Assembly (NCBI RefSeq): GCF_001426685.1
Contig: NZ_LMFB01000035.1
Location: 1-64,000 of the forward strand
DNA: 64,000 nt
Direction of reading: 5' to 3'
Source of the DNA: Rhizobium sp. Root483D2
GTDB taxonomy: Bacteria; Pseudomonadota; Alphaproteobacteria; Rhizobiales; Rhizobiaceae
Part shown: positions 1 to 64,000 of the stretch, in pieces
How the letters are laid out: each line of letters starts with the position of its first letter
How positions within the stretch are numbered: the stretch's first letter is position 1
Notes under the pieces: model-generated
Databases searched by the model: none
Told to the model about the DNA's origin: nothing
What the model saw: the letters and a program-made list of their open reading frames with translations, nothing else
Translations under genes and position numbers: made by a program

Positions 1-685
1 AGGAACCTGGAGGGACAGGAGACGTTGGAACCAGTGGCTTGAATCTTTGCCAGTCGAGAAGGGTGTCGATGGAAAATGGAAGCGGGCCATTTCCCCGATA
101 TTCGAAAACAAGCCGGGCTGGGTCCCCCAATCGAACCTTAAGCGGGGGGAGCAATACGGGGTCACCGCCGCTGGCAGAGACGAAGAATGTGGGTTCGAAA
201 ACATGCTGTCCCGGCAAGTGGACTGTTATACGTCCGGCATCATCCGGGACGATCCGCGTGAATTGCGCAACTGACCCGTCATCTGCATATTCAACGCGCA
301 GGTTCTCGAGGTCGAACACAAGATCAAGCTGATCATCTGCTCGCAAGACGCGAATGCGCGGATTATCTATCCCCGAGATCCCACTCGCCTTTTGTCCCAG
401 AAAACTCACAAACTGACTGGATGTCTCCAATAGTACAGTATCTTCTGATTGCGTAATAGTTAGAGAAGATCCACCTCCAATAGGAGGAGCGGCGCGAATT
501 CTATTTATAGACGCGCCAGTTTCTGCGAGACTTGATTTCGGGAAGGATAGACTCGACGTCGTCGAAACGGCTAAAGCCGCGCTCGATAGAAGAAATGACC
601 TTCTAGACAAGCGAAATTCATCCTCGACAACACCATGGTATTGCCGCGCTGCAGCGGTTTCCCGGTCCGAAATTTTGGTAGCCAT
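1..685 (-). CDS. Tat-exported protein of unknown function, truncated at left edge
   Basis: Reading the minus strand from an ATG at 685, an open frame runs without a stop to the window edge (228 codons), so the C-terminus is missing. A good ribosome binding site (AGGGGA) sits about six bases before this ATG. Residues about 25-60 carry a twin-arginine motif (SRRSFLLSSAALA) followed by a hydrophobic, small-residue stretch, the pattern of a Tat signal peptide, which implies export of a folded protein. The remainder is rich in Val, Ile, Thr and acidic residues and reads like a beta-sandwich protein. I recognise no family. The codon pattern is regular and I see no frameshift. Function unknown; export is the only supported inference. 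Confidence 0.65.
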   Translation of the reverse strand, partial: MATKISDRETAAARQYHGVVEDEFRLSRRSFLLSSAALAVSTTSSLSFPKSSLAETGASINRIRAAPPIGGGSSLTITQSEDTVLLETSSQFVSFLGQKASGISGIDNPRIRVLRADDQLDLVFDLENLRVEYADDGSVAQFTRIVPDDAGRITVHLPGQHVFEPTFFVSASGGDPVLLPPLKVRLGDPARLVFEYRGNGPLPFSIDTLLDWQRFKPLVPTSPVPPGS

Positions 686-786
686 GCTCGTCCCCTAGCA
701 ATCAGGCAAATAAACAATAGCAACTCTCCGTTGAATTGTCGACATTCTCAACTCAATACAAAAAAATATTTTCACCGAGAGTTGCA

Positions 787-1323
787 TCACCTTTGTGCGC
801 CACTGCTTGAGGCTCTTTTATGCAAGAAAGGTATCGTTTTTACTGAGCCATGTGTCCCCTGTATGCGGGCCGTGACATCGTCCGACGACGGACTTGACTG
901 CTTTGACAAACCGCGGCGGCGCGACGCACGACTCGCAGAGACACCTTTAAATTGAGCAGCAGATGACGAAACGGCAGCGCGTACTCCTTGATCCCAACCT
1001 CTGGCGGTACATCCTGGACGCAGGTACCTCGGCAACCTGCCCATCCGCCACTCGCTGTTCCCCTTAACGCCGCACTCGCACCTAAGCTTGGGCAACAGGC
1101 AGCTGATGACCGTCTGCTTGCCTTGCTGACGTGACATTTCCCATCGATCAACAGGCTTCATTCGATTACAGCTTAGACAGTGGATCGCGAGTGTATTCCA
1201 TTCCGGTAGACTACCGAACGTCGATTTCAGATCGTTCAGGACTTCTGGATATGGATCCGGCCCGGTCCCGAGCTTCGGTGGTGACAGTGGCACAGGAGGA
1301 TCCTGAGCAAGTTCAGATGACAT
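787..1323 (-). CDS. Hypothetical protein with a Cys-rich zinc-ribbon-like segment
   Basis: The 178-codon frame starts at ATG 1323. Residues about 48-85 contain a CLSC pair and a CEC pair about 32 residues apart, within a segment (LLPKLRCECG) that resembles small zinc-ribbon proteins common in rhizobia. The N-terminal hundred residues look like coding sequence. The C-terminal third is Ser/Arg-rich and low in complexity, so the true protein may end earlier or the 3' part may be damaged. No strong ribosome binding site is visible. Neighbours are a truncated exported protein and a umuC relic, so this may sit in decaying DNA. Confidence 0.4.
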   Translation of the reverse strand: MSSELAQDPPVPLSPPKLGTGPDPYPEVLNDLKSTFGSLPEWNTLAIHCLSCNRMKPVDRWEMSRQQGKQTVISCLLPKLRCECGVKGNSEWRMGRLPRYLRPGCTARGWDQGVRAAVSSSAAQFKGVSASRASRRRGLSKQSSPSSDDVTARIQGTHGSVKTIPFLHKRASSSGAQR

Positions 1324-1505
1324 CTGATGTATGCCGATTATGTGAACGATGGACTTTCCGGGCCGTTCGCGTGTTGCAGCTCTAAGTCCAGCGATTGAAC
1401 AGTAAGCAACTAGAAGATGAGACAGCTTCTATTATGGAACTTCCAGCTTCAGGTCGATCGTCCCATACTTCGACGCGGGACGGATGATTGGTTTCCATGT
1501 GCCAA

Positions 1506-1665
1506 CTATGCGCGGACAACCGGGAGGTCGGCAAGCCGGGTCGTGTACCTAGGCGGCCGCATGTTGGTCGTTGCGAGCGCCCTTGATGCCTTCGCTGGCC
1601 AGAATGATGGTCTTTTACCCCCACTTATCATTGACGGCATTTAGCGCGGCCGACAGTCTCTCCTA
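1506..1665 (-). pseudogene. Relic of umuC-type Y-family DNA polymerase 3' end (copy 1)
   Basis: Translating the minus strand in shifting frames recovers the C-terminus of UmuC-type translesion polymerases: LSAALNAVNDKWG, then KTIILASEG, then PPRYTTRLADLPVVRA ending at a TAG at 1506-1508. An in-frame TAA follows KWG and at least one frameshift precedes PPRY, so it cannot be functional. Homology to the second relic near 4.5 kb continues past the stop into the flanking sequence, so both derive from one ancestral locus. No polymerase catalytic domain remains. Confidence 0.7.
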
Positions 1666-1764
1666 TCTCGCTGATGCTTGAGGACCTGAAGTCCGAGATC
1701 GTCGCTGCAACGCGCCGGGAGATGTCGCCGTAGAGGGTGTAGTTGCTGCTGAGCAGTGGGCGTC

Positions 1765-2271
1765 TTAAATCCTGGAATGGGCCTCCGTTACTGCGGGGTC
1801 ACGGGCAAAGTCCCACTGATTTGCAGGTACACCCCCGCTCCAGAGAGTAGAAACCCTCGCCTGGAAATAGACGTTCTCGAGGTTGTGCGGACCTTTGGGG
1901 AAATCAATTTCGAAGGGCCTAGACTCACCTGGCTGCAGGTAAGCGACGTTCAAGTAGGAATCGATCTGGGAACTCCCGGTCTCTTGCGCATGGCTCGCCG
2001 TGAAGCCGTCTTGCGGGCCATGGTAATCGGCCGTGCAGAACGCGAGCCGCCATTCGAGGGTCACGAGATCGCTGGCCACGGCCCCTGAATTTGTGATGGT
2101 GACAACAGCCCTATCCTTATTCAGATCGACACCAACGGGTCGTCGGTCAACGAATTCCTGTGTTTGGGTCCTACCGTAAGAACTCCCTGTATCGCCAGCA
2201 AAGAGTTTGATGTAAACGTGAGCTACCACCTCGTATTCGCCGTCATCACTGATGTCTGTGCCTTCGGTCAT
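1765..2271 (-). CDS. Small beta-rich protein downstream of a phospholipase-like gene
   Basis: This 168-residue protein has no signal peptide or membrane segment. It is dominated by alternating hydrophobic and polar residues (for example AVVTITNSGAVASDLVTLEW and LQPGESRPFEIDF), the look of an immunoglobulin-like or CARDB-type beta sandwich, often a binding or adaptor module. It starts nine bases after the stop of the phospholipase C-like gene with an AGGGGG ribosome binding site, so the two form an operon and probably work together. I do not recognise a named family. The role as partner or accessory of the hydrolase is inferred from position only. Confidence 0.65.
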   Translation of the reverse strand: MTEGTDISDDGEYEVVAHVYIKLFAGDTGSSYGRTQTQEFVDRRPVGVDLNKDRAVVTITNSGAVASDLVTLEWRLAFCTADYHGPQDGFTASHAQETGSSQIDSYLNVAYLQPGESRPFEIDFPKGPHNLENVYFQARVSTLWSGGVPANQWDFARDPAVTEAHSRI

Positions 2272-2280
2272 TTCTGCCCC

Positions 2281-4068
2281 CTACACGTAGTAATCGTTTG
2301 GCAGCGTTTCCCAGCCTTTGTATCCAGAGCCCCGATCGCCATCCAAGTCGAAGTCAAAGGGAGGTACGGTGCCGTCCAGGAGGGCGATACTGAGGTCCAC
2401 TGCATTGCCAAAAACGCTCTGCCCTCCATACCGCATCTCTAAACGTCTTGTCTCGTCAGGGGTTGCTGCCTGACCAAAGGCAAACACTGCGTGCTTATCC
2501 ATCACATTGGCGGGATCTACCATCCAATCCGGCCGTTTTCCGCGAGAGTTTGGATTGAGTGGGATCGTCGCTGCCGGTTCGTGCCTGCTCCCGACTTTTC
2601 TGGGTGACACTAGCCAGTAGAATGGGGGTTTCGGGATACTGGTGTTGGATTGCGGATACTGATTTCCCTCGTAATCGCGCGACACAATCATGTCTTTTAG
2701 AAATCCGAAGTTTCTGAAGTCCTCGCTGCTGCAATAGCCCCAGCCCGTCAGGCACAGCATCGTGCGAATTGCGCTGACGATGTAGAACAGCGCTAGGTTT
2801 ACGATGTAAATGATCCATCTAGGTGCAAGTGCGACAAACCTCATCAGCACCGCCCACGGCAGGGTAGCTATCATAAGCAGCAGAGTCAGGCCCTTCCCGA
2901 ACCAGCTAAACAGCGCTTTCAGAAAATCAATGATATCCGCGTTGCCCCCTGGGATCGGCCCCGGAAGATTGTTCCGAAGAAGATCCATGATCTCCTTGAT
3001 GACCTCGTTTGGGTTATCGGGAGGAGGCACCGGTCTAGGTACCGACCCATTTGTGGACATCCGCAGGTAGTTTTGCATGAAGCGATAAGCGAACAGGAAC
3101 TCTCCTTCATCTGGATATCCCGAGCGGAGTAGCCTCGGCACCATGGGAGGCTGGTAGACCCGCCGCATACTTTGCACGACCAATGCAGCGACTTGTTCAG
3201 AATCCGATACGTTGAGATGAATCTTCCGGTCGAGGCGCGCATCGAGAATGTCGCCGTGCCCCTGGTTTTCCCAAAGCCATGTGTCCGAGAGTGTCTCCAG
3301 CACAAGATGACGATAAGCATGGTTTCGGAAGGGGCCTTCGACCAAGCTATTGATAAAGGGATGACCGCTGACATCGCCCCCAACATGGGTCATATAACCT
3401 CTTGCATAGGAAGTTTGGACCGGACCTCTAGCATTAGAGAGAAGATCGGCGGCAAAGGCCCCGGTCTTCCTATAATGAAGGAGATCCATCCACCACCACT
3501 CATCATAGTTACCGGTCGGCAAGGGTGATTTCCATGCGCCGTCGTCGGTGTAAGGATGCCCGAACATCCGGAATGGGAAGCCAAAATTGTCAGTTGACGT
3601 AATGACCCATCGCTGCGCGGCATGATCCGAATTTTTAATGAAGTCGGCGGGAAGACCTCCGAGCTTCGAAAAGACCGGATTGTTAATGTTTATCGAATTC
3701 GCAGACCACGCAATCCCCAGTTTGGCAGCCAAAAAAACTGCTTCCAATGCCGTATTCACCGTGTATTTCAGATCCTTTGTAATTCCCCCGGAAAGCCAGT
3801 CGGCGATATCGTCTACCGGTTTCGTGAGCTCCGCCGCAATCCTCTGGAGTTCCTCCTTGATGCGATTTACCGCGTCCAGAACTTCCAACGCTGCTGTCAT
3901 CCCCTTTCTGAGTGCCGGCTTGTTCGTCGCTGGATCAAACATAAATAGAGTTGTGTCGGGCCCAATCGCGCCGAAACGGTAGGCGTTCTCATGGTGATCG
4001 ACAAAGAGATCCGGCCGCTTCCGCCGGGCGAGTTCCGCAAAGATGATGTGACTTCCGAATTTCGGCAT
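2281..4068 (-). CDS. Zinc-dependent phospholipase C-like protein with hydrophobic C-terminal half
   Basis: The protein has 595 residues from an ATG at 4068, preferred over the upstream start at 4098 because GGAGGA lies just before it. The N-terminus (PKFGSHIIFAELA, then RFGAIGPDTTLFMFDP) matches the opening of the bacterial zinc-dependent phospholipase C family, whose His and Asp residues bind zinc. Further His-rich motifs (THVGGDVSGHPFINS) occur around residue 225-240 and fit the remaining ligands. A long hydrophobic region near residues 390-450 gives two or three membrane segments, unusual for a secreted phospholipase. There is no signal peptide. It is co-transcribed with the downstream small protein. 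A membrane-acting hydrolase is plausible; substrate unknown. Confidence 0.7.
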   Translation of the reverse strand: MPKFGSHIIFAELARRKRPDLFVDHHENAYRFGAIGPDTTLFMFDPATNKPALRKGMTAALEVLDAVNRIKEELQRIAAELTKPVDDIADWLSGGITKDLKYTVNTALEAVFLAAKLGIAWSANSININNPVFSKLGGLPADFIKNSDHAAQRWVITSTDNFGFPFRMFGHPYTDDGAWKSPLPTGNYDEWWWMDLLHYRKTGAFAADLLSNARGPVQTSYARGYMTHVGGDVSGHPFINSLVEGPFRNHAYRHLVLETLSDTWLWENQGHGDILDARLDRKIHLNVSDSEQVAALVVQSMRRVYQPPMVPRLLRSGYPDEGEFLFAYRFMQNYLRMSTNGSVPRPVPPPDNPNEVIKEIMDLLRNNLPGPIPGGNADIIDFLKALFSWFGKGLTLLLMIATLPWAVLMRFVALAPRWIIYIVNLALFYIVSAIRTMLCLTGWGYCSSEDFRNFGFLKDMIVSRDYEGNQYPQSNTSIPKPPFYWLVSPRKVGSRHEPAATIPLNPNSRGKRPDWMVDPANVMDKHAVFAFGQAATPDETRRLEMRYGGQSVFGNAVDLSIALLDGTVPPFDFDLDGDRGSGYKGWETLPNDYYV

Positions 4069-4098
4069 CGCAATCCTCCGACGAAATAAGTAACGCAC

Positions 4099-4519
4099 GG
4101 TTCTAAAATTCTAAGATGGCTACCCGTATTGCCGCACTCGATGCTCGGCAAGTCAGCGTCGTCGCAACGCGAAAACTCGAATATACCGTGCACACTGGAT
4201 ATCCGCAACAATAGATTGTGATGGTGTCCCTGTCCAATTTCGCGCTGACTGGCGAGCTGCGCATCTAAAGATGGTATTAGTCGACACTAGGCAGAGAGCC
4301 CAATTACCGCTTTTGGCTGACCCTGTTTATAGCTAATGTACGAGCTCCGTTCATATCGGCCAGTTACTTGCCGAGGCACTGGCGGATCGCAACCTGAGCG
4401 CGACGCTGCACACCCTTAAGCTCGTCGCTGTGGGAGTGACCTCGATCAGCTCGCAGCCATCCTCGGGCGGGTCATCCCAGATCTCGACGCGAAGAGGTGT
4501 CCTGTTTCCCTGGACCGGA
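4099..4519. other. Intergenic, no gene seen
   Basis: I see no convincing gene in this 420-base stretch. Its right part (about 4360-4519) is the 3' flank of the second umuC relic and resembles the flank of the first relic around 1400-1505, so it is duplicated non-coding DNA. The promoter of the phospholipase-like gene must lie near 4070-4200 but I cannot place its boxes. Confidence 0.5.
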
Positions 4520-4940
4520 CTATGCGCGAACGACTGGTAGATCCGCAAGCCGGGTAGTGTATCGGGGCGAACTCAGACCGGCCTTTGTCGCGAACGACTG
4601 CCTGAAGCCCTCGGAAGCGAGGATCAAGGTCTTCCTGCCCCATCGTTCACAGCGTCGAGCGCGGCCGACAGCTTGCCGGACTTGGCCTGCTCATGAGCAA
4701 AGAGAGCGACCGGGGCCGCTCCTCCGACACCAGGTCGTCGAGCATCACGCCAGCTTTGGTGTACGCAAATCCGTTTCCTTCCCTATTCCCCTTCCATGCC
4801 TTCGCGGCACAGGCGAGCGCGGTCGGCACAAGGGCCGTCGTCGCTTTCGACGGCGGGGACAGCCTCAGGGTCCTCGAGGAGCTGTCGCGCGGGGGTGTTG
4901 TTGAAAACATTCGTATGTTATCGAAAGCAGTGTTCAATAC
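4520..4940 (-). pseudogene. Relic of umuC-type Y-family DNA polymerase 3' end (copy 2)
   Basis: The minus strand from about 4940 encodes, across at least two frameshifts, the C-terminal part of a UmuC/Y-family polymerase: STTPPRDSSSRTLRLSP, GFAYTKAGVMLDDLV, KLSAALDAVND and GRKTLILASEGF, ending with SPRYTTRLADLPVVRA at a TAG at 4520-4522. The KAGVMLxDL and SPRYTTRLADLPVVRA signatures are typical of UmuC. Catalytic palm and finger domains are absent and the frame is broken, so it is a remnant. Together with copy 1 it brackets the phospholipase module. Confidence 0.75.
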
Positions 4941-5138
4941 CCTCAGTAGCTTCTATAGGGACAAGGAGCTCTTTGACTTTTTTCCATCGATGATATTCAC
5001 CGAAATTTCTAAATAAGTGACAAGCAATACTCCAGAGAAGATTGCCGCGATGTTGGGCCTTGAAAAATGGGTCCGTCAGTATGACGAAAACGCTAATCGA
5101 CGAAACGGAATTAACTCAGAAGTAGCATCGACTTCGCT

Positions 5139-7661
5139 ATGCTCTCTCTTATGACGGTTGTAGGTTCGACAGAAACGCAGATTTGGCTCAAGGATGAGAT
5201 AGCGCGCTTGTCCGTGCGTCTGGCTCAGGCGAGGTCTGCCGCCGACAAATACGCCCTGTTGCGCTCGTTGGTGCGTCTCCAAGGTGGCAGAATGGACCGC
5301 GAATGGGTCCATTCACGATTCCCGGACCTAAACCCAGACGCGGCGACTCGGTTCGGCCTTGCAGTAGGATTGACGGCCGTTCGTCTACTCGACGAGCGAC
5401 ATGAGCCGTCCCCGGAAGGGTTTTGGGCTGCGCAAGATTTGGATGTCTCGCTCCGCCGCCAGCGCGAAAATTTGCCTCCCGATGCTATCCTTCTGAGATA
5501 TACCGGTTATGCGGACTACCGCTCGGAAGGCCAGAAGGCCGCAGTCCACTCCCTCGTCACGATGCCTAAAGGCGCGTCGCTGATGGTCTGCCTGCCGACG
5601 GGATCCGGGAAAAGCCTTCTCTTCCAATTAGCTGCAGCTAGAATGCGAGAAGCAAGCCGCGGCTCATCCGTCGTGGTCATAACGCCGACCGTGTCACTGG
5701 CATTGGATCATGAGCGGACTTTGTCACGAATGCCTGGACTGGAAGGCAGTCGTGCGCTGGTCGGTGGAATGCATCCGGTCGACCGTGCAAATCTTGTCGA
5801 CGCATTTCGTCGGGGTGAGATTCCGTTACTCTTTATGTCACCTGAAATCGCGCTTGGATCTGTGAGAGAGTATCTCATTGAAGCAGCGACCAGTCCGGCG
5901 GAAAAACTCGAAACTCTGGGGGCCCACATCTCGGCGGTTTTCATCGATGAAGCCCATATTGTCGAGAGTTGGGGCCGATCGTTCCGACCCGACTTCCAGC
6001 GTCTGCCCGGTCTCGTTCAAGAACTTCGTTCTCGCAACAGCGATCTTCAATGTGTTCTCCTATCAGCCACTCTACCTCCGTCTGCGAGGGAAGTTCTGCG
6101 TTCCTCCTATAAATCCCAGCGGGGATGGGGCGAGGTGGACGCGGCAACCCCTCGACGGGAATTCGATATCGTCGTTCAACGTTATCGGGACGCAGAAGCG
6201 CGTCTCAAAGCCGTCGATTTTGTTATTGATCGGGCGCCTCGCCCGTTGATCGTCTACACGACACTCGCTGGTGATGAGGAAGATGATCGTGGACTGCGGG
6301 ATCTTCGGCTGAGCGCAAGTGAACTCTACGCGCGCCTGAAGAGCCGCGGCTATGACCGCATCGCTCTATTTAGCGGCGAGGTGTCTTCCACTTCAGAACG
6401 GAGCCAAATCGTGAGGGATTGGGCAGATGACAAGATCGATGTCATTGTCGCTACTTCTGCCTTCGGGATGGGTGTCGACAAAGCGAACGTAAGATCCGTC
6501 GTGCACGCCTGCCTTCCCGACAGTCCCGCTCGTTATTATCAAGAGATCGGGCGCGCAGCCCGAGACGGGCGACAGGGCCTTGCAGTTTGTCTGTTTACGG
6601 ATGCGGATAGAGACGGGGTCAAGGACGATGTCAGCCATGCCCGCTCCACCGCAACGAGTTCATGGATTACAAAAGAGGTCGCAACACCTCGATGGGACGC
6701 GATGCTTCAAGCAAGTTCGAATAGTCGTTGGATCGGCGACCGGCGTGCCCTGACCATAGACCTCGACGCGATGCGACAGGGGATCACCTTGTCGACCGAT
6801 TTCAATCGTCGTTGGAACATGAGCATTCTCAACTTGCTTCAACGCGCAAGAATGCTCGATGTCGTTTCATGTTCACACGAGCCCAATCAGTTCAAATGGG
6901 ATATCGAGATCCGCGAACCGAGCCTTCTCGCATCCGGCGTTGACGAGGTATGGGATCGCGTATTTTCCCTTCGGGACAATGAGCAGGCAGTTGCTCGGAC
7001 CGAGGTGCGGCACTTCATCGATATCGTGAGGCGGCCCCAAGACGTCTGCGTGTTGCGGGCTGTTTTCGAGCTCCTGCAAGAAAGGTATACGGACGAAATT
7101 TCGTCCTGCGGGCGATGCCCCGGGTGCCGGGCAAGAGGCGAGATTTTTGAAGCCGAACCACTTCACCGGTACAGCGCAGACATCTGGCCCGCAGGACCTC
7201 TTGCAATGCCATTGAAACTTCCTCCAGGACTGACGCTCATCATTCCCGAGGACACGACCTTCAGTAGAGATCTCGTGCCGCTTATCGCTAGACTGTCGTC
7301 ATCGGGAGTAGAACAGGTTGTCGTTCCAGACGATATAGCGCTGGATTGTGCTGTTGGCCTCAAAATGTCCGGAGCGCGCCTTGGTTTGGTAGTCAATCAT
7401 AGCAGTATCGCCGCCAACGAAGCTGGGCTTGCTCGGATACCGACGGCAGTTCTGCTCAGATCAAGAGACGATGCGTCGATCCGAGTTCTCGAGGCCATAA
7501 CGAGGTGGAAAGACCTCGCGGCATTGCCGGAACCGCTCCTCATAGTTACGAGCCCCAGCATCGAACTTAATGGTCGGCGGCTAGACCAAACACTCTCCAT
7601 CCGAGCCCCCTATTTCGAAGATTCGCTTGGACATTTTTCGATATTGGATCCCGTAGCATGA
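5139..7661 (+). CDS. dpdF: DpdF, RecQ-like DEAH helicase of the 7-deazaguanine DNA system
   Basis: An 840-residue superfamily 2 helicase. Walker A (PTGSGKSLLF) lies near residue 152, the DEAH box (FIDEAHIVESWGRSFRPDF) near 268, motif III (LLSATLPP) near 308, and motif VI (YYQEIGRAARDGRQG) near 467, all in RecQ-like form. A zinc-binding cluster (CGRCPGC) follows near 656. The N-terminal 130 residues and C-terminal 180 residues are not RecQ-like. Size, RecQ-like core and position immediately before dpdG-dpdH-dpdI match DpdF of the Dpd island first described in Salmonella, a component of its restriction arm. The stop overlaps the dpdG start (ATGA), so they are translationally coupled. A generic RecQ paralogue is the alternative but the gene order argues against it. 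Confidence 0.78.
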   Translation: MLSLMTVVGSTETQIWLKDEIARLSVRLAQARSAADKYALLRSLVRLQGGRMDREWVHSRFPDLNPDAATRFGLAVGLTAVRLLDERHEPSPEGFWAAQDLDVSLRRQRENLPPDAILLRYTGYADYRSEGQKAAVHSLVTMPKGASLMVCLPTGSGKSLLFQLAAARMREASRGSSVVVITPTVSLALDHERTLSRMPGLEGSRALVGGMHPVDRANLVDAFRRGEIPLLFMSPEIALGSVREYLIEAATSPAEKLETLGAHISAVFIDEAHIVESWGRSFRPDFQRLPGLVQELRSRNSDLQCVLLSATLPPSAREVLRSSYKSQRGWGEVDAATPRREFDIVVQRYRDAEARLKAVDFVIDRAPRPLIVYTTLAGDEEDDRGLRDLRLSASELYARLKSRGYDRIALFSGEVSSTSERSQIVRDWADDKIDVIVATSAFGMGVDKANVRSVVHACLPDSPARYYQEIGRAARDGRQGLAVCLFTDADRDGVKDDVSHARSTATSSWITKEVATPRWDAMLQASSNSRWIGDRRALTIDLDAMRQGITLSTDFNRRWNMSILNLLQRARMLDVVSCSHEPNQFKWDIEIREPSLLASGVDEVWDRVFSLRDNEQAVARTEVRHFIDIVRRPQDVCVLRAVFELLQERYTDEISSCGRCPGCRARGEIFEAEPLHRYSADIWPAGPLAMPLKLPPGLTLIIPEDTTFSRDLVPLIARLSSSGVEQVVVPDDIALDCAVGLKMSGARLGLVVNHSSIAANEAGLARIPTAVLLRSRDDASIRVLEAITRWKDLAALPEPLLIVTSPSIELNGRRLDQTLSIRAPYFEDSLGHFSILDPVA

Positions 7662-8548
7662 GCATGTTGTCGTCAACGCAAGGAACTTCGGAGCGGGTTT
7701 GGTCACTCATTGCGCTTCTTCGAGAGCATGATGGAAAGATCAGCCGTGCAGAGGCTGCGGCCTGGCTAAACCCTGAATTCTTAAAGGATGGCCAGACGGT
7801 TGGCGAAAAGTCCGGAACATTCGGACAGATTCAAGGCGCTGCGACCAGCATGGGAGCCGCTTCGTTGGTAGGGCAGGAGTTGCAACTTAATCCGGCTTGT
7901 GAGGCCGAGACCTATGATCAATTTGCAGATTGGCTATATCGTCAACTGATCGAGTTGACACCCCAAGAAAAGGACGCGCTTTTCTTGGAGCTTTTTGCAT
8001 GGATGATGTGCGAATCCGCCAAACGTCAGACCTCCGGTTGGCTGATAGGGATGACAAATTCGGAGTTTGCAGACAGGGCGGAAGCTGCCCTCCCTTCTGG
8101 GGCCATTGACGACGTTGAAAGTCGTATGAACCAAACGAAAGTGCCCTTCGTCCGCAGATGGCTCGTCTTTTTGGGTCTAATGGAGGAAATAAACGCAAAC
8201 CCTCCGTCCGAAATCGACATGTCACGACGTTTGAGGCGCGAAATAAAGCGACTTGGCCTCGATCGAGAGGTTCCGATTGAGGCGGAGGAATTCCTTCGGA
8301 TAGTACGACAGAAAATGCCTTTCATCGATGGCGGCCGAATGTACTTGGATGCGGCGCGGCGCATTAACTTCACACCGGATCCACGCCAGCTGTCCCCTGT
8401 TCTGTCCGAAGCTCTGCGCGACCTACACGATGATGGGACGCTGGAACTCAACGTGCTCGGAGATCTGTCATCCAATCTTCGCCTTCACCCGAATGCCACC
8501 CACAAGGTCAGTGCGTTTTATGCCGTAACAGTTAAGGGAGGTGCATAA
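7658..8548 (+). CDS. dpdG: DpdG, accessory protein of the 7-deazaguanine DNA restriction module
   Basis: A 296-residue soluble protein with no recognised catalytic motif. The N-terminus (SERVWSLIALLREHDGKISRAEAAAWLNPE) looks like a winged-helix or helical DNA-binding fold, and the rest is mostly helical with many charged residues. The assignment rests on its length of about 300 residues and its place between the RecQ-like dpdF and the P-loop dpdH gene, the same order as in characterised Dpd islands. It overlaps dpdF by four bases and ends one base before dpdH starts. Biochemical role unknown; it probably supports the ATPase and helicase partners. Confidence 0.65.
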   Translation: MSMLSSTQGTSERVWSLIALLREHDGKISRAEAAAWLNPEFLKDGQTVGEKSGTFGQIQGAATSMGAASLVGQELQLNPACEAETYDQFADWLYRQLIELTPQEKDALFLELFAWMMCESAKRQTSGWLIGMTNSEFADRAEAALPSGAIDDVESRMNQTKVPFVRRWLVFLGLMEEINANPPSEIDMSRRLRREIKRLGLDREVPIEAEEFLRIVRQKMPFIDGGRMYLDAARRINFTPDPRQLSPVLSEALRDLHDDGTLELNVLGDLSSNLRLHPNATHKVSAFYAVTVKGGA

Positions 8549-8549
8549 C

Positions 8550-11500
8550 ATGAGCGCTACCATGACTGCATGCTGGCGGGCCGAAGACGCGACTGCCATC
8601 ATCAGCAATGAGGCCTTGGAAGGCCACGAAGGAATATTTCTCGCTACCCACTCCCCCATTGCCGATTTCGAGGTTTCGGGCAGTCATGGGGGTGAAATTG
8701 AGGGTCGCGACGAAACAGCGCTTTTGGATGTCCTTGCTGATGGCACTCGTCGCCACGCGTTTTGCGTTGTGCAGGGAGAACCTGGTTCGGGCAAATCGCA
8801 CCTGATCCGCTGGCTGTCGATCAAGTGGCCGAGGAATGACGACGTAAAGCTGTTGTTGCAGCGTGCTGACGGAAGCCTCGAAGGCGCTCTTCGGCAAATG
8901 CGCGAGCGCCTTCCGCTGGAATTCCAAGATTTGTTCGACAACATGGGTAGGCGTCATCGGGCCACTGACCGCGGCCGAGCCAACTTGCTCTTAAGCAATC
9001 TGGCAAACGGCCTTCATCCTGACCATTTTGATCCTCCCCTTGAGGATGTTGAATGGTGCCGTACGTTTTTGCCTGGTGAACTCATAGATCTGCCGGTCAT
9101 CAAACGTCATTGGCAGGGCCCATCGCGCATCCTGGGTTTGATGGAGGGAAAGGGCGATGGAGAGGGGGCGGAGCGCAACTCTCAGTCAGCGAGTTTCAAT
9201 GTCTTCGACATCGAGGAATTGGCAGGCCACTGCGGCGCGGTGTTCAATAGTGGTGTCAAAGGACCAACAGAGCGTTTGGCCCGGAGACTCATAGAGGAAG
9301 CGGGACATATCGCCGAGCTTAGAGAATCGCGGTGGACCGCGGATGAAATCGCGGCCGAACAGGGCGAAAAGATACCAACCACCGTAAAGCTTGTCGCAGC
9401 TCTAAACCGACGTCGCAATGACGCGGTCCAGAATCTGCTTGGTGTTTCAGCCGAGGGGTTGAAAACGCTGTTTCGCCAAATCCGCGTAGCGCTCGCCGAG
9501 CGAGGCCAGCGACTCGTCCTTTTGCTTGAGGATATTACGAGTTGGGAAGGCATTGACGACAGCCTTATTGATGTTCTCGTCACAAATGCCGAGACAAGAG
9601 GAGCTGACGGCACCTCCGATATGTGTCCACTCATATCCGTTGTCGGCGTCACACCGGGCTATTACAAAAAGCTTCACGGCAACTATCGCGCTCGCATCAC
9701 GCACGAAATCAATCTTGGCGCTGCGCAACAGGACGGCGAACTGCAGGACGTCGCAACCTTAAGAAATGGCGGCAATCGAGTTCGGTTCGTGTCGCGCTAT
9801 CTGTCGGCGGTTAGGGCTGGCCCCGACTCGCTCGACCAGTGGCGAGACGAACTCCGCCAAGACAGAAATGCCGCGCCTCCAAACCGATGCGATCATTGTC
9901 AAGTCAAAGAACGGTGTCATGCCACCTTTGGCGACGATTCAGGGATCGGTCTGTTTCCGTTCACCGAAACTGCACTCGATCACTTTTTTGAGGCGTTAAA
10001 CGATAATGATAATGGCATGACCTGGAAAACGCCACGCGGTGTTTTGCAAGCTGTCTTAAGCCCAAATCTTCTTCAGGTTCGAGCCATCAACGATGGGCAA
10101 TTTCCAACCGTTCTGACGGAAAATGCCGCTTTGGTGGCAGAAAGCCGCAATCTGGGCCGCCGAGCGACCATCGTTTTAACGAATCGACTTTCAGAGCACC
10201 CGGCCGAATTTGCGAGAACGCGCCGGATTATCTCGTATTGGGGAGACAAGGAACGCGCCGATACAGTCGCAGATGGGTCAGGTGAGTTGCATTTTGCCGG
10301 CGTACCAAAATCGCTTTTTGATGCGTTGGGATTGCCATGGGTCGGGGATGAAGAGGGGCCAGCGTCGACGCAGCCGGTTGGTCCGGCACGGCCTGTCGTC
10401 AACCCTCTTGCCACCTCGCAAGAGCATATCAGCGAGGCGGCGGCACAAGTTCGATCAACCACGACACGCGCAATTCTCACACAGAAGGCTCCGACCCAAA
10501 CACGTATTCCACAGCCACCTTCAGCAAAGCGGTTGATCGGCAAGTCCGACCTTCAGTCGCGCCTCGACGAGATTCGGATCTGGGAAAGCACCGGCGAGGC
10601 TCAGAATCCGAGTGTCTACAATATGGCAGTGTTCGAAATTCTGTCAGAGATCGATCCCCGCCGTGTCGGCCTCGATCCCTACTCGAAAAGGCGGATACTG
10701 ACGGAGCAGCAGGTGAAGATCGAAGGAACTGGCCATTCGCAGCGAAGCTATCTCACGGTTCCGCGCGCAGAATGGCTTTGGCGCGGGCTCGAAGCAGTAG
10801 TCAGCCTTCAACTCGATACTACCATGTCGGTCAACGATGTCGTTTTTCATCGGCATTCCCTTGCGGTTCTTACGACAAGACTGGAAAGTCTCCTTTCGGA
10901 GTTTGCAGATCGCCGCCTCGGGATGGTTGAAGGTTCCCTATGGAGTCCAGTCCCCTTGATCACGCAAATCCTGGTCGCACGCGCGTGGTTTCGGGGAACG
11001 GTGAACCCGAACGCTCCACATTACGCACAATTGCAAGGCATCCTGTCGGACGAGCCACCGAATGAAAGCGACCCTGCAACGCGCTGTGCGCCGTGGCAGG
11101 AGTTTCTCAACAGGACGAGAGCCCATCACTCGACCCTGCGCGACGCTCTTCGCGCGATGATCTCGATGCCGCAAGGCGCTTCGTCAAGCTTCGGGCTTGC
11201 AGACGTCTCAAAGGTGGCTGGAGCGATCAAACGCTTGCGCCAGACACAAAGGTTCGACGAACCGCCGTCGGAATCTGGAGAAACCGGTGTTTCAGAATTC
11301 GATGCAATCAAAGATATAGCTTTTCATTTCAAGCACAGCATCGGCCACATCGCCCGGTTCGAACGTCAGCAGCTTGAGTCGCGTGCCACGAGCCTTCAGG
11401 AACTCCTTCGGGGGCGGACTGTCGAGGCTCACCTGGCAAGAATAGACGCCGCGATTACGTCTGTTACCGGTCTATTGCCCCGAGCAAATCCAGAGAGTGT

Positions 11501-11828
11501 ATCCGCCTGGAAAGGAGAGCTTTCTAAAGCAAAGGTGCGGATTGAAGAGAAAGCGGGCCAAACCGTGGAGGACTTCATGCTCTTGGTCGCCGAGCACCGC
11601 GACGCGGGAGCCGGATTGCGCCTCGAAGAGCTTACGCTTGCCCCGTCCAGGGACTTGGGGATCTTCCTGGATGCGGCCAAGATGGGCGAACAGGCAACGA
11701 GCCAACTGCTTGGGCACGTCAAGGATTGTATCAGCGACGGCCGGGGCTCATTTTCCCTCGCCCAAGTCCACGAGGCCGGCCGTGCCGTTTCCCAAATTCT
11801 GAGCGATCATGGTGCGCGAAATGGCTGA
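8550..11828 (+). CDS. dpdH: DpdH, large P-loop ATPase of the 7-deazaguanine DNA restriction module
   Basis: A protein of about 1,092 residues from ATG 8550, chosen because GGGAGGT lies eight bases upstream; a GTG nine bases earlier is less likely. The N-terminus has a Walker A motif (GEPGSGKSHLIRW) near residue 75, and an acidic Walker B-like segment (LVLLLEDITSWEG) near 325. A Cys/His cluster (CDHCQVKERCH) near residue 447 suggests a zinc site. The C-terminal half is helical without membrane segments. Size, P-loop, Cys cluster and gene order after dpdG identify DpdH. It probably powers a nucleoprotein machine that recognises DNA lacking the modification. The stop overlaps the start of dpdI. 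Confidence 0.75.
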   Translation: MSATMTACWRAEDATAIISNEALEGHEGIFLATHSPIADFEVSGSHGGEIEGRDETALLDVLADGTRRHAFCVVQGEPGSGKSHLIRWLSIKWPRNDDVKLLLQRADGSLEGALRQMRERLPLEFQDLFDNMGRRHRATDRGRANLLLSNLANGLHPDHFDPPLEDVEWCRTFLPGELIDLPVIKRHWQGPSRILGLMEGKGDGEGAERNSQSASFNVFDIEELAGHCGAVFNSGVKGPTERLARRLIEEAGHIAELRESRWTADEIAAEQGEKIPTTVKLVAALNRRRNDAVQNLLGVSAEGLKTLFRQIRVALAERGQRLVLLLEDITSWEGIDDSLIDVLVTNAETRGADGTSDMCPLISVVGVTPGYYKKLHGNYRARITHEINLGAAQQDGELQDVATLRNGGNRVRFVSRYLSAVRAGPDSLDQWRDELRQDRNAAPPNRCDHCQVKERCHATFGDDSGIGLFPFTETALDHFFEALNDNDNGMTWKTPRGVLQAVLSPNLLQVRAINDGQFPTVLTENAALVAESRNLGRRATIVLTNRLSEHPAEFARTRRIISYWGDKERADTVADGSGELHFAGVPKSLFDALGLPWVGDEEGPASTQPVGPARPVVNPLATSQEHISEAAAQVRSTTTRAILTQKAPTQTRIPQPPSAKRLIGKSDLQSRLDEIRIWESTGEAQNPSVYNMAVFEILSEIDPRRVGLDPYSKRRILTEQQVKIEGTGHSQRSYLTVPRAEWLWRGLEAVVSLQLDTTMSVNDVVFHRHSLAVLTTRLESLLSEFADRRLGMVEGSLWSPVPLITQILVARAWFRGTVNPNAPHYAQLQGILSDEPPNESDPATRCAPWQEFLNRTRAHHSTLRDALRAMISMPQGASSSFGLADVSKVAGAIKRLRQTQRFDEPPSESGETGVSEFDAIKDIAFHFKHSIGHIARFERQQLESRATSLQELLRGRTVEAHLARIDAAITSVTGLLPRANPESVSAWKGELSKAKVRIEEKAGQTVEDFMLLVAEHRDAGAGLRLEELTLAPSRDLGIFLDAAKMGEQATSQLLGHVKDCISDGRGSFSLAQVHEAGRAVSQILSDHGARNG

Positions 11829-12519
11829 CGCACTCGAGGAACTGGAACAACTTCTTCCTGAATTGCCTCAGGCTCTTGAGCGCCGGACGCTAGGTGAAAG
11901 CCTGTCACGTGTCGCATCTTCGTTGAACGAAATTCGGTCTGCATCTCGTCGTTTGTCCGAGGTTTTGGACGCTGCTGACCGAATAGGTCTGGGCGATGTT
12001 CCTGAAGTAGTCGAAAAGATGGATGACATGAGCGATGCCGCCCTACACATGGCATCATTGCTCATGAACGCGGATGATGCCGCTTCTCTGCATCAGATCG
12101 AACGCGACCTCCCGCAGTTTAAGTCCACGATCGCCGGTGCCTTTTCCGCGATGAGACAACGATGGCGAAACGAGGTGGCGGCGGGTTACCGGCCATTTCT
12201 TTCTCTCGGGCAACTGCTATCTAAGATTGACCATGCCAGCAGCCTCGGTGCTCGAATGGTTGAACTCGGACAGGACGCCAACGCGAGTCTGACGATAGCG
12301 CAGACCGATCAATTCAGAGATGCGGTCATTAAACTTATCGACACACGCGCGCTCCTCGAATCGGAGAAAACCTCTTTCACTGCCGATGAGCAAGTCGATA
12401 GCTTCCTGTCTGACCTCGCCCAAAACCAGGCGCGGCTTAGATCCGTAACAACGGACGTTTTTCGTTGGCTTGCAGAACACGATGCGCTTGACCTCTTCGA
12501 GGTGCGCCCGATCGGCTGA
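11809..12519 (+). CDS. dpdI: DpdI, coiled-coil accessory protein
   Basis: A 236-residue acidic, almost wholly helical protein (EELEQLLPELPQALERRTL and similar heptad-like stretches), likely coiled coil. It has no catalytic motif, signal peptide or membrane segment. Two starts are possible, 11809 or 11821; both overlap the dpdH stop, implying translational coupling. It is the last gene of the plus-strand block and its stop lies four bases from the stop of the convergent dpdJ gene. Identity as DpdI is inferred from position and size in the F-G-H-I-J order, since the sequence alone is not diagnostic. Confidence 0.6.
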   Translation: MVREMADALEELEQLLPELPQALERRTLGESLSRVASSLNEIRSASRRLSEVLDAADRIGLGDVPEVVEKMDDMSDAALHMASLLMNADDAASLHQIERDLPQFKSTIAGAFSAMRQRWRNEVAAGYRPFLSLGQLLSKIDHASSLGARMVELGQDANASLTIAQTDQFRDAVIKLIDTRALLESEKTSFTADEQVDSFLSDLAQNQARLRSVTTDVFRWLAEHDALDLFEVRPIG

Positions 12520-12523
12520 ATTC

Positions 12524-15500
12524 TCAGGCTTCTGTGCAAAGAAAGCGCTGCAACATCGTTCTGCTGGTCGAGGACTCGACCATGTTGTCACCCATCATAT
12601 CGCTCGGCTGATGAACGCAGGCACGGCAGCCATCGAAGCACAACGTCCCGTTCAACCTTACGACTTGGTCCGTCAATCGCCCCTCCGGACTAAGCGCCTC
12701 CTCCAAAACCGCATCCTCCAGACCCTCATAGCAGACCAGGAGCCTTCCCAAATCCCCGTCGGGCTCTTGCTTAGCTTTCTTGACAGCGGCGCTAGCCAAC
12801 TCCCATACCGTTGGGCGCCTTTGCGATTGGTTAATGAAACGGGCCTCGATCTGCTGAACTGCGTCGGAGAGATCGTAGAGCGAGAAGCGCTCGGACCCAA
12901 TGGTCTCCACTCCGAACAGCACTCTGAGAATTAAACTCGGAACAGGCGTGTCGCCGAGTTCCAATGCTGTCGAAATCCCTGCCAGAGAATTCGGGTCGTT
13001 CGGATCGAGTTCGCGCCACGTCGGATGGTGCCGACGATTGTCGAGGAAGCGTTGAAACGCTCCGTCTTCTTCGGCGTTTGGGCATCGGCCGAAACCGTTC
13101 ACCCACTCTCGCTGAAATTCAGGGAAATTGGCTACAAAGCTTCGCGCTGTACCGTCACCGAATGCACCTGCCTCGCAGACCGTGATTTCCAGGTCTTGTA
13201 CCTCCTTGAATTGTATGGGCATGCGTGCGTGGGCGATAACACGGCGTTCATCACCGCCGCCGAATTGCGAGAAGGCAGCTTTGACGCGACTGGTCAAACT
13301 GTGGATCAGTATGCTCTTGAGATAACGACGAAACGCGGCCGGGTCTGAGACGGAAGATAACGCCTCCTGGAAAATCTTCTGAAAACGTTGATCAGAAAGC
13401 GATGTTGCGACCGCATTGACTCGTTGCACTGAAAGAAGAGGATGCTGAGAAAGCAGCGTTGCTCGTGTCTCTTCAAAGAGTTCACGCAGCGCTTTATCCC
13501 CCCAAAAAGTCCGTAGTCGCGCGACTTTGCGGCGGAGGTCCGGGTCAGCGGCGGCGCTGACCATTATTTCCGCCCCGCGCATTGCCTCGTAACTATTAAC
13601 GCCGGCAAAGGTCGCCTTGCTCTCAATCAGGAAGCGCAGCATCTGCCCCGAGCGCCAGCGCTTGAGCTTTTCATCTTGGTCGAGAGCGGTCAGTTCGGCA
13701 TTAACAGCTCTATCAACCGCGGCCGCTTTCAATCGCAGGCTTACACCCTCGGTTTGAACATGATAGCCATGCAGCATCGGTCGCTGGTCGCCAGGTGCCG
13801 TAAAGGTTTGCGTGAAAGTTACAGGGTCAAGCCGTAGATCCTCGACCTTGGTCTCGGCATCGGCACCCCAGTAGACCTTTGCAAGCGCGAGGCCGGTTCG
13901 CTGCCCGCCAACGCCGTCACCCTGGAAAAACTGGACTTGGTCAATCCAGGGAGCGAGGGGGCCAGTGTCAATTGATGTTGCGAAGGAGTCTTGTTTTTTA
14001 ATGATCGGGAAACCCCGCAAACTGCTGCGTGAGTCGTGCCTGACACGCTTCCCCTTATCCGTTCCCGCCGGCGAGATCCGAGCGACCGCGCCATCTATGC
14101 TCCAGTCAGATTGCCAGGTCGCCCCGAACATTTGCCCGAGGCGGGCGGCCGTGACGCGTCCAGGTCGGAAATAGTCAGGAGCCAAATCCTTAAGCAGGCC
14201 GTTCGCGTCGTCGGGAAGCCGAGCCAGCCACTCGTTGGCATTTTCTCCGAAAGGTTTCGAGAGATAGCCAACTTCATAGTCGGCCGGTGAGAACCAGGGC
14301 CCGTTGCCATTTACGGGAGGGATCCAAACAACGTCTGTGCCGTCATAACGTCTTGACGCATTGCCCGGCGCCAATGTTGTAAGGCCGATCGTGACATCTT
14401 CAGGCCGATCGTCCTTTCCGACAACACCGACAACGATACGAGGCAGATTAATGGTATCGAACAATAGGTCTGGGATCCATTCGCAGCGTGTACGTAGATC
14501 CCTTGCCTCGTTCCGGTGACGATCCTTGATTTTTCCAATAGCTGCATCCCATAGCGTCGAAAGGGATCCCTGTTCGAATTCGCGCCAAGCGTGTTCGCCG
14601 AAGATTGCTTCGACAAATTTGCTTGCGCTTTCCATGGCCTCGGGTGGCGGGTTCCAGTAGTCGATCGCGATGCCTTGCTGACGCTGATATCTCGACAAGG
14701 CGTCCAGCGTTGCCGCCAATACATGTCCCCTGCGTACGAAGAAGTTCCCGGGGTTCATCGGCGTTTCAAACCCGATAGGCTCAATCATTTCTCGCGGTTT
14801 TCGAAACCACCAGGTGTCCCGATTGGAGTATATCGAGAGCGTTACGGCCGTAATGGGGCGATCGTCAGCGCCACGCCCACCACGCCCCTTGCGCTGGACA
14901 AAACTTGCCAAATTTGCGGGAGAATAGTGCTGGTAAACCATCGTTATATCGGGATCGTCATATCCCACTTCCAAGGACGAGGTGGTAAACACGATGTCAG
15001 AGGAACGGATGAGCGTCTCAATCCGGCCAGTCGAGCCGGAGAATACGGGTTGGTTGGCGACCGAGAGCGGACTGCCGGGCACTTTCCTGCCATCAACCGA
15101 GGTCTGTGCTTGGTCATTCGCCGCAAAATACCAACACTCGCCATTTCGGAAGGCATCACAGCCATCGGGTTCGCCACAGCATGCAGTCCGTTCGTTACCG
15201 GTCACCGGATCGTCTGGAAATTCCGCAATACGAAGCTTCGCAAGCGCATGGTTCTCCGCATCTTGATACGCAGCATGCAACCTTCGAACCTTGTCGATGG
15301 AGTCGAGGAAAACGAGGCTCCGAAAGCCTCCGGCTTTCCCTGTCCTGCGGCGCATCCCATGAGAAAGGCACATGATGGATTGAATTGACGTGGATGCTCC
15401 CGCGATATCCTTGCCTCTAGATTCTACCTCAGGCTGAACGAAATAGAAGTACTCTCGCCCCTTCGGATTGCGCTCTTTTTCGTTCGCAAGCGGTGTCAGC

Positions 15501-18500
15501 AAATCAGCTTTTTGGGGTGAACCGATCAACTTCGCCCACGCCGCACCCGGATCCCCGAGCGTGGCACTCATGCCGATCATCAGCATTGGGTCAGAAGGGC
15601 GGTTCACCCTGATGCGAGCGGCAAGACGTTTGAAGGTGTAGCCGACTTGGGCGCCGTGGATATGCGAATAAAGGTGAATTTCGTCAGCGATAAGTACCTT
15701 TGGAGGCAGCCAGTCTGGGTCGTCGCCAAAGATGCGGCCGTAACCAGGATCATGCATCCATTGATGGAGCGAATCCGTCGTTGGGAGAAAGAATGCCGGA
15801 GGTGTGCGCTGCAGTTTCTCCTTGGATCCAATCCACCCGTCGAACGACCAGTTGCAGGACGTGCAAAAAATGCGATCTGCATCCAACTTGCCGCCATTTG
15901 CCTTGAGCGTCAAATCCGACGAGCATTGCGGACAATTGAAGAGAGGGAAGCTGAATTCTTGGCCGCCGAGATCATTCCAACCAGCACTCACGTCATAGTC
16001 GCGAAGGTTCGTGAACGATCGAGGAACTTGAGCGATCTGAACCCCAAGCGTCAGCGACGGCATGTGGCCTTGGTCATTGAACTTGGAGAGATAGCTTGCG
16101 ATCCGCTGCGCTTGATTGGTCGCCAAACGGACCCGCGGATAAGCAAGGATCGCGCGTACACCGCGCTTGCCCGACAAATAATCTGCGGCGGCGCCAGCGA
16201 TTAGCGGCAGTATTGCAGCCTCGGTCTTGCCCGAACCAGTATCTGCAGCGATTGCCACGGTTCTTGGGTGGCCCGTGCTCCACACCCGCGAAATCTCTTC
16301 AAGGCTTCGAGCCTGGAAACCCGCAACTTGGGGATCTGAACCCCACAGGTTCTCCAGCATGGCGAACAGCGCCTCAAGGCAGTTCGCGTGGGACGCAGCT
16401 AGATCGCTCTTGAATGCGTCGATCGTTTTTCTGAGCGAGACGTTGCGATTGGGCTTGTCGCGATCGCGGAGTTCCACTTTAAGGCTGCGGACGAGGAAGG
16501 GCCGCTCGTCGGCGTCATCGTTATCAAAACGCTGCTTGACGTAACGTATTTCACGGGCGAGTTCGGCCATGCGGGATCGGATTCTGCCTTCACCGGCCAT
16601 CATCACCCAGCCATTGGCAGCCAGTTTGGGCAAGGCGGCCGCAACATCCAATCGAGCACGACCAAGGCTGTCGGCAAGTCCGACAGCAGAAGTCCATCCC
16701 TCGAACACGCCGAAGTTGATCCGTTTGGCTTCGATGTCTTCCAGAGCGTTGAGCAACTCGAAGTCGCTGTCGTTTAACTCTGGCGGTTCTTCCAATGGCA
16801 TGGAATTTTGATCTGACGTCTTGTCGATCCATTCGAGCAGGCGCGTCGTGCCGGTAATGCGCCAGGCAATAAGACCTTCCTCCTGGAGTACGTCGATCTG
16901 AGGCCGTAAGCGGTCGGTTCCCTCAGCGTCCATCCAGGCGTAAGGCTTTCGGACATTGTCATAGAAGGCTAGCGACCGGCCGGCCGTATTGCGAGCGATA
17001 ACGTCCTTCAGCGTTCGCCGTACGGTATCGACCTCAATATCAAACACCCTTCGACGTTTTTCGAACGGTTTGGCACGCCAAAAGTGACCATAGGATCCGG
17101 GTCGATGCTCAAGGCCGAGATATCCCAGCGCATGAAGTTTTGCGAGGCCCGGAAGGACATCGTCCTTTCGTGCAAGAGCCCGCTGTATCTTCCCAATCGT
17201 CGCACTACCATGCGGATCCACAAGCGAAACCTGCTGAACGGCCTGATACAGAAGTTCGAGGCCTCGCGGGAGAGTGTATTCATCTGAAGGCTGATTGTCT
17301 TCAGCAGGCTCGAACGGCTCAATCGCGTGACTATCTTCAAAACCGAATGATCGGATCTCGATCGGGACCCTGGCGCCGAGACCGTCCGCGATCATCGCGG
17401 TCCCACGGACCGGCGCGCTCATGGCAAACTCTCGAAGTAATTCCGCCTTATCCATCTGTTCCTGATCCGCAGGAACGGAATCAAGCAGGCGTCGACCGAT
17501 GAGAACAATGAGCTTCTTGCGTGCCCGCGTGATAGCAACGTTTAGGCGCTCGGGAGCAAAAATGAAATCAGCTTCGGCGACGGCAAACTCTGGGTCTGTT
17601 ACACAATAGGACAGGAAAATCGCGTCCCGCTCTTTTCCCTGGATACGGTCTACGGTCTCGACGAAGGCATCAGCGCGCAAGGCCGTGGGCAATCCATTTC
17701 GGAGTGCATTGTTTTGCGCGCGATGCGGACTGACGATCGCCAGTCGATCAGACCAGAAGTCTGCGGCTAAGCGGCCAGTTTGGCTTTCCGGCGCGACACG
17801 CTCGGCGAATTTCTCCGTCAGTCGTGAGATCACGCTAACTTCGAACGGGTTGCTGGTCGCCGCAGTAGGACCTTCGTGCAAGATGACGACAACCGGGTGG
17901 TCAGGGTCGAGAGCGGCGACCTCCCAGTCCTCCAAACACTCCCGCCAACTCGCCTGGTATTCAATACGAGAATCCGGGACCGCTGACTGATAAGAGCCGG
18001 GGTAGAACTTGCTTTCCGGGAAAGAGGCAAGGGGGCCATTGAGACGGAATGTCTCGTCAAGTGCGAACTCGGGCACCGCAGCGGATTTCAAGAAACCGTA
18101 AAGCGAGCCCCCGAGCTCGCGTTTCCCCATCTTGATTTCCCTTCCGGACCGGATGGGGGGTAGCTGCCGGTCGTCCCCAGCCACGATAAGGCGGCCACCG
18201 ACACGAAGTCCTGCCGTTGCCATAAGCCCATGAGACAATACCATCTGGGAAGCTTCGTCGATGCAGACGAGATCGAACAAATCGGAGGTGAAGCCATCTC
18301 CGCCTCTCGAAGCAGCGAGAAGCCGGTTGACTGTCCAAACGGACGCGCCAAGCACAAAAGCATCATCGCTGAGATCGCCAAGGGCTGCGCCGACAGTATC
18401 GTTGCTGATAACTTTCCGGTGTTCGACATCATTTCGAAGGCCGGCGGCGGGTCCGTTTCCGAAAAAGCGAACGTCAACGGTTCCGGGGCAATGTTCGGCG

Positions 18501-18856
18501 GCGCTTTTGGCAACGGCGTCGACGACATTCCCGATGGCGTTTCGCGTGAAGGCGGTCACCAGGACCCTGGCCCGAAGTCCGGCGGCTCTTCTCGCGTGGA
18601 TATAGCCCAGTATCAGCCAGTTCAGGAGGTGCGTTTTTCCCGTTCCCGGCGGACCTAGAATGAGGCCCGTCCTGATCGAAGCAAGCCCCTCCCACGCGGC
18701 TGTTTGCGCCGGACGTAACGGGTAATGACCGTCTTTTGACAGGTTTGGTATGGCGAAATGCGTCAAACCGGAAAGCCAGACATCGGCGTCATCGGCATCC
18801 CGTGCGAACGTCGCAGGATCGCGCAGGAATGAAAGCGTTTGGCTCCGGATGTTCAC
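12524..18856 (-). CDS. dpdJ: DpdJ-type SF2 helicase fused to an N-terminal SF1 helicase
   Basis: A 2,110-residue double helicase, started at a GTG at 18856 with AGGAG upstream; the GTGA overlaps the stop of the preceding nuclease gene. Residues about 45-480 form an SF1B Dna2/Upf1-like helicase: Walker A GPPGTGKTH (68-76), VCIDEASQM, AGDDRQLPP and a C-terminal VAITRARKKLIVLIG. A linker of winged-helix-like sequence follows. Residues about 800-1400 form an SF2 helicase with Walker A ADTGSGKTEA (near 875), a zinc ribbon (CPQC...CTSC), ADEIHLY, IGMSATLG and FVQRKGRGGRG. The long C-terminus ends with a FDGCRACVH motif. The SF2 part with its large C-terminus fits DpdJ, expected near 1,400-1,500 residues; the SF1 domain is an added fusion. 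It probably unwinds or translocates on unmodified invading DNA. Confidence 0.72.
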   Translation of the reverse strand: MNIRSQTLSFLRDPATFARDADDADVWLSGLTHFAIPNLSKDGHYPLRPAQTAAWEGLASIRTGLILGPPGTGKTHLLNWLILGYIHARRAAGLRARVLVTAFTRNAIGNVVDAVAKSAAEHCPGTVDVRFFGNGPAAGLRNDVEHRKVISNDTVGAALGDLSDDAFVLGASVWTVNRLLAASRGGDGFTSDLFDLVCIDEASQMVLSHGLMATAGLRVGGRLIVAGDDRQLPPIRSGREIKMGKRELGGSLYGFLKSAAVPEFALDETFRLNGPLASFPESKFYPGSYQSAVPDSRIEYQASWRECLEDWEVAALDPDHPVVVILHEGPTAATSNPFEVSVISRLTEKFAERVAPESQTGRLAADFWSDRLAIVSPHRAQNNALRNGLPTALRADAFVETVDRIQGKERDAIFLSYCVTDPEFAVAEADFIFAPERLNVAITRARKKLIVLIGRRLLDSVPADQEQMDKAELLREFAMSAPVRGTAMIADGLGARVPIEIRSFGFEDSHAIEPFEPAEDNQPSDEYTLPRGLELLYQAVQQVSLVDPHGSATIGKIQRALARKDDVLPGLAKLHALGYLGLEHRPGSYGHFWRAKPFEKRRRVFDIEVDTVRRTLKDVIARNTAGRSLAFYDNVRKPYAWMDAEGTDRLRPQIDVLQEEGLIAWRITGTTRLLEWIDKTSDQNSMPLEEPPELNDSDFELLNALEDIEAKRINFGVFEGWTSAVGLADSLGRARLDVAAALPKLAANGWVMMAGEGRIRSRMAELAREIRYVKQRFDNDDADERPFLVRSLKVELRDRDKPNRNVSLRKTIDAFKSDLAASHANCLEALFAMLENLWGSDPQVAGFQARSLEEISRVWSTGHPRTVAIAADTGSGKTEAAILPLIAGAAADYLSGKRGVRAILAYPRVRLATNQAQRIASYLSKFNDQGHMPSLTLGVQIAQVPRSFTNLRDYDVSAGWNDLGGQEFSFPLFNCPQCSSDLTLKANGGKLDADRIFCTSCNWSFDGWIGSKEKLQRTPPAFFLPTTDSLHQWMHDPGYGRIFGDDPDWLPPKVLIADEIHLYSHIHGAQVGYTFKRLAARIRVNRPSDPMLMIGMSATLGDPGAAWAKLIGSPQKADLLTPLANEKERNPKGREYFYFVQPEVESRGKDIAGASTSIQSIMCLSHGMRRRTGKAGGFRSLVFLDSIDKVRRLHAAYQDAENHALAKLRIAEFPDDPVTGNERTACCGEPDGCDAFRNGECWYFAANDQAQTSVDGRKVPGSPLSVANQPVFSGSTGRIETLIRSSDIVFTTSSLEVGYDDPDITMVYQHYSPANLASFVQRKGRGGRGADDRPITAVTLSIYSNRDTWWFRKPREMIEPIGFETPMNPGNFFVRRGHVLAATLDALSRYQRQQGIAIDYWNPPPEAMESASKFVEAIFGEHAWREFEQGSLSTLWDAAIGKIKDRHRNEARDLRTRCEWIPDLLFDTINLPRIVVGVVGKDDRPEDVTIGLTTLAPGNASRRYDGTDVVWIPPVNGNGPWFSPADYEVGYLSKPFGENANEWLARLPDDANGLLKDLAPDYFRPGRVTAARLGQMFGATWQSDWSIDGAVARISPAGTDKGKRVRHDSRSSLRGFPIIKKQDSFATSIDTGPLAPWIDQVQFFQGDGVGGQRTGLALAKVYWGADAETKVEDLRLDPVTFTQTFTAPGDQRPMLHGYHVQTEGVSLRLKAAAVDRAVNAELTALDQDEKLKRWRSGQMLRFLIESKATFAGVNSYEAMRGAEIMVSAAADPDLRRKVARLRTFWGDKALRELFEETRATLLSQHPLLSVQRVNAVATSLSDQRFQKIFQEALSSVSDPAAFRRYLKSILIHSLTSRVKAAFSQFGGGDERRVIAHARMPIQFKEVQDLEITVCEAGAFGDGTARSFVANFPEFQREWVNGFGRCPNAEEDGAFQRFLDNRRHHPTWRELDPNDPNSLAGISTALELGDTPVPSLILRVLFGVETIGSERFSLYDLSDAVQQIEARFINQSQRRPTVWELASAAVKKAKQEPDGDLGRLLVCYEGLEDAVLEEALSPEGRLTDQVVRLNGTLCFDGCRACVHQPSDMMGDNMVESSTSRTMLQRFLCTEA

Positions 18857-21159
18857 ACTGAATCTCCTGCGGCGAGGTAGCTGAGAAAGCGAGCGGCCTT
18901 ATCGGTGTTGACGTCAAAGAACGCCTTATCGACGAACCAGTTGTTGCGGCCGTTCTTCTGGATGACACCCTGGAATAGCGGGCCATCGAATACAGCGCGG
19001 TCCATTTCCAAATGCAAAATGCCGGGTAGCGGCGCCACTCCATTCGGCGGTGGCCTGATGCGGCAGGCAAAAGCGGGCCATAGTGCGGGATTCAGACGGT
19101 TATCAGGATCGTCGTCGGTGAGGATCAGGCCAAATTCACCGGCATTGAGCTCGGCGCTTTGGCTCTCGATCGGCACGTCAAACTGCATAAAGACCCTACC
19201 GCCACGTTTCTGCGAATCTCGGAAAAACAGGTTCGCAAATGACTTTCCAGAATCTCGGCGCCGCTCGGCCGGCTTTGCCAAGCTGATTAAAGCGTCCAGC
19301 ATCCCTGCGCGATTTTCAAGCAGTTCGCAGGCGAGAAGGACGTCCAGGTCGACGGCATTCAATGGATCGAACGTAGCCTGGAACCGGAAAGGCCTCTTTG
19401 ACAAGCGCAAGAGAGCTTTTCCATTTGATACTGCCTGGCGGTTTTGTAGTAAAATCCACTCAGTCAACGCCTGCACTGCAGACAACCGTTCGGCAACGTC
19501 TCTGCCCACTTCTTCGAACGAGGTCCTTAACTCACCATTCTCCCGCAAATCGCGGATGACGTCGATTGACAGAAGTGAGGAGAAAGGCCGTTCAAACACC
19601 TGAGAAGGATGATAGGCGCGTGGATCTCCGATCCCAAAAACAGCTTGGGAAACCTGCCGAAGGTCATAAGCAACGCTGACCGGGAGCGCCCAGAGTTGCT
19701 CGAGGACGGTTCGAAGCGCCGTTGCCGGAAGATGATGTACGCCTCGAAACTCCGGCTCCGGGACAAGGTCGTCTGGTGGAAAAAGCCTGACTAGATGAAG
19801 AAGGCCCGTTCTGATCCGATCGTCGTCCAAGTGACGACCGATCGCGACTTGCAAATTGATTACTTCAGAGGGTTCATAAAACAATATATGCGCGTAGACC
19901 GCTTGTCCGTCGTCTCCCTCTATGGATGCGTTATGTGCGTCAATTGCTGTGAGATCACTGATCAGAGCGGTAAGCACGTCAATGATCGCCGCGATTTCGT
20001 CAGAAGAGTCGCCGGAGCGAACAACCTTGATGAGGTCGGATTTTATGACGCCGTTGTCGATGCGGCGATAGCCAAGAGCGGCAATCCGATCATCGACGGG
20101 ATCGTGATCAACTGAAATTAACAGGGCAGCGTCGATCCGAGGGGGCATGAGGTAGGTGTTTTGTTCCTCGGTTCGAAGGATTGCTCCTTGGGAAAGAGCC
20201 GCGGCTCGGTTGACGAGTAATCCGGCCCGTCTCGAAAGGGACCAACTGATGCCGGGAGCTTGGGCAAGGCCCTTTGCCGTCGCGAGTTGTCCAACCGACG
20301 TTAACCCGAGCCGCTGCAGCGATCGTTTTGCCTCATGGGTCAAACCCGCGACCGCTGATACGTCTCGAGAATAGGCAGGGTTCTTCTCGTCGATCGCCGA
20401 ACGACAGTGTTCCAGAAAGTTGCATTGTTCGCATTTGAAATAGACATGAAACTGTGTTTGGTCGAAGCCCGCTCCGACCTGTCTAGAGGCGATCTCAGGC
20501 AAGTGCTTTGCACAGAACTCATCGACGAGGCGTACATAGGGGTCGAGTGCAAACTCTTCCACGTTCCATTGATCTGAATTCGCGGAGCCTTCGTCCCTGA
20601 TGCGCCAGATCTCGCCCGTCGTGCCGACAGAGGTGTCCGAAATCTTCATCTCGTCGAGAAGAGAGTTCAAAACTCTTGCATAGAAAGCGACTTGGGTCTT
20701 GTGGAAGGCCGTAGCGCGACGGGTTGCCTTGACGTCAATGATCGTCAGTTCAAAGTGGTCTGGTTTTTCCTTGGAAGGCGAACGTCGCACCAGATCCGCG
20801 AGATTCCTGTTAAGATAAAGGCCCGTGCCGTCCAGAAAGTGAACCGGTCCATTCGGCCTCAGGTTCATTTGAGCGGCATAGATCTCTGGACGCTTGCCGC
20901 GGAGGAACGCACCGGTCAGCGCTTCACTCAGGGCATTGTCTCCGGCCGCAGGACGCAAGACCTTTGTTTCGCGTGCAAGGCGCCTCACAACGCGATCTTC
21001 ATATTGGTTTCCCAAGATCGCCCAACGTTGTTCTCGGACATCACGGACGATCGGGACCGCCGCTAATTCGATATCGGACGAAAGCTCGTATCTGACCTTG
21101 CGCTCACACCGATATTGGAACCACGACTTTATCGTCGAGGCGCTAAAACCTTTCGCCAT
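18853..21159 (-). CDS. TM0106/Cas4-like PD-(D/E)XK nuclease with predicted Fe-S cluster
   Basis: About 768 residues from ATG 21159 (a TTG six bases upstream is the other option). The N-terminal 270 residues form a RecB/Cas4-type nuclease: FQYRCERKVRYE near 15-25, the catalytic core HFELTIIDVKATRRA near 148, then QVAFYARVLNS, and a Cys cluster CEQCNFLEHC near 255. One N-terminal Cys plus three C-terminal Cys is the layout of the [4Fe-4S] site of Cas4/AddB nucleases. A helix-hairpin-helix-like segment and an RNase H-like domain (ALLISVDHDPVDDRIAALGY) follow, as in TM0106-family proteins. Those are often fused to an SF1 helicase; here the helicase instead sits at the N-terminus of the next, translationally coupled gene. 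It is the likely DNA-degrading component of the module. Confidence 0.68.
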   Translation of the reverse strand: MAKGFSASTIKSWFQYRCERKVRYELSSDIELAAVPIVRDVREQRWAILGNQYEDRVVRRLARETKVLRPAAGDNALSEALTGAFLRGKRPEIYAAQMNLRPNGPVHFLDGTGLYLNRNLADLVRRSPSKEKPDHFELTIIDVKATRRATAFHKTQVAFYARVLNSLLDEMKISDTSVGTTGEIWRIRDEGSANSDQWNVEEFALDPYVRLVDEFCAKHLPEIASRQVGAGFDQTQFHVYFKCEQCNFLEHCRSAIDEKNPAYSRDVSAVAGLTHEAKRSLQRLGLTSVGQLATAKGLAQAPGISWSLSRRAGLLVNRAAALSQGAILRTEEQNTYLMPPRIDAALLISVDHDPVDDRIAALGYRRIDNGVIKSDLIKVVRSGDSSDEIAAIIDVLTALISDLTAIDAHNASIEGDDGQAVYAHILFYEPSEVINLQVAIGRHLDDDRIRTGLLHLVRLFPPDDLVPEPEFRGVHHLPATALRTVLEQLWALPVSVAYDLRQVSQAVFGIGDPRAYHPSQVFERPFSSLLSIDVIRDLRENGELRTSFEEVGRDVAERLSAVQALTEWILLQNRQAVSNGKALLRLSKRPFRFQATFDPLNAVDLDVLLACELLENRAGMLDALISLAKPAERRRDSGKSFANLFFRDSQKRGGRVFMQFDVPIESQSAELNAGEFGLILTDDDPDNRLNPALWPAFACRIRPPPNGVAPLPGILHLEMDRAVFDGPLFQGVIQKNGRNNWFVDKAFFDVNTDKAARFLSYLAAGDSV

Positions 21160-21165
21160 GCTCAA

Positions 21166-21569
21166 CCCGTGCTTGTGATTCGAACCAGTTGACCAACGAT
21201 GGCGGGCTTAACGACATATCGCAAGCTCTTGGTTTCATTACCGGATCCGCCCGCTGTGATTAACACGTAATCAACCTCAGCTGGTACACCTCACATCGGC
21301 TATGGTATGCTGATAAAAACAGACGGTATACTTGCGATGCTCTCGTTGACAGATATACTGACGGAATCAATCAATCGACTTGGTCGATATGTGGAGTAAA
21401 CCCACTTGTGCGGCCAGTTCGGAGGTCGTCATGAAATTATTAGGTGAGTCCGTCACCTAAAAAAGTGTAGCGGTGGCCGGAGTGTGTTGTGCAAGGAGAG
21501 AGGCCGAGGACAGCTGCACACTGTTCTCGGCCCGCAAAAAATGTACCTCACTGAAAGGACACCCATGTC
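21166..21569. other. Divergent promoter region between nuclease/dpdJ and dndB-like gene
   Basis: This 404-base spacer separates two divergent genes and must hold both promoters. I see no gene in it. Its main feature is the inverted repeat at 21440-21460. The start of the plus-strand gene at 21570 is preceded by AAAGGACACCC; an out-of-frame ATG lies a few bases upstream. Confidence 0.5.
21440..21460. promoter_or_regulatory. Perfect 8-bp inverted repeat, candidate operator
   Basis: TTAGGTGA and TCACCTAA form perfect arms around a five-base centre (GTCCG), about 110 bases before the dndB-like start. An A-run follows on the plus strand, so read leftward it lacks a terminator U-tract, which favours an operator over a terminator. 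DndB proteins repress dnd operons by binding upstream DNA, so self-regulation is a reasonable guess. Confidence 0.45.
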
Positions 21570-22775
21570 ATGGCAATTCAGATACCCGTCGTCAAGGGAA
21601 GGACCCTCTCGACTGAATACTGGCTCGGGAGCTTGTCGTTCTCGGCGATATCAAAATATGTGAAACTTCCCGAGAACAGCGACTGGGACGACGTGTTTGG
21701 TGGAAAGGGCGGGCAGGAGGCGCAGCGGAAGCTCGCCAAAACGCGCGTTACCAACGAAATTGTCCCCTACCTCCTTAACAGCGATGACGCCTTCTTTTCG
21801 TCATTGGCGCTGATCCTTGTCCCATCAACCGGCAAGCCTCTCAAGGAAGGGTCCGACTTCAGGTTCATCCCAATTGCCGCTGACGGCAAAATCGGCACGC
21901 TCGAAATCGACGAGAGTGTCGACATGTTTCCCGCAGATGGTCAGCACCGGGCGGCAGCTATCATCGAGGCGCTCAAACAAGACCGAGGAAGGATGACCCC
22001 TCAAGAGGTTCCGGTCGTGCTCCTGCCTTACTACGACAAAGAGAAGCTTCGTCAGCATTTCAGCGATCTGAATCTGAATGCGAAGCCCGTCTCTCAAACA
22101 ATCGGATACGCCTTCGAAAGCCGTGATCCTATTGTTATCGTGACCAAGCGGATCATGAAGGACGTGCCGCTCTTCGAGAAGCGCGTGAACGAACTCTCAA
22201 ATTCGTTGGCCAAAAAGTCCCCTGCTGTCATCACGATGGGGACTTTGGTGCAAGCTCACCATATTCTCCTGGAGGCGCTGTACGGCTCAAAATACAAGGA
22301 CGAGAGCGAGATCACCGAGATTCGACAACTCGATCCGGCGGATGATCGCGTCGGCGTCGTTGCGGAAAAGCTGCGTGACGTCTGGGAGGTCGTGATCGAC
22401 AATATCCCCGAGTGGGATTTGCTGATGAATGGCAAGATCTCAGCGCGTGAACTACGCGAAGGGGACGAGCCCAAGGGTACAGCCGGCTATGTCTTCGCTT
22501 TCGGTCTAGGCTGGCAGGCGATCGCGACTGCTGCCGCGGCGCTCATCAAGGACGAACGAGATGACTGGTCGGAGGACCTCGCACATTGCCTGAGAGCCGT
22601 GGATTGGAGCAAGGGCGGGCATTGGCACGGCATCGCAATGGTTAGCGACCGCGTCAACAATACCGGACCGAGCATCAAAGCCACTGCCGGGTACATCCTG
22701 CGGACAGGTGGCCTTGGATCTGAAGGAGGCGCGGTGGGAGCTTTGGTCAGTGCCGCCCCTGAGGACGCAAAATAA
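21570..22775 (+). CDS. dndB: DndB-like DGQHR-domain protein
   Basis: A 401-residue protein with the family signature MFPADGQHRAAAI near residue 130, followed by the conserved region FSDLNLNAKPVSQTIGYAFESRDP. This matches DndB, the DGQHR-domain regulator of phosphorothioate (dnd) systems, and related ParB-like proteins. No dndC, dndD or dndE is present here, so it is an orphan or has been recruited to the neighbouring 7-deazaguanine system, whose DpdB also has a DGQHR-type domain. It is monocistronic and starts after a 400-base spacer with an inverted repeat. It could act as a repressor or DNA-binding adaptor. The family assignment is firm; the role is inferred. Confidence 0.75.
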   Translation: MAIQIPVVKGRTLSTEYWLGSLSFSAISKYVKLPENSDWDDVFGGKGGQEAQRKLAKTRVTNEIVPYLLNSDDAFFSSLALILVPSTGKPLKEGSDFRFIPIAADGKIGTLEIDESVDMFPADGQHRAAAIIEALKQDRGRMTPQEVPVVLLPYYDKEKLRQHFSDLNLNAKPVSQTIGYAFESRDPIVIVTKRIMKDVPLFEKRVNELSNSLAKKSPAVITMGTLVQAHHILLEALYGSKYKDESEITEIRQLDPADDRVGVVAEKLRDVWEVVIDNIPEWDLLMNGKISARELREGDEPKGTAGYVFAFGLGWQAIATAAAALIKDERDDWSEDLAHCLRAVDWSKGGHWHGIAMVSDRVNNTGPSIKATAGYILRTGGLGSEGGAVGALVSAAPEDAK

Positions 22776-22981
22776 AAGCGTAGGACAATCGATAAGGGGA
22801 TGGGGCGGCTTTGCCGCTCCTTTTCGTGGCTAGAGTTGACGTGAGCCGAAGTCAATGGCGATTTTCCCGCTTCGCTCCCGCCATCAAAATCGCCGTTTCC
22901 CGCTGCGCGGTGACATCGGTTCCCGCACACTCCTCACCGGAACCTATCGTCCCGCATGGTGCGAGAGCAAGGAAACAGAAT

Positions 22982-23330
22982 ATGGGAACGGTCGGGAAAT
23001 TCAAAAAAGAGGGTGGGTCTACCAGGGGGAAATCGAGAGCATTACCAGTGCCGCCCTGGCGGCGGGATTGTGCCCGTCCAATCGAAACCGAACGCCGAGG
23101 CCCCCGACTATCGCGTCTACCGCAGCGCATCGCAGGTTGACGCCGCGTGGCGCAAGAAGACTCGGGCTGGCGACAGATACCTCGTGGTCACGCTCGACGA
23201 TCCAGCTTTCGCATATCCTATTCAATGCAGATTGACGCGAGTTGATGAGGACTATGTCCTGTTCTGGACTCGCAAATTGCTCGACTCCCCGCTCGCCTGC
23301 ACGGGCGAGCGGCTCTCGTCCTCGGCCTGA
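22982..23330 (+). pseudogene. DUF736 family gene with frameshifts
   Basis: Joining three frames gives a DUF736 protein: MGTVGKFKKEGG, then VYQGEIESITSAALAA, then PNAEAPDYRVYRSASQVDAAWRKK split by frame changes, then DRYLVVTLDDPAFAYPIQCR and YVLFWTRK. DUF736 proteins are about 100-residue products common on rhizobial plasmids and conjugative elements. At least two frameshifts are needed, so the gene is inactive unless the sequence has errors. Its 3' end overlaps the end of the opposite-strand HAD gene. Confidence 0.65.
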
Positions 23331-24118
23331 ATGAGCAGCGAAGCAGCAGCGTCGAATGTCGCGGCTTGAAATGTGGCAACATTCCCGGCCGGCAACTCCC
23401 ATTTAGGCTGAAACGCGCTGGGGACATAAATTGTCTTCAAGCCCGCTTCGTTGGCCGGTCGGATATCACGGGTCAGTTGATCACCGATCATGTAAATCGT
23501 CTGGCCGTTTCGCGCCAAACCTCTCACACGCTCGAACATCCGAGCGGTTTTTGGTGCCTCGAAGACCCTGTCGATGTATCCGTTGAGATCATGGTGCTCG
23601 ATCGTACGCATGACACGTTTACGGCTTCCCTCAGTCAAAACGACGGTTGTTGTGCCTGTCACGGCGAGATCACGAAGACCAGCAAGGACTCCAGGCAATA
23701 GGTCCGGCTGTGACGCAATCATGTCGAAGAAGGTTCGCTCAATCTGCGATACGGTTTCCGAGGCTAGCCGAGATTGTGATCCGTCGCTCCACGCGCGGCG
23801 GACAGCTTCGTGTTGCGAAAGACCCTGCAAAGCAAGCGCAATTGCCTGGATCAAAAGCCGCGGAGGATAGCGTAGACCGAGATGATGTCGTTCAGCGAGG
23901 GCCTGATCGAAACTCCTGACATAGTCCAGGCACGACTCCGCCGGAATTTGCCTCCCCACCGTGTTCTGGACAGCAAGAACGAGCGCAAGTTGTGCTCGCG
24001 CAAAAACTCCGTCAGTGTCCCAAAGCGTGTTGTCAGCATCGACAAGGACAAGAGGTCCCGCTCGCCTTCTTTCAAGGCGAGGTGCCGCAAGGCTGACCGT
24101 TTGCTGCCGTGGAGACAT
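23252..24118 (-). CDS. HAD-superfamily hydrolase at the end of the Dpd operon
   Basis: About 288 residues from ATG 24118, preceded by AGGTGGA; a GTG at 24127 is possible. The nucleophile motif VDADNTLWDTDGVF (DxDxT) lies near residue 25, motif II (VVLTEGSRKR) near 160, and motif III (YMIGDQLTRDIRPANEAGLKTIYVP) near 215, all HAD features. The helical cap between motifs I and II suggests a small-molecule phosphatase. It is the last gene of a ten-gene operon and overlaps its upstream neighbour by 47 bases. A phosphatase acting on a nucleotide or precursor intermediate is plausible; nothing shows the substrate. Confidence 0.7.
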   Translation of the reverse strand: MSPRQQTVSLAAPRLERRRAGPLVLVDADNTLWDTDGVFARAQLALVLAVQNTVGRQIPAESCLDYVRSFDQALAERHHLGLRYPPRLLIQAIALALQGLSQHEAVRRAWSDGSQSRLASETVSQIERTFFDMIASQPDLLPGVLAGLRDLAVTGTTTVVLTEGSRKRVMRTIEHHDLNGYIDRVFEAPKTARMFERVRGLARNGQTIYMIGDQLTRDIRPANEAGLKTIYVPSAFQPKWELPAGNVATFQAATFDAAASLLIQAEDESRSPVQASGESSNLRVQNRT

Positions 24119-24974
24119 TGCTTCCACCTGTGATACACACCGAGGAGATCGGTGTCTCTATTCGAATCACCGAATTAGACTCCTTTTTCGCCGGCGGCAC
24201 AAAGGCAAATACGGCCGCGGTTACGATAATCCAAAGGATCAGCGCCTTAATGGCCCAGGACTGCAAACGTTGGGCCGGTTCCAAGACCCTCACTTTGTCG
24301 GCCACTTTCACGCCGACGAGATAGGTCTCGACGATATAATTCTTGAGATACTTGACTTTGATGTCGGGAGTTATCTCGGAAGTGGCATTGGGGTCAATGA
24401 AAGCCTGCGCCCAGTTCTTAGGTTCGGTCCACGAGATCGGCATCCAAAATACCAGTGATGCCGGATGGTCGGCGCTTGTCTTCGTCGGATATCGAAAGCG
24501 CGACCGGATCGCATGAAACGTCACCAGAGCGCCAAACGCCGCGAGCAGTGCAAAAACCACGAACAGCCCGTAGCTTGCAATGATCAACCCGCTTGTCACG
24601 ACCTGATGCACCCCGGTCCAGTCCACTACAGAAAGCGGATAGGCATCCGCAAGACGGTTAAAGAGAAGGCTCGAAAAGGCAGACATGAACGTCACGATCG
24701 TCAGCAATCGGGTCGCCTTGCCATCCTGATAGTCCGTGTGCTTCGTAACTTCGTTGAGGGATTCGCGCGCGAGCTTTAGTGCATCATCCAGCTTGGCGTC
24801 ATCGGCCGCGAAATTTTTAATCTCTTTTTCGATCGTAGCGATGACAGTCCCGTCGTCGATCCCCGATTGGGCGTTGGGAGCCGCACTGCGAGGAAAATAG
24901 GTTATTGGCCGTCCAGCAAAGGCTTCGCAGATCGCCTGAACGCAGCCTAGCGATTCCTTGCGCATTTCGCTCAT
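24072..24974 (-). CDS. Membrane protein resembling PycTM-type effectors
   Basis: A 300-residue protein with three or four membrane helices: near residues 105-125 (LLTIVTFMSAFSSLLF), 145-180 (GLIIASYGLFVVFALLAAFGALVTF) and 255-275 (ALILWIIVTAAVFAFVP). The layout, with a DGKATRLLTI segment before the first helix and VADKVRVLEPAQRLQSWAI before the last, is like the PycTM domain of Pycsar effectors (which pair with a nucleotide cyclase) and related four-helix effector proteins. No cyclase is nearby. It overlaps the upstream transporter gene by four bases (ATGA), so it belongs to the operon. It could be a membrane effector or help the precursor transporter. Confidence 0.5.
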   Translation of the reverse strand: MSEMRKESLGCVQAICEAFAGRPITYFPRSAAPNAQSGIDDGTVIATIEKEIKNFAADDAKLDDALKLARESLNEVTKHTDYQDGKATRLLTIVTFMSAFSSLLFNRLADAYPLSVVDWTGVHQVVTSGLIIASYGLFVVFALLAAFGALVTFHAIRSRFRYPTKTSADHPASLVFWMPISWTEPKNWAQAFIDPNATSEITPDIKVKYLKNYIVETYLVGVKVADKVRVLEPAQRLQSWAIKALILWIIVTAAVFAFVPPAKKESNSVIRIETPISSVCITGGSNVSTAANGQPCGTSP

Positions 24975-25534
24975 GCTGGCATCAACCCCAATCGTCGGTC
25001 ACGGTTACGGATCCAAAAGAGAACCGGCAGCGCGGCAACAACCATGATCAATTTGCCGACCACCTGTCCAGCCAGAAAATCAAGCGAACCGAATGCCAGC
25101 CAAAGAAACATCACGCTATCCACGATGAGGCCGACAATGCTGCTTGCAATAGCCGCTTTGACCAGGCCCTTTTTCTGCAAAGGCGTGAACACCAGCAGGT
25201 CCGCGATCTCAGAGATCAGGAAGGCGCTTGCGGAGGCCAGCGCCAAAGACGGCGCCGTGAAGGTCGTCGACAGGAAAGCGCCAACAACGATCGCTCCGAG
25301 TGACCACAAAAGGCCGAGGCGACGCTGCACCAGATCGCGCAAAACAAGCGCAAGCCCTACCAGGAGAACCCCGCTCGGTGCAGTCAGGCCGAAGCCGACC
25401 GGGATGAGGCAAGGACCCTCTGGCACGCAAACCGTGCCGACATGACCGATCATATAATTGGCGAGCGGGATGCAGGCGGCGAAGCCAGCCAGAAATATCC
25501 CGCCCTCAATCCATTGCTTGTTGCGCGTCGTCAT
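24971..25534 (-). CDS. VUT-family (YhhQ/QPTR-like) queuosine precursor transporter
   Basis: A 187-residue inner membrane protein from ATG 25534, chosen because AAGGAGG lies just upstream; the longer frame up to 25645 overlaps queC. Five or six hydrophobic helices are visible. The pattern APSGVLLVGLALVLRDLVQRRLG followed by ALASASAFLISEIADLLVF is that of the VUT (DUF165) family, which includes YhhQ, the importer of preQ0 and preQ1. Its place between the preQ0 synthesis genes and a membrane protein in the same operon fits import of 7-deazaguanine precursors as a salvage route. It starts 13 bases after queC and ends in a four-base overlap. Confidence 0.72.
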   Translation of the reverse strand: MTTRNKQWIEGGIFLAGFAACIPLANYMIGHVGTVCVPEGPCLIPVGFGLTAPSGVLLVGLALVLRDLVQRRLGLLWSLGAIVVGAFLSTTFTAPSLALASASAFLISEIADLLVFTPLQKKGLVKAAIASSIVGLIVDSVMFLWLAFGSLDFLAGQVVGKLIMVVAALPVLFWIRNRDRRLGLMPA

Positions 25535-25547
25535 CCCGCCCTCCTTG

Positions 25548-26249
25548 TCATGCTTCTTCAGCGACGAATTTTTCGTAGCCTTTTGCCCGCAGATCACAGG
25601 CCGGGCATGTGCCACAGCCATAACCCCAATCATGGAACTCGCCACGCTCTCCGAGATAGCAGGTGTGGCTTTCCTTCACGATGATTTCCACCAACGCCCG
25701 GCCACCCAAATCCTTGGCCAGTTGCCAGGTTTGCGCTTTGTCGATCCACATCAACGGCGTGTCGAGGACGAAACGCTTTTCCATTCCGATGTTGAGCGCC
25801 ACCTGCAAGGCTTTGATCGTATCGTCACGGCAGTCGGGATAGCCGGAATAATCCGTCTCACACATTCCCCCGACGATATGCTTTAGGCCGCGCCGATAGG
25901 CCAGGGCCGCCGCAAAGGTCAGAAATATCAAGTTTCGGCCAGGCACGAACGTGTTTGGGAGGCCGGATTCGGACATTTCGATCTGCATGCCGCTGGTCAG
26001 CGCCGTATCCGAGATCTCACCGAGAGCGGCAAGCGATATCGTGTGATCATCGCCCAGACGATCTGCCCATACAGGATTGAGCGCACTCAGTTCAGCGCGC
26101 AACGTGTCCCGGCATTCGAGCTCGATCCGATGGCGCTGACCATAATCGAACCCAACGGTCTCCACGCGTTCGAAGCGGTCGAGCGCCCAGGCAAGACAAG
26201 TCGTTGAGTCTTGGCCGCCCGAAAATAGCACCAGTGCAGTCGTCGACAT
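25548..26249 (-). CDS. queC: QueC, 7-cyano-7-deazaguanine (preQ0) synthase
   Basis: 233 residues from ATG 26249 with AAGGA upstream. The PP-loop ATP-binding motif ([16 protein letters not shown]) is at residues 7-22. A zinc site at the C-terminus is formed by Cys residues in SHTCYLGER and [12 protein letters not shown]. QueC converts 7-carboxy-7-deazaguanine to preQ0 with ATP and ammonia, the last step of preQ0 formation. Length and motifs are complete, so the enzyme should be active. Here it sits in an operon with dpdA and is likely a dedicated source of preQ0 for DNA modification; a chromosomal copy for tRNA queuosine may exist as well. Confidence 0.93.
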
Positions 26250-26262
26250 CGCCCGATTCCTT

Positions 26263-26619
26263 TTACTTGCCTTCAAATTCCGCCCAGCAGGATGGCGTCT
26301 CGAATACCTTCACGGAATTCAACTCGTCGAGCAGCGGCTTGACCTTCTGCCAAATCCAGACAGCGATATTCTCCGCCGTCGGGTTCTCGAGGCCGTCAAT
26401 ATCGTTGAGTGTATGATGATCGAGGCTCTCGAGAACTGGCCCGAAGACCTTCTCCACATCAAAGAAGTCGATCACAAATCCAGTCCGTGGATCGACTACG
26501 CCTTTGAGTTGCAGCTCGACCCGATAAGAATGTCCGTGCATGCGATGGCATTTGTGCGTTGTGGGCACATTCGGAAGTCTGTGAGCGGCCTCGAAGGTAA
26601 AAGCTTGTGTGATTTTCAT
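26263..26619 (-). CDS. queD: QueD, 6-carboxy-5,6,7,8-tetrahydropterin synthase
   Basis: 118 residues, the usual length. The zinc ligands of the 6-pyruvoyltetrahydropterin synthase fold appear as FEAAHRLPN and [12 protein letters not shown], and the catalytic Cys lies in the same segment ([10 protein letters not shown]). [23 protein letters not shown] and [11 protein letters not shown] are further conserved signatures. QueD converts dihydroneopterin triphosphate to carboxytetrahydropterin, the substrate of QueE. It overlaps queE by four bases and queC follows after a 13-base gap. It needs the GTP cyclohydrolase product, and no folE lies in this window. Confidence 0.93.
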
Positions 26620-27248
26620 GGGATCCCGATCATTTTGTGTGTCTGCAGGCTGAGCCGCCAGCGGGGGTTTTCAAGACAAAATGCCGTCACGGCCGCGATG
26701 TTTTCAATCTGCTCCGGCCCGTCCATCGGCTGCAGGAAGTAATGCTCGAAGGAAACGTCGGGGAGATCGTCCGGAAGCAACCGCAGCTGCGGATAAACCA
26801 GCTTCAGCTCACTGCCGGATTTGAGATTGAATGGCGCGCCGGCTTTTGGACTGACGCAGATCCAATCGATGCCGTCCGGCGGTTCGATTGTTCCGTTCGT
26901 CTCGATGGCGATCTCGAACCCGTGTTCGTGAACCGCCACGATCAGCGCATCATCGATCTGCAGCAGCGGTTCACCGCCGGTGAAGACGACGTAGCGCCTG
27001 CTCTCACCGCTCCCCCAAGTCTGAGCGATCGCCGACGCAAGCTCACCGGCGTCACGAAATTTGCCGCCGCCTTCGCCATCTGTCCCGATGAAGTCTGTAT
27101 CGCAGAACTGGCACGCTGCCTTATGCCGGTCTTCCTCGCGACCGGTCCAAAGATTGCAACCAGCAAAACGGCAAAATACCGCGGCGCGGCCAGCTTGAGC
27201 ACCTTCGCCCTGGAGCGTCTTGAACAACTCCTTGACAGAATAGGTCAT
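26616..27248 (-). CDS. queE: QueE, 7-carboxy-7-deazaguanine synthase (radical SAM)
   Basis: 210 residues with LFKTLQGEGAQAGRAAVF at the N-terminus, typical of QueE. The cluster-binding motif is C31-x14-C46-x2-C49, an expanded form of the radical SAM CxxxCxxC motif known in QueE proteins. VFTGGEPLLQ and AIETNGT are the SAM and substrate-binding motifs. It rearranges carboxytetrahydropterin to 7-carboxy-7-deazaguanine. Its start overlaps the stop of the upstream dpdB-like gene by four bases, tying preQ0 synthesis directly to DNA modification. Confidence 0.93.
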   Translation of the reverse strand: MTYSVKELFKTLQGEGAQAGRAAVFCRFAGCNLWTGREEDRHKAACQFCDTDFIGTDGEGGGKFRDAGELASAIAQTWGSGESRRYVVFTGGEPLLQIDDALIVAVHEHGFEIAIETNGTIEPPDGIDWICVSPKAGAPFNLKSGSELKLVYPQLRLLPDDLPDVSFEHYFLQPMDGPEQIENIAAVTAFCLENPRWRLSLQTHKMIGIP

Positions 27249-28363
27249 GATAAGCTCACCAATTTTTGCGGAACAGTCTCGGATAAATCGGTCGCCTGGC
27301 TACGGCGGCGCTTGATGTCAGCTCGAACAATGCCAACCAAGTACTGCGCAAGCGTGACGATGTCGCGATTGACGTTCTGAACAGACTTCCAGTTGCGCTT
27401 GTCGGTTTCGCCGAAGTTCCATTCCCCCGACGTCCAGGCTGTGTTGTCGATCAGGCAGGCGAGGCCCTTGGAAAACTCATCTGACGTTCTCGCCCCGTCG
27501 AGCAACGCCAAGAGTTCCATGACATAGCCAAGTGACATGATGCCAGCGCCATGCACGAGCCGAGAGGTCTTCGGCGTATGATCGACCCATTCTTTTCGGA
27601 AAACGTATTGAACAGCGCCATAAAAGTCGCTGATCAGTTTGAAGCAGAGGTCAGCGCCATCGGGCTCGCGAATGAGCTCGCGCATCACACCGTCGCTCAA
27701 TGAATTGATGATAACACGTTGGATTGCGGTGTCCCTGATGATGCCGGTGGGATTAGTGTGTTGGTACACCTGTCCCTTAAGCAGCGACTTTTCATCGTAG
27801 TTCAAGCGCGCAGCGATCTCTGCGGCAACGGACCGGTCGCCGAGACGGCGCGGCAGGCCGGTGACTGTTGGCAGCAGTTCATAGATCAGCGATTTCGGCA
27901 GCGGCCGGGTGTTGTTGATCAAAACGAACTGCCGGCGTAGTTCTTCGTCGTCCCTGCAAATGATTGCGGACACGAAGACCTGGAAATCTTTCTCGTGAAC
28001 CTGCCCGAGCGCTGTGAGGCGTTGTTGCCCGTCGACGACCATGCCGGGCGCGCCGGCGGCGATATCGATTTCGACCGTGCAGCGCCCGTCGGCGCTTTGG
28101 TCGAACACCTGGACGCTGTTGGTAAAAGCAACGACGATCGGGTTCGGCAAAATTGCTTCCGGCTTTTCCAGATAATCCCGGATCTCACGAATGTGACCGG
28201 CGATCTGTGGACGCTGAAAGCCGCTCAGCGCGCCTGCATCATCGCGTGCGACCCGCTCGATAACGGCAAACTTCTGCAGATCAGACGCTAGCGCTGCAAA
28301 TGAAAGGACTGTGTGCGCTTCGCTCTGTCTGGCTCTGATCGCTTGGAATTTCAATGTTGTCAT
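27245..28363 (-). CDS. dpdB: DpdB-like DGQHR-type protein, paralogue 1
   Basis: About 372 residues from ATG 28363; a longer frame reaches 28411. The core motif is GMVVDGQQRLTALGQVH near residue 105, a DGQQR variant of the DGQHR motif, followed by RRQFVLINNTRPLPKSLIYELLP. LSGFQRPQIAGHIREIRDYL and ILPNPIVVAF precede it. This matches DpdB, the partner that DpdA needs to exchange guanine for preQ0 in DNA. It overlaps the end of dpdA by 83 bases, an unusually long overlap, and queE by four. A paralogue lies on the other side of dpdA, so one copy may have a separate job. Confidence 0.78.
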   Translation of the reverse strand: MTTLKFQAIRARQSEAHTVLSFAALASDLQKFAVIERVARDDAGALSGFQRPQIAGHIREIRDYLEKPEAILPNPIVVAFTNSVQVFDQSADGRCTVEIDIAAGAPGMVVDGQQRLTALGQVHEKDFQVFVSAIICRDDEELRRQFVLINNTRPLPKSLIYELLPTVTGLPRRLGDRSVAAEIAARLNYDEKSLLKGQVYQHTNPTGIIRDTAIQRVIINSLSDGVMRELIREPDGADLCFKLISDFYGAVQYVFRKEWVDHTPKTSRLVHGAGIMSLGYVMELLALLDGARTSDEFSKGLACLIDNTAWTSGEWNFGETDKRNWKSVQNVNRDIVTLAQYLVGIVRADIKRRRSQATDLSETVPQKLVSLS

Positions 28364-29648
28364 TTCGGCCACTATTAATTGGGAGTTGGTCGACCAGGGC
28401 ATCGTAGACACCCAGATTGTGAATGCCGCGCCGCTTGTTGCGATTGCTCGCTCGAAAGATCACTACTTCGATCGAAAGCGCAGAACAGATGGGGCAGCTG
28501 CACCGCTTCCAAGGCCTATCGCGAAGCGTTCGCTCATAGCGTTCGCGAAGGTCCTTGACTGCTTTAGCGCCAGGCAATTCGTCGATCGTCGTCCCCATGA
28601 CCGCGGGCGTGGCATAGGCTAAGACGCTGTCGAGTGTCTCTTCCAGTTGCGCTTCGCCTTTGTCGTATGAGCGGAGCGCCGCCAGAGCGGTTTTCTCCAT
28701 CGAAACCAACCGCTCCTGGTTGAGCGACCCGCGCTTTGCGAGGCGCTGTAGCTTTGGGTTCTCAAGCGCCTGAGGGACGCGGATAGCTGTGTAGTATTCG
28801 AGTTTGCCGCTCTTTGTCGGAAGGAAGTAGTTCGCCTTCGCGTCTTTGAATGCACGGATCAACGGCGACGTCGTGTCAAAACTGGTAATATTAAAAGAGC
28901 CGAAGGTGTGGATCTCATCAGCCTTCGCAAACCCTAGAATATGAAGGCGGGTACTTGGCGGGATGGCGTCCCGGATCGCTGTCAGACAGGATTTGATCTG
29001 TGCCGCCTTCAGCGGAACGGTACCGCCGAGTGCCAGGTAATCGTAGCCCATTGCGACCAGACGGCGCGCGCTTTCGGCCATGCTGCCAGGGGACCAACCC
29101 TGGATGACACCCATTGGCGTGAACCGGTTTGACATATGCTGCGTTGCCGTCCGAAAAGCGGCCGCATTCTCAAGCGTAATCTCAAATCGCCGGCGTGCCT
29201 CTTGAGTGCCGCCTTTAAACCCGGTCAGGCTTTCGTCGAAATCGAAAATGATATGGTCGACCGAGCAGCCGTGGGTAAACCGCGCATCGTCGTAAAATTC
29301 AGCGGTGTCCTCCGGCGTGTACGGAGGCTTTTCTTCCTTATGATATGTAAACGCCCCGCAATCGCCAAAGATAGGTAGATGTTCGAATGCTGGCTTGTCG
29401 AGGCGAAGAAACTCCCGTGCACCCACCCGGCGGAAGCGCATTGACTGTGCTTCCGTATATTTTCCGCCCACTGCGGCGCCGCCGACGATGCCGCGGGAAA
29501 CAAGCATGCCTTTGTACGGGGCGTATCCCATGATTTCATGTGGATAAGCGTCATCCCAATAGGGCGTGCGGCCCTCCGAATAACGGTCGCGGAGAAAGTC
29601 GTAACCGGGATCGACGTGATCGAGACTGTCGGCAAAAATGAACTTCAT
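28281..29648 (-). CDS. dpdA: DpdA, DNA-guanine transglycosylase inserting 7-deazaguanine
   Basis: 455 residues, related to tRNA-guanine transglycosylases but starting KFIFADSLDHVDPGYDF, typical of DpdA. The TGT landmarks are recognisable: FGDCGAFTY (D96, equivalent to the general-base Asp), YLALGGTVPLK, LHILGFAKA, and SFDTTSPLIR (D258, at the nucleophile position). A zinc site C383-x-C385-x2-C388 with H410 is present as in TGT. DpdA replaces guanine in DNA with preQ0. It overlaps the upstream dpdB paralogue by four bases and the downstream one by 83 bases. The last 35 residues are a polar tail not needed by the fold. It is the defining enzyme of the island. Confidence 0.9.
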   Translation of the reverse strand: MKFIFADSLDHVDPGYDFLRDRYSEGRTPYWDDAYPHEIMGYAPYKGMLVSRGIVGGAAVGGKYTEAQSMRFRRVGAREFLRLDKPAFEHLPIFGDCGAFTYHKEEKPPYTPEDTAEFYDDARFTHGCSVDHIIFDFDESLTGFKGGTQEARRRFEITLENAAAFRTATQHMSNRFTPMGVIQGWSPGSMAESARRLVAMGYDYLALGGTVPLKAAQIKSCLTAIRDAIPPSTRLHILGFAKADEIHTFGSFNITSFDTTSPLIRAFKDAKANYFLPTKSGKLEYYTAIRVPQALENPKLQRLAKRGSLNQERLVSMEKTALAALRSYDKGEAQLEETLDSVLAYATPAVMGTTIDELPGAKAVKDLRERYERTLRDRPWKRCSCPICSALSIEVVIFRASNRNKRRGIHNLGVYDALVDQLPINSGRNDNIEIPSDQSQTERSAHSPFICSASV

Positions 29649-30769
29649 CGTGTCGGCCTCGATAACTTCCGGTCGAGTTGCATCAGGTGCTCGGCAAGCA
29701 GCCGATTGTGCTGCGGCGTGCCCTGGATCTCATTCCACTGGAGGCCAAGCCCTTCCCAGGATCCTTCTGTCCAGGCGCATAGCGGCGCGATCCGGTGCAA
29801 CGCCTCCCGGACCTCGGCCTCCGGCGTCGCAGAACTGTCGGCACGTAGCATCACCTGATCCATCAAAGCGCCCATTGCCTTGATGCCCGCAGAATGCATC
29901 AGCCGACTTTCCGTCGGTTGCTTACCCCATGCCTCCTGAAATACGTCACGTACCGCCGTCCAGTACAGAGCAAGCGCCTCGTACATCGCGTCGGGATCAT
30001 ACGCTTCCGCCGAAAGCTTATATTGATGAAGAGCCCCGTGAGGGCCCTTGAGGTTTTGCTTTATCACATCGATCAAAGCCGTGTCATTAACGACGCTCTT
30101 CTCGTCACCGGCATCGGAGGCGCGTCGTATCAAGTGATAGAATGGTGACTTCTGCTGCCGATTAAGGAGATTGCAAAGCTCGCTTGGCAGCCGGTTGGCG
30201 GCGAGATCTTTTGGCAGAAGTGACCCGACTTCAGGGAGTAACTCGTTGATCAGCCGAACATCCAGTGCTTTGACTTTGTTGACGAGGATAAACTGTTCGC
30301 GATGGACTTGCACATCCTGGGAAACGAAACCGACAACCGGGACGGGGAAACGACTGTCCTTGGCTTTTGCGAGCGCCAAAGATCGTTGCTGGCCGTCGAC
30401 GATCCAAGCGGCTCGCTTTCCGTCCTCATAGAGAGGAATATTCAATGTGCCTGAAACGCCAACCTCCGACAGCCCTTTTGGCTTCGGGCCGCGGGAGACG
30501 TCAAACGTCACGTCGGATGAAAGGGCGAGGGTAATAGCGTTCGGGAAGAGAACCGGGCCGCTGTCTAGAAATTCGACGATGGCCTTGACGTGGCTTTTGA
30601 TTTCCTTGCGCTGGAAGCCCTTCAGGTCTTTTTCATCGCGATGGATACGGCTAATGTTGGCAATCCGCGTCAGGTCCGAGCCATGCAGAAAAAACGCATA
30701 GACGTCGATACGATCGCCTTGTTGCGTTTTGACCGCTCGAACCGTCAGATTTTCCTTCACGCTCTTCAC
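29645..30769 (-). CDS. dpdB: DpdB-like DGQHR-type protein, paralogue 2
   Basis: 374 residues from GTG 30769, whose GTGA overlaps the preceding stop. It carries AAWIVDGQQRSLALAKA near residue 125, HREQFILVNKVKALDVRLINELLPEVGSLLP and LKGFQRKEIKSHVKAIVEFL, the same order of motifs as the downstream paralogue, but the two differ in most positions. Length and position directly before dpdA fit DpdB. Having two DpdB-like proteins on either side of dpdA suggests a heteromeric complex or a division between catalysis support and regulation. Which copy is the functional counterpart of Salmonella DpdB cannot be told from sequence. Confidence 0.78.
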   Translation of the reverse strand: MKSVKENLTVRAVKTQQGDRIDVYAFFLHGSDLTRIANISRIHRDEKDLKGFQRKEIKSHVKAIVEFLDSGPVLFPNAITLALSSDVTFDVSRGPKPKGLSEVGVSGTLNIPLYEDGKRAAWIVDGQQRSLALAKAKDSRFPVPVVGFVSQDVQVHREQFILVNKVKALDVRLINELLPEVGSLLPKDLAANRLPSELCNLLNRQQKSPFYHLIRRASDAGDEKSVVNDTALIDVIKQNLKGPHGALHQYKLSAEAYDPDAMYEALALYWTAVRDVFQEAWGKQPTESRLMHSAGIKAMGALMDQVMLRADSSATPEAEVREALHRIAPLCAWTEGSWEGLGLQWNEIQGTPQHNRLLAEHLMQLDRKLSRPTR

Positions 30770-31704
30770 AGCGCGCCCTCTTCGCGGATCTCGGATGTGA
30801 GTCTGGAAAATCGCTTCTGCTCGCAGGCGATATTCAACTCATCCCGCAATATCCGGAGCAGCCTTGTCGCCCGACCATCAGCGCGTGACCAGTGATCCCG
30901 GACGATTAATTTAAGGTCACTGTCCGACATCCGCGTGCCGGATTTGGAAAGAGGGCGATCCCATCCGGAAAGCGCGATCTCAACGAGTTCGGCATGTTCT
31001 TTAGCTCTCGCAAGTGGCGCAGCGGCGAGGATATTCTCGACAAAATGGCGAACGGCACGGGACGCGAAATCAGACCAGGTGCCGGGCAAAGTGCTCTGCG
31101 GGCCGTCCAGGCGGTCATCATAAGGAAGTCGGACACTCTCCAGGCGAGGGTTCAGATTGGGCACGTCGCGACCACCGACTATCCTTATCCTCTCACACAA
31201 CGCGTCCGAAATGCCTTGAAGAGCTGGGGCTACCATTCGCAAATAGGAGGACGGAAGTGCGATCATGATAAGGCCGCTTGATCGGCCGAGCAGGTCGTTC
31301 AGCATCTTGTGCCCGCCAAGCGCTGCCCACCAATCGGCGTCGCCATGATCCTGAAGCTTGTCCAGGACACAATCCGGGCTGCCTTTGGAAACCGTCAGAT
31401 TATAAGAGGGTATTTCTTGCTGGCTGCGGATGAGGCCGAGCCCGGCCGATACGATATGGAGTTCGGCCTGGGCGGCATCGGCCGCTTTCTTCGCCTCCAC
31501 AAATGATCGGCCGCAGTAGATGTCCTTTGCCGGAGCCATGGCCTCGACAGTTGCAACCTTCGCCATCCAGGATTGGGCGACGTGCCCTAAAGTGCCGATC
31601 GGCAAATCTCGGGCGCACAGGAAAGGATTGGGGGCAACCCGCTTTCTTTGCGTGCAGGCGGTGAGGATTACGGGCATAATGGGCGTCTCTGTGGCGTCAC
31701 CCAT
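30766..31704 (-). CDS. YaaA/DUF6884-like protein, possible DpdC counterpart
   Basis: 312 residues (start 31704; ATG 31677 is an alternative). The N-terminal 170 residues have the pattern of DUF6884/YaaA-like proteins: VILTACTQRKR, then AKDIYCGRSFVEAKKAAD, then ELHIVSAGLGLIRSQQEIPSYNL. This fold is related to the core of archaeosine synthase ArcS, which acts on preQ0 in tRNA. The C-terminal third is helical. It heads the operon and overlaps a dpdB gene by four bases. In characterised islands DpdC converts inserted preQ0 to the amido form, so a preQ0-modifying role would fit here, but I cannot show homology to DpdC. DNA binding is another possibility. Confidence 0.5.
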   Translation of the reverse strand: MGDATETPIMPVILTACTQRKRVAPNPFLCARDLPIGTLGHVAQSWMAKVATVEAMAPAKDIYCGRSFVEAKKAADAAQAELHIVSAGLGLIRSQQEIPSYNLTVSKGSPDCVLDKLQDHGDADWWAALGGHKMLNDLLGRSSGLIMIALPSSYLRMVAPALQGISDALCERIRIVGGRDVPNLNPRLESVRLPYDDRLDGPQSTLPGTWSDFASRAVRHFVENILAAAPLARAKEHAELVEIALSGWDRPLSKSGTRMSDSDLKLIVRDHWSRADGRATRLLRILRDELNIACEQKRFSRLTSEIREEGAL

Positions 31705-31743
31705 TTACTGGAGCAACCGATGTCGGTAGTGATATAACTGCGC

Positions 31744-31833
31744 TGCAGTATTCAGGTCAATACAGAAACTGCAACCGCTCTTTGGTCTCCCCAAGAAACT
31801 GCGCTTTTGATTTTCGGCATTGCAGTTACTGCT
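31744..31833. promoter_or_regulatory. Divergent promoter region with repeated AGAAACTGC motifs
   Basis: Between the ten-gene Dpd operon (leftward) and the toxin-antitoxin pair (rightward) lie two AGAAACTGC repeats at 31764-31772 and 31794-31802, exactly 30 bases apart, and inverted copies near 31744 and 31822 (GCAGTA, GCAGTTACT). GTATT and AATAC form an inverted repeat near 31747-31762. Repeats at helical spacing in a divergent promoter suggest a transcription factor site controlling one or both units. Promoter boxes are not clear. Confidence 0.4.
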
Positions 31834-31944
31834 GGTTGGTAAAGCGACTCCGAGAAGCCACCCGCTCCATTGGCCTTCACCAACTTAACGAACTTGACGA
31901 ACCGACAACGATTGGCTACATTGATTTCGAAAGGTGGATTGTCA

Positions 31945-32607
31945 ATGCCCGTCACGAAAACGACAGCACGCGAAACTCCAAATATCGCGCTATCGATGAA
32001 GCTGCCCCGCAAGGCTGATTTCGAAAAAGCGTTGCTCAATCAGTATACCAAGGCGGTGCTGCTGAGCCAGAAGGCTGGCCATCAGGTGAGTTTCCGCGTC
32101 GTCGTCGATCCGCGCGCCGGAGCGCAGACAATTTCGATCGTCGAGGAAGACCCGCTGGTTGGCGATAGTGCGTTTCCAGTCGAAGAGGCTGGCGAACCGG
32201 ATGAGGAACTGAAGGCAGCCTTGTCCGCCGCACGAGAGCGCGGCCGTCGCCGCGTTGCAGAGATCCTCAGCGAGGACGACATGCTGAGCGCTGACGCCTT
32301 TTCCGATCTTCTTGGCGTTTCGCGGGTCACGGTCAATACCAAGCGTCAAAACGGCCAGGTTCTCGGCTTGGATGGCGCCAAGCGAGGGTTCCGGTTTCCG
32401 GCCTGGCAACTTGATCAGGACGGCCGGCCCTATGCGTCGCTTTCAAAATTGCACGAGATCCTGGCTGGTGCCTGGGCCGTTTACCGCTTCCTTGTTTCGC
32501 CCCACGGCGCGTTTGAGGGTGGCACCGGGCTCGACGCCCTGAAGCGGGGCCAAGATAGCGACGTGATCGCCGCAGCCGAGGGCATTGCCCGCGCTGACTT
32601 TCGCTAA
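31945..32607 (+). CDS. Xre/MbcA/ParS-type antitoxin
   Basis: 220 residues from ATG 31945 (GGTGG upstream); a longer frame starts at 31870. The C-terminal half has a helix-turn-helix-like segment (DAFSDLLGVSRVTVNTKRQNGQVLGL) followed by a region with FPAWQLDQDGRPYASLSKLHEILAG and FLVSPHGAFEGGTGLDALKRG, the DUF2384-like pattern of antitoxins that pair with RES-domain toxins. It abuts the toxin start with no gap. Such antitoxins neutralise the toxin and bind their own promoter. Two 9-base tandem repeats at 31882-31899 lie just upstream and could be the operator. Confidence 0.72.
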   Translation: MPVTKTTARETPNIALSMKLPRKADFEKALLNQYTKAVLLSQKAGHQVSFRVVVDPRAGAQTISIVEEDPLVGDSAFPVEEAGEPDEELKAALSAARERGRRRVAEILSEDDMLSADAFSDLLGVSRVTVNTKRQNGQVLGLDGAKRGFRFPAWQLDQDGRPYASLSKLHEILAGAWAVYRFLVSPHGAFEGGTGLDALKRGQDSDVIAAAEGIARADFR

Positions 32608-33225
32608 ATGGCGGGTATCAAGCCGCCTGCCGGTTTCGAGCGTAAGCCGCTCGATCTCGAAACGATTCCTTCAGGGCGTCGCTTTGGCAGGATCTACGCA
32701 AGCGCCTTTCCAGACCCGCTGGGATTTGGGAAGACCGCGAGCCGGTTCAGCGATCCTCGCCGACGTGACTCAACGAAGCGTTTCGGCGTTCTTTATCTGG
32801 GCGAAACACTCAAGGTCTGTTTCCTTGAGGCGGTTCTGCGTGATCGCCGCGACGGTCTTATCGGCGATCTTCCGGTCGAGGAGAAAGAAATCTATGCGCG
32901 GCGCTACGCTGAGGTCGAGACGATCGCAGACCTCAGCCTCGTAGACCTGCGTGACGATCACGCCATCAGGATGGGGGTTCCAACTGACGTGGCGAAATCC
33001 TCGCGTCAGAGCCTTGCGCGCTCCTGGGCGCTGGCATTCCACGAGCATCAGTCGTTTCCCGACGGTATCATCTATCCATCTCGCCTCAACGGCCACACGA
33101 ATATCGCTGTCTTTGGGCGTGCCGTCCCCAAGCTGGCGCCGGTCCGGGTCGTGCCGCTGATCGGCGCACCAGGGCTCGCCGCGGTCATTAATGACCTGCG
33201 TGTGAGTCTGGTCGATTTCCCTTGA
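32608..33225 (+). CDS. RES-domain toxin
   Basis: 205 residues. RES-family features are GRRFGRIYASAFPDPLGFGKTASRFSDPR near the N-terminus, FGVLYLGETLKVCFLEAVLRDR in the middle, and HEHQSFPDGIIYPSRLNGHTNIAVFGRA near the C-terminus. RES toxins degrade NAD+ and halt growth; the conserved Arg, Glu and Ser positions are all present, so it looks intact. The gene begins immediately after the antitoxin stop, the standard order for this toxin-antitoxin type. It may serve plasmid maintenance or defence of the adjacent island. Confidence 0.78.
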   Translation: MAGIKPPAGFERKPLDLETIPSGRRFGRIYASAFPDPLGFGKTASRFSDPRRRDSTKRFGVLYLGETLKVCFLEAVLRDRRDGLIGDLPVEEKEIYARRYAEVETIADLSLVDLRDDHAIRMGVPTDVAKSSRQSLARSWALAFHEHQSFPDGIIYPSRLNGHTNIAVFGRAVPKLAPVRVVPLIGAPGLAAVINDLRVSLVDFP

Positions 33226-33301
33226 AGCGTTGCTGGTTTGAGCCGCCTGTCGTGAATCTTGGCTCGGCTGAGGAGCCTGTGGCGGTCAGGCAATGATGCT
33301 C

Positions 33302-34678
33302 TCACTTTTGAGTTTGTCTCTCGTCGGTAAAAGACAAATTCAGCGTTTCCTGCAGCTTGCCCAGCGTTCCGTCCTTCCGAAATCGAATTCCCGACACAAT
33401 GAAGCTGACGCTGCTGCCGCCCGAATATAGGGTGACGCCCGTAACCAACAGGCGTAAGAGCTTGCCCCGGCTTTCGGATGTGACAATGTCTCCAGGCACG
33501 ATTCCAAGGATGGACCGGGCAAGCGCTGATCGTTCCGCTTCGAGCTCGGTATCCCATCGCTCAAGCTCTGTTTCGACATGGCGGAACGCGTCTCGCGCGG
33601 CTTGGAAGGGACGCTCCTCCCCAAACCACAAGCGATCCACGACCGAAAGGATTTCTCCCGGGACCTCCTTCTGCATTGCGTAAGCGGCGTGGCTCATCAT
33701 TTCGTGGATCCGTTCCGCCTCTTGCAGGGCGCGAACCCGGTCCACATAGGGCGTGATTGCCACCCCCGAAATCACCGGCGAGAGCACCTTGTTGGAAGCG
33801 GACAAGAAGTCGAGAGGCATCACCTCCCGCAGGCTGATCCGGTTGGTCGCATGCCGCTCGGGCGGCTCTCCCTCGCGCCACGACTTGCGGTTCCATTCCA
33901 CCCAGATCTCGCGCGCCGAAACACAGAGCCAACTGTCCAGGAACAAGTGCGATTCTGGGGAGTAGAGATGGTGCGTCGACCAGGCGTGATCTGCCGCCGT
34001 CAGCGGCATCACCACGTGCTGGAGTTCTTGATCCCTGACCATCGCCGAAAGGGCGCCAATCCGCTCCTGGAGTGGCACAGTCAGGCGGACAAAGATCACC
34101 GGCCCATCCGCCCTGAAGGGTGCTCGGTTGCTCTCGGTCTCGAATACTAAGAGCTGCTGCCGCGCCATTGGCAATAGGCGCTCGACGAGTTTGGCAACAC
34201 TGTTGCGGACAGACGGTCCCCAACGCGTAACAATGCGATCTTCTTCCACCCAGGCCTGTGCCCGTCCCTGAATGAGCAGCAGGACCTGTGCTGCCACATC
34301 GCGATCGAGGTTGGCGAGCGGCCTGGCAGCTGGCGGTGGAGCAATACCGGCGCCCCGACTGTTCATCTCCGAAAACGCCATTTCGAGGAACTGGCGCTGC
34401 AGTTTCGAAAGCGCTTCTGCTGTTTTCGCACGCAACTCGTCGCGTCGCTTAGTGTCGAGTTCCTCGCGGAAAGCAACCAGGGCTGGTCGGCGTGGTCGCT
34501 GCCCGGCTTGCATGCGGGCCCAATAACCGCGACGCGGCTTTGGGACCTGCAGCTTGGCGCAGAGTTTACCGATCGCCACGTCCGAAAGGCCAAGTTCCTT
34601 GGCGATCTCGCTGGTCGGTTTCTCCCATACGAGAGCGAAGAGTTCTTCCCTCGATAGTTTCCGTTTTGGCATCTTCAT
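33302..34678 (-). CDS. Hypothetical protein with N-terminal helix-turn-helix
   Basis: 458 residues. The N-terminal 55 residues form a clear helix-turn-helix (LFALVWEKPTSEIAKELGLSDVAIGKLCAKL) followed by PKPRRGYWARM, a combination I associate with an uncharacterised protein family in proteobacteria. The rest is a large mixed domain without catalytic motifs I recognise, and no membrane segments. It is transcribed alone and converges on the RES toxin gene. A DNA-binding regulatory role is suggested only by the N-terminus. The start at 34678 lies two codons before an alternative ATG. Confidence 0.65.
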   Translation of the reverse strand: MKMPKRKLSREELFALVWEKPTSEIAKELGLSDVAIGKLCAKLQVPKPRRGYWARMQAGQRPRRPALVAFREELDTKRRDELRAKTAEALSKLQRQFLEMAFSEMNSRGAGIAPPPAARPLANLDRDVAAQVLLLIQGRAQAWVEEDRIVTRWGPSVRNSVAKLVERLLPMARQQLLVFETESNRAPFRADGPVIFVRLTVPLQERIGALSAMVRDQELQHVVMPLTAADHAWSTHHLYSPESHLFLDSWLCVSAREIWVEWNRKSWREGEPPERHATNRISLREVMPLDFLSASNKVLSPVISGVAITPYVDRVRALQEAERIHEMMSHAAYAMQKEVPGEILSVVDRLWFGEERPFQAARDAFRHVETELERWDTELEAERSALARSILGIVPGDIVTSESRGKLLRLLVTGVTLYSGGSSVSFIVSGIRFRKDGTLGKLQETLNLSFTDERQTQK

Positions 34679-34774
34679 GCATCTTTTTCATTCGAGCGTC
34701 TTCGACAAGGCGACACCTGTGGTTTGGTAGCGGAACATTTTGATAGGCCGCCGCGGTCCCATTGGCGGCCGAGC

Positions 34775-35572
34775 CTAACCGTTGGGCTTCGGCCTTGCCT
34801 TCCCCTTCATACGGACCGTGACGATCTTCGGGCTGTCGCCGCTTCGTTCCACGTCCACGATGCCGGAAGCCTCGACGAGGTCGGTGAGGCGGGCAAAACC
34901 GTAGTTGCGCGCATCAAAGTCCGGCGATTGTTTCGCCAAATGGGCGCCGACACGCGCCAGGTTGGCACGGCCGTCTTCATCGGCCGACGCCGTCACAGCA
35001 TTCTCGAGCATCTTCAATGCCGCAGCGTCAAGCTTCGGTTTTGCGGGCGCCTTGGCTGGGGATACCTTGGCCTCCTTGGCTTTCACTACGGCAGCCGGTT
35101 GCGTATCTTGGCGGGCATCGGGCTCGACGGAGTTGGCGTTGAGGACGTCGAAATAGACGAACTTGTCGCAAGCGGTAATGAAGGGGCGCGGGGTTTTGCG
35201 TTCGCCGAAGCCATAGACGGTGACGCCCTGTTCGCGGATACGCGACGCCAGCCTGGCGAAATCGCTATCGCTGGAAACGATGCAAAATGCGGAAAAACGG
35301 TCGGTATAGAGTAGGTCCATCGCGTCGATGATCATTGCCCCGTCCGTAGCATTTTTCCCCGTCGTGTAGGCAAATTGCTGCACCGGTTGGATCGAATGCT
35401 CCAACAGACATTCTTTCCAGCCGTTGAGGTTGGGCTTGGTCCAGTCGCCATAGATGCGCTTGACACTGGCGGTGCCATAGGTGGCGATCTCGGCCAGGAG
35501 CCCACTGACGATCTTCGGGGAGGCATTGTCGCCGTCGATGAGGAGAGCCAACGTGTCGGATGTGCCGGTCAT
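34775..35572 (-). CDS. NYN-domain (LabA-like) protein with C-terminal OST-HTH/LOTUS-like domain
   Basis: 265 residues from ATG 35572, preferred over upstream in-frame ATGs that lack a spaced ribosome binding site. The N-terminal NYN domain has LALLIDGDNASPKIVSGLL, DGAMIIDAMDLLY and FCIVSSDSDFARLASRIREQG, giving the acidic residues of a PIN/NYN ribonuclease fold. The C-terminal 80 residues (LARVGAHLAKQSPDFDARNYGFARLTDLVEAS in part) resemble an OST-HTH/LOTUS RNA-binding domain, joined by an Ala/Lys/Pro-rich linker. Such proteins are predicted RNA-processing nucleases. It is monocistronic and not obviously linked to its neighbours. Confidence 0.78.
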   Translation of the reverse strand: MTGTSDTLALLIDGDNASPKIVSGLLAEIATYGTASVKRIYGDWTKPNLNGWKECLLEHSIQPVQQFAYTTGKNATDGAMIIDAMDLLYTDRFSAFCIVSSDSDFARLASRIREQGVTVYGFGERKTPRPFITACDKFVYFDVLNANSVEPDARQDTQPAAVVKAKEAKVSPAKAPAKPKLDAAALKMLENAVTASADEDGRANLARVGAHLAKQSPDFDARNYGFARLTDLVEASGIVDVERSGDSPKIVTVRMKGKARPKPNG

Positions 35573-36272
35573 CTGTCGAGCCTTTCTTGTTGCAAGCATT
35601 CCTTTTTGCCTCAAACAAGCAGGTTCCGCCACTTTGATCCTAAAAGCTGCGCCCTGCTTCGGGCGCAAGCAATTCGCTACACGACGCAACTGCTACAGCA
35701 TATTTCGTGCGAAAACGCTGCGCCGGCGACAGTCGGTTGCGCCTTCCGCCTCGCGGCGCTAAGGCTCCTACGACCGCCCGCGTACCGGCCGAAACGTATC
35801 GCGAATTCTGCTTTCTCCCCCTAACGGCGTTACTAGGTTGAAAGCCCCGATGCCCCCCCATCCCCTTTACAACGCCTTCGGCGGTCGACGTGCCACGCTG
35901 CAGCCAGCCGAGAAGTTCAATGCAACGAACGGATTCCGAGCTTACGACAGCGAATTCCGCAGGTGTCAGCGCATGGTGCTGGCTGTTGTGGCCTCATGCT
36001 TGGCGTCAAGAACCGCGACATGCGGATCAAGAAGACTGCGGAAATCCTATGGCCTAATGACAAAATACTGGTTGCCATCCGGACAGGTGACCCATTGACC
36101 CTTGTTGAGCATGTCCTCGTGGGCCTGGAGCATTGCGACCTTTGCCGCGGTCATTCGTAGCCGCCTGATATGTAACGCGGACGCGGTCCCGGCACCAGTC
36201 TTTCAGAACGTGAATGCGCATTATCCGCGGGTAGCAGGACGGCGCATCCATCGAGAAAGACGCTACGTTGCG
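35573..36272. other. Intergenic, no gene seen
   Basis: This 700-base stretch has only short frames on both strands with no ribosome binding sites or recognisable motifs. I see no RNA gene or strong hairpin. It probably contains the promoter of the NYN gene and decayed sequence. Confidence 0.45.
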
Positions 36273-36668
36273 CTATCTCGTGAGATGATCAAGAACCAGA
36301 GTAGCGTCGCCCAACGTCTTCACTGCAAGCCTCGCGAGTGGCTTGGTCGCAAACTGCTTGTACCCTGAAAGATTGCTGTTGGCGCCATTGCCGTTTGCAT
36401 CAATCCAGGCACGGCTGCCTTTGGGCTCCTTCTCTACCCGCTCGATCGTTGGAGGCAGATCGCGCGTCATTCCCAGACGAACGACCCACAGATTGATCCG
36501 ATCCGCGTGGTCGAACTCAACCCCTAGGGCCCGGCCACCGCGCTTGCTCTCGAACACTTCAAGATGCGCCTTCCTGCTGGTATCGCGAGCACTTGAGACT
36601 TCTACGAAGTCTCGGCGCAGTCGTGCACGCAAAGCGCCTTTAAGGTTGTCGATTTCGGATGTTGTCAC
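36273..36668 (-). CDS. Hypothetical protein
   Basis: 131 residues beginning at GTG 36668, eight bases after AAGGAG, which decides the start. The protein is basic at the N-terminus (LRARLRRDFVEVSS) and has a central part with VEFDHADRINLWVVRLGM and SRAWIDANGNGANSNLSGYKQ. No signal peptide, membrane segment or known motif is seen. The ribosome binding site and the well-behaved sequence support a real gene. I do not recognise the family. Confidence 0.6.
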   Translation of the reverse strand: MTTSEIDNLKGALRARLRRDFVEVSSARDTSRKAHLEVFESKRGGRALGVEFDHADRINLWVVRLGMTRDLPPTIERVEKEPKGSRAWIDANGNGANSNLSGYKQFATKPLARLAVKTLGDATLVLDHLTR

Positions 36669-37112
36669 GGCATATCTCCTTAATGGTCGCTTGAGATGTG
36701 GTCAGAATGGGTCCTGTCTAACGTCATTTATTGAACAAAAACAAAAACTATGCCGCCTCTCGAGATTCTTTTGCGTATGGTTGCAAAGCTTCATGATTTA
36801 GGTTTTCAGCGTCGCGTAATAGCGCGATAGACAATAATTTCGGTTACTTGGCCGAGGTATTGTGCGGACACACTGGTTCGACCCCTTCGAAGGGATACCC
36901 ACTCCGCCGTCGCTTTTTTTGCTCCTCCGCGATCCTGTAACAGGCATGATATCCGCGGCTTCCCTTCATAAGGTTGTCCCTCAAGGTTTATCGATTTTGA
37001 GCGCCTCGTTGGCGCTACCATAGCTAGTTGTCGCGATCAGAGGGTGCTCTTAAGTGAAAATTAGAGGCTGATAGGTCAGCCTTCGGCTCATTGATGCAAG
37101 GGACCAAATTCT
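36669..37112. other. Intergenic, no gene seen
   Basis: A 444-base spacer between divergent genes. A 71-codon minus-strand frame exists at 36806-37021 but has no ribosome binding site or recognisable sequence. The region should contain promoters for both neighbours. Confidence 0.4.
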
Positions 37113-37862
37113 ATGATTTTTGAGCGTAAGCGATGTGTATCGCGGTTTTTCCCGATCTTTTTCGCGGTGTTGAGTTTACATGCCGGCTCCGTTCGAGCCG
37201 AAGAGCAAGGCCCTTCACTTGAGTTAGCCAACGCACCAGGTTTTACCGAGCGTTATGCCGGCAATACCCAGGTCAACGGACAGTTTATCTCGGGCCTCGC
37301 TTACGCCGGCAAAACGACGTCTGGTGTTTTCAGCGATCTTAGGATCGGGCTTCTGCGGGATGTTGCTGCAGCGCCATCCATGCTCTGTATTCGGGTCGTC
37401 ACGGATGATGGGCGCTACTGGGCCGCCAACATGTATCGCGCCAACGGAGCATTTGACGTTCCACCAAAGGTACCGATCTCGACGAAATACGCCGAGCAAC
37501 TCGATATGTACGGCGCGGACAGTGTCCTCATGCTTGCGACATTGGCTGGAAATTGCAACGAAGCCATCGGCAAGGTCTATGTGCCGGGCATTATTGGGGG
37601 AAAAAGTCCCGAACCTATGCTCGTCGCTTACGTGAACGTGAGCCAGAGCAAGGTGTTGGCCAGCCTACAAGCTGAAGACAAAAGCCTTGTCGAGAAGGGC
37701 AAGTGCAGGAAGCCGACCGGTGGCCCGCGTGTAACCTATTCGCACGTTTGCGAAATACCTGTTCCCGGTTCGATGAGAGGAAAGAGGGTTGAGCTTGTTG
37801 TCGGTGTCAAAGGGCTAACAGGTAAGGCGACAGAGCAGCGCTACGCAGTCCATGTTGAATAA
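37113..37862 (+). CDS. Exported protein, first gene of a protease cassette
   Basis: 249 residues with a Sec signal peptide (FFPIFFAVLSLHAGSVRAEE; cleavage after VRA near residue 29). The mature part contains paired Cys residues, consistent with disulphides in the periplasm, and no catalytic motif. It overlaps the next gene by 11 bases, and that gene overlaps the serine protease gene by four, so the three are one operon. Its role is unknown; as a co-transcribed exported partner it may be a substrate, inhibitor or structural component of the same system. Confidence 0.65.
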   Translation: MIFERKRCVSRFFPIFFAVLSLHAGSVRAEEQGPSLELANAPGFTERYAGNTQVNGQFISGLAYAGKTTSGVFSDLRIGLLRDVAAAPSMLCIRVVTDDGRYWAANMYRANGAFDVPPKVPISTKYAEQLDMYGADSVLMLATLAGNCNEAIGKVYVPGIIGGKSPEPMLVAYVNVSQSKVLASLQAEDKSLVEKGKCRKPTGGPRVTYSHVCEIPVPGSMRGKRVELVVGVKGLTGKATEQRYAVHVE

Positions 37863-38823
37863 TCTGAAAAGGCTTCCCTGGCTGCATGTCGGCGTGTCGC
37901 TGTCCCTTGCGACCCTATTGGCGTTTGGCGCGGTCTGGGGATTGTTCTGGTTCTATGGCACGCCGAGCACGCTGACATCGATCAAGGCCCGGAGCGAACT
38001 CGTCACTTTCGACGTCTTCAATCCGGAACTTGCCATCATTCATGCGCAAGGCCTGCGTATCAGCAGTTGGCCTGACGCCAGCCTTGACGGTGAATGCGGC
38101 GCCGGCGCCTTCCTGCCAGGTGTCGGCTCCAAAGTTACCTATCAGCGCGTGGAGCAGGGCGCCCTGCAAATCACAATCGAAGGAGCGGGGGAACTTCGCA
38201 CATCGGCAGGCGGAACCGTTCCGTTCGAAGGGGAATTGCTGCTCTTCCATGATCCCTCCTGCGAGCCGGGATTGCTGGCCAATCGGCTTACCGTCTGGGG
38301 GCCCGGCAAGATTGGATCCCCTTTCTCGATGCGCAGCGACGGTCCCGGACCGATCCTTCTGTCCGCGACACTCGATGTTTTTGGCAGAACGATCGATGTG
38401 CCCTTCTTCGGCCGAAGCGGGTCGATGTATGTCGCCATTGAGGAGATGGCCATTCCTCCGGGGAGTTTCATTGAAAGCGATCGGCCGCTTGACGGCACAA
38501 ACGAGGAACCGACGCTGAATCCGGAAGGTGCAATGTTTGGTTTTGTGGAGATCTCTGGTGAACCGGGGCTTTCAGTGTTTGTGTCCACAGAATCTCGGCA
38601 ACTTGGCGTGACAACTCCCGGTGCACGGGCCAACAGCAGTCGTATTGATCTCGGTCTGTTCGTACAGGTCTTGAACGATCCCGGTTTTCTTAAAATCCAG
38701 TTATCCTTTGCGCTGCTGTTGCTGTTGGCACCAAAGCTCATAAGTGCTTTCGATCTGATCTTCCCCCCGCAATGGCGAAACCGTCAACGATCCACATCTC
38801 CAGCAGAGATATCCAGTGAATGA
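37852..38823 (+). CDS. Membrane-anchored periplasmic protein, second gene of a protease cassette
   Basis: 323 residues. One helix near residues 15-35 (VSLSLATLLAFGAVWGLFWF) and another near 280-295 (QLSFALLLLLAPKLISAF) bracket a large domain that should lie in the periplasm. This domain is beta-rich with Cys residues in GECGAG and DPSCEPG. No enzymatic motif is visible. Translational overlap on both sides links it to an exported protein and a trypsin-like protease. It may anchor or regulate them at the inner membrane. I do not recognise a family. Confidence 0.6.
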   Translation: MLNNLKRLPWLHVGVSLSLATLLAFGAVWGLFWFYGTPSTLTSIKARSELVTFDVFNPELAIIHAQGLRISSWPDASLDGECGAGAFLPGVGSKVTYQRVEQGALQITIEGAGELRTSAGGTVPFEGELLLFHDPSCEPGLLANRLTVWGPGKIGSPFSMRSDGPGPILLSATLDVFGRTIDVPFFGRSGSMYVAIEEMAIPPGSFIESDRPLDGTNEEPTLNPEGAMFGFVEISGEPGLSVFVSTESRQLGVTTPGARANSSRIDLGLFVQVLNDPGFLKIQLSFALLLLLAPKLISAFDLIFPPQWRNRQRSTSPAEISSE

Positions 38824-39878
38824 AATTCAAAAGTCGCTTAACAGCCTTTGCTACCATTTTTGTTCTGTCCAGCGTTGCTTGCGCGCCGACTCTTGCGGAA
38901 ACCATTCTGCTCGCTCGGGGCGACGATACTTTTGGGCAGGGATGGCTGTTCCTGGACGCATCTGGCCAATGCCGGATTGCGACACCCAGGCATGTCGTCG
39001 AAAGAACAGACGGAACATTGTCTGCACCGGATCTGCTCGATAGCTTTGGTCGGCTTCACCCCACGGAATCACCTGTGGCTGCCGTTGATGATGAGGTTGA
39101 CCTTGCCTTCCTGACGGTCCGTGGGCCGATTGCGAAGGAGGGGTGCAGCAGGGATCGAGTCCGGTTAACACCACTTCAGCCGATCATCGAAAGCATCAAG
39201 CAGGCCACGTTGGAGATCACGACCCCAACGGAGCGGCAGTCGTTGGCTGTTGCTTTCCGCGCACTTTCTCGCGATAGCGAGGGCGGAAAGATCATCGCTC
39301 TTTCACCGGTTGATGACGAGGTCTCCCTCCAGAAAGGGATGAGCGGCGGCACAGTCCTACACAATGGCCGACCGATCGCCATGCTTTACGAGGTCGATCC
39401 CGATGAAGGCGTAGGCATTGCGCTGCGCTATGACCAGATTGCGTCAGAGTTGCAAAAGCTTTCGGCCGCCACGAAGTCGAAGATTGGGGAGCAACGCCGC
39501 TCTTTCAACAATCTCATGTTGCTCAAGGGGCGTGTCTCAAAAAGAGACACAAGTATCGGCTCGTTTCTGTCGGGCACATCGCCTCTGCATCTTTCGCCTG
39601 TTTCAGGTCGTGTAACTTTCGTTATGGAGATGGACAGGCTGTCTAAGGTCAGCGGGCTACGCATAAACGGCCGGGGGTTGTCGGGGCAGGGTGCCTTGAT
39701 TGTCGAGACTGACACCGATGGCCAAGGGTTCGTGCCAGGTACACGTTGTGAGCTAACGGACGACGTAGTCTGCGCGATGTCGCCAAGGCGTTTGTCGCGG
39801 CTTCGTGTGACGATCACCGGCCCGGCAGAAGCAAACTACACGATTGACAGCCTCGAGCCATTCGGCGGACAGCAGTAG
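38820..39878 (+). CDS. Exported trypsin-like serine protease
   Basis: 352 residues with a signal peptide (FATIFVLSSVACAPTLAE; a VACA sequence could also serve as a lipobox). The catalytic triad of S1-type proteases is recognisable: His in IATPRHVVE (near 59), Asp in VDDEVDLAFLTV (near 97), and Ser in LQKGMSGGTVLHNGRPIAML (near 177). The C-terminal 130 residues form a separate beta-rich domain (GRVTFVMEMDRLSKVSGLRI and following). It overlaps the upstream gene by four bases. A periplasmic protease with dedicated membrane and exported partners is implied; its target is unknown. Confidence 0.7.
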   Translation: MKFKSRLTAFATIFVLSSVACAPTLAETILLARGDDTFGQGWLFLDASGQCRIATPRHVVERTDGTLSAPDLLDSFGRLHPTESPVAAVDDEVDLAFLTVRGPIAKEGCSRDRVRLTPLQPIIESIKQATLEITTPTERQSLAVAFRALSRDSEGGKIIALSPVDDEVSLQKGMSGGTVLHNGRPIAMLYEVDPDEGVGIALRYDQIASELQKLSAATKSKIGEQRRSFNNLMLLKGRVSKRDTSIGSFLSGTSPLHLSPVSGRVTFVMEMDRLSKVSGLRINGRGLSGQGALIVETDTDGQGFVPGTRCELTDDVVCAMSPRRLSRLRVTITGPAEANYTIDSLEPFGGQQ

Positions 39879-39905
39879 CGGCCCTCCTGCGCCGATAGCA
39901 CGCCA

Positions 39906-40604
39906 CTAGTTTCCTAGCGGGGGTTTGTCATTATCGAAAAGATGCAAAGTCACAGGGAACAGGAAACCATCGTCAATGTTGCAACTGCCGAAGCCTTTCA
40001 GCGTGAAGCCTTGGTACTGCGTAAATTCAAAGCTGCAAGCTTTCGGCGAATTTTCAAACGTTACCGGCGTCGTCACAGTAATCATGCCACCCCGTATATT
40101 GCCCGATCCTGTAGACTCCACATTAGGCCGTTCATTGTTAAGAAATTTGACTGCGAACTCAAGTGCATCGCTACCTGGATACTCGGACTGAAAGCTGAAC
40201 TGATAACCCGTTCGCTCGAAAAAGCGAAGCAGATCGCTAGCCCCCGTTTCTTTCGCCGCTTGCTTATCGCTGCCGGCCAGAACTGTCTTCACGCCATCGG
40301 GAAGGGCCGCGGTGACGACAAACGTGCGGAAGCCGGCAAAATGAACGCGTAGTGCCAGGGAGCGCACATTGGCATCGTCTAGGGAAAACGCTGTTCGAAT
40401 GGCAAGTTGAACCTCGGTGGCGTTGCCTTTTTTTAGGATTTCTTCGAGTTGTGCCAGACGCATCAGCGGATCCGGGTCGTTGATCGCATCGATCACGCTC
40501 TGCAGTTCCCCATACCGCGCTGTCACGTCCGCGAAGGCTGTTCCCGACACGGCAGTTGACAGGATAACGGCTGCAATTAAGATTTTGTAAGGAAGCTTCT
40601 TCAT
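39906..40604 (-). CDS. Exported hypothetical protein
   Basis: 232 residues from ATG 40604 (GGAGCC upstream). A signal peptide is clear (YKILIAAVILSTAVSGTAFA, cleavage near residue 26). The following helical part (QLEEILKKGNATEVQLAIRTAF) resembles a short HEAT-like repeat, and the C-terminal part contains one Cys pair. It converges on the protease cassette, ending 27 bases from it. No known family; possibly related to the protease system by position only. Confidence 0.6.
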   Translation of the reverse strand: MKKLPYKILIAAVILSTAVSGTAFADVTARYGELQSVIDAINDPDPLMRLAQLEEILKKGNATEVQLAIRTAFSLDDANVRSLALRVHFAGFRTFVVTAALPDGVKTVLAGSDKQAAKETGASDLLRFFERTGYQFSFQSEYPGSDALEFAVKFLNNERPNVESTGSGNIRGGMITVTTPVTFENSPKACSFEFTQYQGFTLKGFGSCNIDDGFLFPVTLHLFDNDKPPLGN

Positions 40605-40729
40605 TTCTGGCTCCGCGTAGATCACTCCCAAGATCTAGCGCATCTTTCAATAACCCCGAGTTAAGGCGGTAACGCCAAAGTACCGGCGAAGCTGTCCGCA
40701 AGCCGCGGTGGCAAGCCAGGAGAGGCAGA

Positions 40730-41125
40730 ATGCATAACGTTCAGGCAGGTGATCCGGCAGACGAAGTGCGCCGGCTACGTGCTCTCCACGTCAGTGTGAA
40801 TGATATCGCGCGCCAGACCGGAACCACGGTGTTTGAGGTCTATGAAATCTCTGAAGGACGAGGGGTTGCAATCGAAAAGCTTGCGCGTCTCCACGAAGTC
40901 CGGGGAATAGGCTGGCCATGGGATGAGATGGCGCATGACCCCGACGTTCAGCAAGAGCCGTCAACCGTTGCGGCAATAAATGCAGTACGCGCAATCATTG
41001 ACCTATTTCGAGGGACGAGCCTGGAGAACCCAATTCGGTTGGCGCTCGACGCACTGCCAATTGAGGAGAGAAAGAGGCTGGTTGAGATCGGGACAAGGAT
41101 AGTACAGAGAACAGTCAACGAATAG
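40730..41125 (+). CDS. Hypothetical protein with DNA-binding-like N-terminus
   Basis: 131 residues preceded by AGGAGAGG. The first 50 residues (VRRLRALHVSVNDIARQTGTTVFEVYEISEG) look like a helix-turn-helix. The C-terminal half is helical (LDALPIEERKRLVEIGTRIVQRTV). No catalytic motif. It stands alone on the plus strand, divergent from the exported protein gene. A small regulator is plausible but unproven. Confidence 0.5.
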   Translation: MHNVQAGDPADEVRRLRALHVSVNDIARQTGTTVFEVYEISEGRGVAIEKLARLHEVRGIGWPWDEMAHDPDVQQEPSTVAAINAVRAIIDLFRGTSLENPIRLALDALPIEERKRLVEIGTRIVQRTVNE

Positions 41126-41640
41126 TTTCAGTGGCGGGAATCAGCGTAGATAGTTGAAGGTGCCGAAATTCGAAAAGTCGTTATATCGGGAGTGTGACAT
41201 TCCAACTTTGCACAAACAGGACACTTCAACTTTGCGGCTACTACTACAAATCACGTAAGCTCGGTTATGGAACTAAGCTTTTGATTTCAAATGCAATTTA
41301 AAAACCAGTAGCCTTGTGCTCGCCGAGGACAACGAAATGCGAACGGTCGCTACTCGCGCAATGTCGCCGCCTCAAATCCGGCTGGTTCAAGTTCACGGTC
41401 TCGAACGTACGGAGCTCTGAGATCTTTGCGATCAAGCGAGTGAGCTCGTTTCGGGGTTTGACGTGATAAATTTTTTAGGTAAGTTAGTTTTGCTGACTAG
41501 CAATAGTGGGCTGGGACGCGGTCCAACTTGGCACCACCCTTCGGGGAACGGTAAATCCGCAAATTTCGATATTCCTTCCGGAACCTACGTTCCTGGCGAA
41601 ATAACGGTGCCGGTAGCCAGTCGCGATTTTAGGATCGGAC
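41126..41640. other. Intergenic, no confident gene
   Basis: About 515 bases with one short plus-strand frame (41463-41660) that lacks a ribosome binding site and overlaps the next gene. I see no clear hairpin or promoter boxes. Confidence 0.4.
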
Positions 41641-42489
41641 ATGGATTTTCTCAAATCTGAGTTTTCTTTCAAGTCGGCATCGCGTGCCGTAGAACGTTTG
41701 CTCAAACAACGTGGCAATGCGCCGTCAGTCACACCTGATGAGCTTTTAACTGTCTTGCTCCCCGTTGCACGTTTGCCCAATGGTGACAGACTTGTCGCTG
41801 GAACGGTACGGCTTGCTGAACATCTTAACGCGTCGAGTCGGACAGTGTTAAGACAACCTGAATTGCAGCAGTTACTATCCCTGTCATTCACACAGGCTCC
41901 CTACCAAAGGCTCCACGCTCGCCTGAAGAGACCTACGGACTTCCGAAGCACATTTGACGATATACGAGTGGCACCCTGCTACATCAGTGAAGGCGAAAGG
42001 ATTGAGCACCCTTTTCCCACGACGTTACGAGGGATCGAAGAACTTGCAGCTTGGCGAGAGGCCTGGGAAGAGTGCGCGTTTTCAACGAAAACAAGACCCT
42101 TCTTTCCTCCTATGTTGCCGGTCTCCTACTTTGAAGGTCGTGGCACGCGATATGAGTATCGTCGGGATTGGGTGCCGAGCGTTGGCAGAGTCCCTCTTGC
42201 CGCGAACGGTCGCTGCTGCGTCCTGGTTCGCGATCGCCAAAACAAGATTATTGGTTCTGCAAGTTGGTTCTGGTGGGGGCATCGAGACGTAATAAGCGGC
42301 GTGGGTTACTCGCTGGCTCTTTGCACCAATTCAAAGTGGCTTCACGTATACTTCGACATTCGTCCCGATAGATTCGAGCCGACTTGTGGCCCGGTTATCT
42401 CGAGGGAAAAAGGCGACTCTTGCTCAAGTTTCATAGGGCTTGGTCTCCTCGAATTGCAAGACCTCGCGCCGCCGACCTCGGCGGATTAG
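41641..42489 (+). CDS. Hypothetical protein
   Basis: 282 residues with AGGATCGG just upstream of the ATG. The sequence is even in composition and without membrane segments. Aromatic-rich motifs such as IIGSASWFWWGHRD and WLHVYFDIRPDRFE occur in the C-terminal half. No family recognised. The gene is not closely coupled to neighbours. Confidence 0.5.
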   Translation: MDFLKSEFSFKSASRAVERLLKQRGNAPSVTPDELLTVLLPVARLPNGDRLVAGTVRLAEHLNASSRTVLRQPELQQLLSLSFTQAPYQRLHARLKRPTDFRSTFDDIRVAPCYISEGERIEHPFPTTLRGIEELAAWREAWEECAFSTKTRPFFPPMLPVSYFEGRGTRYEYRRDWVPSVGRVPLAANGRCCVLVRDRQNKIIGSASWFWWGHRDVISGVGYSLALCTNSKWLHVYFDIRPDRFEPTCGPVISREKGDSCSSFIGLGLLELQDLAPPTSAD

Positions 42490-42580
42490 CCAAATCGATC
42501 GTTCCCGTCCAGAGTGAGGCGACAATTCAACATGCGCCCACCTGACGGGTCAGCTTTCCCAAATTGCAAGATCATAAGAG

Positions 42581-42877
42581 ATGGCGCGTTTTAATATCGA
42601 AGATATCAAGCCACACATCCGCCATTGCCATCCTCGCTGCCCTGAATTCGCGGTGGAGTTTTTCGCCGCTGAAGTCGCCGACCGGGAGTGGAAGCATTGC
42701 ACTATCGGAAAGGCCGTAGGCATCAGCATGCAGACCTACCTACGCCATAATATGACCGATTATGACCAGTTGCTTCTGGAGGGTGTCGAGCACCATGAGG
42801 CGAAGAGACGTGTCCAGCCTCGAGTCAACAGGATGATCGCTCTCTGGGCGCCGGCCAAGCGCCCCAAGGTCAAATGA
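42581..42877 (+). CDS. DUF2293 domain protein
   Basis: 98 residues. The second half (GKAVGISMQTYLRHNMTDYDQLLLEGVEHHEAKRRV in part) has the arrangement of DUF2293 domains, in which a helix ending in a TDYDxLL motif is followed by a Gly-x-x-x-x-x-AR segment and a C-terminal Trp. N-terminal Cys/His residues (HIRHCHPRCPEF) could bind metal. Function of DUF2293 is unknown. A longer minus-strand frame overlaps its 3' end, but this plus-strand frame has the better match to a family. Confidence 0.6.
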   Translation: MARFNIEDIKPHIRHCHPRCPEFAVEFFAAEVADREWKHCTIGKAVGISMQTYLRHNMTDYDQLLLEGVEHHEAKRRVQPRVNRMIALWAPAKRPKVK

Positions 42878-43529
42878 GGGGGCGGAAGATTGAGACCCGG
42901 CCTGAGCCCCTGCCCACTTTGCACAGTCTGTCGCCGTGCCGCTGCCGGCGATACCGCACCATTCCCGCGCCCGACGTTTTTCAAAGGCACGCTGCTCGTT
43001 ACGGTCTGCATCAACCTGCATCCGCCAGAGCGCGTTGAGCCCTGGATCTTCGAACATCACGTCGTCGGAGTGAGTTGGGGAGCGGTGGGTATGGGTGGCG
43101 GAAGGATTGTGTTTCATGAGGAATAGATGGGGTTGAGCCAGAAGCGTCGCAATGCCGCGGGTTCATCAGAGTGACGCACTTTTCACCGCATAGCGCGGCC
43201 GGGTCGGTTACGTTGCCACAGCTATGATAGCACTCGGAAAATCAAAAAATTTCCCGGAGTTTGTCTGACCCCGTTCAGGGTAAAAGCCGAATTCTATCAG
43301 ATAATTAGGTGGTACCCTTCCGTTGGTCTTCTGGTGAGTGAGGCAGTAGAATTTGAAACAGTTGATGAGGGCAGTCGGTCGCGCGGTGCAGCCGGTCATC
43401 AGTAATGTTTTAACCCTACCTTCCTCCCCTGCGGGGGAAAAACAAAAAGGCCAAATCAGATGCTGCAGGAAATAGCTACTGAGATGAACTCAGGGTACAC
43501 CGTAAAGGCCGTGTGCCCGCATCGCAGAC
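42878..43529. other. Intergenic, palindromic, no confident gene
   Basis: About 650 bases. Minus-strand and plus-strand frames at 42890-43126 both exist, but neither has a family match. Near 43420 the sequence TCCTCCCCTGCGGGGGAA occurs, a small GC hairpin repeated exactly at about 46058. A short frame (43459-43557) precedes the next gene. Confidence 0.4.
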
Positions 43530-44143
43530 ATGGAAGTATCTGCTATCGGCAACGCTGAGCGGGCCGCTTGGAAGCGGTATATGACCTATGCCCTCCTGGC
43601 CATTGCTCGCGGTATCGACAAGAAGGCTTTGATCGATGCCATCTTCGGCAAGGGTGCCAAGCCGTCGAAGACATTTCAGAACATGTACTCCATGGCCGAC
43701 AAGGCCAGAAACACTGTCCTCGGCAATCATTCGTGGGATGACGTGCGCGCCCTTCCCATCGATCAGGCCACGACAATGGTGCTCGGCATGATCAATCGGC
43801 ACATGACGATGCTCTCGTGCTCGAGCAAGAACGACTACGATCGCTTCTGCAATCTGTCGCCAGCGGAAGCGGAAGCCAAGCGTAAAACGGAGATGGGATC
43901 CGCGAGCGAACCTGTCGCCCCTCCCCTCCCTCTGAAGGTGAAGCTTTCGAAGTCTTTGACAGAAATTATCACAGAAGTCTCGATCAGAGCCCCCTCCCCG
44001 ATCGAATGGCGGCATTGGAGTTGCTTGCACGATCAGTGGGTGACGAGGCCCGCCTTATCTTTGCGGAAAATCTGCTAGCGGAAATTGCCAACATGGCCGT
44101 TGCTCAGCGGAATGCCGAAGACCTATGGCTTACTGCAGCCTGA
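43530..44143 (+). pseudogene. Hypothetical gene with probable frameshift near 43.9-44.0 kb
   Basis: The first frame (43530-44078) begins with a well-formed helical protein (WKRYMTYALLAIARGIDKKALIDAIFG and ALPIDQATTMVLGMINRHMTML). After about residue 135 it turns into unlikely sequence. The +2 frame over the same region, from about 43922 to a TGA at 44141-44143, reads as good protein: EGEAFEVFDRNYHRSLD, then MAALELLARSVGDEARLIF, then AENLLAEIANMAVAQRN. A single frameshift joins them into a protein of about 200 residues. The gene may be inactive, or this may be a sequencing error. Family unknown. Confidence 0.5.
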
Positions 44144-44149
44144 AAATTC

Positions 44150-44252
44150 GCGATCCTGAGCCGCGAACCGATATCCGATAATCGACGACTAGAGGTCGCG
44201 GTTCCGGTTCGGAACCGAGACCCGATGCGTCGGGTTCGCGGCTTGGGATCGC
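44150..44252. repeat. Long imperfect stem-loop with inner hairpins
   Basis: The arms 44150-44169 and 44233-44252 are inverted repeats matching at 18 of 20 positions. Inside are smaller perfect hairpins, GGTTCC-GGTTC-GGAACC (44200-44216) and CCCGA-TGCG-TCGGG (44221-44234). The nested layout resembles a structured RNA or a DNA replication/recombination site. A related stem occurs at 45721-45774. Confidence 0.6.
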
Positions 44253-44302
44253 ACAGAGTACGGCGAGCGATTCCCGGAGGTGTAGCCGGGATAGCTTGTC
44301 TA

Positions 44303-44353
44303 GGACCACGGTGGGACGGGGAAGAGAGGGCTCTTCGGGGCCGGCCGTGGTCC
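44303..44353. repeat. Stem-loop with 9-bp perfect arms
   Basis: GGACCACGG (44303-44311) pairs with CCGTGGTCC (44345-44353), enclosing a G/C-rich loop. It follows the nested stem-loop directly and precedes the 44367 palindrome. No U-tract follows, so it is not an ordinary terminator. Confidence 0.55.
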
Positions 44354-44366
44354 GCCTTATCGTCGG

Positions 44367-44381
44367 GAGTACAGTATACTC
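44367..44381. repeat. Near-palindrome GAGTACAGTATACTC, copy 1
   Basis: A 15-base near-palindrome (GAGTA-CAGTA-TACTC) repeated exactly at 45855-45869. It lies 75 bases before the gene at 44456. It also contains TATACT, a good -10 sequence, so it may be both a promoter element and an operator. Confidence 0.55.
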
Positions 44382-44455
44382 GAGCCGTTCATGGATGGTG
44401 CGACATCTGATGCACTTGTACCATTCGAACATTCACAACAACAAAGGAATTACGA

Positions 44456-44827
44456 ATGTTCGAAACTGAATTTTGTGGCAAGCGTGTCCGGATCATCCCC
44501 TACGAAGACAAGAATTGGGTGCTCGCGGCCGATATCGCGCAAATGCAGGGCTACAAGCCTGATGTGTATGAGACCTTGGACCACACCGAGTACCCTGGGG
44601 CCGAGTTTTTTCACCACGGTCACATGGAGTGCGACTATCCTGGTCTTAAGCTTTTCTTTTCTCCAGAAATGGCGTTCACCTATCTCGACAACGACTACCC
44701 ACAAGCCGAGGCTTTCCAACTGTGGCTCGATGCGTTGGTCTTGATTGACGACCCTTCTACCGAGACGTCTATGCTGGTCCGTAACACACCATTGCGGTTG
44801 GCAGCGAGGGCATCCGGCGCATGGTAG
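44456..44827 (+). CDS. Small protein resembling a BRO N-terminal domain
   Basis: 123 residues with AAAGGA ahead of the ATG. The N-terminus (CGKRVRIIPYEDKNWVLAADIAQMQGYKPD) follows the BRO-N pattern of a beta strand, Trp-x-x-A-x-D-I and a helix ending G-Y, seen in phage and virus DNA-binding proteins. The middle (FFSPEMAFTYLDNDYPQAEAFQLWLDA) is also compatible. The protein is short for a complete BRO protein and lacks the C-terminal domain. It stands alone between structured intergenic regions. The match is a visual impression. Confidence 0.5.
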   Translation: MFETEFCGKRVRIIPYEDKNWVLAADIAQMQGYKPDVYETLDHTEYPGAEFFHHGHMECDYPGLKLFFSPEMAFTYLDNDYPQAEAFQLWLDALVLIDDPSTETSMLVRNTPLRLAARASGAW

Positions 44828-44949
44828 CAGCGTACTAGCTGAACAGTGGCGCCGCATTACTCGCGGCGCCGGTTTACGTTCTTAACGGATGTTGGGCGTC
44901 CCAAGACGATTTTCTAACTATGCTCTGGCCGACCGGTGTCGCTGCGGTG

Positions 44950-44982
44950 AAGGAGGCCGACCAAGGTCGGCCCACCTCCCTT
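44950..44982. terminator. Strong hairpin after the BRO-N-like gene
   Basis: GGCCGACC-AA-GGTCGGCC (44955-44972) is a perfect 8-bp stem with flanking AAGGAGG and CCTCCCTT that extend it. It lies about 120 bases after the stop of the gene ending at 44827. Only a short T-run follows, so it may be a terminator or another member of the local hairpin set. Confidence 0.45.
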
Positions 44983-45035
44983 AGTGCGAAGACAGGTAAC
45001 TAATACCCTGAAAGTTCTTGTTGCATCACATGACC

Positions 45036-45098
45036 CCTTTCATCTCTATTATCTTCCCCCCTTTTTCCTATTCAAGAGAGAGAGAGAAAGAGGAAAGG
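45036..45098. repeat. Polypyrimidine/polypurine hairpin, copy 1
   Basis: A pyrimidine-only run (45034-45069, nearly all C/T) is followed by a purine run (45074-45098) with CCTTTC at one end pairing with GAAAGG at the other. A GGTAATTGATACCC motif follows, also present in variant form at about 44995. A similar pyrimidine/purine arrangement recurs at 45895-45985. Confidence 0.5.
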
Positions 45099-45273
45099 TA
45101 ATTGATACCCAGAAACTCCTAGAAAAACTGATAGGGCCTTTAAGCCTCAATCCGCCGTTGGCCGGTTGCACCTGAAGACACCATGTGTGGTCCCCAATTG
45201 TTGCCGTAACAAGCGCCGGCTCGCCCTTCCTTACCGCTTTCGGTGGCACCGAAGGCCTGCAAATGAGAGCAAC

Positions 45274-45714
45274 ATGTTGGACGACACATCCTGGCGGGAC
45301 AAAGCCGCCCACGACCTTCAGAACACGCCGATGAGCGTAGCCGCGATCGGCGAAAAATATAGCCGCTCACACAGCACTATTCAAAAGCTCATCAAGGAGC
45401 GTGGAATAGTTCGCTCTAAAGGGTCGGCGCGGCGCGGCCCAAGGGGAATATCTACCGACAAATGGTTTTCACAGAGCCACCGCGTCGTGGGCATCAAAAT
45501 AAGTTATTTCGTAGCCCGGAACAGTTATCGCTATTCCAGCAAGCTGTTTGGATTTTCTGTCCAGCGGATTCGTAAAATGGAACTGGGCCAGTACGATTTC
45601 AGGCTCAGTGAACTTGAGAAGATTTCTGAGGTTTTGGATATGCCGCTGGACGGCTTGCTCGAAAGTTTTATGAGCAAGCAACCGAAATTGCTGGATCGAG
45701 CCATAACCTCTTGA
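45274..45714 (+). CDS. Xre-like helix-turn-helix regulator
   Basis: 146 residues from ATG 45274; an upstream in-frame start at 45166 would add a Cys/Arg-rich tail not typical of the fold. Two DNA-binding-like parts are seen: SVAAIGEKYSRSHSTIQKLIKERG near residues 20-45 and a C-terminal Xre-type segment (FGFSVQRIRKMELGQYDFRLSELEKISEVLDM in part). No ribosome binding site is strong. The gene is bracketed by the repeated palindromic motifs, which may be its binding sites. Confidence 0.55.
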   Translation: MLDDTSWRDKAAHDLQNTPMSVAAIGEKYSRSHSTIQKLIKERGIVRSKGSARRGPRGISTDKWFSQSHRVVGIKISYFVARNSYRYSSKLFGFSVQRIRKMELGQYDFRLSELEKISEVLDMPLDGLLESFMSKQPKLLDRAITS

Positions 45715-45720
45715 CTTGGG

Positions 45721-45774
45721 CCTCGATCCGCGAGCCTTTCGCTGCTGGTGTAGGGCTGGGTTCACGGATCGAGG
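45721..45774. repeat. Stem-loop related to the 44150 element
   Basis: Arms 45721-45736 and 45759-45774 (CCTCGATCCGCGAGCC and GGTTCACGGATCGAGG) match as inverted repeats at 14 of 16 positions. GATCGAGG occurs again at 45801, followed by GGTTCGGAACC at 45813-45823, the same 11-mer as at 44206-44216. It immediately follows the Xre-like gene. Confidence 0.5.
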
Positions 45775-45854
45775 TGGGGAAATATAGGACCGCGGGGCGT
45801 GATCGAGGCCCGGGTTCGGAACCGGCCATATCGACCAACAGGGTGGTTTGATCA

Positions 45855-45869
45855 GAGTACAGTATACTC
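45855..45869. repeat. Near-palindrome GAGTACAGTATACTC, copy 2
   Basis: Exact copy of the 15-base sequence at 44367-44381. It follows a GGTTCGGAACC hairpin, as copy 1 does, and precedes a pyrimidine/purine hairpin. Confidence 0.55.
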
Positions 45870-46109
45870 AAATTGACTCAGATTGGCCGAGTTCAATCCC
45901 TCTCTATATTATACTCTTATTTTTCTTCTACTTTTGTTCTACGAGGGAAAGAAAGAGTATACTACACTAAGAAGGAAGATAGAGAAGTGATTACCCCTGA
46001 AATCTGGGGCGTCCTGATCTTCCCACTATGGTGAAAACCGCCATAGCGGCCCACCAGCGGCGATCCTCCCCTGCGGGGGAACCACAGGCCACCCAAACCC
46101 TTAAATCGC

Positions 46110-46154
46110 ACTGCTGACTCGCCCTGTGGCGAGAAACCACAAAAGATCAGCAGT
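46110..46154. repeat. Nested stem-loop
   Basis: Outer arms ACTGCTGA (46110-46117) and TCAGCAGT (46147-46154) are perfect, and an inner perfect stem CTCGCC-CTGT-GGCGAG (46118-46133) is coaxial with the left arm. It abuts the parS-like sequence at 46156. Confidence 0.5.
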
Positions 46155-46155
46155 C

Positions 46156-46171
46156 GCTATCAGCTGACAAC
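46156..46171. other. parS-like site, one degenerate arm
   Basis: GCTATCAGCTGACAAC has the same TCAGCTGACAA core and right arm as the two perfect palindromes next to repABC, but its left arm is degenerate. It may be a weak extra RepB binding site or a chance match. Confidence 0.35.
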
Positions 46172-46667
46172 TCCAGTCGTACGGTATCGACAGCTTCAGT
46201 ACTCGCAATCATGGCGACTGTCAGACTGGCCTCAAGCAGTTTTTACGCTGATGCAGCGTGATGAAAACTGAACCAGACGCGGCCTTGTCCCGCGCGCTGT
46301 GGCGCCATATCTCAGCGTCATGACCGCTCTTGTTTTTGTCTGCGCCCTGATCGTCCTCTCGATTGTGACACACATAGTTCTCGACACGCCCCGTGCTGTA
46401 GGATGGCCAAACTATGGTCGCAACACCTGGTTCGGATACGAAAAGAACCTGACGATCGTGACGCGCAGTACCACTCCTCCTCGTGTGCCGATCGCGGCTC
46501 GCAAATCAGAGCCTCGCCACGCGGCCTTGTCGCCCTCCCATCGTAAGGCCAGCACAGCGCCTCCCGGTGGCGTTAATCGTCCAACAGCCCGTCGGACAAT
46601 GTACGTGACTGGAATGTCCGGGTGCGCTGGTGGCAAAAATTTGGCCACGCAAATCACCAAACCCAGT

Positions 46668-46994
46668 TCAAGTGCGCACAACCCCGTTGCTCGCGGAAAT
46701 GGCTGGGCGAGGCGCCAATAAACCGCTTGAGCTAAAAAAACGCTTGCAAGTCGGAATCGCCGCTCGCTCCCAGAGACTTCTAGCGCGTTCGACACTGTGG
46801 ACGAAGTCTTCAATCGGCTCAAAGCGGAGATCGTGAACTGAATCGCAGATGGCAGCTTCGCGCCCCCAATTAAGCCATTCAGGATACCCGAGCATGCTCC
46901 AAGAGACCCGACAGTCTTTTGCGATATTGGTCCAGGCAGAAAAGCGCGAGAAGCGGTCGTCTTTAATATATCTACCGTTCAATTTCCGGTACAT
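46668..46994 (-). CDS. Small protein overlapping the large nuclease-like gene
   Basis: 108 residues from ATG 46994, which lies inside the 3' end of the preceding gene (23-base overlap). The sequence is regular (RFSRFSAWTNIAKDCRVSW, EPIEDFVHSVERARSLWERA) and rich in Trp and Arg. No family recognised. The overlap suggests translational coupling with the nuclease-like protein and a linked function, such as an immunity or targeting partner. Confidence 0.5.
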   Translation of the reverse strand: MYRKLNGRYIKDDRFSRFSAWTNIAKDCRVSWSMLGYPEWLNWGREAAICDSVHDLRFEPIEDFVHSVERARSLWERAAIPTCKRFFSSSGLLAPRPAISASNGVVRT

Positions 46995-49533
46995 CAGAAG
47001 CCGTAGGCCCCGACATGGAATGCAGGATGCGCCCCCACTGGCCAGGAATGCGAGGGAAGGCGTTCGGGTCCTTGCGCAATCGTTTGTTCCAACCCGCATG
47101 CCTTTCGCTCTCGAAGCTGGGCATACCTAGATGTATGGCTATGCTGGCTTCACCGACGTTACGAAGCGAATTGGTGTGGTGGAAGTCCGAGAATTCCGCG
47201 TGCGTCCCACCTAATTCTTTCCATGTGTGACCGATGGGGGCCGACTGCCGCAAGAGTTCGTGGCCGGTGAGTAAAAGGACACGATTTCTTGGTCCACCGT
47301 CCTCCGCCAGTTTCCGACTCCACCTGACAAGCTTTCGTAACAAGGCTTTTTCTGTATCGGTAAAGTGGTTCCTCAGTATGGAGACGGCGAGGTAGGAACC
47401 AGGGAACCGCAACGCCAAATCCTTCAATCTTGCAATATCCTTCGGCTTGATCAGATCGCCATGGCCGAACGACTTGGCTTCTCCTAAGATCAAGTTCGGA
47501 TTGTATTGACCGTCGAAGGCGTCGGCTTGGTGAAAAGCAATGTAATCCGCTTCGACCCTTCTGCCGTCCAGCTCGAGTTCGACTGCGGTGATGAAGTTGA
47601 TTGATCGGAAATGAGATTCCAACTCGCTGATTGTCTGCACCGCCAGGACGGCGCCGTACGCGCCTTTCGCGTAATCCTGAACCGAAAATGGACCCGCGAC
47701 GCGATACGTCCAAAGCCGCGTGTTCGTAGCTCCCTGCGGGAACGGGTACGGCTTCAGACAGCGTTTGCATGTCAAAGAATAGCCCAGTCGGTCCACCGCA
47801 TCCCAATTGCGGGTCAAGCAGTTGGTGCATTGGGTCTCCAGTCCGAGAACCAACATGCTCGCCTTAGTAAAGTGGTCCAGCTCCAGCATATGATGAGAAC
47901 GTGCTTTGCGGCGTGTTACCAGGGCAGCCCAGTCCTTGATTGGGCGGGATCGGGGGTCGAACTGTTCCTGTACTTCCTCAACGCCGTTCTGGCGGCGACG
48001 GACACCGCCGGCCATGTCGTTTATCAATTTGAGCGTCTCGCCGTCCGCTATGAGATGTGTACCCCACAGGCCACCAAGTTGATCGATGATTTGCTTGGCG
48101 ATATGGCCCGGCTCGGATAACCGCGCCCCCATCCCTGATCGCTTCAGGAAACCCAGAATGGCAGTGTCTTGGGGCTCTAATTGCAGAAGTTCTTCGATAC
48201 GGTCGTATCTTTGGCCAAAACTCCAACCCTCAGTGCCAATCATCACGTCCATGGAACCAAAGCCGAGACGCGGCCTCGATCGATCGAAGGTGTTGTAGGG
48301 GTAAATAGTCGCAATATTCGCTCGACCATAGTTGGCCACCCGTAAGCTATTGACCCATCTCAGTTGAGAGGTGCCGTAGCGCGATGCAAAAGACGGGCAG
48401 AGCGGCTTAAAGCGCGCTGAAGGTTGAGAGTCGGTCTCCTTAACCTCCAGCGTCACGCGTTGCTCCTCGACATCAAGGACAATCCGTTTGGGAGAATTCA
48501 TCATCCCGCCGCCGGGCTTATCCCAGATCCTGTCTCGCCATTGTTTCACGGACAATGATCCGGGGCCATCTTTTGACTGCGGGAGACCAGGTTGAAGCAG
48601 AGCTAGCGCCTTTCGCCGCGCTTCATCGGCTACGCCTCTCGAGAACTCTAGGATGGCAGAATGCATAATGCCGTTGGGATTGCCCTGTAGCTGCCTATAT
48701 TCGTCCGCAATGATGCGGTTGAGTTCGGGCAGGAGCTCGGGCAACCAGGCAACCGGTACAGGAACCAACGGGTTCGGCTCACTCCTGAGATTCCACAAGT
48801 CGATGAGATCGGTTAGTTGGGTAGGATCAAAGACGAAGATTTTCGCGTCATTAGTCCAGAGTCTCTGCGCATTGATACCGTGAGACGTCGCAGAAAGAGG
48901 TGTGGCGACACCTTCGAAAAGCACCTTTTTCCAGCTCGCCGGCGAACACGGAATTGCCTCCGGCCGATAAACGTTATCGAAAGTTCGGGAGAAATATTCG
49001 CTTCCATCAGTGTCCGGATACACGCCGAATATTGCCTCCGCCAAGCCCGAAGCAGGAGGATTTGAGATCGTTACCGCCGCAGACGGATCGCGCTGAACAA
49101 ACCGCTGTTGCGTCCGATAGACGTCCTCAAGACAATCTGTAACAGGTAAACCGAGATGAAGCGCAGCCCAATCCTTGTGCGGCTCGGGCGATAAAACCTC
49201 ATCCAGGGAAAGAAAGCGCCCGCGAGAAATGGATCCTCGTAGTGCACCAAGACCAACCTTTTCTAGCAAGCCGCGTTGCGCTTCGACAAAAGCATCAGGC
49301 TCGAAGAATTGAATATAACCTCGCGCGATCTCGAGCCCGGTCAAGTCACCGGGAAACTCCGCTGCCCAAGCCCTTGGAGGTTTACGAAATACCGGGATAA
49401 TCGGGTTGTAGTTTCCGCCCCACATGCAGGCGCAAATACGCATAAACTTAATAACTGCCGCCCTGTCGCCTGGACTCACGAGAAGGGCAACGCGCGCAGG
49501 ACGGAGCCGGACAACGGCGGACAGCTCGGCCAT
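46972..49533 (-). CDS. Large protein with zinc ribbon and PD-(D/E)XK-like nuclease domain
   Basis: 853 residues from ATG 49533 (AGGA upstream). The first 500 residues are not recognisable. A zinc ribbon follows (CTNC near 571 and CKRC near 589, in the contexts LETQCTNCLTRNW and SLTCKRCLKPYPF). A restriction-endonuclease-like domain comes next: EADYIAFHQADAF near 657 and NLILGEAKSFGHGD near 681, giving acidic residues and the E-x-K catalytic pair, then helices. There are no helicase or membrane segments. It lies downstream of a KAP NTPase gene and overlaps a small gene. A DNA-cleaving defence effector is the most likely role; I know no described system with this architecture. Confidence 0.6.
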   Translation of the reverse strand: MAELSAVVRLRPARVALLVSPGDRAAVIKFMRICACMWGGNYNPIIPVFRKPPRAWAAEFPGDLTGLEIARGYIQFFEPDAFVEAQRGLLEKVGLGALRGSISRGRFLSLDEVLSPEPHKDWAALHLGLPVTDCLEDVYRTQQRFVQRDPSAAVTISNPPASGLAEAIFGVYPDTDGSEYFSRTFDNVYRPEAIPCSPASWKKVLFEGVATPLSATSHGINAQRLWTNDAKIFVFDPTQLTDLIDLWNLRSEPNPLVPVPVAWLPELLPELNRIIADEYRQLQGNPNGIMHSAILEFSRGVADEARRKALALLQPGLPQSKDGPGSLSVKQWRDRIWDKPGGGMMNSPKRIVLDVEEQRVTLEVKETDSQPSARFKPLCPSFASRYGTSQLRWVNSLRVANYGRANIATIYPYNTFDRSRPRLGFGSMDVMIGTEGWSFGQRYDRIEELLQLEPQDTAILGFLKRSGMGARLSEPGHIAKQIIDQLGGLWGTHLIADGETLKLINDMAGGVRRRQNGVEEVQEQFDPRSRPIKDWAALVTRRKARSHHMLELDHFTKASMLVLGLETQCTNCLTRNWDAVDRLGYSLTCKRCLKPYPFPQGATNTRLWTYRVAGPFSVQDYAKGAYGAVLAVQTISELESHFRSINFITAVELELDGRRVEADYIAFHQADAFDGQYNPNLILGEAKSFGHGDLIKPKDIARLKDLALRFPGSYLAVSILRNHFTDTEKALLRKLVRWSRKLAEDGGPRNRVLLLTGHELLRQSAPIGHTWKELGGTHAEFSDFHHTNSLRNVGEASIAIHLGMPSFESERHAGWNKRLRKDPNAFPRIPGQWGRILHSMSGPTASDVPEIER

Positions 49534-49797
49534 CTTCGATCCTATAAATTGAAAACCGAATGAGGCAGTTAAAGCAATCAGTAATCAAGCCCCACGGAGG
49601 AAAGTGTGGGAACTTTCAGGTGGATAAGTTGAGTCAGACTGCTTGGTCACCCTTCACCGCGACTGGGGTGTCATCTGCCCGACTTGGCTATGCTACCTCA
49701 GCCAATCGCACAACTTGGGCGTCGCACAGCTCAGTTCGCGCATTATCTGCCCGACGACGTCTCGGGGTCATTTTCAAGTATGCCGGTGGCTTCCTCA

Positions 49798-52700
49798 TCA
49801 ATTGGTGGTCGCGATTCCTCGAGACCTCTCATCACTTCGAGTGCTACAGGGGCCAACGAAGCTGAACCGGAGCGTCAAAGCAATATAGGCACGAAGAGAC
49901 GGCAGATCGACACGCTCGGCCTCAAGCACGTTACTCCAGTCTTCAAACTCCGAGAGAGCGCCAACAGCATCGCGATTTCGGACAGCCTCACGATAGCCAG
50001 CCCAATCCTTTGCTGAACCAAGCGCCGAAACAATCTCGTGTATATGGTCCGGTTTTGCGGTAGCCAATGCGAAAAGACCCGCGAATGCGCGATAACCTTT
50101 TTGCGAGATGAGTGCTTCGAAGTTGGTTTGATCTAGGGCCGCTCTAGCCACTTGATAGCTGTTGATCAGTCGAAGGACGCGACGCGGTGTCATTTCCAAA
50201 ACTCTGCAAGTTCGTTCTAAGAACTCAATCTCTTCATCTGTAATCTCCAGTAATTCGTTGACAGAGGGCCGCTCGCGTTCCGGCTTGTTTTCAGGGCTTT
50301 CCTGGTCGTTGTCCGTCGCGTTCGGGGTCGTATCAATAGGAAGGGGAGTTTGGTAGCTTGCTGCACGTTGCGTCTTCCCACCACCTTGAGCATCTGTACT
50401 TTGCTCAGACGATCGACTCCCTTCAGAGCCCGAAAGGCGGCTTCTGATCAGTTGGCCGATATCATCGGCATCAAACTTCTGTGTCCAGATCGCCATTTGG
50501 AAGATTTTTTCAAGGTACTCAAGGGCCTTTAAATCTGTGCTTCCACCCTCAAATTGCCTATGCCTGTCTTCCAATGCGGTCTTCAGCCACCGCACGTCGA
50601 CTGCCACGATGACAACGAACAGCGGGAATGCCATCAACAAATGCACCGCTTGAAGCACATCGATGATTTTGTCTGGAGGGCAACGATCAAGATCATCGAT
50701 GTAGAGGATAATTCGGTCTAAGTGCTCGACCTCGGACATGGAGATGGTGCAACCTCGCAGGGTTTCGATCTCGTCTGTGGTTAAAACGTCGGGGAAATCC
50801 GTCCGTAACTGCTCGATATCTTTTTCGAAGTTTTCATCGCCTTCAGCCCCGCCGGAGGCATCAGGAACAGTTTTGGAAGACATTAAGTTCGAAAGGTCGG
50901 CGAAATCCCGACGGATCGTGCCAATTAGGCCTTGCTGGCTCCTGTAAGGGCCATCAGCTCCGGCTTTTGATTTGACGAATGCCCGCAACCGTTCGGCTGG
51001 AGTGTCTCGCGCCAACTCATTGGCCGCATTTGCCTGAGAATTAATGGCCTCGCCCAAAGAGGCTTGCGCCGCCGCGACCTTGAGCCTAGCTGCATCGAGC
51101 TTTTCTCGAGCGGCCTTCAAATCATTTTCGTTCCCATTGGCATTTTTGCTCGCGGCGTCTTCGTATCCAGATACTGCGGCGACCACAGTGTCACGAGCAA
51201 GTACTGCGGTCCTGGTGATGCGAGCCGACCAACCCGCAACCGTCACTAAAAATCCGGAGCTTGCCAACAACAATGGATTGAATTGGTCCACCTTTGTCAA
51301 GAACTCTATCGGTAGGATAGACGTGCCCCAGAACGAGATCGTCAAGAGCGCGACGAAAATGCCAAGGCAAGAAACCATGGGTATCCATCCGCCCAGATCA
51401 CGACGGATTGCAAGCCACACAGCCGCATCTTTCCGCAATGAGTTCGATGCCGTCTGCGGATCACCCCATTGAGCCATCATTTCGGGCAGGCTTTGTCCAT
51501 AAACGCCTTCCACGAGCTTTTTTGCTTCGGGGTCATCGGAAGCTGCAATCCAAGCTGCCTTAGCGCCGCCCGCAACCCCCTTAATCATCTGAGAAATGCT
51601 TGACCGATTGGCCTCGAAGTCGGCTTCAGCGCGCCTAAGTCCCTCTTTCGCATGCAGAGCGCCCTGTCTCTTTGCCGCCAAATCCCGTGCTGACGCAATA
51701 GTGAGTTCTCGCGCGGTCGTAAGCCTGTTCAATATGCCGTCTTTGGAAGCCTTGTCGGGTGGTGATCTTCGGTCGAGCGTCTCGAAAATCTCCCCCACTA
51801 GATTTGCCCACAAGCTGGTGTCGACGTAGTGCCAGGCGTTGAAACGAACTTCGACAATTTGAGAGTGAAACGCAGGGCTCTGCAGATGGCGCAGGACACC
51901 AATCTCTTGCTCGATGCGACGCATCAGAAAGCTTTTCCCTGAACCCCAATGCCCAAAGACTCCGACTGCCAATGGCGGGCGGAAATTCTTGGAGGCAATC
52001 ACTCGGGCCAGCGCCTCTGCGGCGTCGTCAATGCCGACAATGTCTCGTTGCTCCAACATTCTCGGATCATCATTGCGCAAACGCGCGATCGGATCGAGTT
52101 GATGGATTGGGCTACGCTGACCGTCGGCCTTTTCGATCGGAGCTGAGGCTTGTGCCGAAAAGCCTGGTGCTACGGATGCTGCGAGGGGCGCCTCCAAAGT
52201 AGCGCTTTCATGCTCAGGGCTTAACGCCCCCAATGCCTGTGCTACGTTTGCATGCCCTCTTTCCCGCAGTATCGAAGCCCACTGTGCTAGTGACTCATTT
52301 GGCTCCAACGAGTTCAGCAGGATAGGCGTCAAGTTCATCAGCAAGGCATTCAGATCGGGTCTGTCCACCACTTGCATCGCCATTCCGAGTTCTTCGGCAA
52401 CTATCCTGTTCTGCGATGTAATCAAAGACACCAAAACGTGGCGAGCGCCGATGAAGTTGTCCTTACCGCCGGTTCGGCGTCGAATAGTGAATGCATCGTC
52501 GAACGCTGCCGAAAGGCCCGACGACACACGCATTGAGGTCGGAATGCGAACGGGCGGACGAATGACGCTCAAAAGTTTGCTTGGACCGATTGCCCTCGCC
52601 AGATACTTGAATACGAAGCCGTGGCTGTCGTTTGGCTCTTTCTGTCCGAGCCGCAGGACTTGCTCAACGTAGCTGGAGATGTCTGCGGTCGGCTGTTTGG

Positions 52701-52803
52701 GAAAGTGCCGGCTCGGTATCATGCCCTTCAACACGCTCAGGATCGATTCCGAGACGTTGGCAGTTTTCAATTCGGAAACGGTAGCCCACTTGCGACCCTC
52801 CAT
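49798..52803 (-). CDS. KAP-family P-loop NTPase with membrane insertion
   Basis: 1,001 residues. Walker A (GVFGHWGSGKSFLMRR) is near residue 283. VRFNAWHYVDTSLWANLVGEIF follows, and Walker B (IILYIDDLDRCPPDKIIDVLQ) is near 700; this set defines KAP NTPases. Two membrane helices near 470 and 520 lie between the Walker motifs, as in many KAP proteins. The N-terminal 200 residues contain GARHVLVSLITSQNRIVAEEL, resembling a Clp N-terminal domain, which binds proteins. The C-terminus has a winged-helix-like segment (TPRRVLRLINSYQVA). KAP NTPases are often found in defence loci. It precedes the nuclease-like gene by 264 bases on the same strand. Confidence 0.75.
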   Translation of the reverse strand: MEGRKWATVSELKTANVSESILSVLKGMIPSRHFPKQPTADISSYVEQVLRLGQKEPNDSHGFVFKYLARAIGPSKLLSVIRPPVRIPTSMRVSSGLSAAFDDAFTIRRRTGGKDNFIGARHVLVSLITSQNRIVAEELGMAMQVVDRPDLNALLMNLTPILLNSLEPNESLAQWASILRERGHANVAQALGALSPEHESATLEAPLAASVAPGFSAQASAPIEKADGQRSPIHQLDPIARLRNDDPRMLEQRDIVGIDDAAEALARVIASKNFRPPLAVGVFGHWGSGKSFLMRRIEQEIGVLRHLQSPAFHSQIVEVRFNAWHYVDTSLWANLVGEIFETLDRRSPPDKASKDGILNRLTTARELTIASARDLAAKRQGALHAKEGLRRAEADFEANRSSISQMIKGVAGGAKAAWIAASDDPEAKKLVEGVYGQSLPEMMAQWGDPQTASNSLRKDAAVWLAIRRDLGGWIPMVSCLGIFVALLTISFWGTSILPIEFLTKVDQFNPLLLASSGFLVTVAGWSARITRTAVLARDTVVAAVSGYEDAASKNANGNENDLKAAREKLDAARLKVAAAQASLGEAINSQANAANELARDTPAERLRAFVKSKAGADGPYRSQQGLIGTIRRDFADLSNLMSSKTVPDASGGAEGDENFEKDIEQLRTDFPDVLTTDEIETLRGCTISMSEVEHLDRIILYIDDLDRCPPDKIIDVLQAVHLLMAFPLFVVIVAVDVRWLKTALEDRHRQFEGGSTDLKALEYLEKIFQMAIWTQKFDADDIGQLIRSRLSGSEGSRSSEQSTDAQGGGKTQRAASYQTPLPIDTTPNATDNDQESPENKPERERPSVNELLEITDEEIEFLERTCRVLEMTPRRVLRLINSYQVARAALDQTNFEALISQKGYRAFAGLFALATAKPDHIHEIVSALGSAKDWAGYREAVRNRDAVGALSEFEDWSNVLEAERVDLPSLRAYIALTLRFSFVGPCSTRSDERSRGIATTN

Positions 52804-53411
52804 TTGCCCCCCAGACGTGCAATGATTTCAAATATCCTTGGCCGGAGTAGTTTCCCCTTCACTCCAACATCCCTTTTTACTTGTAGTCCCAGCTTCTTGC
52901 AACGAAGCGATGTCTTGATCTCCTCAACTTTTGATGGGCGACACAACCAGTGTGGTATCGCGCCCGACGCAGAAGATTGTTCGCCGCCTTCGGTCATTGA
53001 TATTCCGATGTCCGCAACCGGCGCCGATTACAGACCTCCGCATCTAACTAATTCTCGGATGCAGGCTTTTCGCAATCAGTCTGGCAATGGACGGTCTGCT
53101 GTCGTGCCCCATTTCGGACTTTACGCGCCAGTTTGGAGTTCGTCTTGGCATTACTCATCAGCAAACCCAAAGTACGAAATAGGCACTAACCGGGTCAGCA
53201 GCCAGTCGGCTGCAAATAATCTGCGATGCTCTCTGCGCACCGATCGGGCCCTTCTTCGACCACGTTCCTCACCAGCCGAGATGGCCTGGTGCTTACCCGC
53301 GCCGTTGCGGCAGGCAGATAGCCACTAATAGCGATCGCTCGCTCTATGCCGGTAGATGAGGATTAACGAGAGCGAGTGGTTAGGGACTTGTCGCCGAGGA
53401 CAAGTGTAAAT
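52804..53411. other. Intergenic, no gene seen
   Basis: About 600 bases with only shadow frames. I see no recognisable motif. It separates the defence-like module from the replication block and should hold the KAP gene promoter. Confidence 0.45.
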
Positions 53412-53639
53412 TTACAGATCAGGTAAGTCCTTGAGTATCAACAGCCGATTTCCCGTGACGTACGATACAATCTTGTCCTGTTCAAGCGCATTCAGGACAG
53501 CCATGATCTCGTTTTGGTTGAAGCCAGCAGCAACCAGTGGGACGCCGATGTCGTACAGATTGATCGACACTTCCGGCTCTGCTCTAAGAGCGCGGAGCCG
53601 CTCTAGCAAGGCGGCTTCTGTTTCTGAAAATCTGCTCAT
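53412..53639 (-). CDS. Small plasmid protein, paralogue of the 60751 gene
   Basis: 75 residues from ATG 53639 with AAGGAAG upstream. The core NLYDIGVPLVAAGFNQNEI followed by a short helix and GNRLLIL matches the protein encoded at 60751-60978 (LYAVGVPMVEQGFNQDEI, GNRLRVL), which has the same length. The fold looks like a small helical domain. It follows repC by 91 bases on the same strand and may be co-transcribed with it. Function unknown. Confidence 0.7.
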   Translation of the reverse strand: MSRFSETEAALLERLRALRAEPEVSINLYDIGVPLVAAGFNQNEIMAVLNALEQDKIVSYVTGNRLLILKDLPDL

Positions 53640-53730
53640 CGAAGCTTCCTTACGGTTTTCGAGCTCAATTGTCTCCATGGTGAAGCCAGCGCGTAGATGC
53701 CGAAACTTTGGGTCGAGTGGAAGTCCAGCC

Positions 53731-54933
53731 CTACCCCACTTTCTGTTGCACCGATCCATTTAGCCGTAACAGCGCCATCAGCATCGGTCCGAGCGAAAAC
53801 TCGCCCTGCTCCGCCCGGCGCGTCAGGTCCCGCAGATAGCCGCCGGCCGAGTTGATCTGCCCTCCCCTCTCGAGGATACAGGCCATGGCGACCGCAGCAT
53901 TTTCCGGCCCCATGATTTCACAAGCGTTCTGATAGGCCGACGGACTGACGCCGAGCATTGACCTGACCACCACGGCGGCCGACATCAAGTCCCGCCAACT
54001 GCCCACCGCGCCGCCAGGCCCATACATCGCAATATCCGGGCATGCCTTCAGCACCATCCCAAGCGGAAAGGCTTTTATCGGTTCGCTGACATGCCGAGAT
54101 TTTGCCCCCTGCTCTTTTTCGGAGCTAGGTTCAGATTCATGGATAGAATCGGTATTTGAATTCTGTATGTGGCGTTCAGTTTGAACATCATTGCTGTCTG
54201 TTTTTTTCGAATTTACCTGCAATTCCAGCAAATTGATGATTTCGTCGCGGAGCATCTCCAATTCTTCGATGATTGGTTCCAGATCATCGATTTGTGGCGT
54301 GCGTGGAAGTCGCGCCAGGAGAGCGATGTAATGCTCCTCGATGGTTCCCCAGTCCCCTGCTGCGCCCTCCTCCATTGCAGCCGTGATCAGCTTGCGCACA
54401 TCCCGCCGGCAGATCGACAGCCGCTCCTTCGTAAGCCGGAAAGCTTTCCGAGCTGCAGCCACCTGCTGCGCCATGTGAGCAAGCTCCTCGGCGCGGGCAA
54501 GCATCGGCGCCAGGCTGAAGCCGAACGCGTCCTGGACCGCGCCGGCGTTGTCCTTGTGTGCGTAGCGCTTGCCGTTCGGGCTATCCTTGCGGATGATCAG
54601 CCCAGTATCTACGAGGGCTGCGAGATGACGGCGTAGCGTTGTGCCCGTGATTCCGTGCGCGCGAACCGTCAACTGATTGTTGGAGGGGAATACAACAAGT
54701 CCCCTCTCCTCCCCCAGTTGCTGGTCGGGATAGAACGACAGGAGTGCATTGAGCACCGACAGCGCCCGGTCGGTGAGACCCAGCAGAACCCGGGCCTCAC
54801 AGACGTCGCGAAACACCTTCCACTTATCGACCGATCTCTCGGTCTTTGTGTCAGCCGTGACCAGTTGCCCCTTCACTAAGGCAAGCGTCATTGGCCGCCG
54901 CCCGAAGGGCGTCGTCACACTTCCAATCTGCAT
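53731..54933 (-). CDS. repC: RepC, replication initiator of repABC plasmid
   Basis: 400 residues. The N-terminal half is typical of RepC: DKWKVFRDVCEARVLLGLTDRALSVLNALLSFYP, then LVVFPSNNQLTVRAHGITGTTLRRHLAALVDTGLI, a winged-helix DNA-binding domain. The C-terminal part ends in LRDLTRRAEQGEFSLGPML. RepC initiates replication at an origin that in this family lies within its own coding sequence. An antisense RNA gene lies just upstream on the opposite strand, as usual, and limits RepC synthesis. The central linker is Ser/Glu-rich. Confidence 0.93.
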   Translation of the reverse strand: MQIGSVTTPFGRRPMTLALVKGQLVTADTKTERSVDKWKVFRDVCEARVLLGLTDRALSVLNALLSFYPDQQLGEERGLVVFPSNNQLTVRAHGITGTTLRRHLAALVDTGLIIRKDSPNGKRYAHKDNAGAVQDAFGFSLAPMLARAEELAHMAQQVAAARKAFRLTKERLSICRRDVRKLITAAMEEGAAGDWGTIEEHYIALLARLPRTPQIDDLEPIIEELEMLRDEIINLLELQVNSKKTDSNDVQTERHIQNSNTDSIHESEPSSEKEQGAKSRHVSEPIKAFPLGMVLKACPDIAMYGPGGAVGSWRDLMSAAVVVRSMLGVSPSAYQNACEIMGPENAAVAMACILERGGQINSAGGYLRDLTRRAEQGEFSLGPMLMALLRLNGSVQQKVG

Positions 54934-55027
54934 CTTCTTTCACCTTCAATCAGGCAAAAGAAATCCGCTCACCAAAACGATGCCAAAGACTCTTGACTGT
55001 GATTCGAGGAAATGCGATTCTCAGACT

Positions 55028-55082
55028 GCTAGATATGAGGAAGGCTTCCACGACGGAAACGTTTGGGGGGCCTTTTTCTTTT
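55028..55082 (+). ncRNA. ctRNA (incA-type antisense RNA of repABC)
   Basis: In the 196-base repB-repC gap on the opposite strand, a promoter (TTGACT at 54993-54998, 17 bases, GATTCT at 55016-55021) leads to a transcript of about 55 bases ending in a terminator hairpin. Arms AAGGCTTCC (55041-55049) and GGGGGCCTT (55066-55074) pair fully allowing G-U, followed by TTTTTCTTTT. Position, orientation, size and hairpin match the copy-control antisense RNA of repABC plasmids, which also determines incompatibility. The start point is estimated. Confidence 0.75.
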
Positions 55083-55109
55083 GCGGTTCGACTCCTAATT
55101 TGTGCGTCA

Positions 55110-55125
55110 ATTGTCAGCTGACAAT
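55110..55125. other. parS: parS centromere site (16-bp perfect palindrome)
   Basis: ATTGTCAGCTGACAAT, five bases past the repB stop, matches the repABC parS pattern of a 16-base palindrome with a CAGCTG-type core. RepB binds such sites for partition. An identical copy is upstream of repA. Confidence 0.75.
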
Positions 55126-55129
55126 CCCG

Positions 55130-56122
55130 CTAGTCCCTTGCATCAACTTCTTTTTCCGTTTCGAAATCGGCCACCAGAGCTGGCATCTTTTTAACGAGGA
55201 AGTCAGCAAAATCTGGCGACGTGACAGTGATCCTTACTGCGTTCTTTACGTGAATCATCGACGCAACTGGCAAGCCTTTTTTAGTTCGAACTGTCTCGAC
55301 AGTATCTTTCGTCCTGGACTTCTTCGGCTCCAGAGATTTCCAGAGCTGTTCAAAACGCTTGTTCGTCTCCGCGGCCGAGAATGTTGAACTGCGAGTCTCA
55401 CTTTGAGCCCGTCGGAGCAACGTCTCATCCTTGAGCTTGTCAGCCAAGGCGAGCCAACGGGGCCGACCGACTTTAGGCGCTGGACCAACCGCTAGGATTA
55501 TCTCGGGGTCCACGGTTTGAGCGACCTGAAGGAGACGTGATATCTCGGGCTTATCCGTTGCCAGCGCTTTGGCAATCATTTCTCGATCGAAACCATGCTG
55601 CTGCATGCGGTAAGCGAACAACGCGCGTTCGATGAAACTGAGATCGAGACGGGGGCCATTTTCCTGCCCCTGCGCGAGAACAAGTTCTTCATCAGTAAGG
55701 TTCTTGACAACCGCCCTTACAGGTATGGCCAGATCAAATGCAGCTTTGAGGCGACGATGGCCGTAGGCTGCCTGGTACATATTTGACTTGGTCGGATGAG
55801 GTCGCACGAGGATTGGCACTTGCTGGCCACTCTCTTGAATGGAGAGCTTCAAGATCTCGAAGTCAGCATCGTTTTCGATCGGAATACGGTCGCGAATGAA
55901 CGACATCTCTACCAAGCCAGGCTCAACTTCCACCACCGCTAGTCCAGACGCCATGGATTCGCGAAGTGATTTCGCGGCGGCCGCTTCTTCGCCGAGCTTC
56001 CCCAACGACAAGTTCATCGCCCTGACGGCACCTGTTGGACGATGGGCATGGCCGGTTGGCGCTTCGGTTTTGGCGTTGTCTGCGGCGCCGAGCATGCCTT
56101 TCAGTATATCGCGGCCCTTCAT
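55130..56122 (-). CDS. repB: RepB, ParB-like plasmid partition protein
   Basis: 330 residues from ATG 56122, which overlaps the repA stop as ATGA and has GGAG ahead; a start four codons upstream is possible. The ParB/Srx-like core has QVPILVRPHPTKSNMYQAAYGHRRLKAA, then LVLAQGQENGPRLDLSFIERALFAYRM, the classic GxRR and helix-turn-helix region including RFDREMIAKALATDKPEISRLL-like sequence. RepB binds parS and works with RepA to segregate the plasmid. The N-terminus (KGRDILKGMLGA) matches RepB proteins. Confidence 0.93.
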   Translation of the reverse strand: MKGRDILKGMLGAADNAKTEAPTGHAHRPTGAVRAMNLSLGKLGEEAAAAKSLRESMASGLAVVEVEPGLVEMSFIRDRIPIENDADFEILKLSIQESGQQVPILVRPHPTKSNMYQAAYGHRRLKAAFDLAIPVRAVVKNLTDEELVLAQGQENGPRLDLSFIERALFAYRMQQHGFDREMIAKALATDKPEISRLLQVAQTVDPEIILAVGPAPKVGRPRWLALADKLKDETLLRRAQSETRSSTFSAAETNKRFEQLWKSLEPKKSRTKDTVETVRTKKGLPVASMIHVKNAVRITVTSPDFADFLVKKMPALVADFETEKEVDARD

Positions 56123-57336
56123 GTTCTGCTCCATGCGCTGCGGATGAGTTGGTCGACCTCGCCGTTGACGCTGTCCATGGACTCAACACCCCGGTCATAG
56201 GTCTGTCGATGCATAGTGTCGCGACCCGCTTCGTAGATTGTTTGCTTGGACAAACCGGCATCAGAAACAGCCGTCGACTTCACCATCATTGATGTCAGAA
56301 CACGTTCTCCGAACAGGCTGCGCAGAAATGCTACAATTTGCGCCTGCGGGCCGTCATTGGGCTCATAGCGGGTAATTAGATAACGCATCCAGTCATACTG
56401 AAGATTTCCGCCCGCGGCTTTGACGACCGAGAGAAGGTCGGAGGTCATAGCGAGAAACTGGTTCATCGACGCGACATCCAGCATTTGGGGATGAACCGTA
56501 ATTAGGACCGAGGTTGCTGCGCATAATGCGGACAGAGTCAGAAAACCGAGTGTTGGGGGGCAATCTATGACTACAACGTCGTAGTTCTGTTCAAGCGAAA
56601 GCAGCGCGTTGCCCACGCGCATGAAAAACATCTCTTCTTCGTTGCGCGAACTGTCGGCGAGCGCCGTCGGCGTGTCATGCTCAAACTCGTGGAGCTCGAG
56701 GTTGCCGGGTATCAGGTCGAGCCCCGGGAAATACGTTTTGCGAACCACCTCAGAGACATTGCGTCGATTACCATCATAGCGAATGGCGCCGTATAGAGTC
56801 TCATTCTCGCCCACGTCGAACTCAGGCTGGAAACCGAGCATCGCCGACATTGAGGCTTGGGGATCGAGATCAACCGCCAACACCCGGTAGCCCCGAAGAG
56901 CGAGATACTGCGCCAGGTGGACGGAAGATGTTGTCTTGCCCGACCCTCCTTTAAAATTTGTGACCGCGATAACTTGAAGATGATCGCTCTCCCGTCTGCC
57001 CGGCAAATAGCTCGGCTTCGTGCGTCCCAGGTGATGTCGGATCGCATTCACTTCCTCCAGAGAGAATGTTCGACGACCTCCCGATGTCTTTTCCGATGTC
57101 ACGCCCTCGCCCTGTGTTGCCAAATGTCTGACGTAGCTGTCGGTCACACCTAGTAGCCTTGCAGTTTCGGCGCTGCTAAACCGCCGAAGCTCCTTCTGAG
57201 CGTTCGGAGAAAAGAGCTTCTCAAATAGGATCTGAAGTTGGCCACTTAGAATATTGGCATCGTGCGCGATCGTCTCATCAATCGAAAGCTCGCTGGTTTT
57301 CTTTGCTTTTTCGACAATCGCGGCCTTGATCGACAT
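56119..57336 (-). CDS. repA: RepA, ParA-type partition ATPase
   Basis: 405 residues. N-terminal helix-turn-helix (FSSAETARLLGVTDSYVRHLA) and an AVTNFKGGSGKTTSSVHLAQYLA deviant Walker A motif near residue 125 define RepA of repABC plasmids. VLAVDLDPQASMSAML, VVVIDCPPTLGFLTLSAL and the C-terminal region are all complete. RepA drives plasmid partition with RepB and represses the repABC promoter. It is the first gene of the operon; its promoter lies in 57340-57600, where a parS site also lies. Confidence 0.94.
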   Translation of the reverse strand: MSIKAAIVEKAKKTSELSIDETIAHDANILSGQLQILFEKLFSPNAQKELRRFSSAETARLLGVTDSYVRHLATQGEGVTSEKTSGGRRTFSLEEVNAIRHHLGRTKPSYLPGRRESDHLQVIAVTNFKGGSGKTTSSVHLAQYLALRGYRVLAVDLDPQASMSAMLGFQPEFDVGENETLYGAIRYDGNRRNVSEVVRKTYFPGLDLIPGNLELHEFEHDTPTALADSSRNEEEMFFMRVGNALLSLEQNYDVVVIDCPPTLGFLTLSALCAATSVLITVHPQMLDVASMNQFLAMTSDLLSVVKAAGGNLQYDWMRYLITRYEPNDGPQAQIVAFLRSLFGERVLTSMMVKSTAVSDAGLSKQTIYEAGRDTMHRQTYDRGVESMDSVNGEVDQLIRSAWSRT

Positions 57337-57476
57337 TCACGCAAATCCTGATGAATAGGAAGAATTTCCGCAAATGATCGCGAGTCTGGGGTGGGCGTCA
57401 AGTTCTTTTTAGTTAACAAAAACTTAACACCCTACGCCGGGCTAAAATATCTAAACATTATCCGTAACTTATGCCA

Positions 57477-57492
57477 ATTGTCAGCTGACAAT
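57477..57492. other. parS: parS centromere site upstream of repA
   Basis: ATTGTCAGCTGACAAT is identical to the site at 55110-55125. Sitting 141 bases ahead of repA, it could also affect repABC transcription when bound by RepB. Confidence 0.75.
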
Positions 57493-57605
57493 TTTCTCCG
57501 CCACCGCAAGGGGCTGACTCGCTCGAATCGAAAAAACTTAACAGTCATTGAAAGCTGGATTATCCTGCGTCGCCACTGAAAAGTTGACCGACTCGACTTT
57601 TGTGC

Positions 57606-57845
57606 TCAGTCAATGATTTCAGTCTCGCCGTTAATCTTGGTCCAGGTCAACGACCATTCGTCCATACTGCCCTCGTTGTGGGTGTAGGTACCATGGTCGG
57701 AAACTTTGGCGTCTGTGACGAATTCCGGCGGAGCGGCGGCGGGAAGATCAAGAACGCGCAAATAGTCCCGCAGTTCCTCCAGATCGCCCACCTTCTTGAT
57801 ATCCTGGCGGCCGGGTTTTGATATTGTCCATGCATAGAAGGTCAT
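57606..57845 (-). CDS. Small hypothetical protein, tandem paralogue A
   Basis: 79 residues from ATG 57845 with GGAGGA upstream. FYAWTISKPGRQDIKKVGDL, then EELRDYLRVLDLP and KVSDHGTYTHNEG closely match the next gene to the right, so the two arose by tandem duplication. No known motif; probably a small cytosolic protein. It lies directly upstream of the repA promoter region. Confidence 0.7.
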   Translation of the reverse strand: MTFYAWTISKPGRQDIKKVGDLEELRDYLRVLDLPAAAPPEFVTDAKVSDHGTYTHNEGSMDEWSLTWTKINGETEIID

Positions 57846-57910
57846 GGCGTGTCCTCCGTTTCCGTAGAACATCACACATCACTAATTTGTTCCTATGGCT
57901 GACCGGTTCC

Positions 57911-58138
57911 TCAATAACCGTCGATCTTTGTCCACGTCACCGACAATTCATCCAGCTTGCCTCGTTTCTGGGTGTAGGTCCCATGGTCGGATACCTTCGT
58001 ACCGAGAGTAACAAATTCCGGCAGTGCGATGCCCGGAAGGTCAAGTTCCCGCAGATAGCTGCGTAGCTCGTCAACATGGCCCACCTTCTTGATTGTTTGC
58101 CGGCCAGGCTTTGATATCGTCCACGTGTAGAAACTCAT
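57911..58138 (-). CDS. Small hypothetical protein, tandem paralogue B
   Basis: 75 residues (FYTWTISKPGRQTIKKVGHV, LRSYLRELDLP, KVSDHGTYTQKRG), paralogous to the neighbour at 57606. The two are separated by 65 bases. Function unknown. Confidence 0.7.
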   Translation of the reverse strand: MSFYTWTISKPGRQTIKKVGHVDELRSYLRELDLPGIALPEFVTLGTKVSDHGTYTQKRGKLDELSVTWTKIDGY

Positions 58139-58186
58139 TGTTACCCAATTTACTCAATGGTGGTGTTTAGACCCGGGCGCCGAAGG

Positions 58187-58981
58187 CTACCGGCTACGCT
58201 GCTTATTTTCTTCGAGGCTCTTCTTTAGTGCCGCCATGATGTCGATGACATTGTCGCCGCCGGAAGATTTTTTATTCGCCGCTTTTGCGGGCTTCTTCAT
58301 CGTCTTCTTCGCGGCTATCAGCTCTACATATCGATCCTGAATGGGATCACTGATGGGTGACCACTTCTTCGTCTGCTTCTGGATCAGCTGCTTCATCAAA
58401 GGAGCAAGGCCGCCCTCCGGCTGCGCCTTGATGCCGGAGAAATATTCCTCCTTGGGCCTCACCTCATCGCCGTAGCGAAGCGTCCACAGGACGATACCCT
58501 CGTCGCGAGGTTCAAGCATCACCGCACGCTCCCGCTGGCCGAAGACGAGGCGCGATATCCCCACAACATTCTCTGCTCGCATGGCATCGCGGATCACCGC
58601 GAATGCATCTTCCCCGACCTTCTCATTCGGAACGAGGTAATGAGGCTTTTCAAGCCAGATCCAGTCGATGGATTCGCGCGGCGTGAATTTTTCGATTTCG
58701 ATCGTCCGCACGCTCTCGAGCGCGACGGCGTCGATTTCCTCTTCCTCCAGAATTATGTACTCGCCTTCGCCACGCTCGTAGCCTTTCACCTGGTCCTCAA
58801 TGATGACCTCTGTGCCGGTGACCTTGTCCACGTAGCGGGACGCCACCCGGTTTCCCGTTGCCCGGTTCATCGTGTGAAAGCGCACCTTCTCCGTATCGCT
58901 GGTGGCCGGTGACAGAGCGACAGGGCAGGTGACGAGGGAAAGCTTGAGGTAACCCTTCCAGTAAGGTTTGACGGCGGCCAT
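58187..58981 (-). CDS. ku: Ku protein (NHEJ), copy 1
   Basis: 264 residues, a standard bacterial Ku length. PYWKGYLKLSLVTCPVALSPA at the N-terminus, then TGNRVASRYVDKVTG, IIEDQVKGYERGEGEYIIL and RESIDWIWLEKPHYLVPN form the Ku core beta-barrel. The C-terminus is a Lys/Ser-rich tail ending in a helix, which in other Ku proteins contacts LigD or DNA. Ku binds broken DNA ends for non-homologous end joining. It follows the second Ku gene by three bases. Confidence 0.9.
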   Translation of the reverse strand: MAAVKPYWKGYLKLSLVTCPVALSPATSDTEKVRFHTMNRATGNRVASRYVDKVTGTEVIIEDQVKGYERGEGEYIILEEEEIDAVALESVRTIEIEKFTPRESIDWIWLEKPHYLVPNEKVGEDAFAVIRDAMRAENVVGISRLVFGQRERAVMLEPRDEGIVLWTLRYGDEVRPKEEYFSGIKAQPEGGLAPLMKQLIQKQTKKWSPISDPIQDRYVELIAAKKTMKKPAKAANKKSSGGDNVIDIMAALKKSLEENKQRSR

Positions 58982-58984
58982 TGG

Positions 58985-59839
58985 CTAGCTCGCCTTCTTG
59001 CGTGCCGCCGGCCGAGCAGCGGGGGCGGCTCGCGCTGCGGCGCTGCGAGGTTTGGAAGCACGAGCGGAACCAAAGCCGGCGCTCATGCGGAGCGCTTCCA
59101 TGAGGTTGGTCGAAGGCTCGACTGCAGGCTGCTTCTTCACCTTGACAGCCCGACCTTCCATCTTCGCCTTCACGAGTTCGGCCAGAGCTGCGTCATAACG
59201 ATCATCGAATGTACGGGGATCAAACAGTGCTGCCTTGGTCCTGATGATGTGTTTTGCCAGATCAAGCATTTCGCCTTCGATCTTGAGCTTCGGAATGTCG
59301 GCGAAGGCTTCCTTGGCAGAGCGAACCTGATAGTCGAAGTTGAGGGTTGTGGCGATCAGACCGTCGCCATGGGCGCGGATCAAAACTGTCCTGAGCCGGC
59401 GGAAGAGAACGGCTTGGGCGAGGGCGCCAACGTTGGACTCCCTCATCGCATCCCGGATCAGCACGAACGTTTCTTCGCCAAGTCGATCGGGCAGAAGGTA
59501 GTAGGGCTTGTCGAAGTAGAGGTCGTCAATCTCGTTAAAGGGCACATAGGACTGGATGCGTAGCGTCTTGTCGCTTGCGGGCACCACGGCCGCGAGCTCG
59601 GCGGGCTCAAACAGGATGTATCGGCCGTCATCGACCTCGTACCCTTTGATCTGCTCCTCGCGCTCAACGACCTTCCAGGTGTCGATATCGACATACTCGC
59701 GCTTTACGCGGTTGCCGGTTTTCCGGTTGAGAGTGTTGAAACTGACGCGCTCGGACGTCGATGCGGCGCTGTGCAGTGCCACAGGGCAACTGATCTCGGC
59801 AAACTTCAGAAAACCCTTCCAAAGAGCACGTCCGGCCAT
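58985..59839 (-). CDS. ku: Ku protein (NHEJ), copy 2
   Basis: 284 residues; LWKGFLKFAEISCPVALHSA, TGNRVKREYVDIDTWK and EEQIKGYEVDDGRYILFEP mark a Ku core, distinct in sequence from copy 1. The C-terminal 60 residues are Ala/Lys/Arg-rich and probably bind DNA. Two tandem Ku genes often form a heterodimer in rhizobia. No ligD lies in this window. Confidence 0.9.
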   Translation of the reverse strand: MAGRALWKGFLKFAEISCPVALHSAASTSERVSFNTLNRKTGNRVKREYVDIDTWKVVEREEQIKGYEVDDGRYILFEPAELAAVVPASDKTLRIQSYVPFNEIDDLYFDKPYYLLPDRLGEETFVLIRDAMRESNVGALAQAVLFRRLRTVLIRAHGDGLIATTLNFDYQVRSAKEAFADIPKLKIEGEMLDLAKHIIRTKAALFDPRTFDDRYDAALAELVKAKMEGRAVKVKKQPAVEPSTNLMEALRMSAGFGSARASKPRSAAARAAPAARPAARKKAS

Positions 59840-60009
59840 ATTGATTTCTCCCGATGAGCCCGTGTCAACGGCGGAAGATTACGTTTGTTCCGGCTAATAC
59901 GCGAATCAATTGTGGCATTTAGGGATTTGTCTATAGTAAGATGAGCCTATCCACGAGTATTGCGTTAGCGGAGTCTGTTTCAGTAATCCCATGTCAGGAG
60001 AGCGATGCA

Positions 60010-60339
60010 ATGAATGCGCAACTCCATATCGACGGATCTTTCCAGGCAATGCGCCAGGCCTTAGACGAGGCCAATCGCGAATTTGCGGGTGCGGGCGCCG
60101 ACCGTCACAGAGACGCCTTGCAGCGCCTTGGCCGGATCATGATGAGATCGATTGCCGAGATAATCGAGACAGATGGAGGTAGTGATGGGTACCTCTACGA
60201 CCCCGATGGCATCGCCCAAGACATCGAGTCTTCCTACCATAAGCTGGTACTTCAGGAGGAGGCAGACGAGCCAGACTTCACGCCGCGACAGTCCAGCCAC
60301 GGCACGTTGAATGCCAGCCAACAGGGGGTAGGGCGATGA
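60010..60339 (+). CDS. Hypothetical protein
   Basis: 109 residues from ATG 60010, selected because AGGAG precedes it; the frame is open further upstream to 59941. The protein is helical and acidic (MRQALDEANREFAGAG, RMMRSIAEIIETDGG-like segments). Its stop overlaps the next start (ATGA). Divergent from the Ku genes. Function unknown. Confidence 0.6.
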   Translation: MNAQLHIDGSFQAMRQALDEANREFAGAGADRHRDALQRLGRIMMRSIAEIIETDGGSDGYLYDPDGIAQDIESSYHKLVLQEEADEPDFTPRQSSHGTLNASQQGVGR

Positions 60340-60566
60340 TTACCGGCACAGATCTCCTGCAAATCTCACTTGCTCGCGTGAATATGGACAGGACGGACCT
60401 TGAGTCGGCCGGCGTTATCGAGCGCGGCGAAGCAGGTGACAAAGCCTGGTCGAACTTCGGCCGAGACATGGATACCTTCATCCTGAAATTACCGGACTGG
60501 AGGCGCGCAGCACTCGCCGAGGCAATCCGGGAGCAAGCAAATCGGCAAGACGGCACCTCTCACTGA
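60336..60566 (+). CDS. Small hypothetical protein
   Basis: 76 residues, translationally coupled to the gene before it. Mostly helical (LLQISLARVNMDRTDLESAG, WRRAALAEAIREQAN). No known family. It ends six bases from the stop of the opposite-strand gene. Confidence 0.6.
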   Translation: MITGTDLLQISLARVNMDRTDLESAGVIERGEAGDKAWSNFGRDMDTFILKLPDWRRAALAEAIREQANRQDGTSH

Positions 60567-60571
60567 GGATG

Positions 60572-60754
60572 TCAGTGACGTGCCGCTGGTCTCCGATCCC
60601 AATAGTCGCTGGCTAAGTGTTCCATGCAGCGCCACTCGGTTTCGCCATGGCGCTCCTTGCCGAACGATCCCCATTTCGTGCAGCCTTCATGCCCGCACCA
60701 GTGCTCGAAATGCACCGGAGAGTTAGGATGAATGTGTATTTTGTCGTCGATCAT
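60572..60754 (-). CDS. Small Cys/His protein, possible zinc finger
   Basis: 60 residues. HFEHWCGHEGCTKWGSFG followed by EWRCMEH gives a Cys/His set able to bind one zinc. It overlaps the upstream gene by four bases and is the last of a four-gene cluster of small proteins. Proteins of this look are common in rhizobial genomes but I know no function. Confidence 0.65.
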   Translation of the reverse strand: MIDDKIHIHPNSPVHFEHWCGHEGCTKWGSFGKERHGETEWRCMEHLASDYWDRRPAARH

Positions 60755-60978
60755 CGCTTGGATTCCAGTTTCTGGCCGGGCAATACGCGCAGCCGATTTC
60801 CGGGGAGAAGCTCTATGACCTTCTCTCGATCTAAGGCCATCAGAGCATTGAGGATTTCGTCCTGATTGAAGCCTTGCTCAACCATCGGCACGCCTACAGC
60901 GTAAAGGCTTGTGGCCTCAGCCCCTAGGCCCTGCAGGATATCGATCAGGTCGGTCCTGACCTCGTCGTAACGGTTCAT
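60751..60978 (-). CDS. Small plasmid protein, paralogue of the 53412 gene
   Basis: 75 residues from ATG 60978 (GGAGG upstream). LYAVGVPMVEQGFNQDEI and ALDREKVIELLPGNRLRVL match the protein encoded beside repC (53412-53639). It lies within a cluster of four small genes probably controlled by a LexA box. Function unknown. Confidence 0.7.
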   Translation of the reverse strand: MNRYDEVRTDLIDILQGLGAEATSLYAVGVPMVEQGFNQDEILNALMALDREKVIELLPGNRLRVLPGQKLESKR

Positions 60979-60979
60979 G

Positions 60980-61165
60980 TTAGTCCTCCGCGACCTGCAT
61001 ATTGTAGGTGATGCGGCGAATCTGCAGTGCGTCTTCAAGTGCACTGATCGCGTCGTGTTCCCCCATACCTTGGGCCATCAGGCTATCGATCGCATCGGCG
61101 ACCAATATCGCCGCGACACTCCTGCTTTCCCACTGCCGGTCAATGCACTCAAGGTTTTCGGGCAT
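60980..61165 (-). CDS. Small hypothetical protein
   Basis: 61 residues from ATG 61165 (AGGAG eight bases upstream). Helical with SRSVAAILVADAIDSLMAQG followed by EHDAISALEDALQI. It ends one base before the next gene starts. Unknown function; possibly SOS-induced with its cluster. Confidence 0.6.
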   Translation of the reverse strand: MPENLECIDRQWESRSVAAILVADAIDSLMAQGMGEHDAISALEDALQIRRITYNMQVAED

Positions 61166-61181
61166 GAGTCTGCTCCTCTGC

Positions 61182-61397
61182 TTAGTCCCGGTCAAAGCTC
61201 GGCGTCCAGCCACGGGTGAAACCTATGCTCATCCCGATCTGCGTTATGGCCAGTTGCTCCTTCAGAAATTTGATATCCGCTAAAAGCGTGCCAATGGTGG
61301 CGCGAACGTCGCCATCGTGGAAGGCGAGGGCTGCGGCAATCTCATCGACCGGTCCCGAATATTGAATGTCGTAAGCGGCGCCGCTGATCGTAGACAT
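61182..61397 (-). CDS. Small hypothetical protein, first gene of a four-gene cluster
   Basis: 71 residues from ATG 61397 with AGAGGA ahead. SGPVDEIAAALAFHDGDVRA and IGTLLADIKFLKEQLAI suggest two helices. It heads the cluster ending at 60572 and lies about 70 bases after a LexA box, so it is probably the first gene transcribed. Unknown function. Confidence 0.6.
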   Translation of the reverse strand: MSTISGAAYDIQYSGPVDEIAAALAFHDGDVRATIGTLLADIKFLKEQLAITQIGMSIGFTRGWTPSFDRD

Positions 61398-61465
61398 GGG
61401 TTTTCCTCTTCCATTACGCCCGGGCGCATAGATGTTCAATTTGGCGTTCCGCATCCGTGTTGAAT

Positions 61466-61480
61466 GTTCTTATTATGTTC
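61466..61480. promoter_or_regulatory. LexA box (GTTC-N7-GTTC)
   Basis: GTTCTTATTATGTTC is an exact match to the alphaproteobacterial LexA operator. It is 69 bases upstream of the first gene of the four-gene cluster, a suitable distance for SOS repression of that cluster. Confidence 0.6.
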
Positions 61481-61495
61481 TCGATCGAGGAAGAG

Positions 61496-61609
61496 TCAAG
61501 AAGGCCAGCAGAGTAGTCGTAAAACAGGCCCGATAAAGGCCATCAACGCGAAGCCGACGGCGAGGAAAATGAATGCAAGAAGAATGATCTCGGGGAGGCG
61601 CTTTCGCAT
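61496..61609 (-). CDS. Possible 37-residue membrane peptide
   Basis: From ATG 61609 the frame gives a basic N-terminus and one membrane helix (IILLAFIFLAVGFALMAFIG). No ribosome binding site is seen, so translation is uncertain. It lies downstream of the leftward terminator at 61692. Confidence 0.3.
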   Translation of the reverse strand: MRKRLPEIILLAFIFLAVGFALMAFIGPVLRLLCWPS

Positions 61610-61691
61610 CGGCAAAAGAATAGGACGCCCATCCAAATAGGCAAGGGAAGCCCGGATGGACACCAAGCAGTGGGGAACGAATGCTGGACGC

Positions 61692-61815
61692 AAAAAAGAC
61701 CCCGCCGAAGCGAGGTCAGGCGCATTTGGGGATCTAACCATGGGCCAGTGTGTGGGGCACAGTAGAGGCGTGGCGCCATGATCAACGGCAAAACTGCTTT
61801 CTCCGGCATTGGTTC
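61692..61815 (-). ncRNA. Candidate small RNA with strong terminator
   Basis: On the minus strand a TATAAT box (61822-61827) is followed about 100 bases later by a textbook terminator: arms GACCTCGC and GCGGGGTC (61710-61717, 61698-61705) around TTCG, then six U residues ending at 61692. No gene lies between, so a transcript of about 120 bases is predicted. The -35 box is weak. Confidence 0.4.
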
Positions 61816-61986
61816 CAACAGATTATACTAAAACGCGCTGGTCCCATTCACTCGTTGCGAAGCCTTACGCCTTCGGATCAGGCACGATCCTCAGAAATCG
61901 TGGCAAATAACTACTCCCAAATTTGGGAGTTGCGGGAGACGAGCCGATCTTGTGAACTGATGCCTCAAAACACGGAGGTCACCAGA

Positions 61987-62214
61987 ATGAGCGAGAAGGA
62001 AGCCAAGCGCTTTATCACCGCAATGATCGAGGCCGGCAGCAACATCCAGGCAATCGGAACGACCGGTTACGTCTTAGCTGAACCCGTCGATCTGGATGAC
62101 GAACCTGCTTATGAACGGATCGAGGCGGTTTCGCGCCGCTTCCCCGATCGAGACGACATGAAACAGGAAATCATTGATTGCCTGCATAAGATGGGGCGTG
62201 TTGCTGTGGTCTAA
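61987..62214 (+). CDS. Small hypothetical protein
   Basis: 75 residues from ATG 61987 with GGAGGT upstream, which decides against longer starts. The protein begins SEKEAKRFITAMIEAGSNIQ and has an acidic middle. Function unknown; a leftward terminator lies just beyond its 3' end. Confidence 0.6.
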   Translation: MSEKEAKRFITAMIEAGSNIQAIGTTGYVLAEPVDLDDEPAYERIEAVSRRFPDRDDMKQEIIDCLHKMGRVAVV

Positions 62215-62233
62215 TCCGATGGCCGATTCACTT

Positions 62234-62260
62234 AAAAAGCCCCGCCGGATGAGGACGGGG
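62234..62260 (-). terminator. Rho-independent terminator for leftward transcription
   Basis: Reading leftward, CCCCG-loop-CGGGG is followed by CTTTTTAAG. No minus-strand gene is evident immediately to its right, so it either ends the transcript of the 33-residue peptide gene (62867) or another RNA. Confidence 0.5.
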
Positions 62261-62866
62261 TAAAGGCGCATCTGACACTTGGCAATATGCCGTTGTTTGT
62301 GTTCAATTCGAGCGTCTCAGATCAAAGAGGCGTTTATTCCGTCCAATGGACAAACGGTCCCGGCTAACCGGGGAGGGACCTTCTCCGACAACTGGACCGG
62401 CGCCATGTTTTAGCCGGGGGTCGGGGTGATCGTGCAGGAGCTACGTCCGCTGATCTGCACCCCCGAAAGCTGATTGGACGAACGACGATCGCTTGGGGAT
62501 AAGACCTGAGACGTCGCCACGTCTGCGACGGCGACCAAATGCCCACAGATTGCTTCGGGGATATGGAAAGAGAAAATCTGAAGTGGCTTTAAGCCATTTC
62601 ATGGCGCGAGCGAACGTTTTTGTCAGCCGCCTGGTGAATGCATGCAGACGTCCACCCCGCGAAACAAAGGTGCGGGGTGGTTCAGGTCGCGCCGCATTCA
62701 CACGCACATGATAAGCACGAATTGCAACGCGCCTTGAGCAAAATGTCACATGACGCTTTTCGTCGAAGGCAATATTCCGCACGACCGTAACCAGAAAGAC
62801 TCAGTCCTTTCTGCGGGCCCAAGTGGTTTCCGAAAATCTCCATACAGGAAGCAGGATAGCCCGTGC
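62261..62866. other. Intergenic, no confident gene
   Basis: About 600 bases. A hairpin with perfect arms GGTCCC/GGGACC lies near 62357-62381. Short frames have no ribosome binding site. This may be an untranslated 3' region of the small peptide transcript. Confidence 0.4.
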
Positions 62867-62968
62867 TCACGATACCGCGATTGCTTGTAGAATCGAGGCG
62901 AGCCAGGTGACGACCGCGGCAATCGCAACCACTCGTTCTGGATTTTTGAAGAGAAGGGAAACTTGCAT
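62867..62968 (-). CDS. 33-residue membrane peptide
   Basis: Too short for usual gene calling. From ATG 62968, eight bases after AAGGAG, the frame encodes 33 residues: a basic N-terminus (SLLFKNPERVV) and a membrane helix (AIAAVVTWLASILQAIAV). The excellent ribosome binding site and single hydrophobic helix support a real small membrane protein, possibly a regulator or type I toxin. Confidence 0.5.
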   Translation of the reverse strand: MQVSLLFKNPERVVAIAAVVTWLASILQAIAVS

Positions 62969-63380
62969 GTCGTGTGCTCCTTGAGATGTTGGAGGCTGAA
63001 TAAACCAGAATAGATTGGCTTATGGTTACCGGGGGAACAGCCATCGCTTGGATCGAGCATATCTCAACCTTGTCACGGCCTAGGGCCTAGTGGTGCCGGG
63101 GCGTGCGTTTTACCATCCGGGCCCCGAGGGCCTTGTTCGAGCTGCCGTGGCGGGAGAGGGGGTTATCGTCTGAAGCGAGAGGCCGACAATCGCCAGCGCC
63201 GTGCTGAGAGACGGCGCAGCGTCCTGGAAACGGTATTTTTACGGTTCTGCGCGACGATACAGCCATCAATCCCGGGCGTGATAATAAAGGCGGATAATGC
63301 AACATTATCGGTCGTATTATGGTGGTGACGGGCGGTGCGGTTTTGCGTGAAAATGGTGGAGTAGGCTGCGCGTCTGACAT
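62969..63380. other. Intergenic with AT-rich palindrome
   Basis: No gene seen. The palindrome at 63281-63320 is the main feature and probably belongs to the promoter of the DUF1403 relic. Confidence 0.4.
63281..63320. promoter_or_regulatory. Nested AT-rich palindrome, candidate operator
   Basis: GATAATG-CAA-CATTATC (63293-63309) is a perfect inverted repeat, flanked by ATAATA (63281-63286) and TATTAT (63315-63320). It is about 60-100 bases before the DUF1403 start and may be a transcription factor site. Confidence 0.45.
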
Positions 63381-64000
63381 ATGCGTTTCGACATGGATTT
63401 GATCGCGACCACCTCATCGACCTTACCTACATGGTCCGCCCATTTGCCAAGTTGGGCATTGGCGCACGGTCGCGACATCGACGAGCGCGACGCTGCCTTC
63501 GCAGCCGGTATCGCGCTGAAATCAATCGATGATTTGATCCGCGCCGATCCACCCTGGCTCGGCTGTTGGAGGGATCGTTTGGCCCTCGGTCGCATCCCGG
63601 ACGCTCGGCCGAAGCGAGGAAGAGCACGCGCTGCGTGACGCCGTTTTGCTGACATCCGAAGCCGGCGATCCAGGGCCTGCTGGAACGCTATTTTTGGCCA
63701 CACGAATGCTGTCCCGTCGAGCGCAGATGCCGAGCAAGCCGTTCATTCAAGAGGCGGCCGCGCTTTTCGCGATCCGATGGAACGACGACCTTTCGTCCGT
63801 CTCCGATCTTGTGGATATGGCGATCCAGTCCGGACACGCGGCTCCCCTTGTGATTGCGGATTTGATAACCGATCACGTCTCTCCGCCCGGACGCCGAGGT
63901 TCTGGCCCTTGGTGTGGCGGACGTAGTGTTGGCGCTGAAATGGCCAAAGCCTTCGCCACTACTGCTGCCCGAAGGTTATGGCTCGGCGTTCCGGACGATC
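63381..64000 (+). pseudogene. DUF1403 family gene with two frameshifts, cut by right edge
   Basis: The first frame gives LPSWALAHGRDIDERDAAFAAG and WLGCWRDRLALG, matching DUF1403 N-termini. After a frameshift near 63590, SEEEHALRDAVLLTSEAGDPG and HAAPLVIADLI follow, and after a second near 63875, LRPDAEVLALGVADVVLALK with PLLLPEGYGSAFRT runs to the edge. DUF1403 genes are frequent neighbours of repABC loci in rhizobia. Two frameshifts make it inactive unless caused by sequence error. Confidence 0.7.

Follow-up and report, generated by a model that had tools for sequence, protein, structure and literature searches.

With what does a 7-deazaguanine-in-DNA (Dpd) island attack unmarked DNA when the nuclease of the canonical restriction arm has no match in its genome? 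The question is raised by a 26 kb Dpd island on a repC-bearing contig of Rhizobium sp. Root483D2 (NZ_LMFB01000035.1), of which a stretch of 64,000 nucleotides, hereafter the window, was analysed.

Extent and setting of the island

The island occupies positions 5139-31704 and all 17 of its reading frames are open. Its left edge of blastn similarity lies at 5107 in genome G002 and 5109 in G001, and the right edge at 31828 in G018, 31842 in G002 and 32052 in G001; in G018, similarity resumes outside the island at 33071-34721. No 12-mer, direct or inverted, is common to 4301-5140 and 31701-33100. RepC is encoded at 53731-54933 of the window, which supports the plasmid location proposed in a preliminary description of this DNA. 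Every gene named there (dpdA, two dpdB-like genes, queC-queD-queE and dpdF to dpdJ) is found in the island. The description overlooked DpdC, a nuclease gene at 18853-21165, and DndB-like, HAD hydrolase, membrane-like and preQ0-transporter-like proteins.

The modification module

The genes predicted to make and insert the mark are the following.

25548..26276, minus strand: QueC (TIGR00364, 207.6 bits, cut-off 150)
26263..26619, minus strand: QueD (TIGR03367, 103.7 bits, cut-off 89)
26616..27248, minus strand: QueE of the Cx14CxxC type (TIGR04508, 350.2 bits, cut-off 240)
27245..28411, minus strand: DpdB2 (NF041060, 389.3 bits, cut-off 300)
28281..29648, minus strand: DpdA, DNA-guanine transglycosylase (NF041059, 565.8 bits, cut-off 200; 7UI4, E 6.7e-101)
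29645..30769, minus strand: DpdB1 (NF041060, 445.7 bits, cut-off 300)
30766..31704, minus strand: DpdC (PADLOC PDLC02815, E 5.7e-94)

DpdA, both DpdB proteins, QueC, QueD and QueE exceed their NCBIfam equivalog cut-offs, and the motifs of DpdA are those of the solved DNA-guanine transglycosylase 7UI4. The Dpd modification half assigned previously is thus borne out at the level of sequence. As far as the consulted part of the GATOR-GC survey goes (PMC11888242), that survey required two genes of a Dpd island, DpdA and DpdB; both are present here, DpdB twice. The preQ0 genes queC, queD and queE are also present as in Dpd islands, as is DpdC, which converts dPreQ0 to dADG according to the part consulted of a second report (PMC12839542).

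The arm genes

The second group of genes bears the following resemblances to restriction-arm proteins.

5139..7661, plus strand: DpdF, RecQ-like SF2 helicase (PADLOC PDLC02862, E 9.1e-195; NCBIfam DpdF, 473.7 bits, cut-off 550; RecQ, 8e-46)
7658..8548, plus strand: DpdG (PADLOC, 2.9e-7; NCBIfam DpdG, E 9.6e-16, 58 bits, cut-off 80)
8541..11828, plus strand: DpdH, ATPase (PADLOC PDLC02884, E 0; NCBIfam, 292.1 bits, cut-off 450)
11809..12519, plus strand: DpdI (canonical DpdI profile matched over 109 columns at the C-terminal end, probability 96.4)
12524..18856, minus strand: long DpdJ, 2110 aa (PADLOC PDLC02895, E 0 over 1-2108; NCBIfam DpdJ, 319.7 bits, cut-off 800, over 702-1402)
18853..21165, minus strand: 770-aa Cas4/Dna2-like Fe-S nuclease with a second, DEDD-exonuclease-like domain (TIGR03491, E 8.6e-13, 48 bits, cut-off 97)

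PADLOC matches are strong for DpdF, DpdH and DpdJ and weak for DpdG. DpdH has in addition weak AAA/NACHT Pfam matches, under the gathering score. DpdI has no direct model match in Pfam, PADLOC or NCBIfam; both it and DpdG had been named from gene order, and weak profile evidence now backs the two names. Since DpdF, G, H and J score under the NCBIfam equivalog cut-offs, the arm represents a divergent branch. By homology (PADLOC) the labels DpdF to DpdJ stand, but the arm departs from the canonical one: the genome has no DpdK match and no DpdE over its cut-off, and a nuclease is coupled to dpdJ instead, as in related islands.

The nuclease and its coupling to DpdJ

The 770-aa Cas4/Dna2-like protein is the putative effector of the arm. 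Across 31 aligned rows its residues C20, D124, D144, K146, Q158, Y162, C245, C248 and C254 are invariant. The residues of its DEDD-like domain (D353-x-D355) differ from the textbook DEDD set, so this domain may be inactive. Searching the PDB sequences with the nuclease profile returned nothing at E up to 1; the fold assignment therefore rests on the structural model and on family profiles. With the model, Foldseek found no match at E ≤ 0.001; Dna2 came out on top at E 1.6e-3, with poor whole-chain superposition and among many rows of spliceosomal Prp8, and fold matches were taken per domain instead of from the whole-chain comparison.

DpdJ consists of an N-terminal SF1 helicase of the Dna2/Upf1 type (residues ~47-480), an SF2 helicase (~700-1400), which is the part common to canonical DpdJ, and a C-terminal Cys cluster. 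Residues 49-453 match Dna2 (5EAN) at E 6e-13, and the motifs GPPGTGKT and DEAS are found in all 31 long DpdJ proteins. In rows of the nuclease type DpdJ is always long (30/30, open frames of 2080-2281 aa); in those of the DpdK type it is always short (9/9, 1479-1541 aa).

In the window, the nuclease gene and dpdJ share 4 bp. The same 4-bp overlap between nuclease stop and DpdJ start recurs in 25 of 32 orthologous loci, and the distance is at most 13 bp in 6 more, with one fragmented (the non-orthologous L041 being left out). DpdJ follows the nuclease in 29 of 32 loci; of the other 3, two lie at contig ends and one is a partial copy. Moreover, individual TM0106-family proteins are matched at one end by nuclease residues 7-444 (probability 99.2) and at the other by DpdJ residues 52-475 (probability 100). 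Seven regions were fetched as candidate TM0106-type comparisons, two of them unused, and because they came from the matches of DpdJ or of the nuclease itself, the helicase-half match is partly due to selection. The pair resembles the TM0106-family RecB-like nuclease-helicases and Dna2 in having Fe-S PD-(D/E)XK nuclease motifs and an Upf1/Dna2-type SF1 helicase. It differs from them in that these reside in two genes rather than in a single polypeptide, that the helicase half is fused to DpdJ, and that the whole is tied to a DNA-marking island.

Distribution of the nuclease and of DpdK

The PLD nuclease DpdK has no match in the genome from which the window comes. Of 10 genomes or records, five (G743, G460, G490, G725 and A. 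vitis) match its model above the cut-off. None of the 31 genomes that carry the nuclease does so, five of them having weak, sub-threshold matches. DpdE does not exceed its cut-off in the window's own genome, where four weak helicase matches were seen, but does so in G743, G460 and A. vitis. DpdD was detected neither among the island proteins scanned with NCBIfam and PADLOC nor in the 31 nuclease genomes, the latter in a search that had no responding control.

In a class-wide search of 385 genomes, DpdA exceeded its cut-off in the window's own genome alone, with 76 others matching far below. These matches being too sparse for co-occurrence analysis, a family-level sample was used. Here DpdA is present in 8 of 394 genomes, five with DpdK (counting G580, at 92.4 of the 100 bits required), three with the nuclease, none with both and none with neither. 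DpdK and the nuclease were never found together in any set searched, small as these sets are. The Fisher p for their non-co-occurrence is 0.018 for the 8 genomes and 0.005 for 10 plasmid records selected because they have one or the other.

Only five of 72,556 plasmid records match the nuclease. Four do so over its full length, all with DpdA; in the remaining record, which has no DpdA match, a TM0106-type protein matches at 23%. The genome_contigs set yielded 32 nuclease loci in 31 genomes, 28 of the loci covering at least 80% of the protein. DpdA exceeds its cut-off in 27 of these genomes and is present in pieces in one more; no match was obtained in the remaining 3, whose nuclease contigs measure at most 8.1 kb. 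Seventeen plasmid records have DpdA at ≥80% coverage, and in 8 of them these searches detected neither arm nuclease. G460 has two DpdA loci, one of them with no adjoining arm. Some arms have therefore been lost or belong to other types.

Exchange of arms

In the DpdA tree (45 rows, L117 omitted as a second copy of L040) the arm type changes 7 times, or at least 5 times after long branches are dropped, and a single clade for the DpdK type is rejected (p-AU 2.8e-5). The DpdH tree, which omits L025 (70 aa in reach), has one change, the nuclease type lying entirely to one side of one branch. Among close relatives, DNA identity to the window breaks off at about 21.2 kb or about 25 kb, and modification genes 85-90% identical to those of the window adjoin DpdK arms. 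G743, a member of the same genus, has a DpdA 89% identical to that of the window and an arm of the DpdK type. In L026 the dpdB, dpdA and que genes are 95-98% identical to those of the window, the nuclease 59% and DpdJ 51%. The arm is kept in relatives whose nuclease is 81-92% identical. It appears that related bacteria trade attack arms.

Similar modification modules with different arms, as in the window and G743 or the window and L026, constitute natural, ready-made swap pairs. They bear on whether the mark is all that an arm reads, on which of the nucleases kills and on how exchangeable the arms are.

A model and its alternatives

We think it quite probable that the island is a plasmid-borne restriction-modification-like system, a self-marking module of known kind joined to an effector arm that can be exchanged and that in this case would destroy DNA in the manner of Dna2. 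What is seen directly is the homologies and motifs, the order of the genes, the non-co-occurrence and the repeated exchange. QueD, QueE and QueC would produce preQ0, FolE presumably being supplied by the host. DpdA and the two DpdB ATPases would then swap guanine for preQ0 in the cell's own DNA, and DpdC would turn the inserted preQ0 into the amide ADG. We infer a sensing step in which DpdF, G, H and I examine DNA and license the DpdJ-nuclease pair on unmarked molecules. This pair would be a two-gene Dna2-like nuclease-helicase whose helicase half is joined to the YprA-type helicase of DpdJ. Its two motors, which by family should be of opposite polarity, would feed DNA to the Fe-S PD-(D/E)XK nuclease and to the DEDD-like exonuclease domain. 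Unmarked DNA would probably be degraded processively, instead of being cut by DpdK. On this scheme dpdFGHI with the dpdJ-nuclease pair is a cassette that replaces the canonical dpdEFGHIJKD arm beside the same kind of modification module. The wider proposal has, in our judgement, an even chance of being right: that 7-deazaguanine is a common self-label for unrelated plug-in DNA-destroying arms, and that the arm of the window is a previously undescribed engine, a split Dna2-like nuclease-helicase welded to a YprA-like helicase, with two motors, two nuclease folds and RecBCD-like degradation.

It is unlikely that the island is an ordinary canonical Dpd system whose true nuclease lies elsewhere or inside DpdF-J, the 770-aa protein being a bystander or an aid to repair. 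Dna2-like enzymes frequently act in repair, and DpdF, H and J do match Dpd models. The bystander reading is nevertheless rejected on the recurrent overlap with dpdJ, on the lack of a DpdK match in the window's own genome and, over cut-off, in the 31 nuclease genomes, and on the history of the arm, which the DpdA and DpdH trees and the breaks in DNA identity separate from that of the modification genes. We give very little credence to an island of modification and repair without defence, in which the nuclease and long DpdJ would serve the modification enzymes by loading or trimming DNA. The plasmid records with DpdA and neither arm nuclease do indicate that modification can exist alone, but here the place of the canonical arm is taken, and modification genes close to those of the window adjoin DpdK arms elsewhere. 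Furthermore, the dpd cluster of Salmonella restricts unmodified plasmid DNA, according to the part consulted of PMC5567051. Least credible is a decayed or silent island with genes present but not working, given the open frames throughout, the invariance of nuclease and helicase motifs in 31 rows and the retention of the arm in relatives. The model of a marking module with a Dna2-like arm is preferred.

Relation to known systems

The canonical Dpd islands of A. vitis CG957, Shinella zoogloeoides and Enterobacter pPOL9A resemble that of the window in dpdA, dpdB, dpdC-like or adjacent genes and dpdF-G-H-I-J. In contrast to them, it has the Dna2-like nuclease and no DpdE, DpdK or (among the island proteins scanned) DpdD was found. 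Its DpdJ is ~600 aa longer than the canonical protein and has the SF1 helicase and C-terminal Cys cluster.

BRIGADE (Bell et al. 2025, preprint, PMC12458937) is described in the text consulted as combining 7-deazaguanine genes with YprA-type helicases, usually two, a PD-(D/E)XK nuclease occasionally replacing the PLD nuclease, and as reported only from halophilic archaea. The arm of the window shares with it the association of 7-deazaguanine genes with a YprA-type helicase and a PD-(D/E)XK nuclease in place of PLD, but is bacterial and has its DpdJ fused to an SF1 helicase. The terms RecB, Dna2 and Cas4 are absent from the BRIGADE main text. Membership in BRIGADE is rejected, all 32 named nuclease loci being bacterial by title. 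Neighbourhood searches have placed a Cas4-like nuclease and a helicase near 7-deazaguanine (tgt) genes in phage 9g and others, some of this being reported as data not shown (PMC5567051); the split Dna2-like architecture and arm exchange are not described in the part of that article consulted.

Accessory genes

Four further genes lie between the nuclease and queC.

21570..22775, plus strand: DndB-like DGQHR protein, candidate regulator (Pfam DndB, 2.4e-59; TIGR03233, 142.1 bits, cut-off 328)
23252..24127, minus strand: HAD-family hydrolase, accessory (Pfam Hydrolase, 1.2e-9)
24072..24974, minus strand: helical membrane-like protein, weakly PycTM-like, accessory (PADLOC PycTM, 3.1e-6)
24971..25645, minus strand: VUT/YhhQ-like preQ0 transporter (Pfam Vut_1, 1.2e-9; TIGR00697, 32.8 bits, cut-off 51)

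Dnd phosphorothioation was considered and rejected, since the DndB-like protein stands alone, with no DndC, DndD or DndE among the PADLOC matches listed for 16 island proteins (all except QueD; the best 25 matches for DpdF and DpdJ). The model of the membrane-like protein is all-helical and of low confidence (mean pLDDT 61.2), its top Foldseek row having an E of 0.05.

Layout of the island and identification of its genes

The Dpd genes form one island of 17 genes (5139-31704 of the window), ordered as follows.

Gene order of the Dpd island
From 31704 downward, (-): dpdC, dpdB1, dpdA, dpdB2, queE, queD, queC, a VUT/YhhQ-like transporter gene, a gene for a membrane-like protein, a HAD hydrolase gene
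21570-22775, (+), after the HAD hydrolase gene: DndB-like gene
Next after the DndB-like gene, (-): gene of the 770-aa nuclease, then the long dpdJ
Convergent with dpdJ, (+): dpdF-dpdG-dpdH-dpdI

The dpdA gene, the two dpdB genes and queC-queD-queE named in the preliminary description are all present, DpdA, both DpdB proteins and QueC, QueD and QueE exceeding the curated NCBIfam cut-offs. Residues 1-418 of DpdA align with the solved DNA-guanine transglycosylase 7UI4, and the two proteins have in common GDCGAFT, a TS(F/I)D(T/S)T stretch and a CxCxxC...H cluster, corresponding to the catalytic positions and the zinc site. The same genome contains a further long match to QueC outside the island, and RepC is encoded on the same contig (53731-54933).

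The earlier naming of DpdF to DpdJ holds unevenly. PADLOC models recognise DpdC, F, H and J at E-values between 6e-94 and 0, the DpdG match is weak but consistent (PADLOC, NCBIfam), and the one match of DpdI comes from comparing profiles across 109 columns. All of DpdF, G, H and J fall below the NCBIfam equivalog cut-offs, an early hint of a non-canonical arm.

A split Dna2-like nuclease-helicase

DpdJ of the window is 2110 aa long, with matches to the Dna2 entry 5EAN at residues 49-453 (E 6e-13) and to Upf1 at residues 193-460. The comparison alignment consisted of five single-chain RecB-like nuclease-helicase proteins of the TM0106 type, taken from plasmid records and chosen among hits of the nuclease or DpdJ. 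Nuclease residues 7-444 fit positions 10-403 of these proteins (profile comparison, probability 99.2, E 6e-20), and DpdJ residues 52-475 fit positions 742-1131 (probability 100, E 5e-47). In the window the nuclease gene and dpdJ share 4 bp. The same overlap is found in 25 of 32 orthologous loci; the genes lie within 13 bp of each other in six more, and one locus is fragmented.

GPPGTGKT and DEAS are kept in all 31 long DpdJ proteins examined, as is C1925, while C2073, C2077 and C2080 are kept in 30. In contrast, A. vitis DpdJ, from a canonical system, has a single Cys across the four columns. Bell et al. (PMC12458937) made a matching remark, namely that the DUF1998 cysteine cluster was lost from canonical Dpd and retained in some deeper Dpd-like systems.

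Parts of this picture have been reported. A 2017 paper (PMC5567051) had already pointed to a Cas4-like nuclease and a helicase in the vicinity of tgt genes, and PD-(D/E)XK in place of PLD has been reported for archaeal BRIGADE (PMC12458937). PADLOC includes a model as long as the window's DpdJ, so the long helicase itself has been seen before. In the part of the literature that was accessible, neither a split Dna2-like arm nor an exchange of arms beside one and the same modification module is described.

The nuclease and DpdK do not co-occur in the sets searched

DpdK is the PLD nuclease of the canonical arm. Among 72,556 plasmid records, full-length relatives of the nuclease occur in four, all with DpdA (there is one further, partial match), DpdK occurs in six others, and no record has both. 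The 17 records with DpdA at a coverage of at least 80% divide into four with the nuclease, five with DpdK and eight with neither by these searches; in one of the eight, Allocoleopsis, an annotated PLD-like gene adjoins a DpdJ-like helicase.

In the genome collection the nuclease is found at 32 loci in 31 genomes; at 28 of these loci the match covers 80% or more of its length. DpdA is over the cut-off in 27 of the genomes and fragmented in a further one, and the search did not detect it in three. DpdK is over the cut-off in none of the 31, with weak sub-threshold matches in five. DpdD matches were likewise found in none, in a search in which no control gave a match either; the same model gives 630 bits on A. 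vitis DpdD.

A sample of 394 genomes from the window's family group was drawn independently of the nuclease. DpdA (E up to 1e-50) is present in eight: five have DpdK (four over the cut-off and G580 at 92.4 of 100 bits), three have the nuclease, the window's own genome included, and none has both or neither. One of the five, G743, belongs to the window's own genus, with a DpdA 89% identical. Genome G460 carries two Dpd islands (L095-L097), one with a DpdK arm; the second consists of the modification module and the membrane-HAD pair, with no arm alongside in the 20 kb read.

Exchange of arms

The DpdA tree has 45 rows: 32 from nuclease-type genomes (in two, L108 and L110, DpdA is on a different contig from the nuclease), nine DpdK-type and four from islands with neither. 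This tree requires seven changes of the DpdK label; seven are forced by the starred branches, and seven to eight are obtained over bootstraps. Labelling nuclease against DpdK, other rows omitted, also requires seven. Five are still required on a reduced tree of 36 rows (minus five long-branch and four arm-less rows). A single DpdK-type clade was rejected on the 36 rows (p-AU 2.8e-5).

Whereas the arm changes repeatedly on the DpdA tree, a quick tree of 38 sequences of the arm gene DpdH (28 nuclease-type, nine DpdK-type, one Deinococcus) shows one split: a single branch (SH-aLRT 100) has all 28 nuclease-type sequences to one side.

The separate histories of arm and modification half are directly visible in the DNA. 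Compared with genome G018, identity in 500-bp bins is 81-96% between 21.5 and 31.5 kb of the window; between 5.5 and 21 kb it drops to 64-79% and the sequences align only in patches. The border falls where the nuclease gene starts. For G001, identity is 81-91% in the arm and 66-81% from 25 kb on, and G002 also shows a break near 25 kb.

Accessory genes and proposed working

Two dpdB genes flank dpdA at every one of the 31 loci and joined loci whose DpdA match exceeds 300 bits (29 distinct, two genomes having entered twice). In six further records, Bradyrhizobium sp. 41S5 has two dpdB genes, Enterobacter has one, and Acetobacter and Paenibacillus have no dpdB match. Additional copies of dpdB, and a YhhQ transporter gene nearby, have already been reported (PMC11888242).

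A membrane protein, weakly PycTM-like, and a HAD hydrolase (23252-24974) travel with the Dpd modification module. The four plasmid records with the membrane-like protein all have DpdA, and in the fetched loci (15 entries, 13 distinct) it is always accompanied by the HAD gene. The pair occurs in some nuclease-type, some DpdK-type and some arm-less islands, and in those that have it, it is accessory to the modification half. It is possible that it serves as a backup effector pair. The DndB-like gene, divergent from the nuclease gene, encodes a third DGQHR protein. By analogy with DndB, which PMC12839542 presents as a proposed negative regulator of Dnd systems, it may control the arm.

Most likely, the system works by marking, inspection and destruction of unmarked DNA. 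The cell's own DNA would be marked with ADG, DNA would be inspected by DpdF-G-H-I, and unmarked DNA would be destroyed by the DpdJ-nuclease machine. The homologies and motifs, the coupling of the nuclease gene to dpdJ, the lack of co-occurrence with DpdK and the exchange of arms are established by the comparisons made here; the marks, this sensing step, the polarities of the motors and the destruction are inferred.

Other islands and neighbouring genes

In the Bradyrhizobium sp. 41S5 island (L124), neither known arm was found; an annotated PD-(D/E)XK nuclease and a DEAD helicase adjoin dpdC (7996-11593), perhaps yet another arm type. A Deinococcus taeanensis plasmid (L121, 11078-33176) has DpdE, F and H, a DpdJ divided between two genes, a PLD protein and an annotated 3'-5' exonuclease gene; its DpdA match is weak only (47 bits) and lies in a neighbouring gene. 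Devosia sp. ZB163 has a second, partial nuclease copy with a DpdH piece (L039, 10001-11087) besides the longer arm at L013.

Beside the island of the window, a RES-domain protein (32608-33225) and an upstream gene without Pfam hit (together 31870-33225) look like a RES-type toxin-antitoxin pair. Further on, an 853-aa protein without Pfam hit (46972-49533) neighbours a KAP-family P-loop NTPase of 1001 aa (49798-52803).
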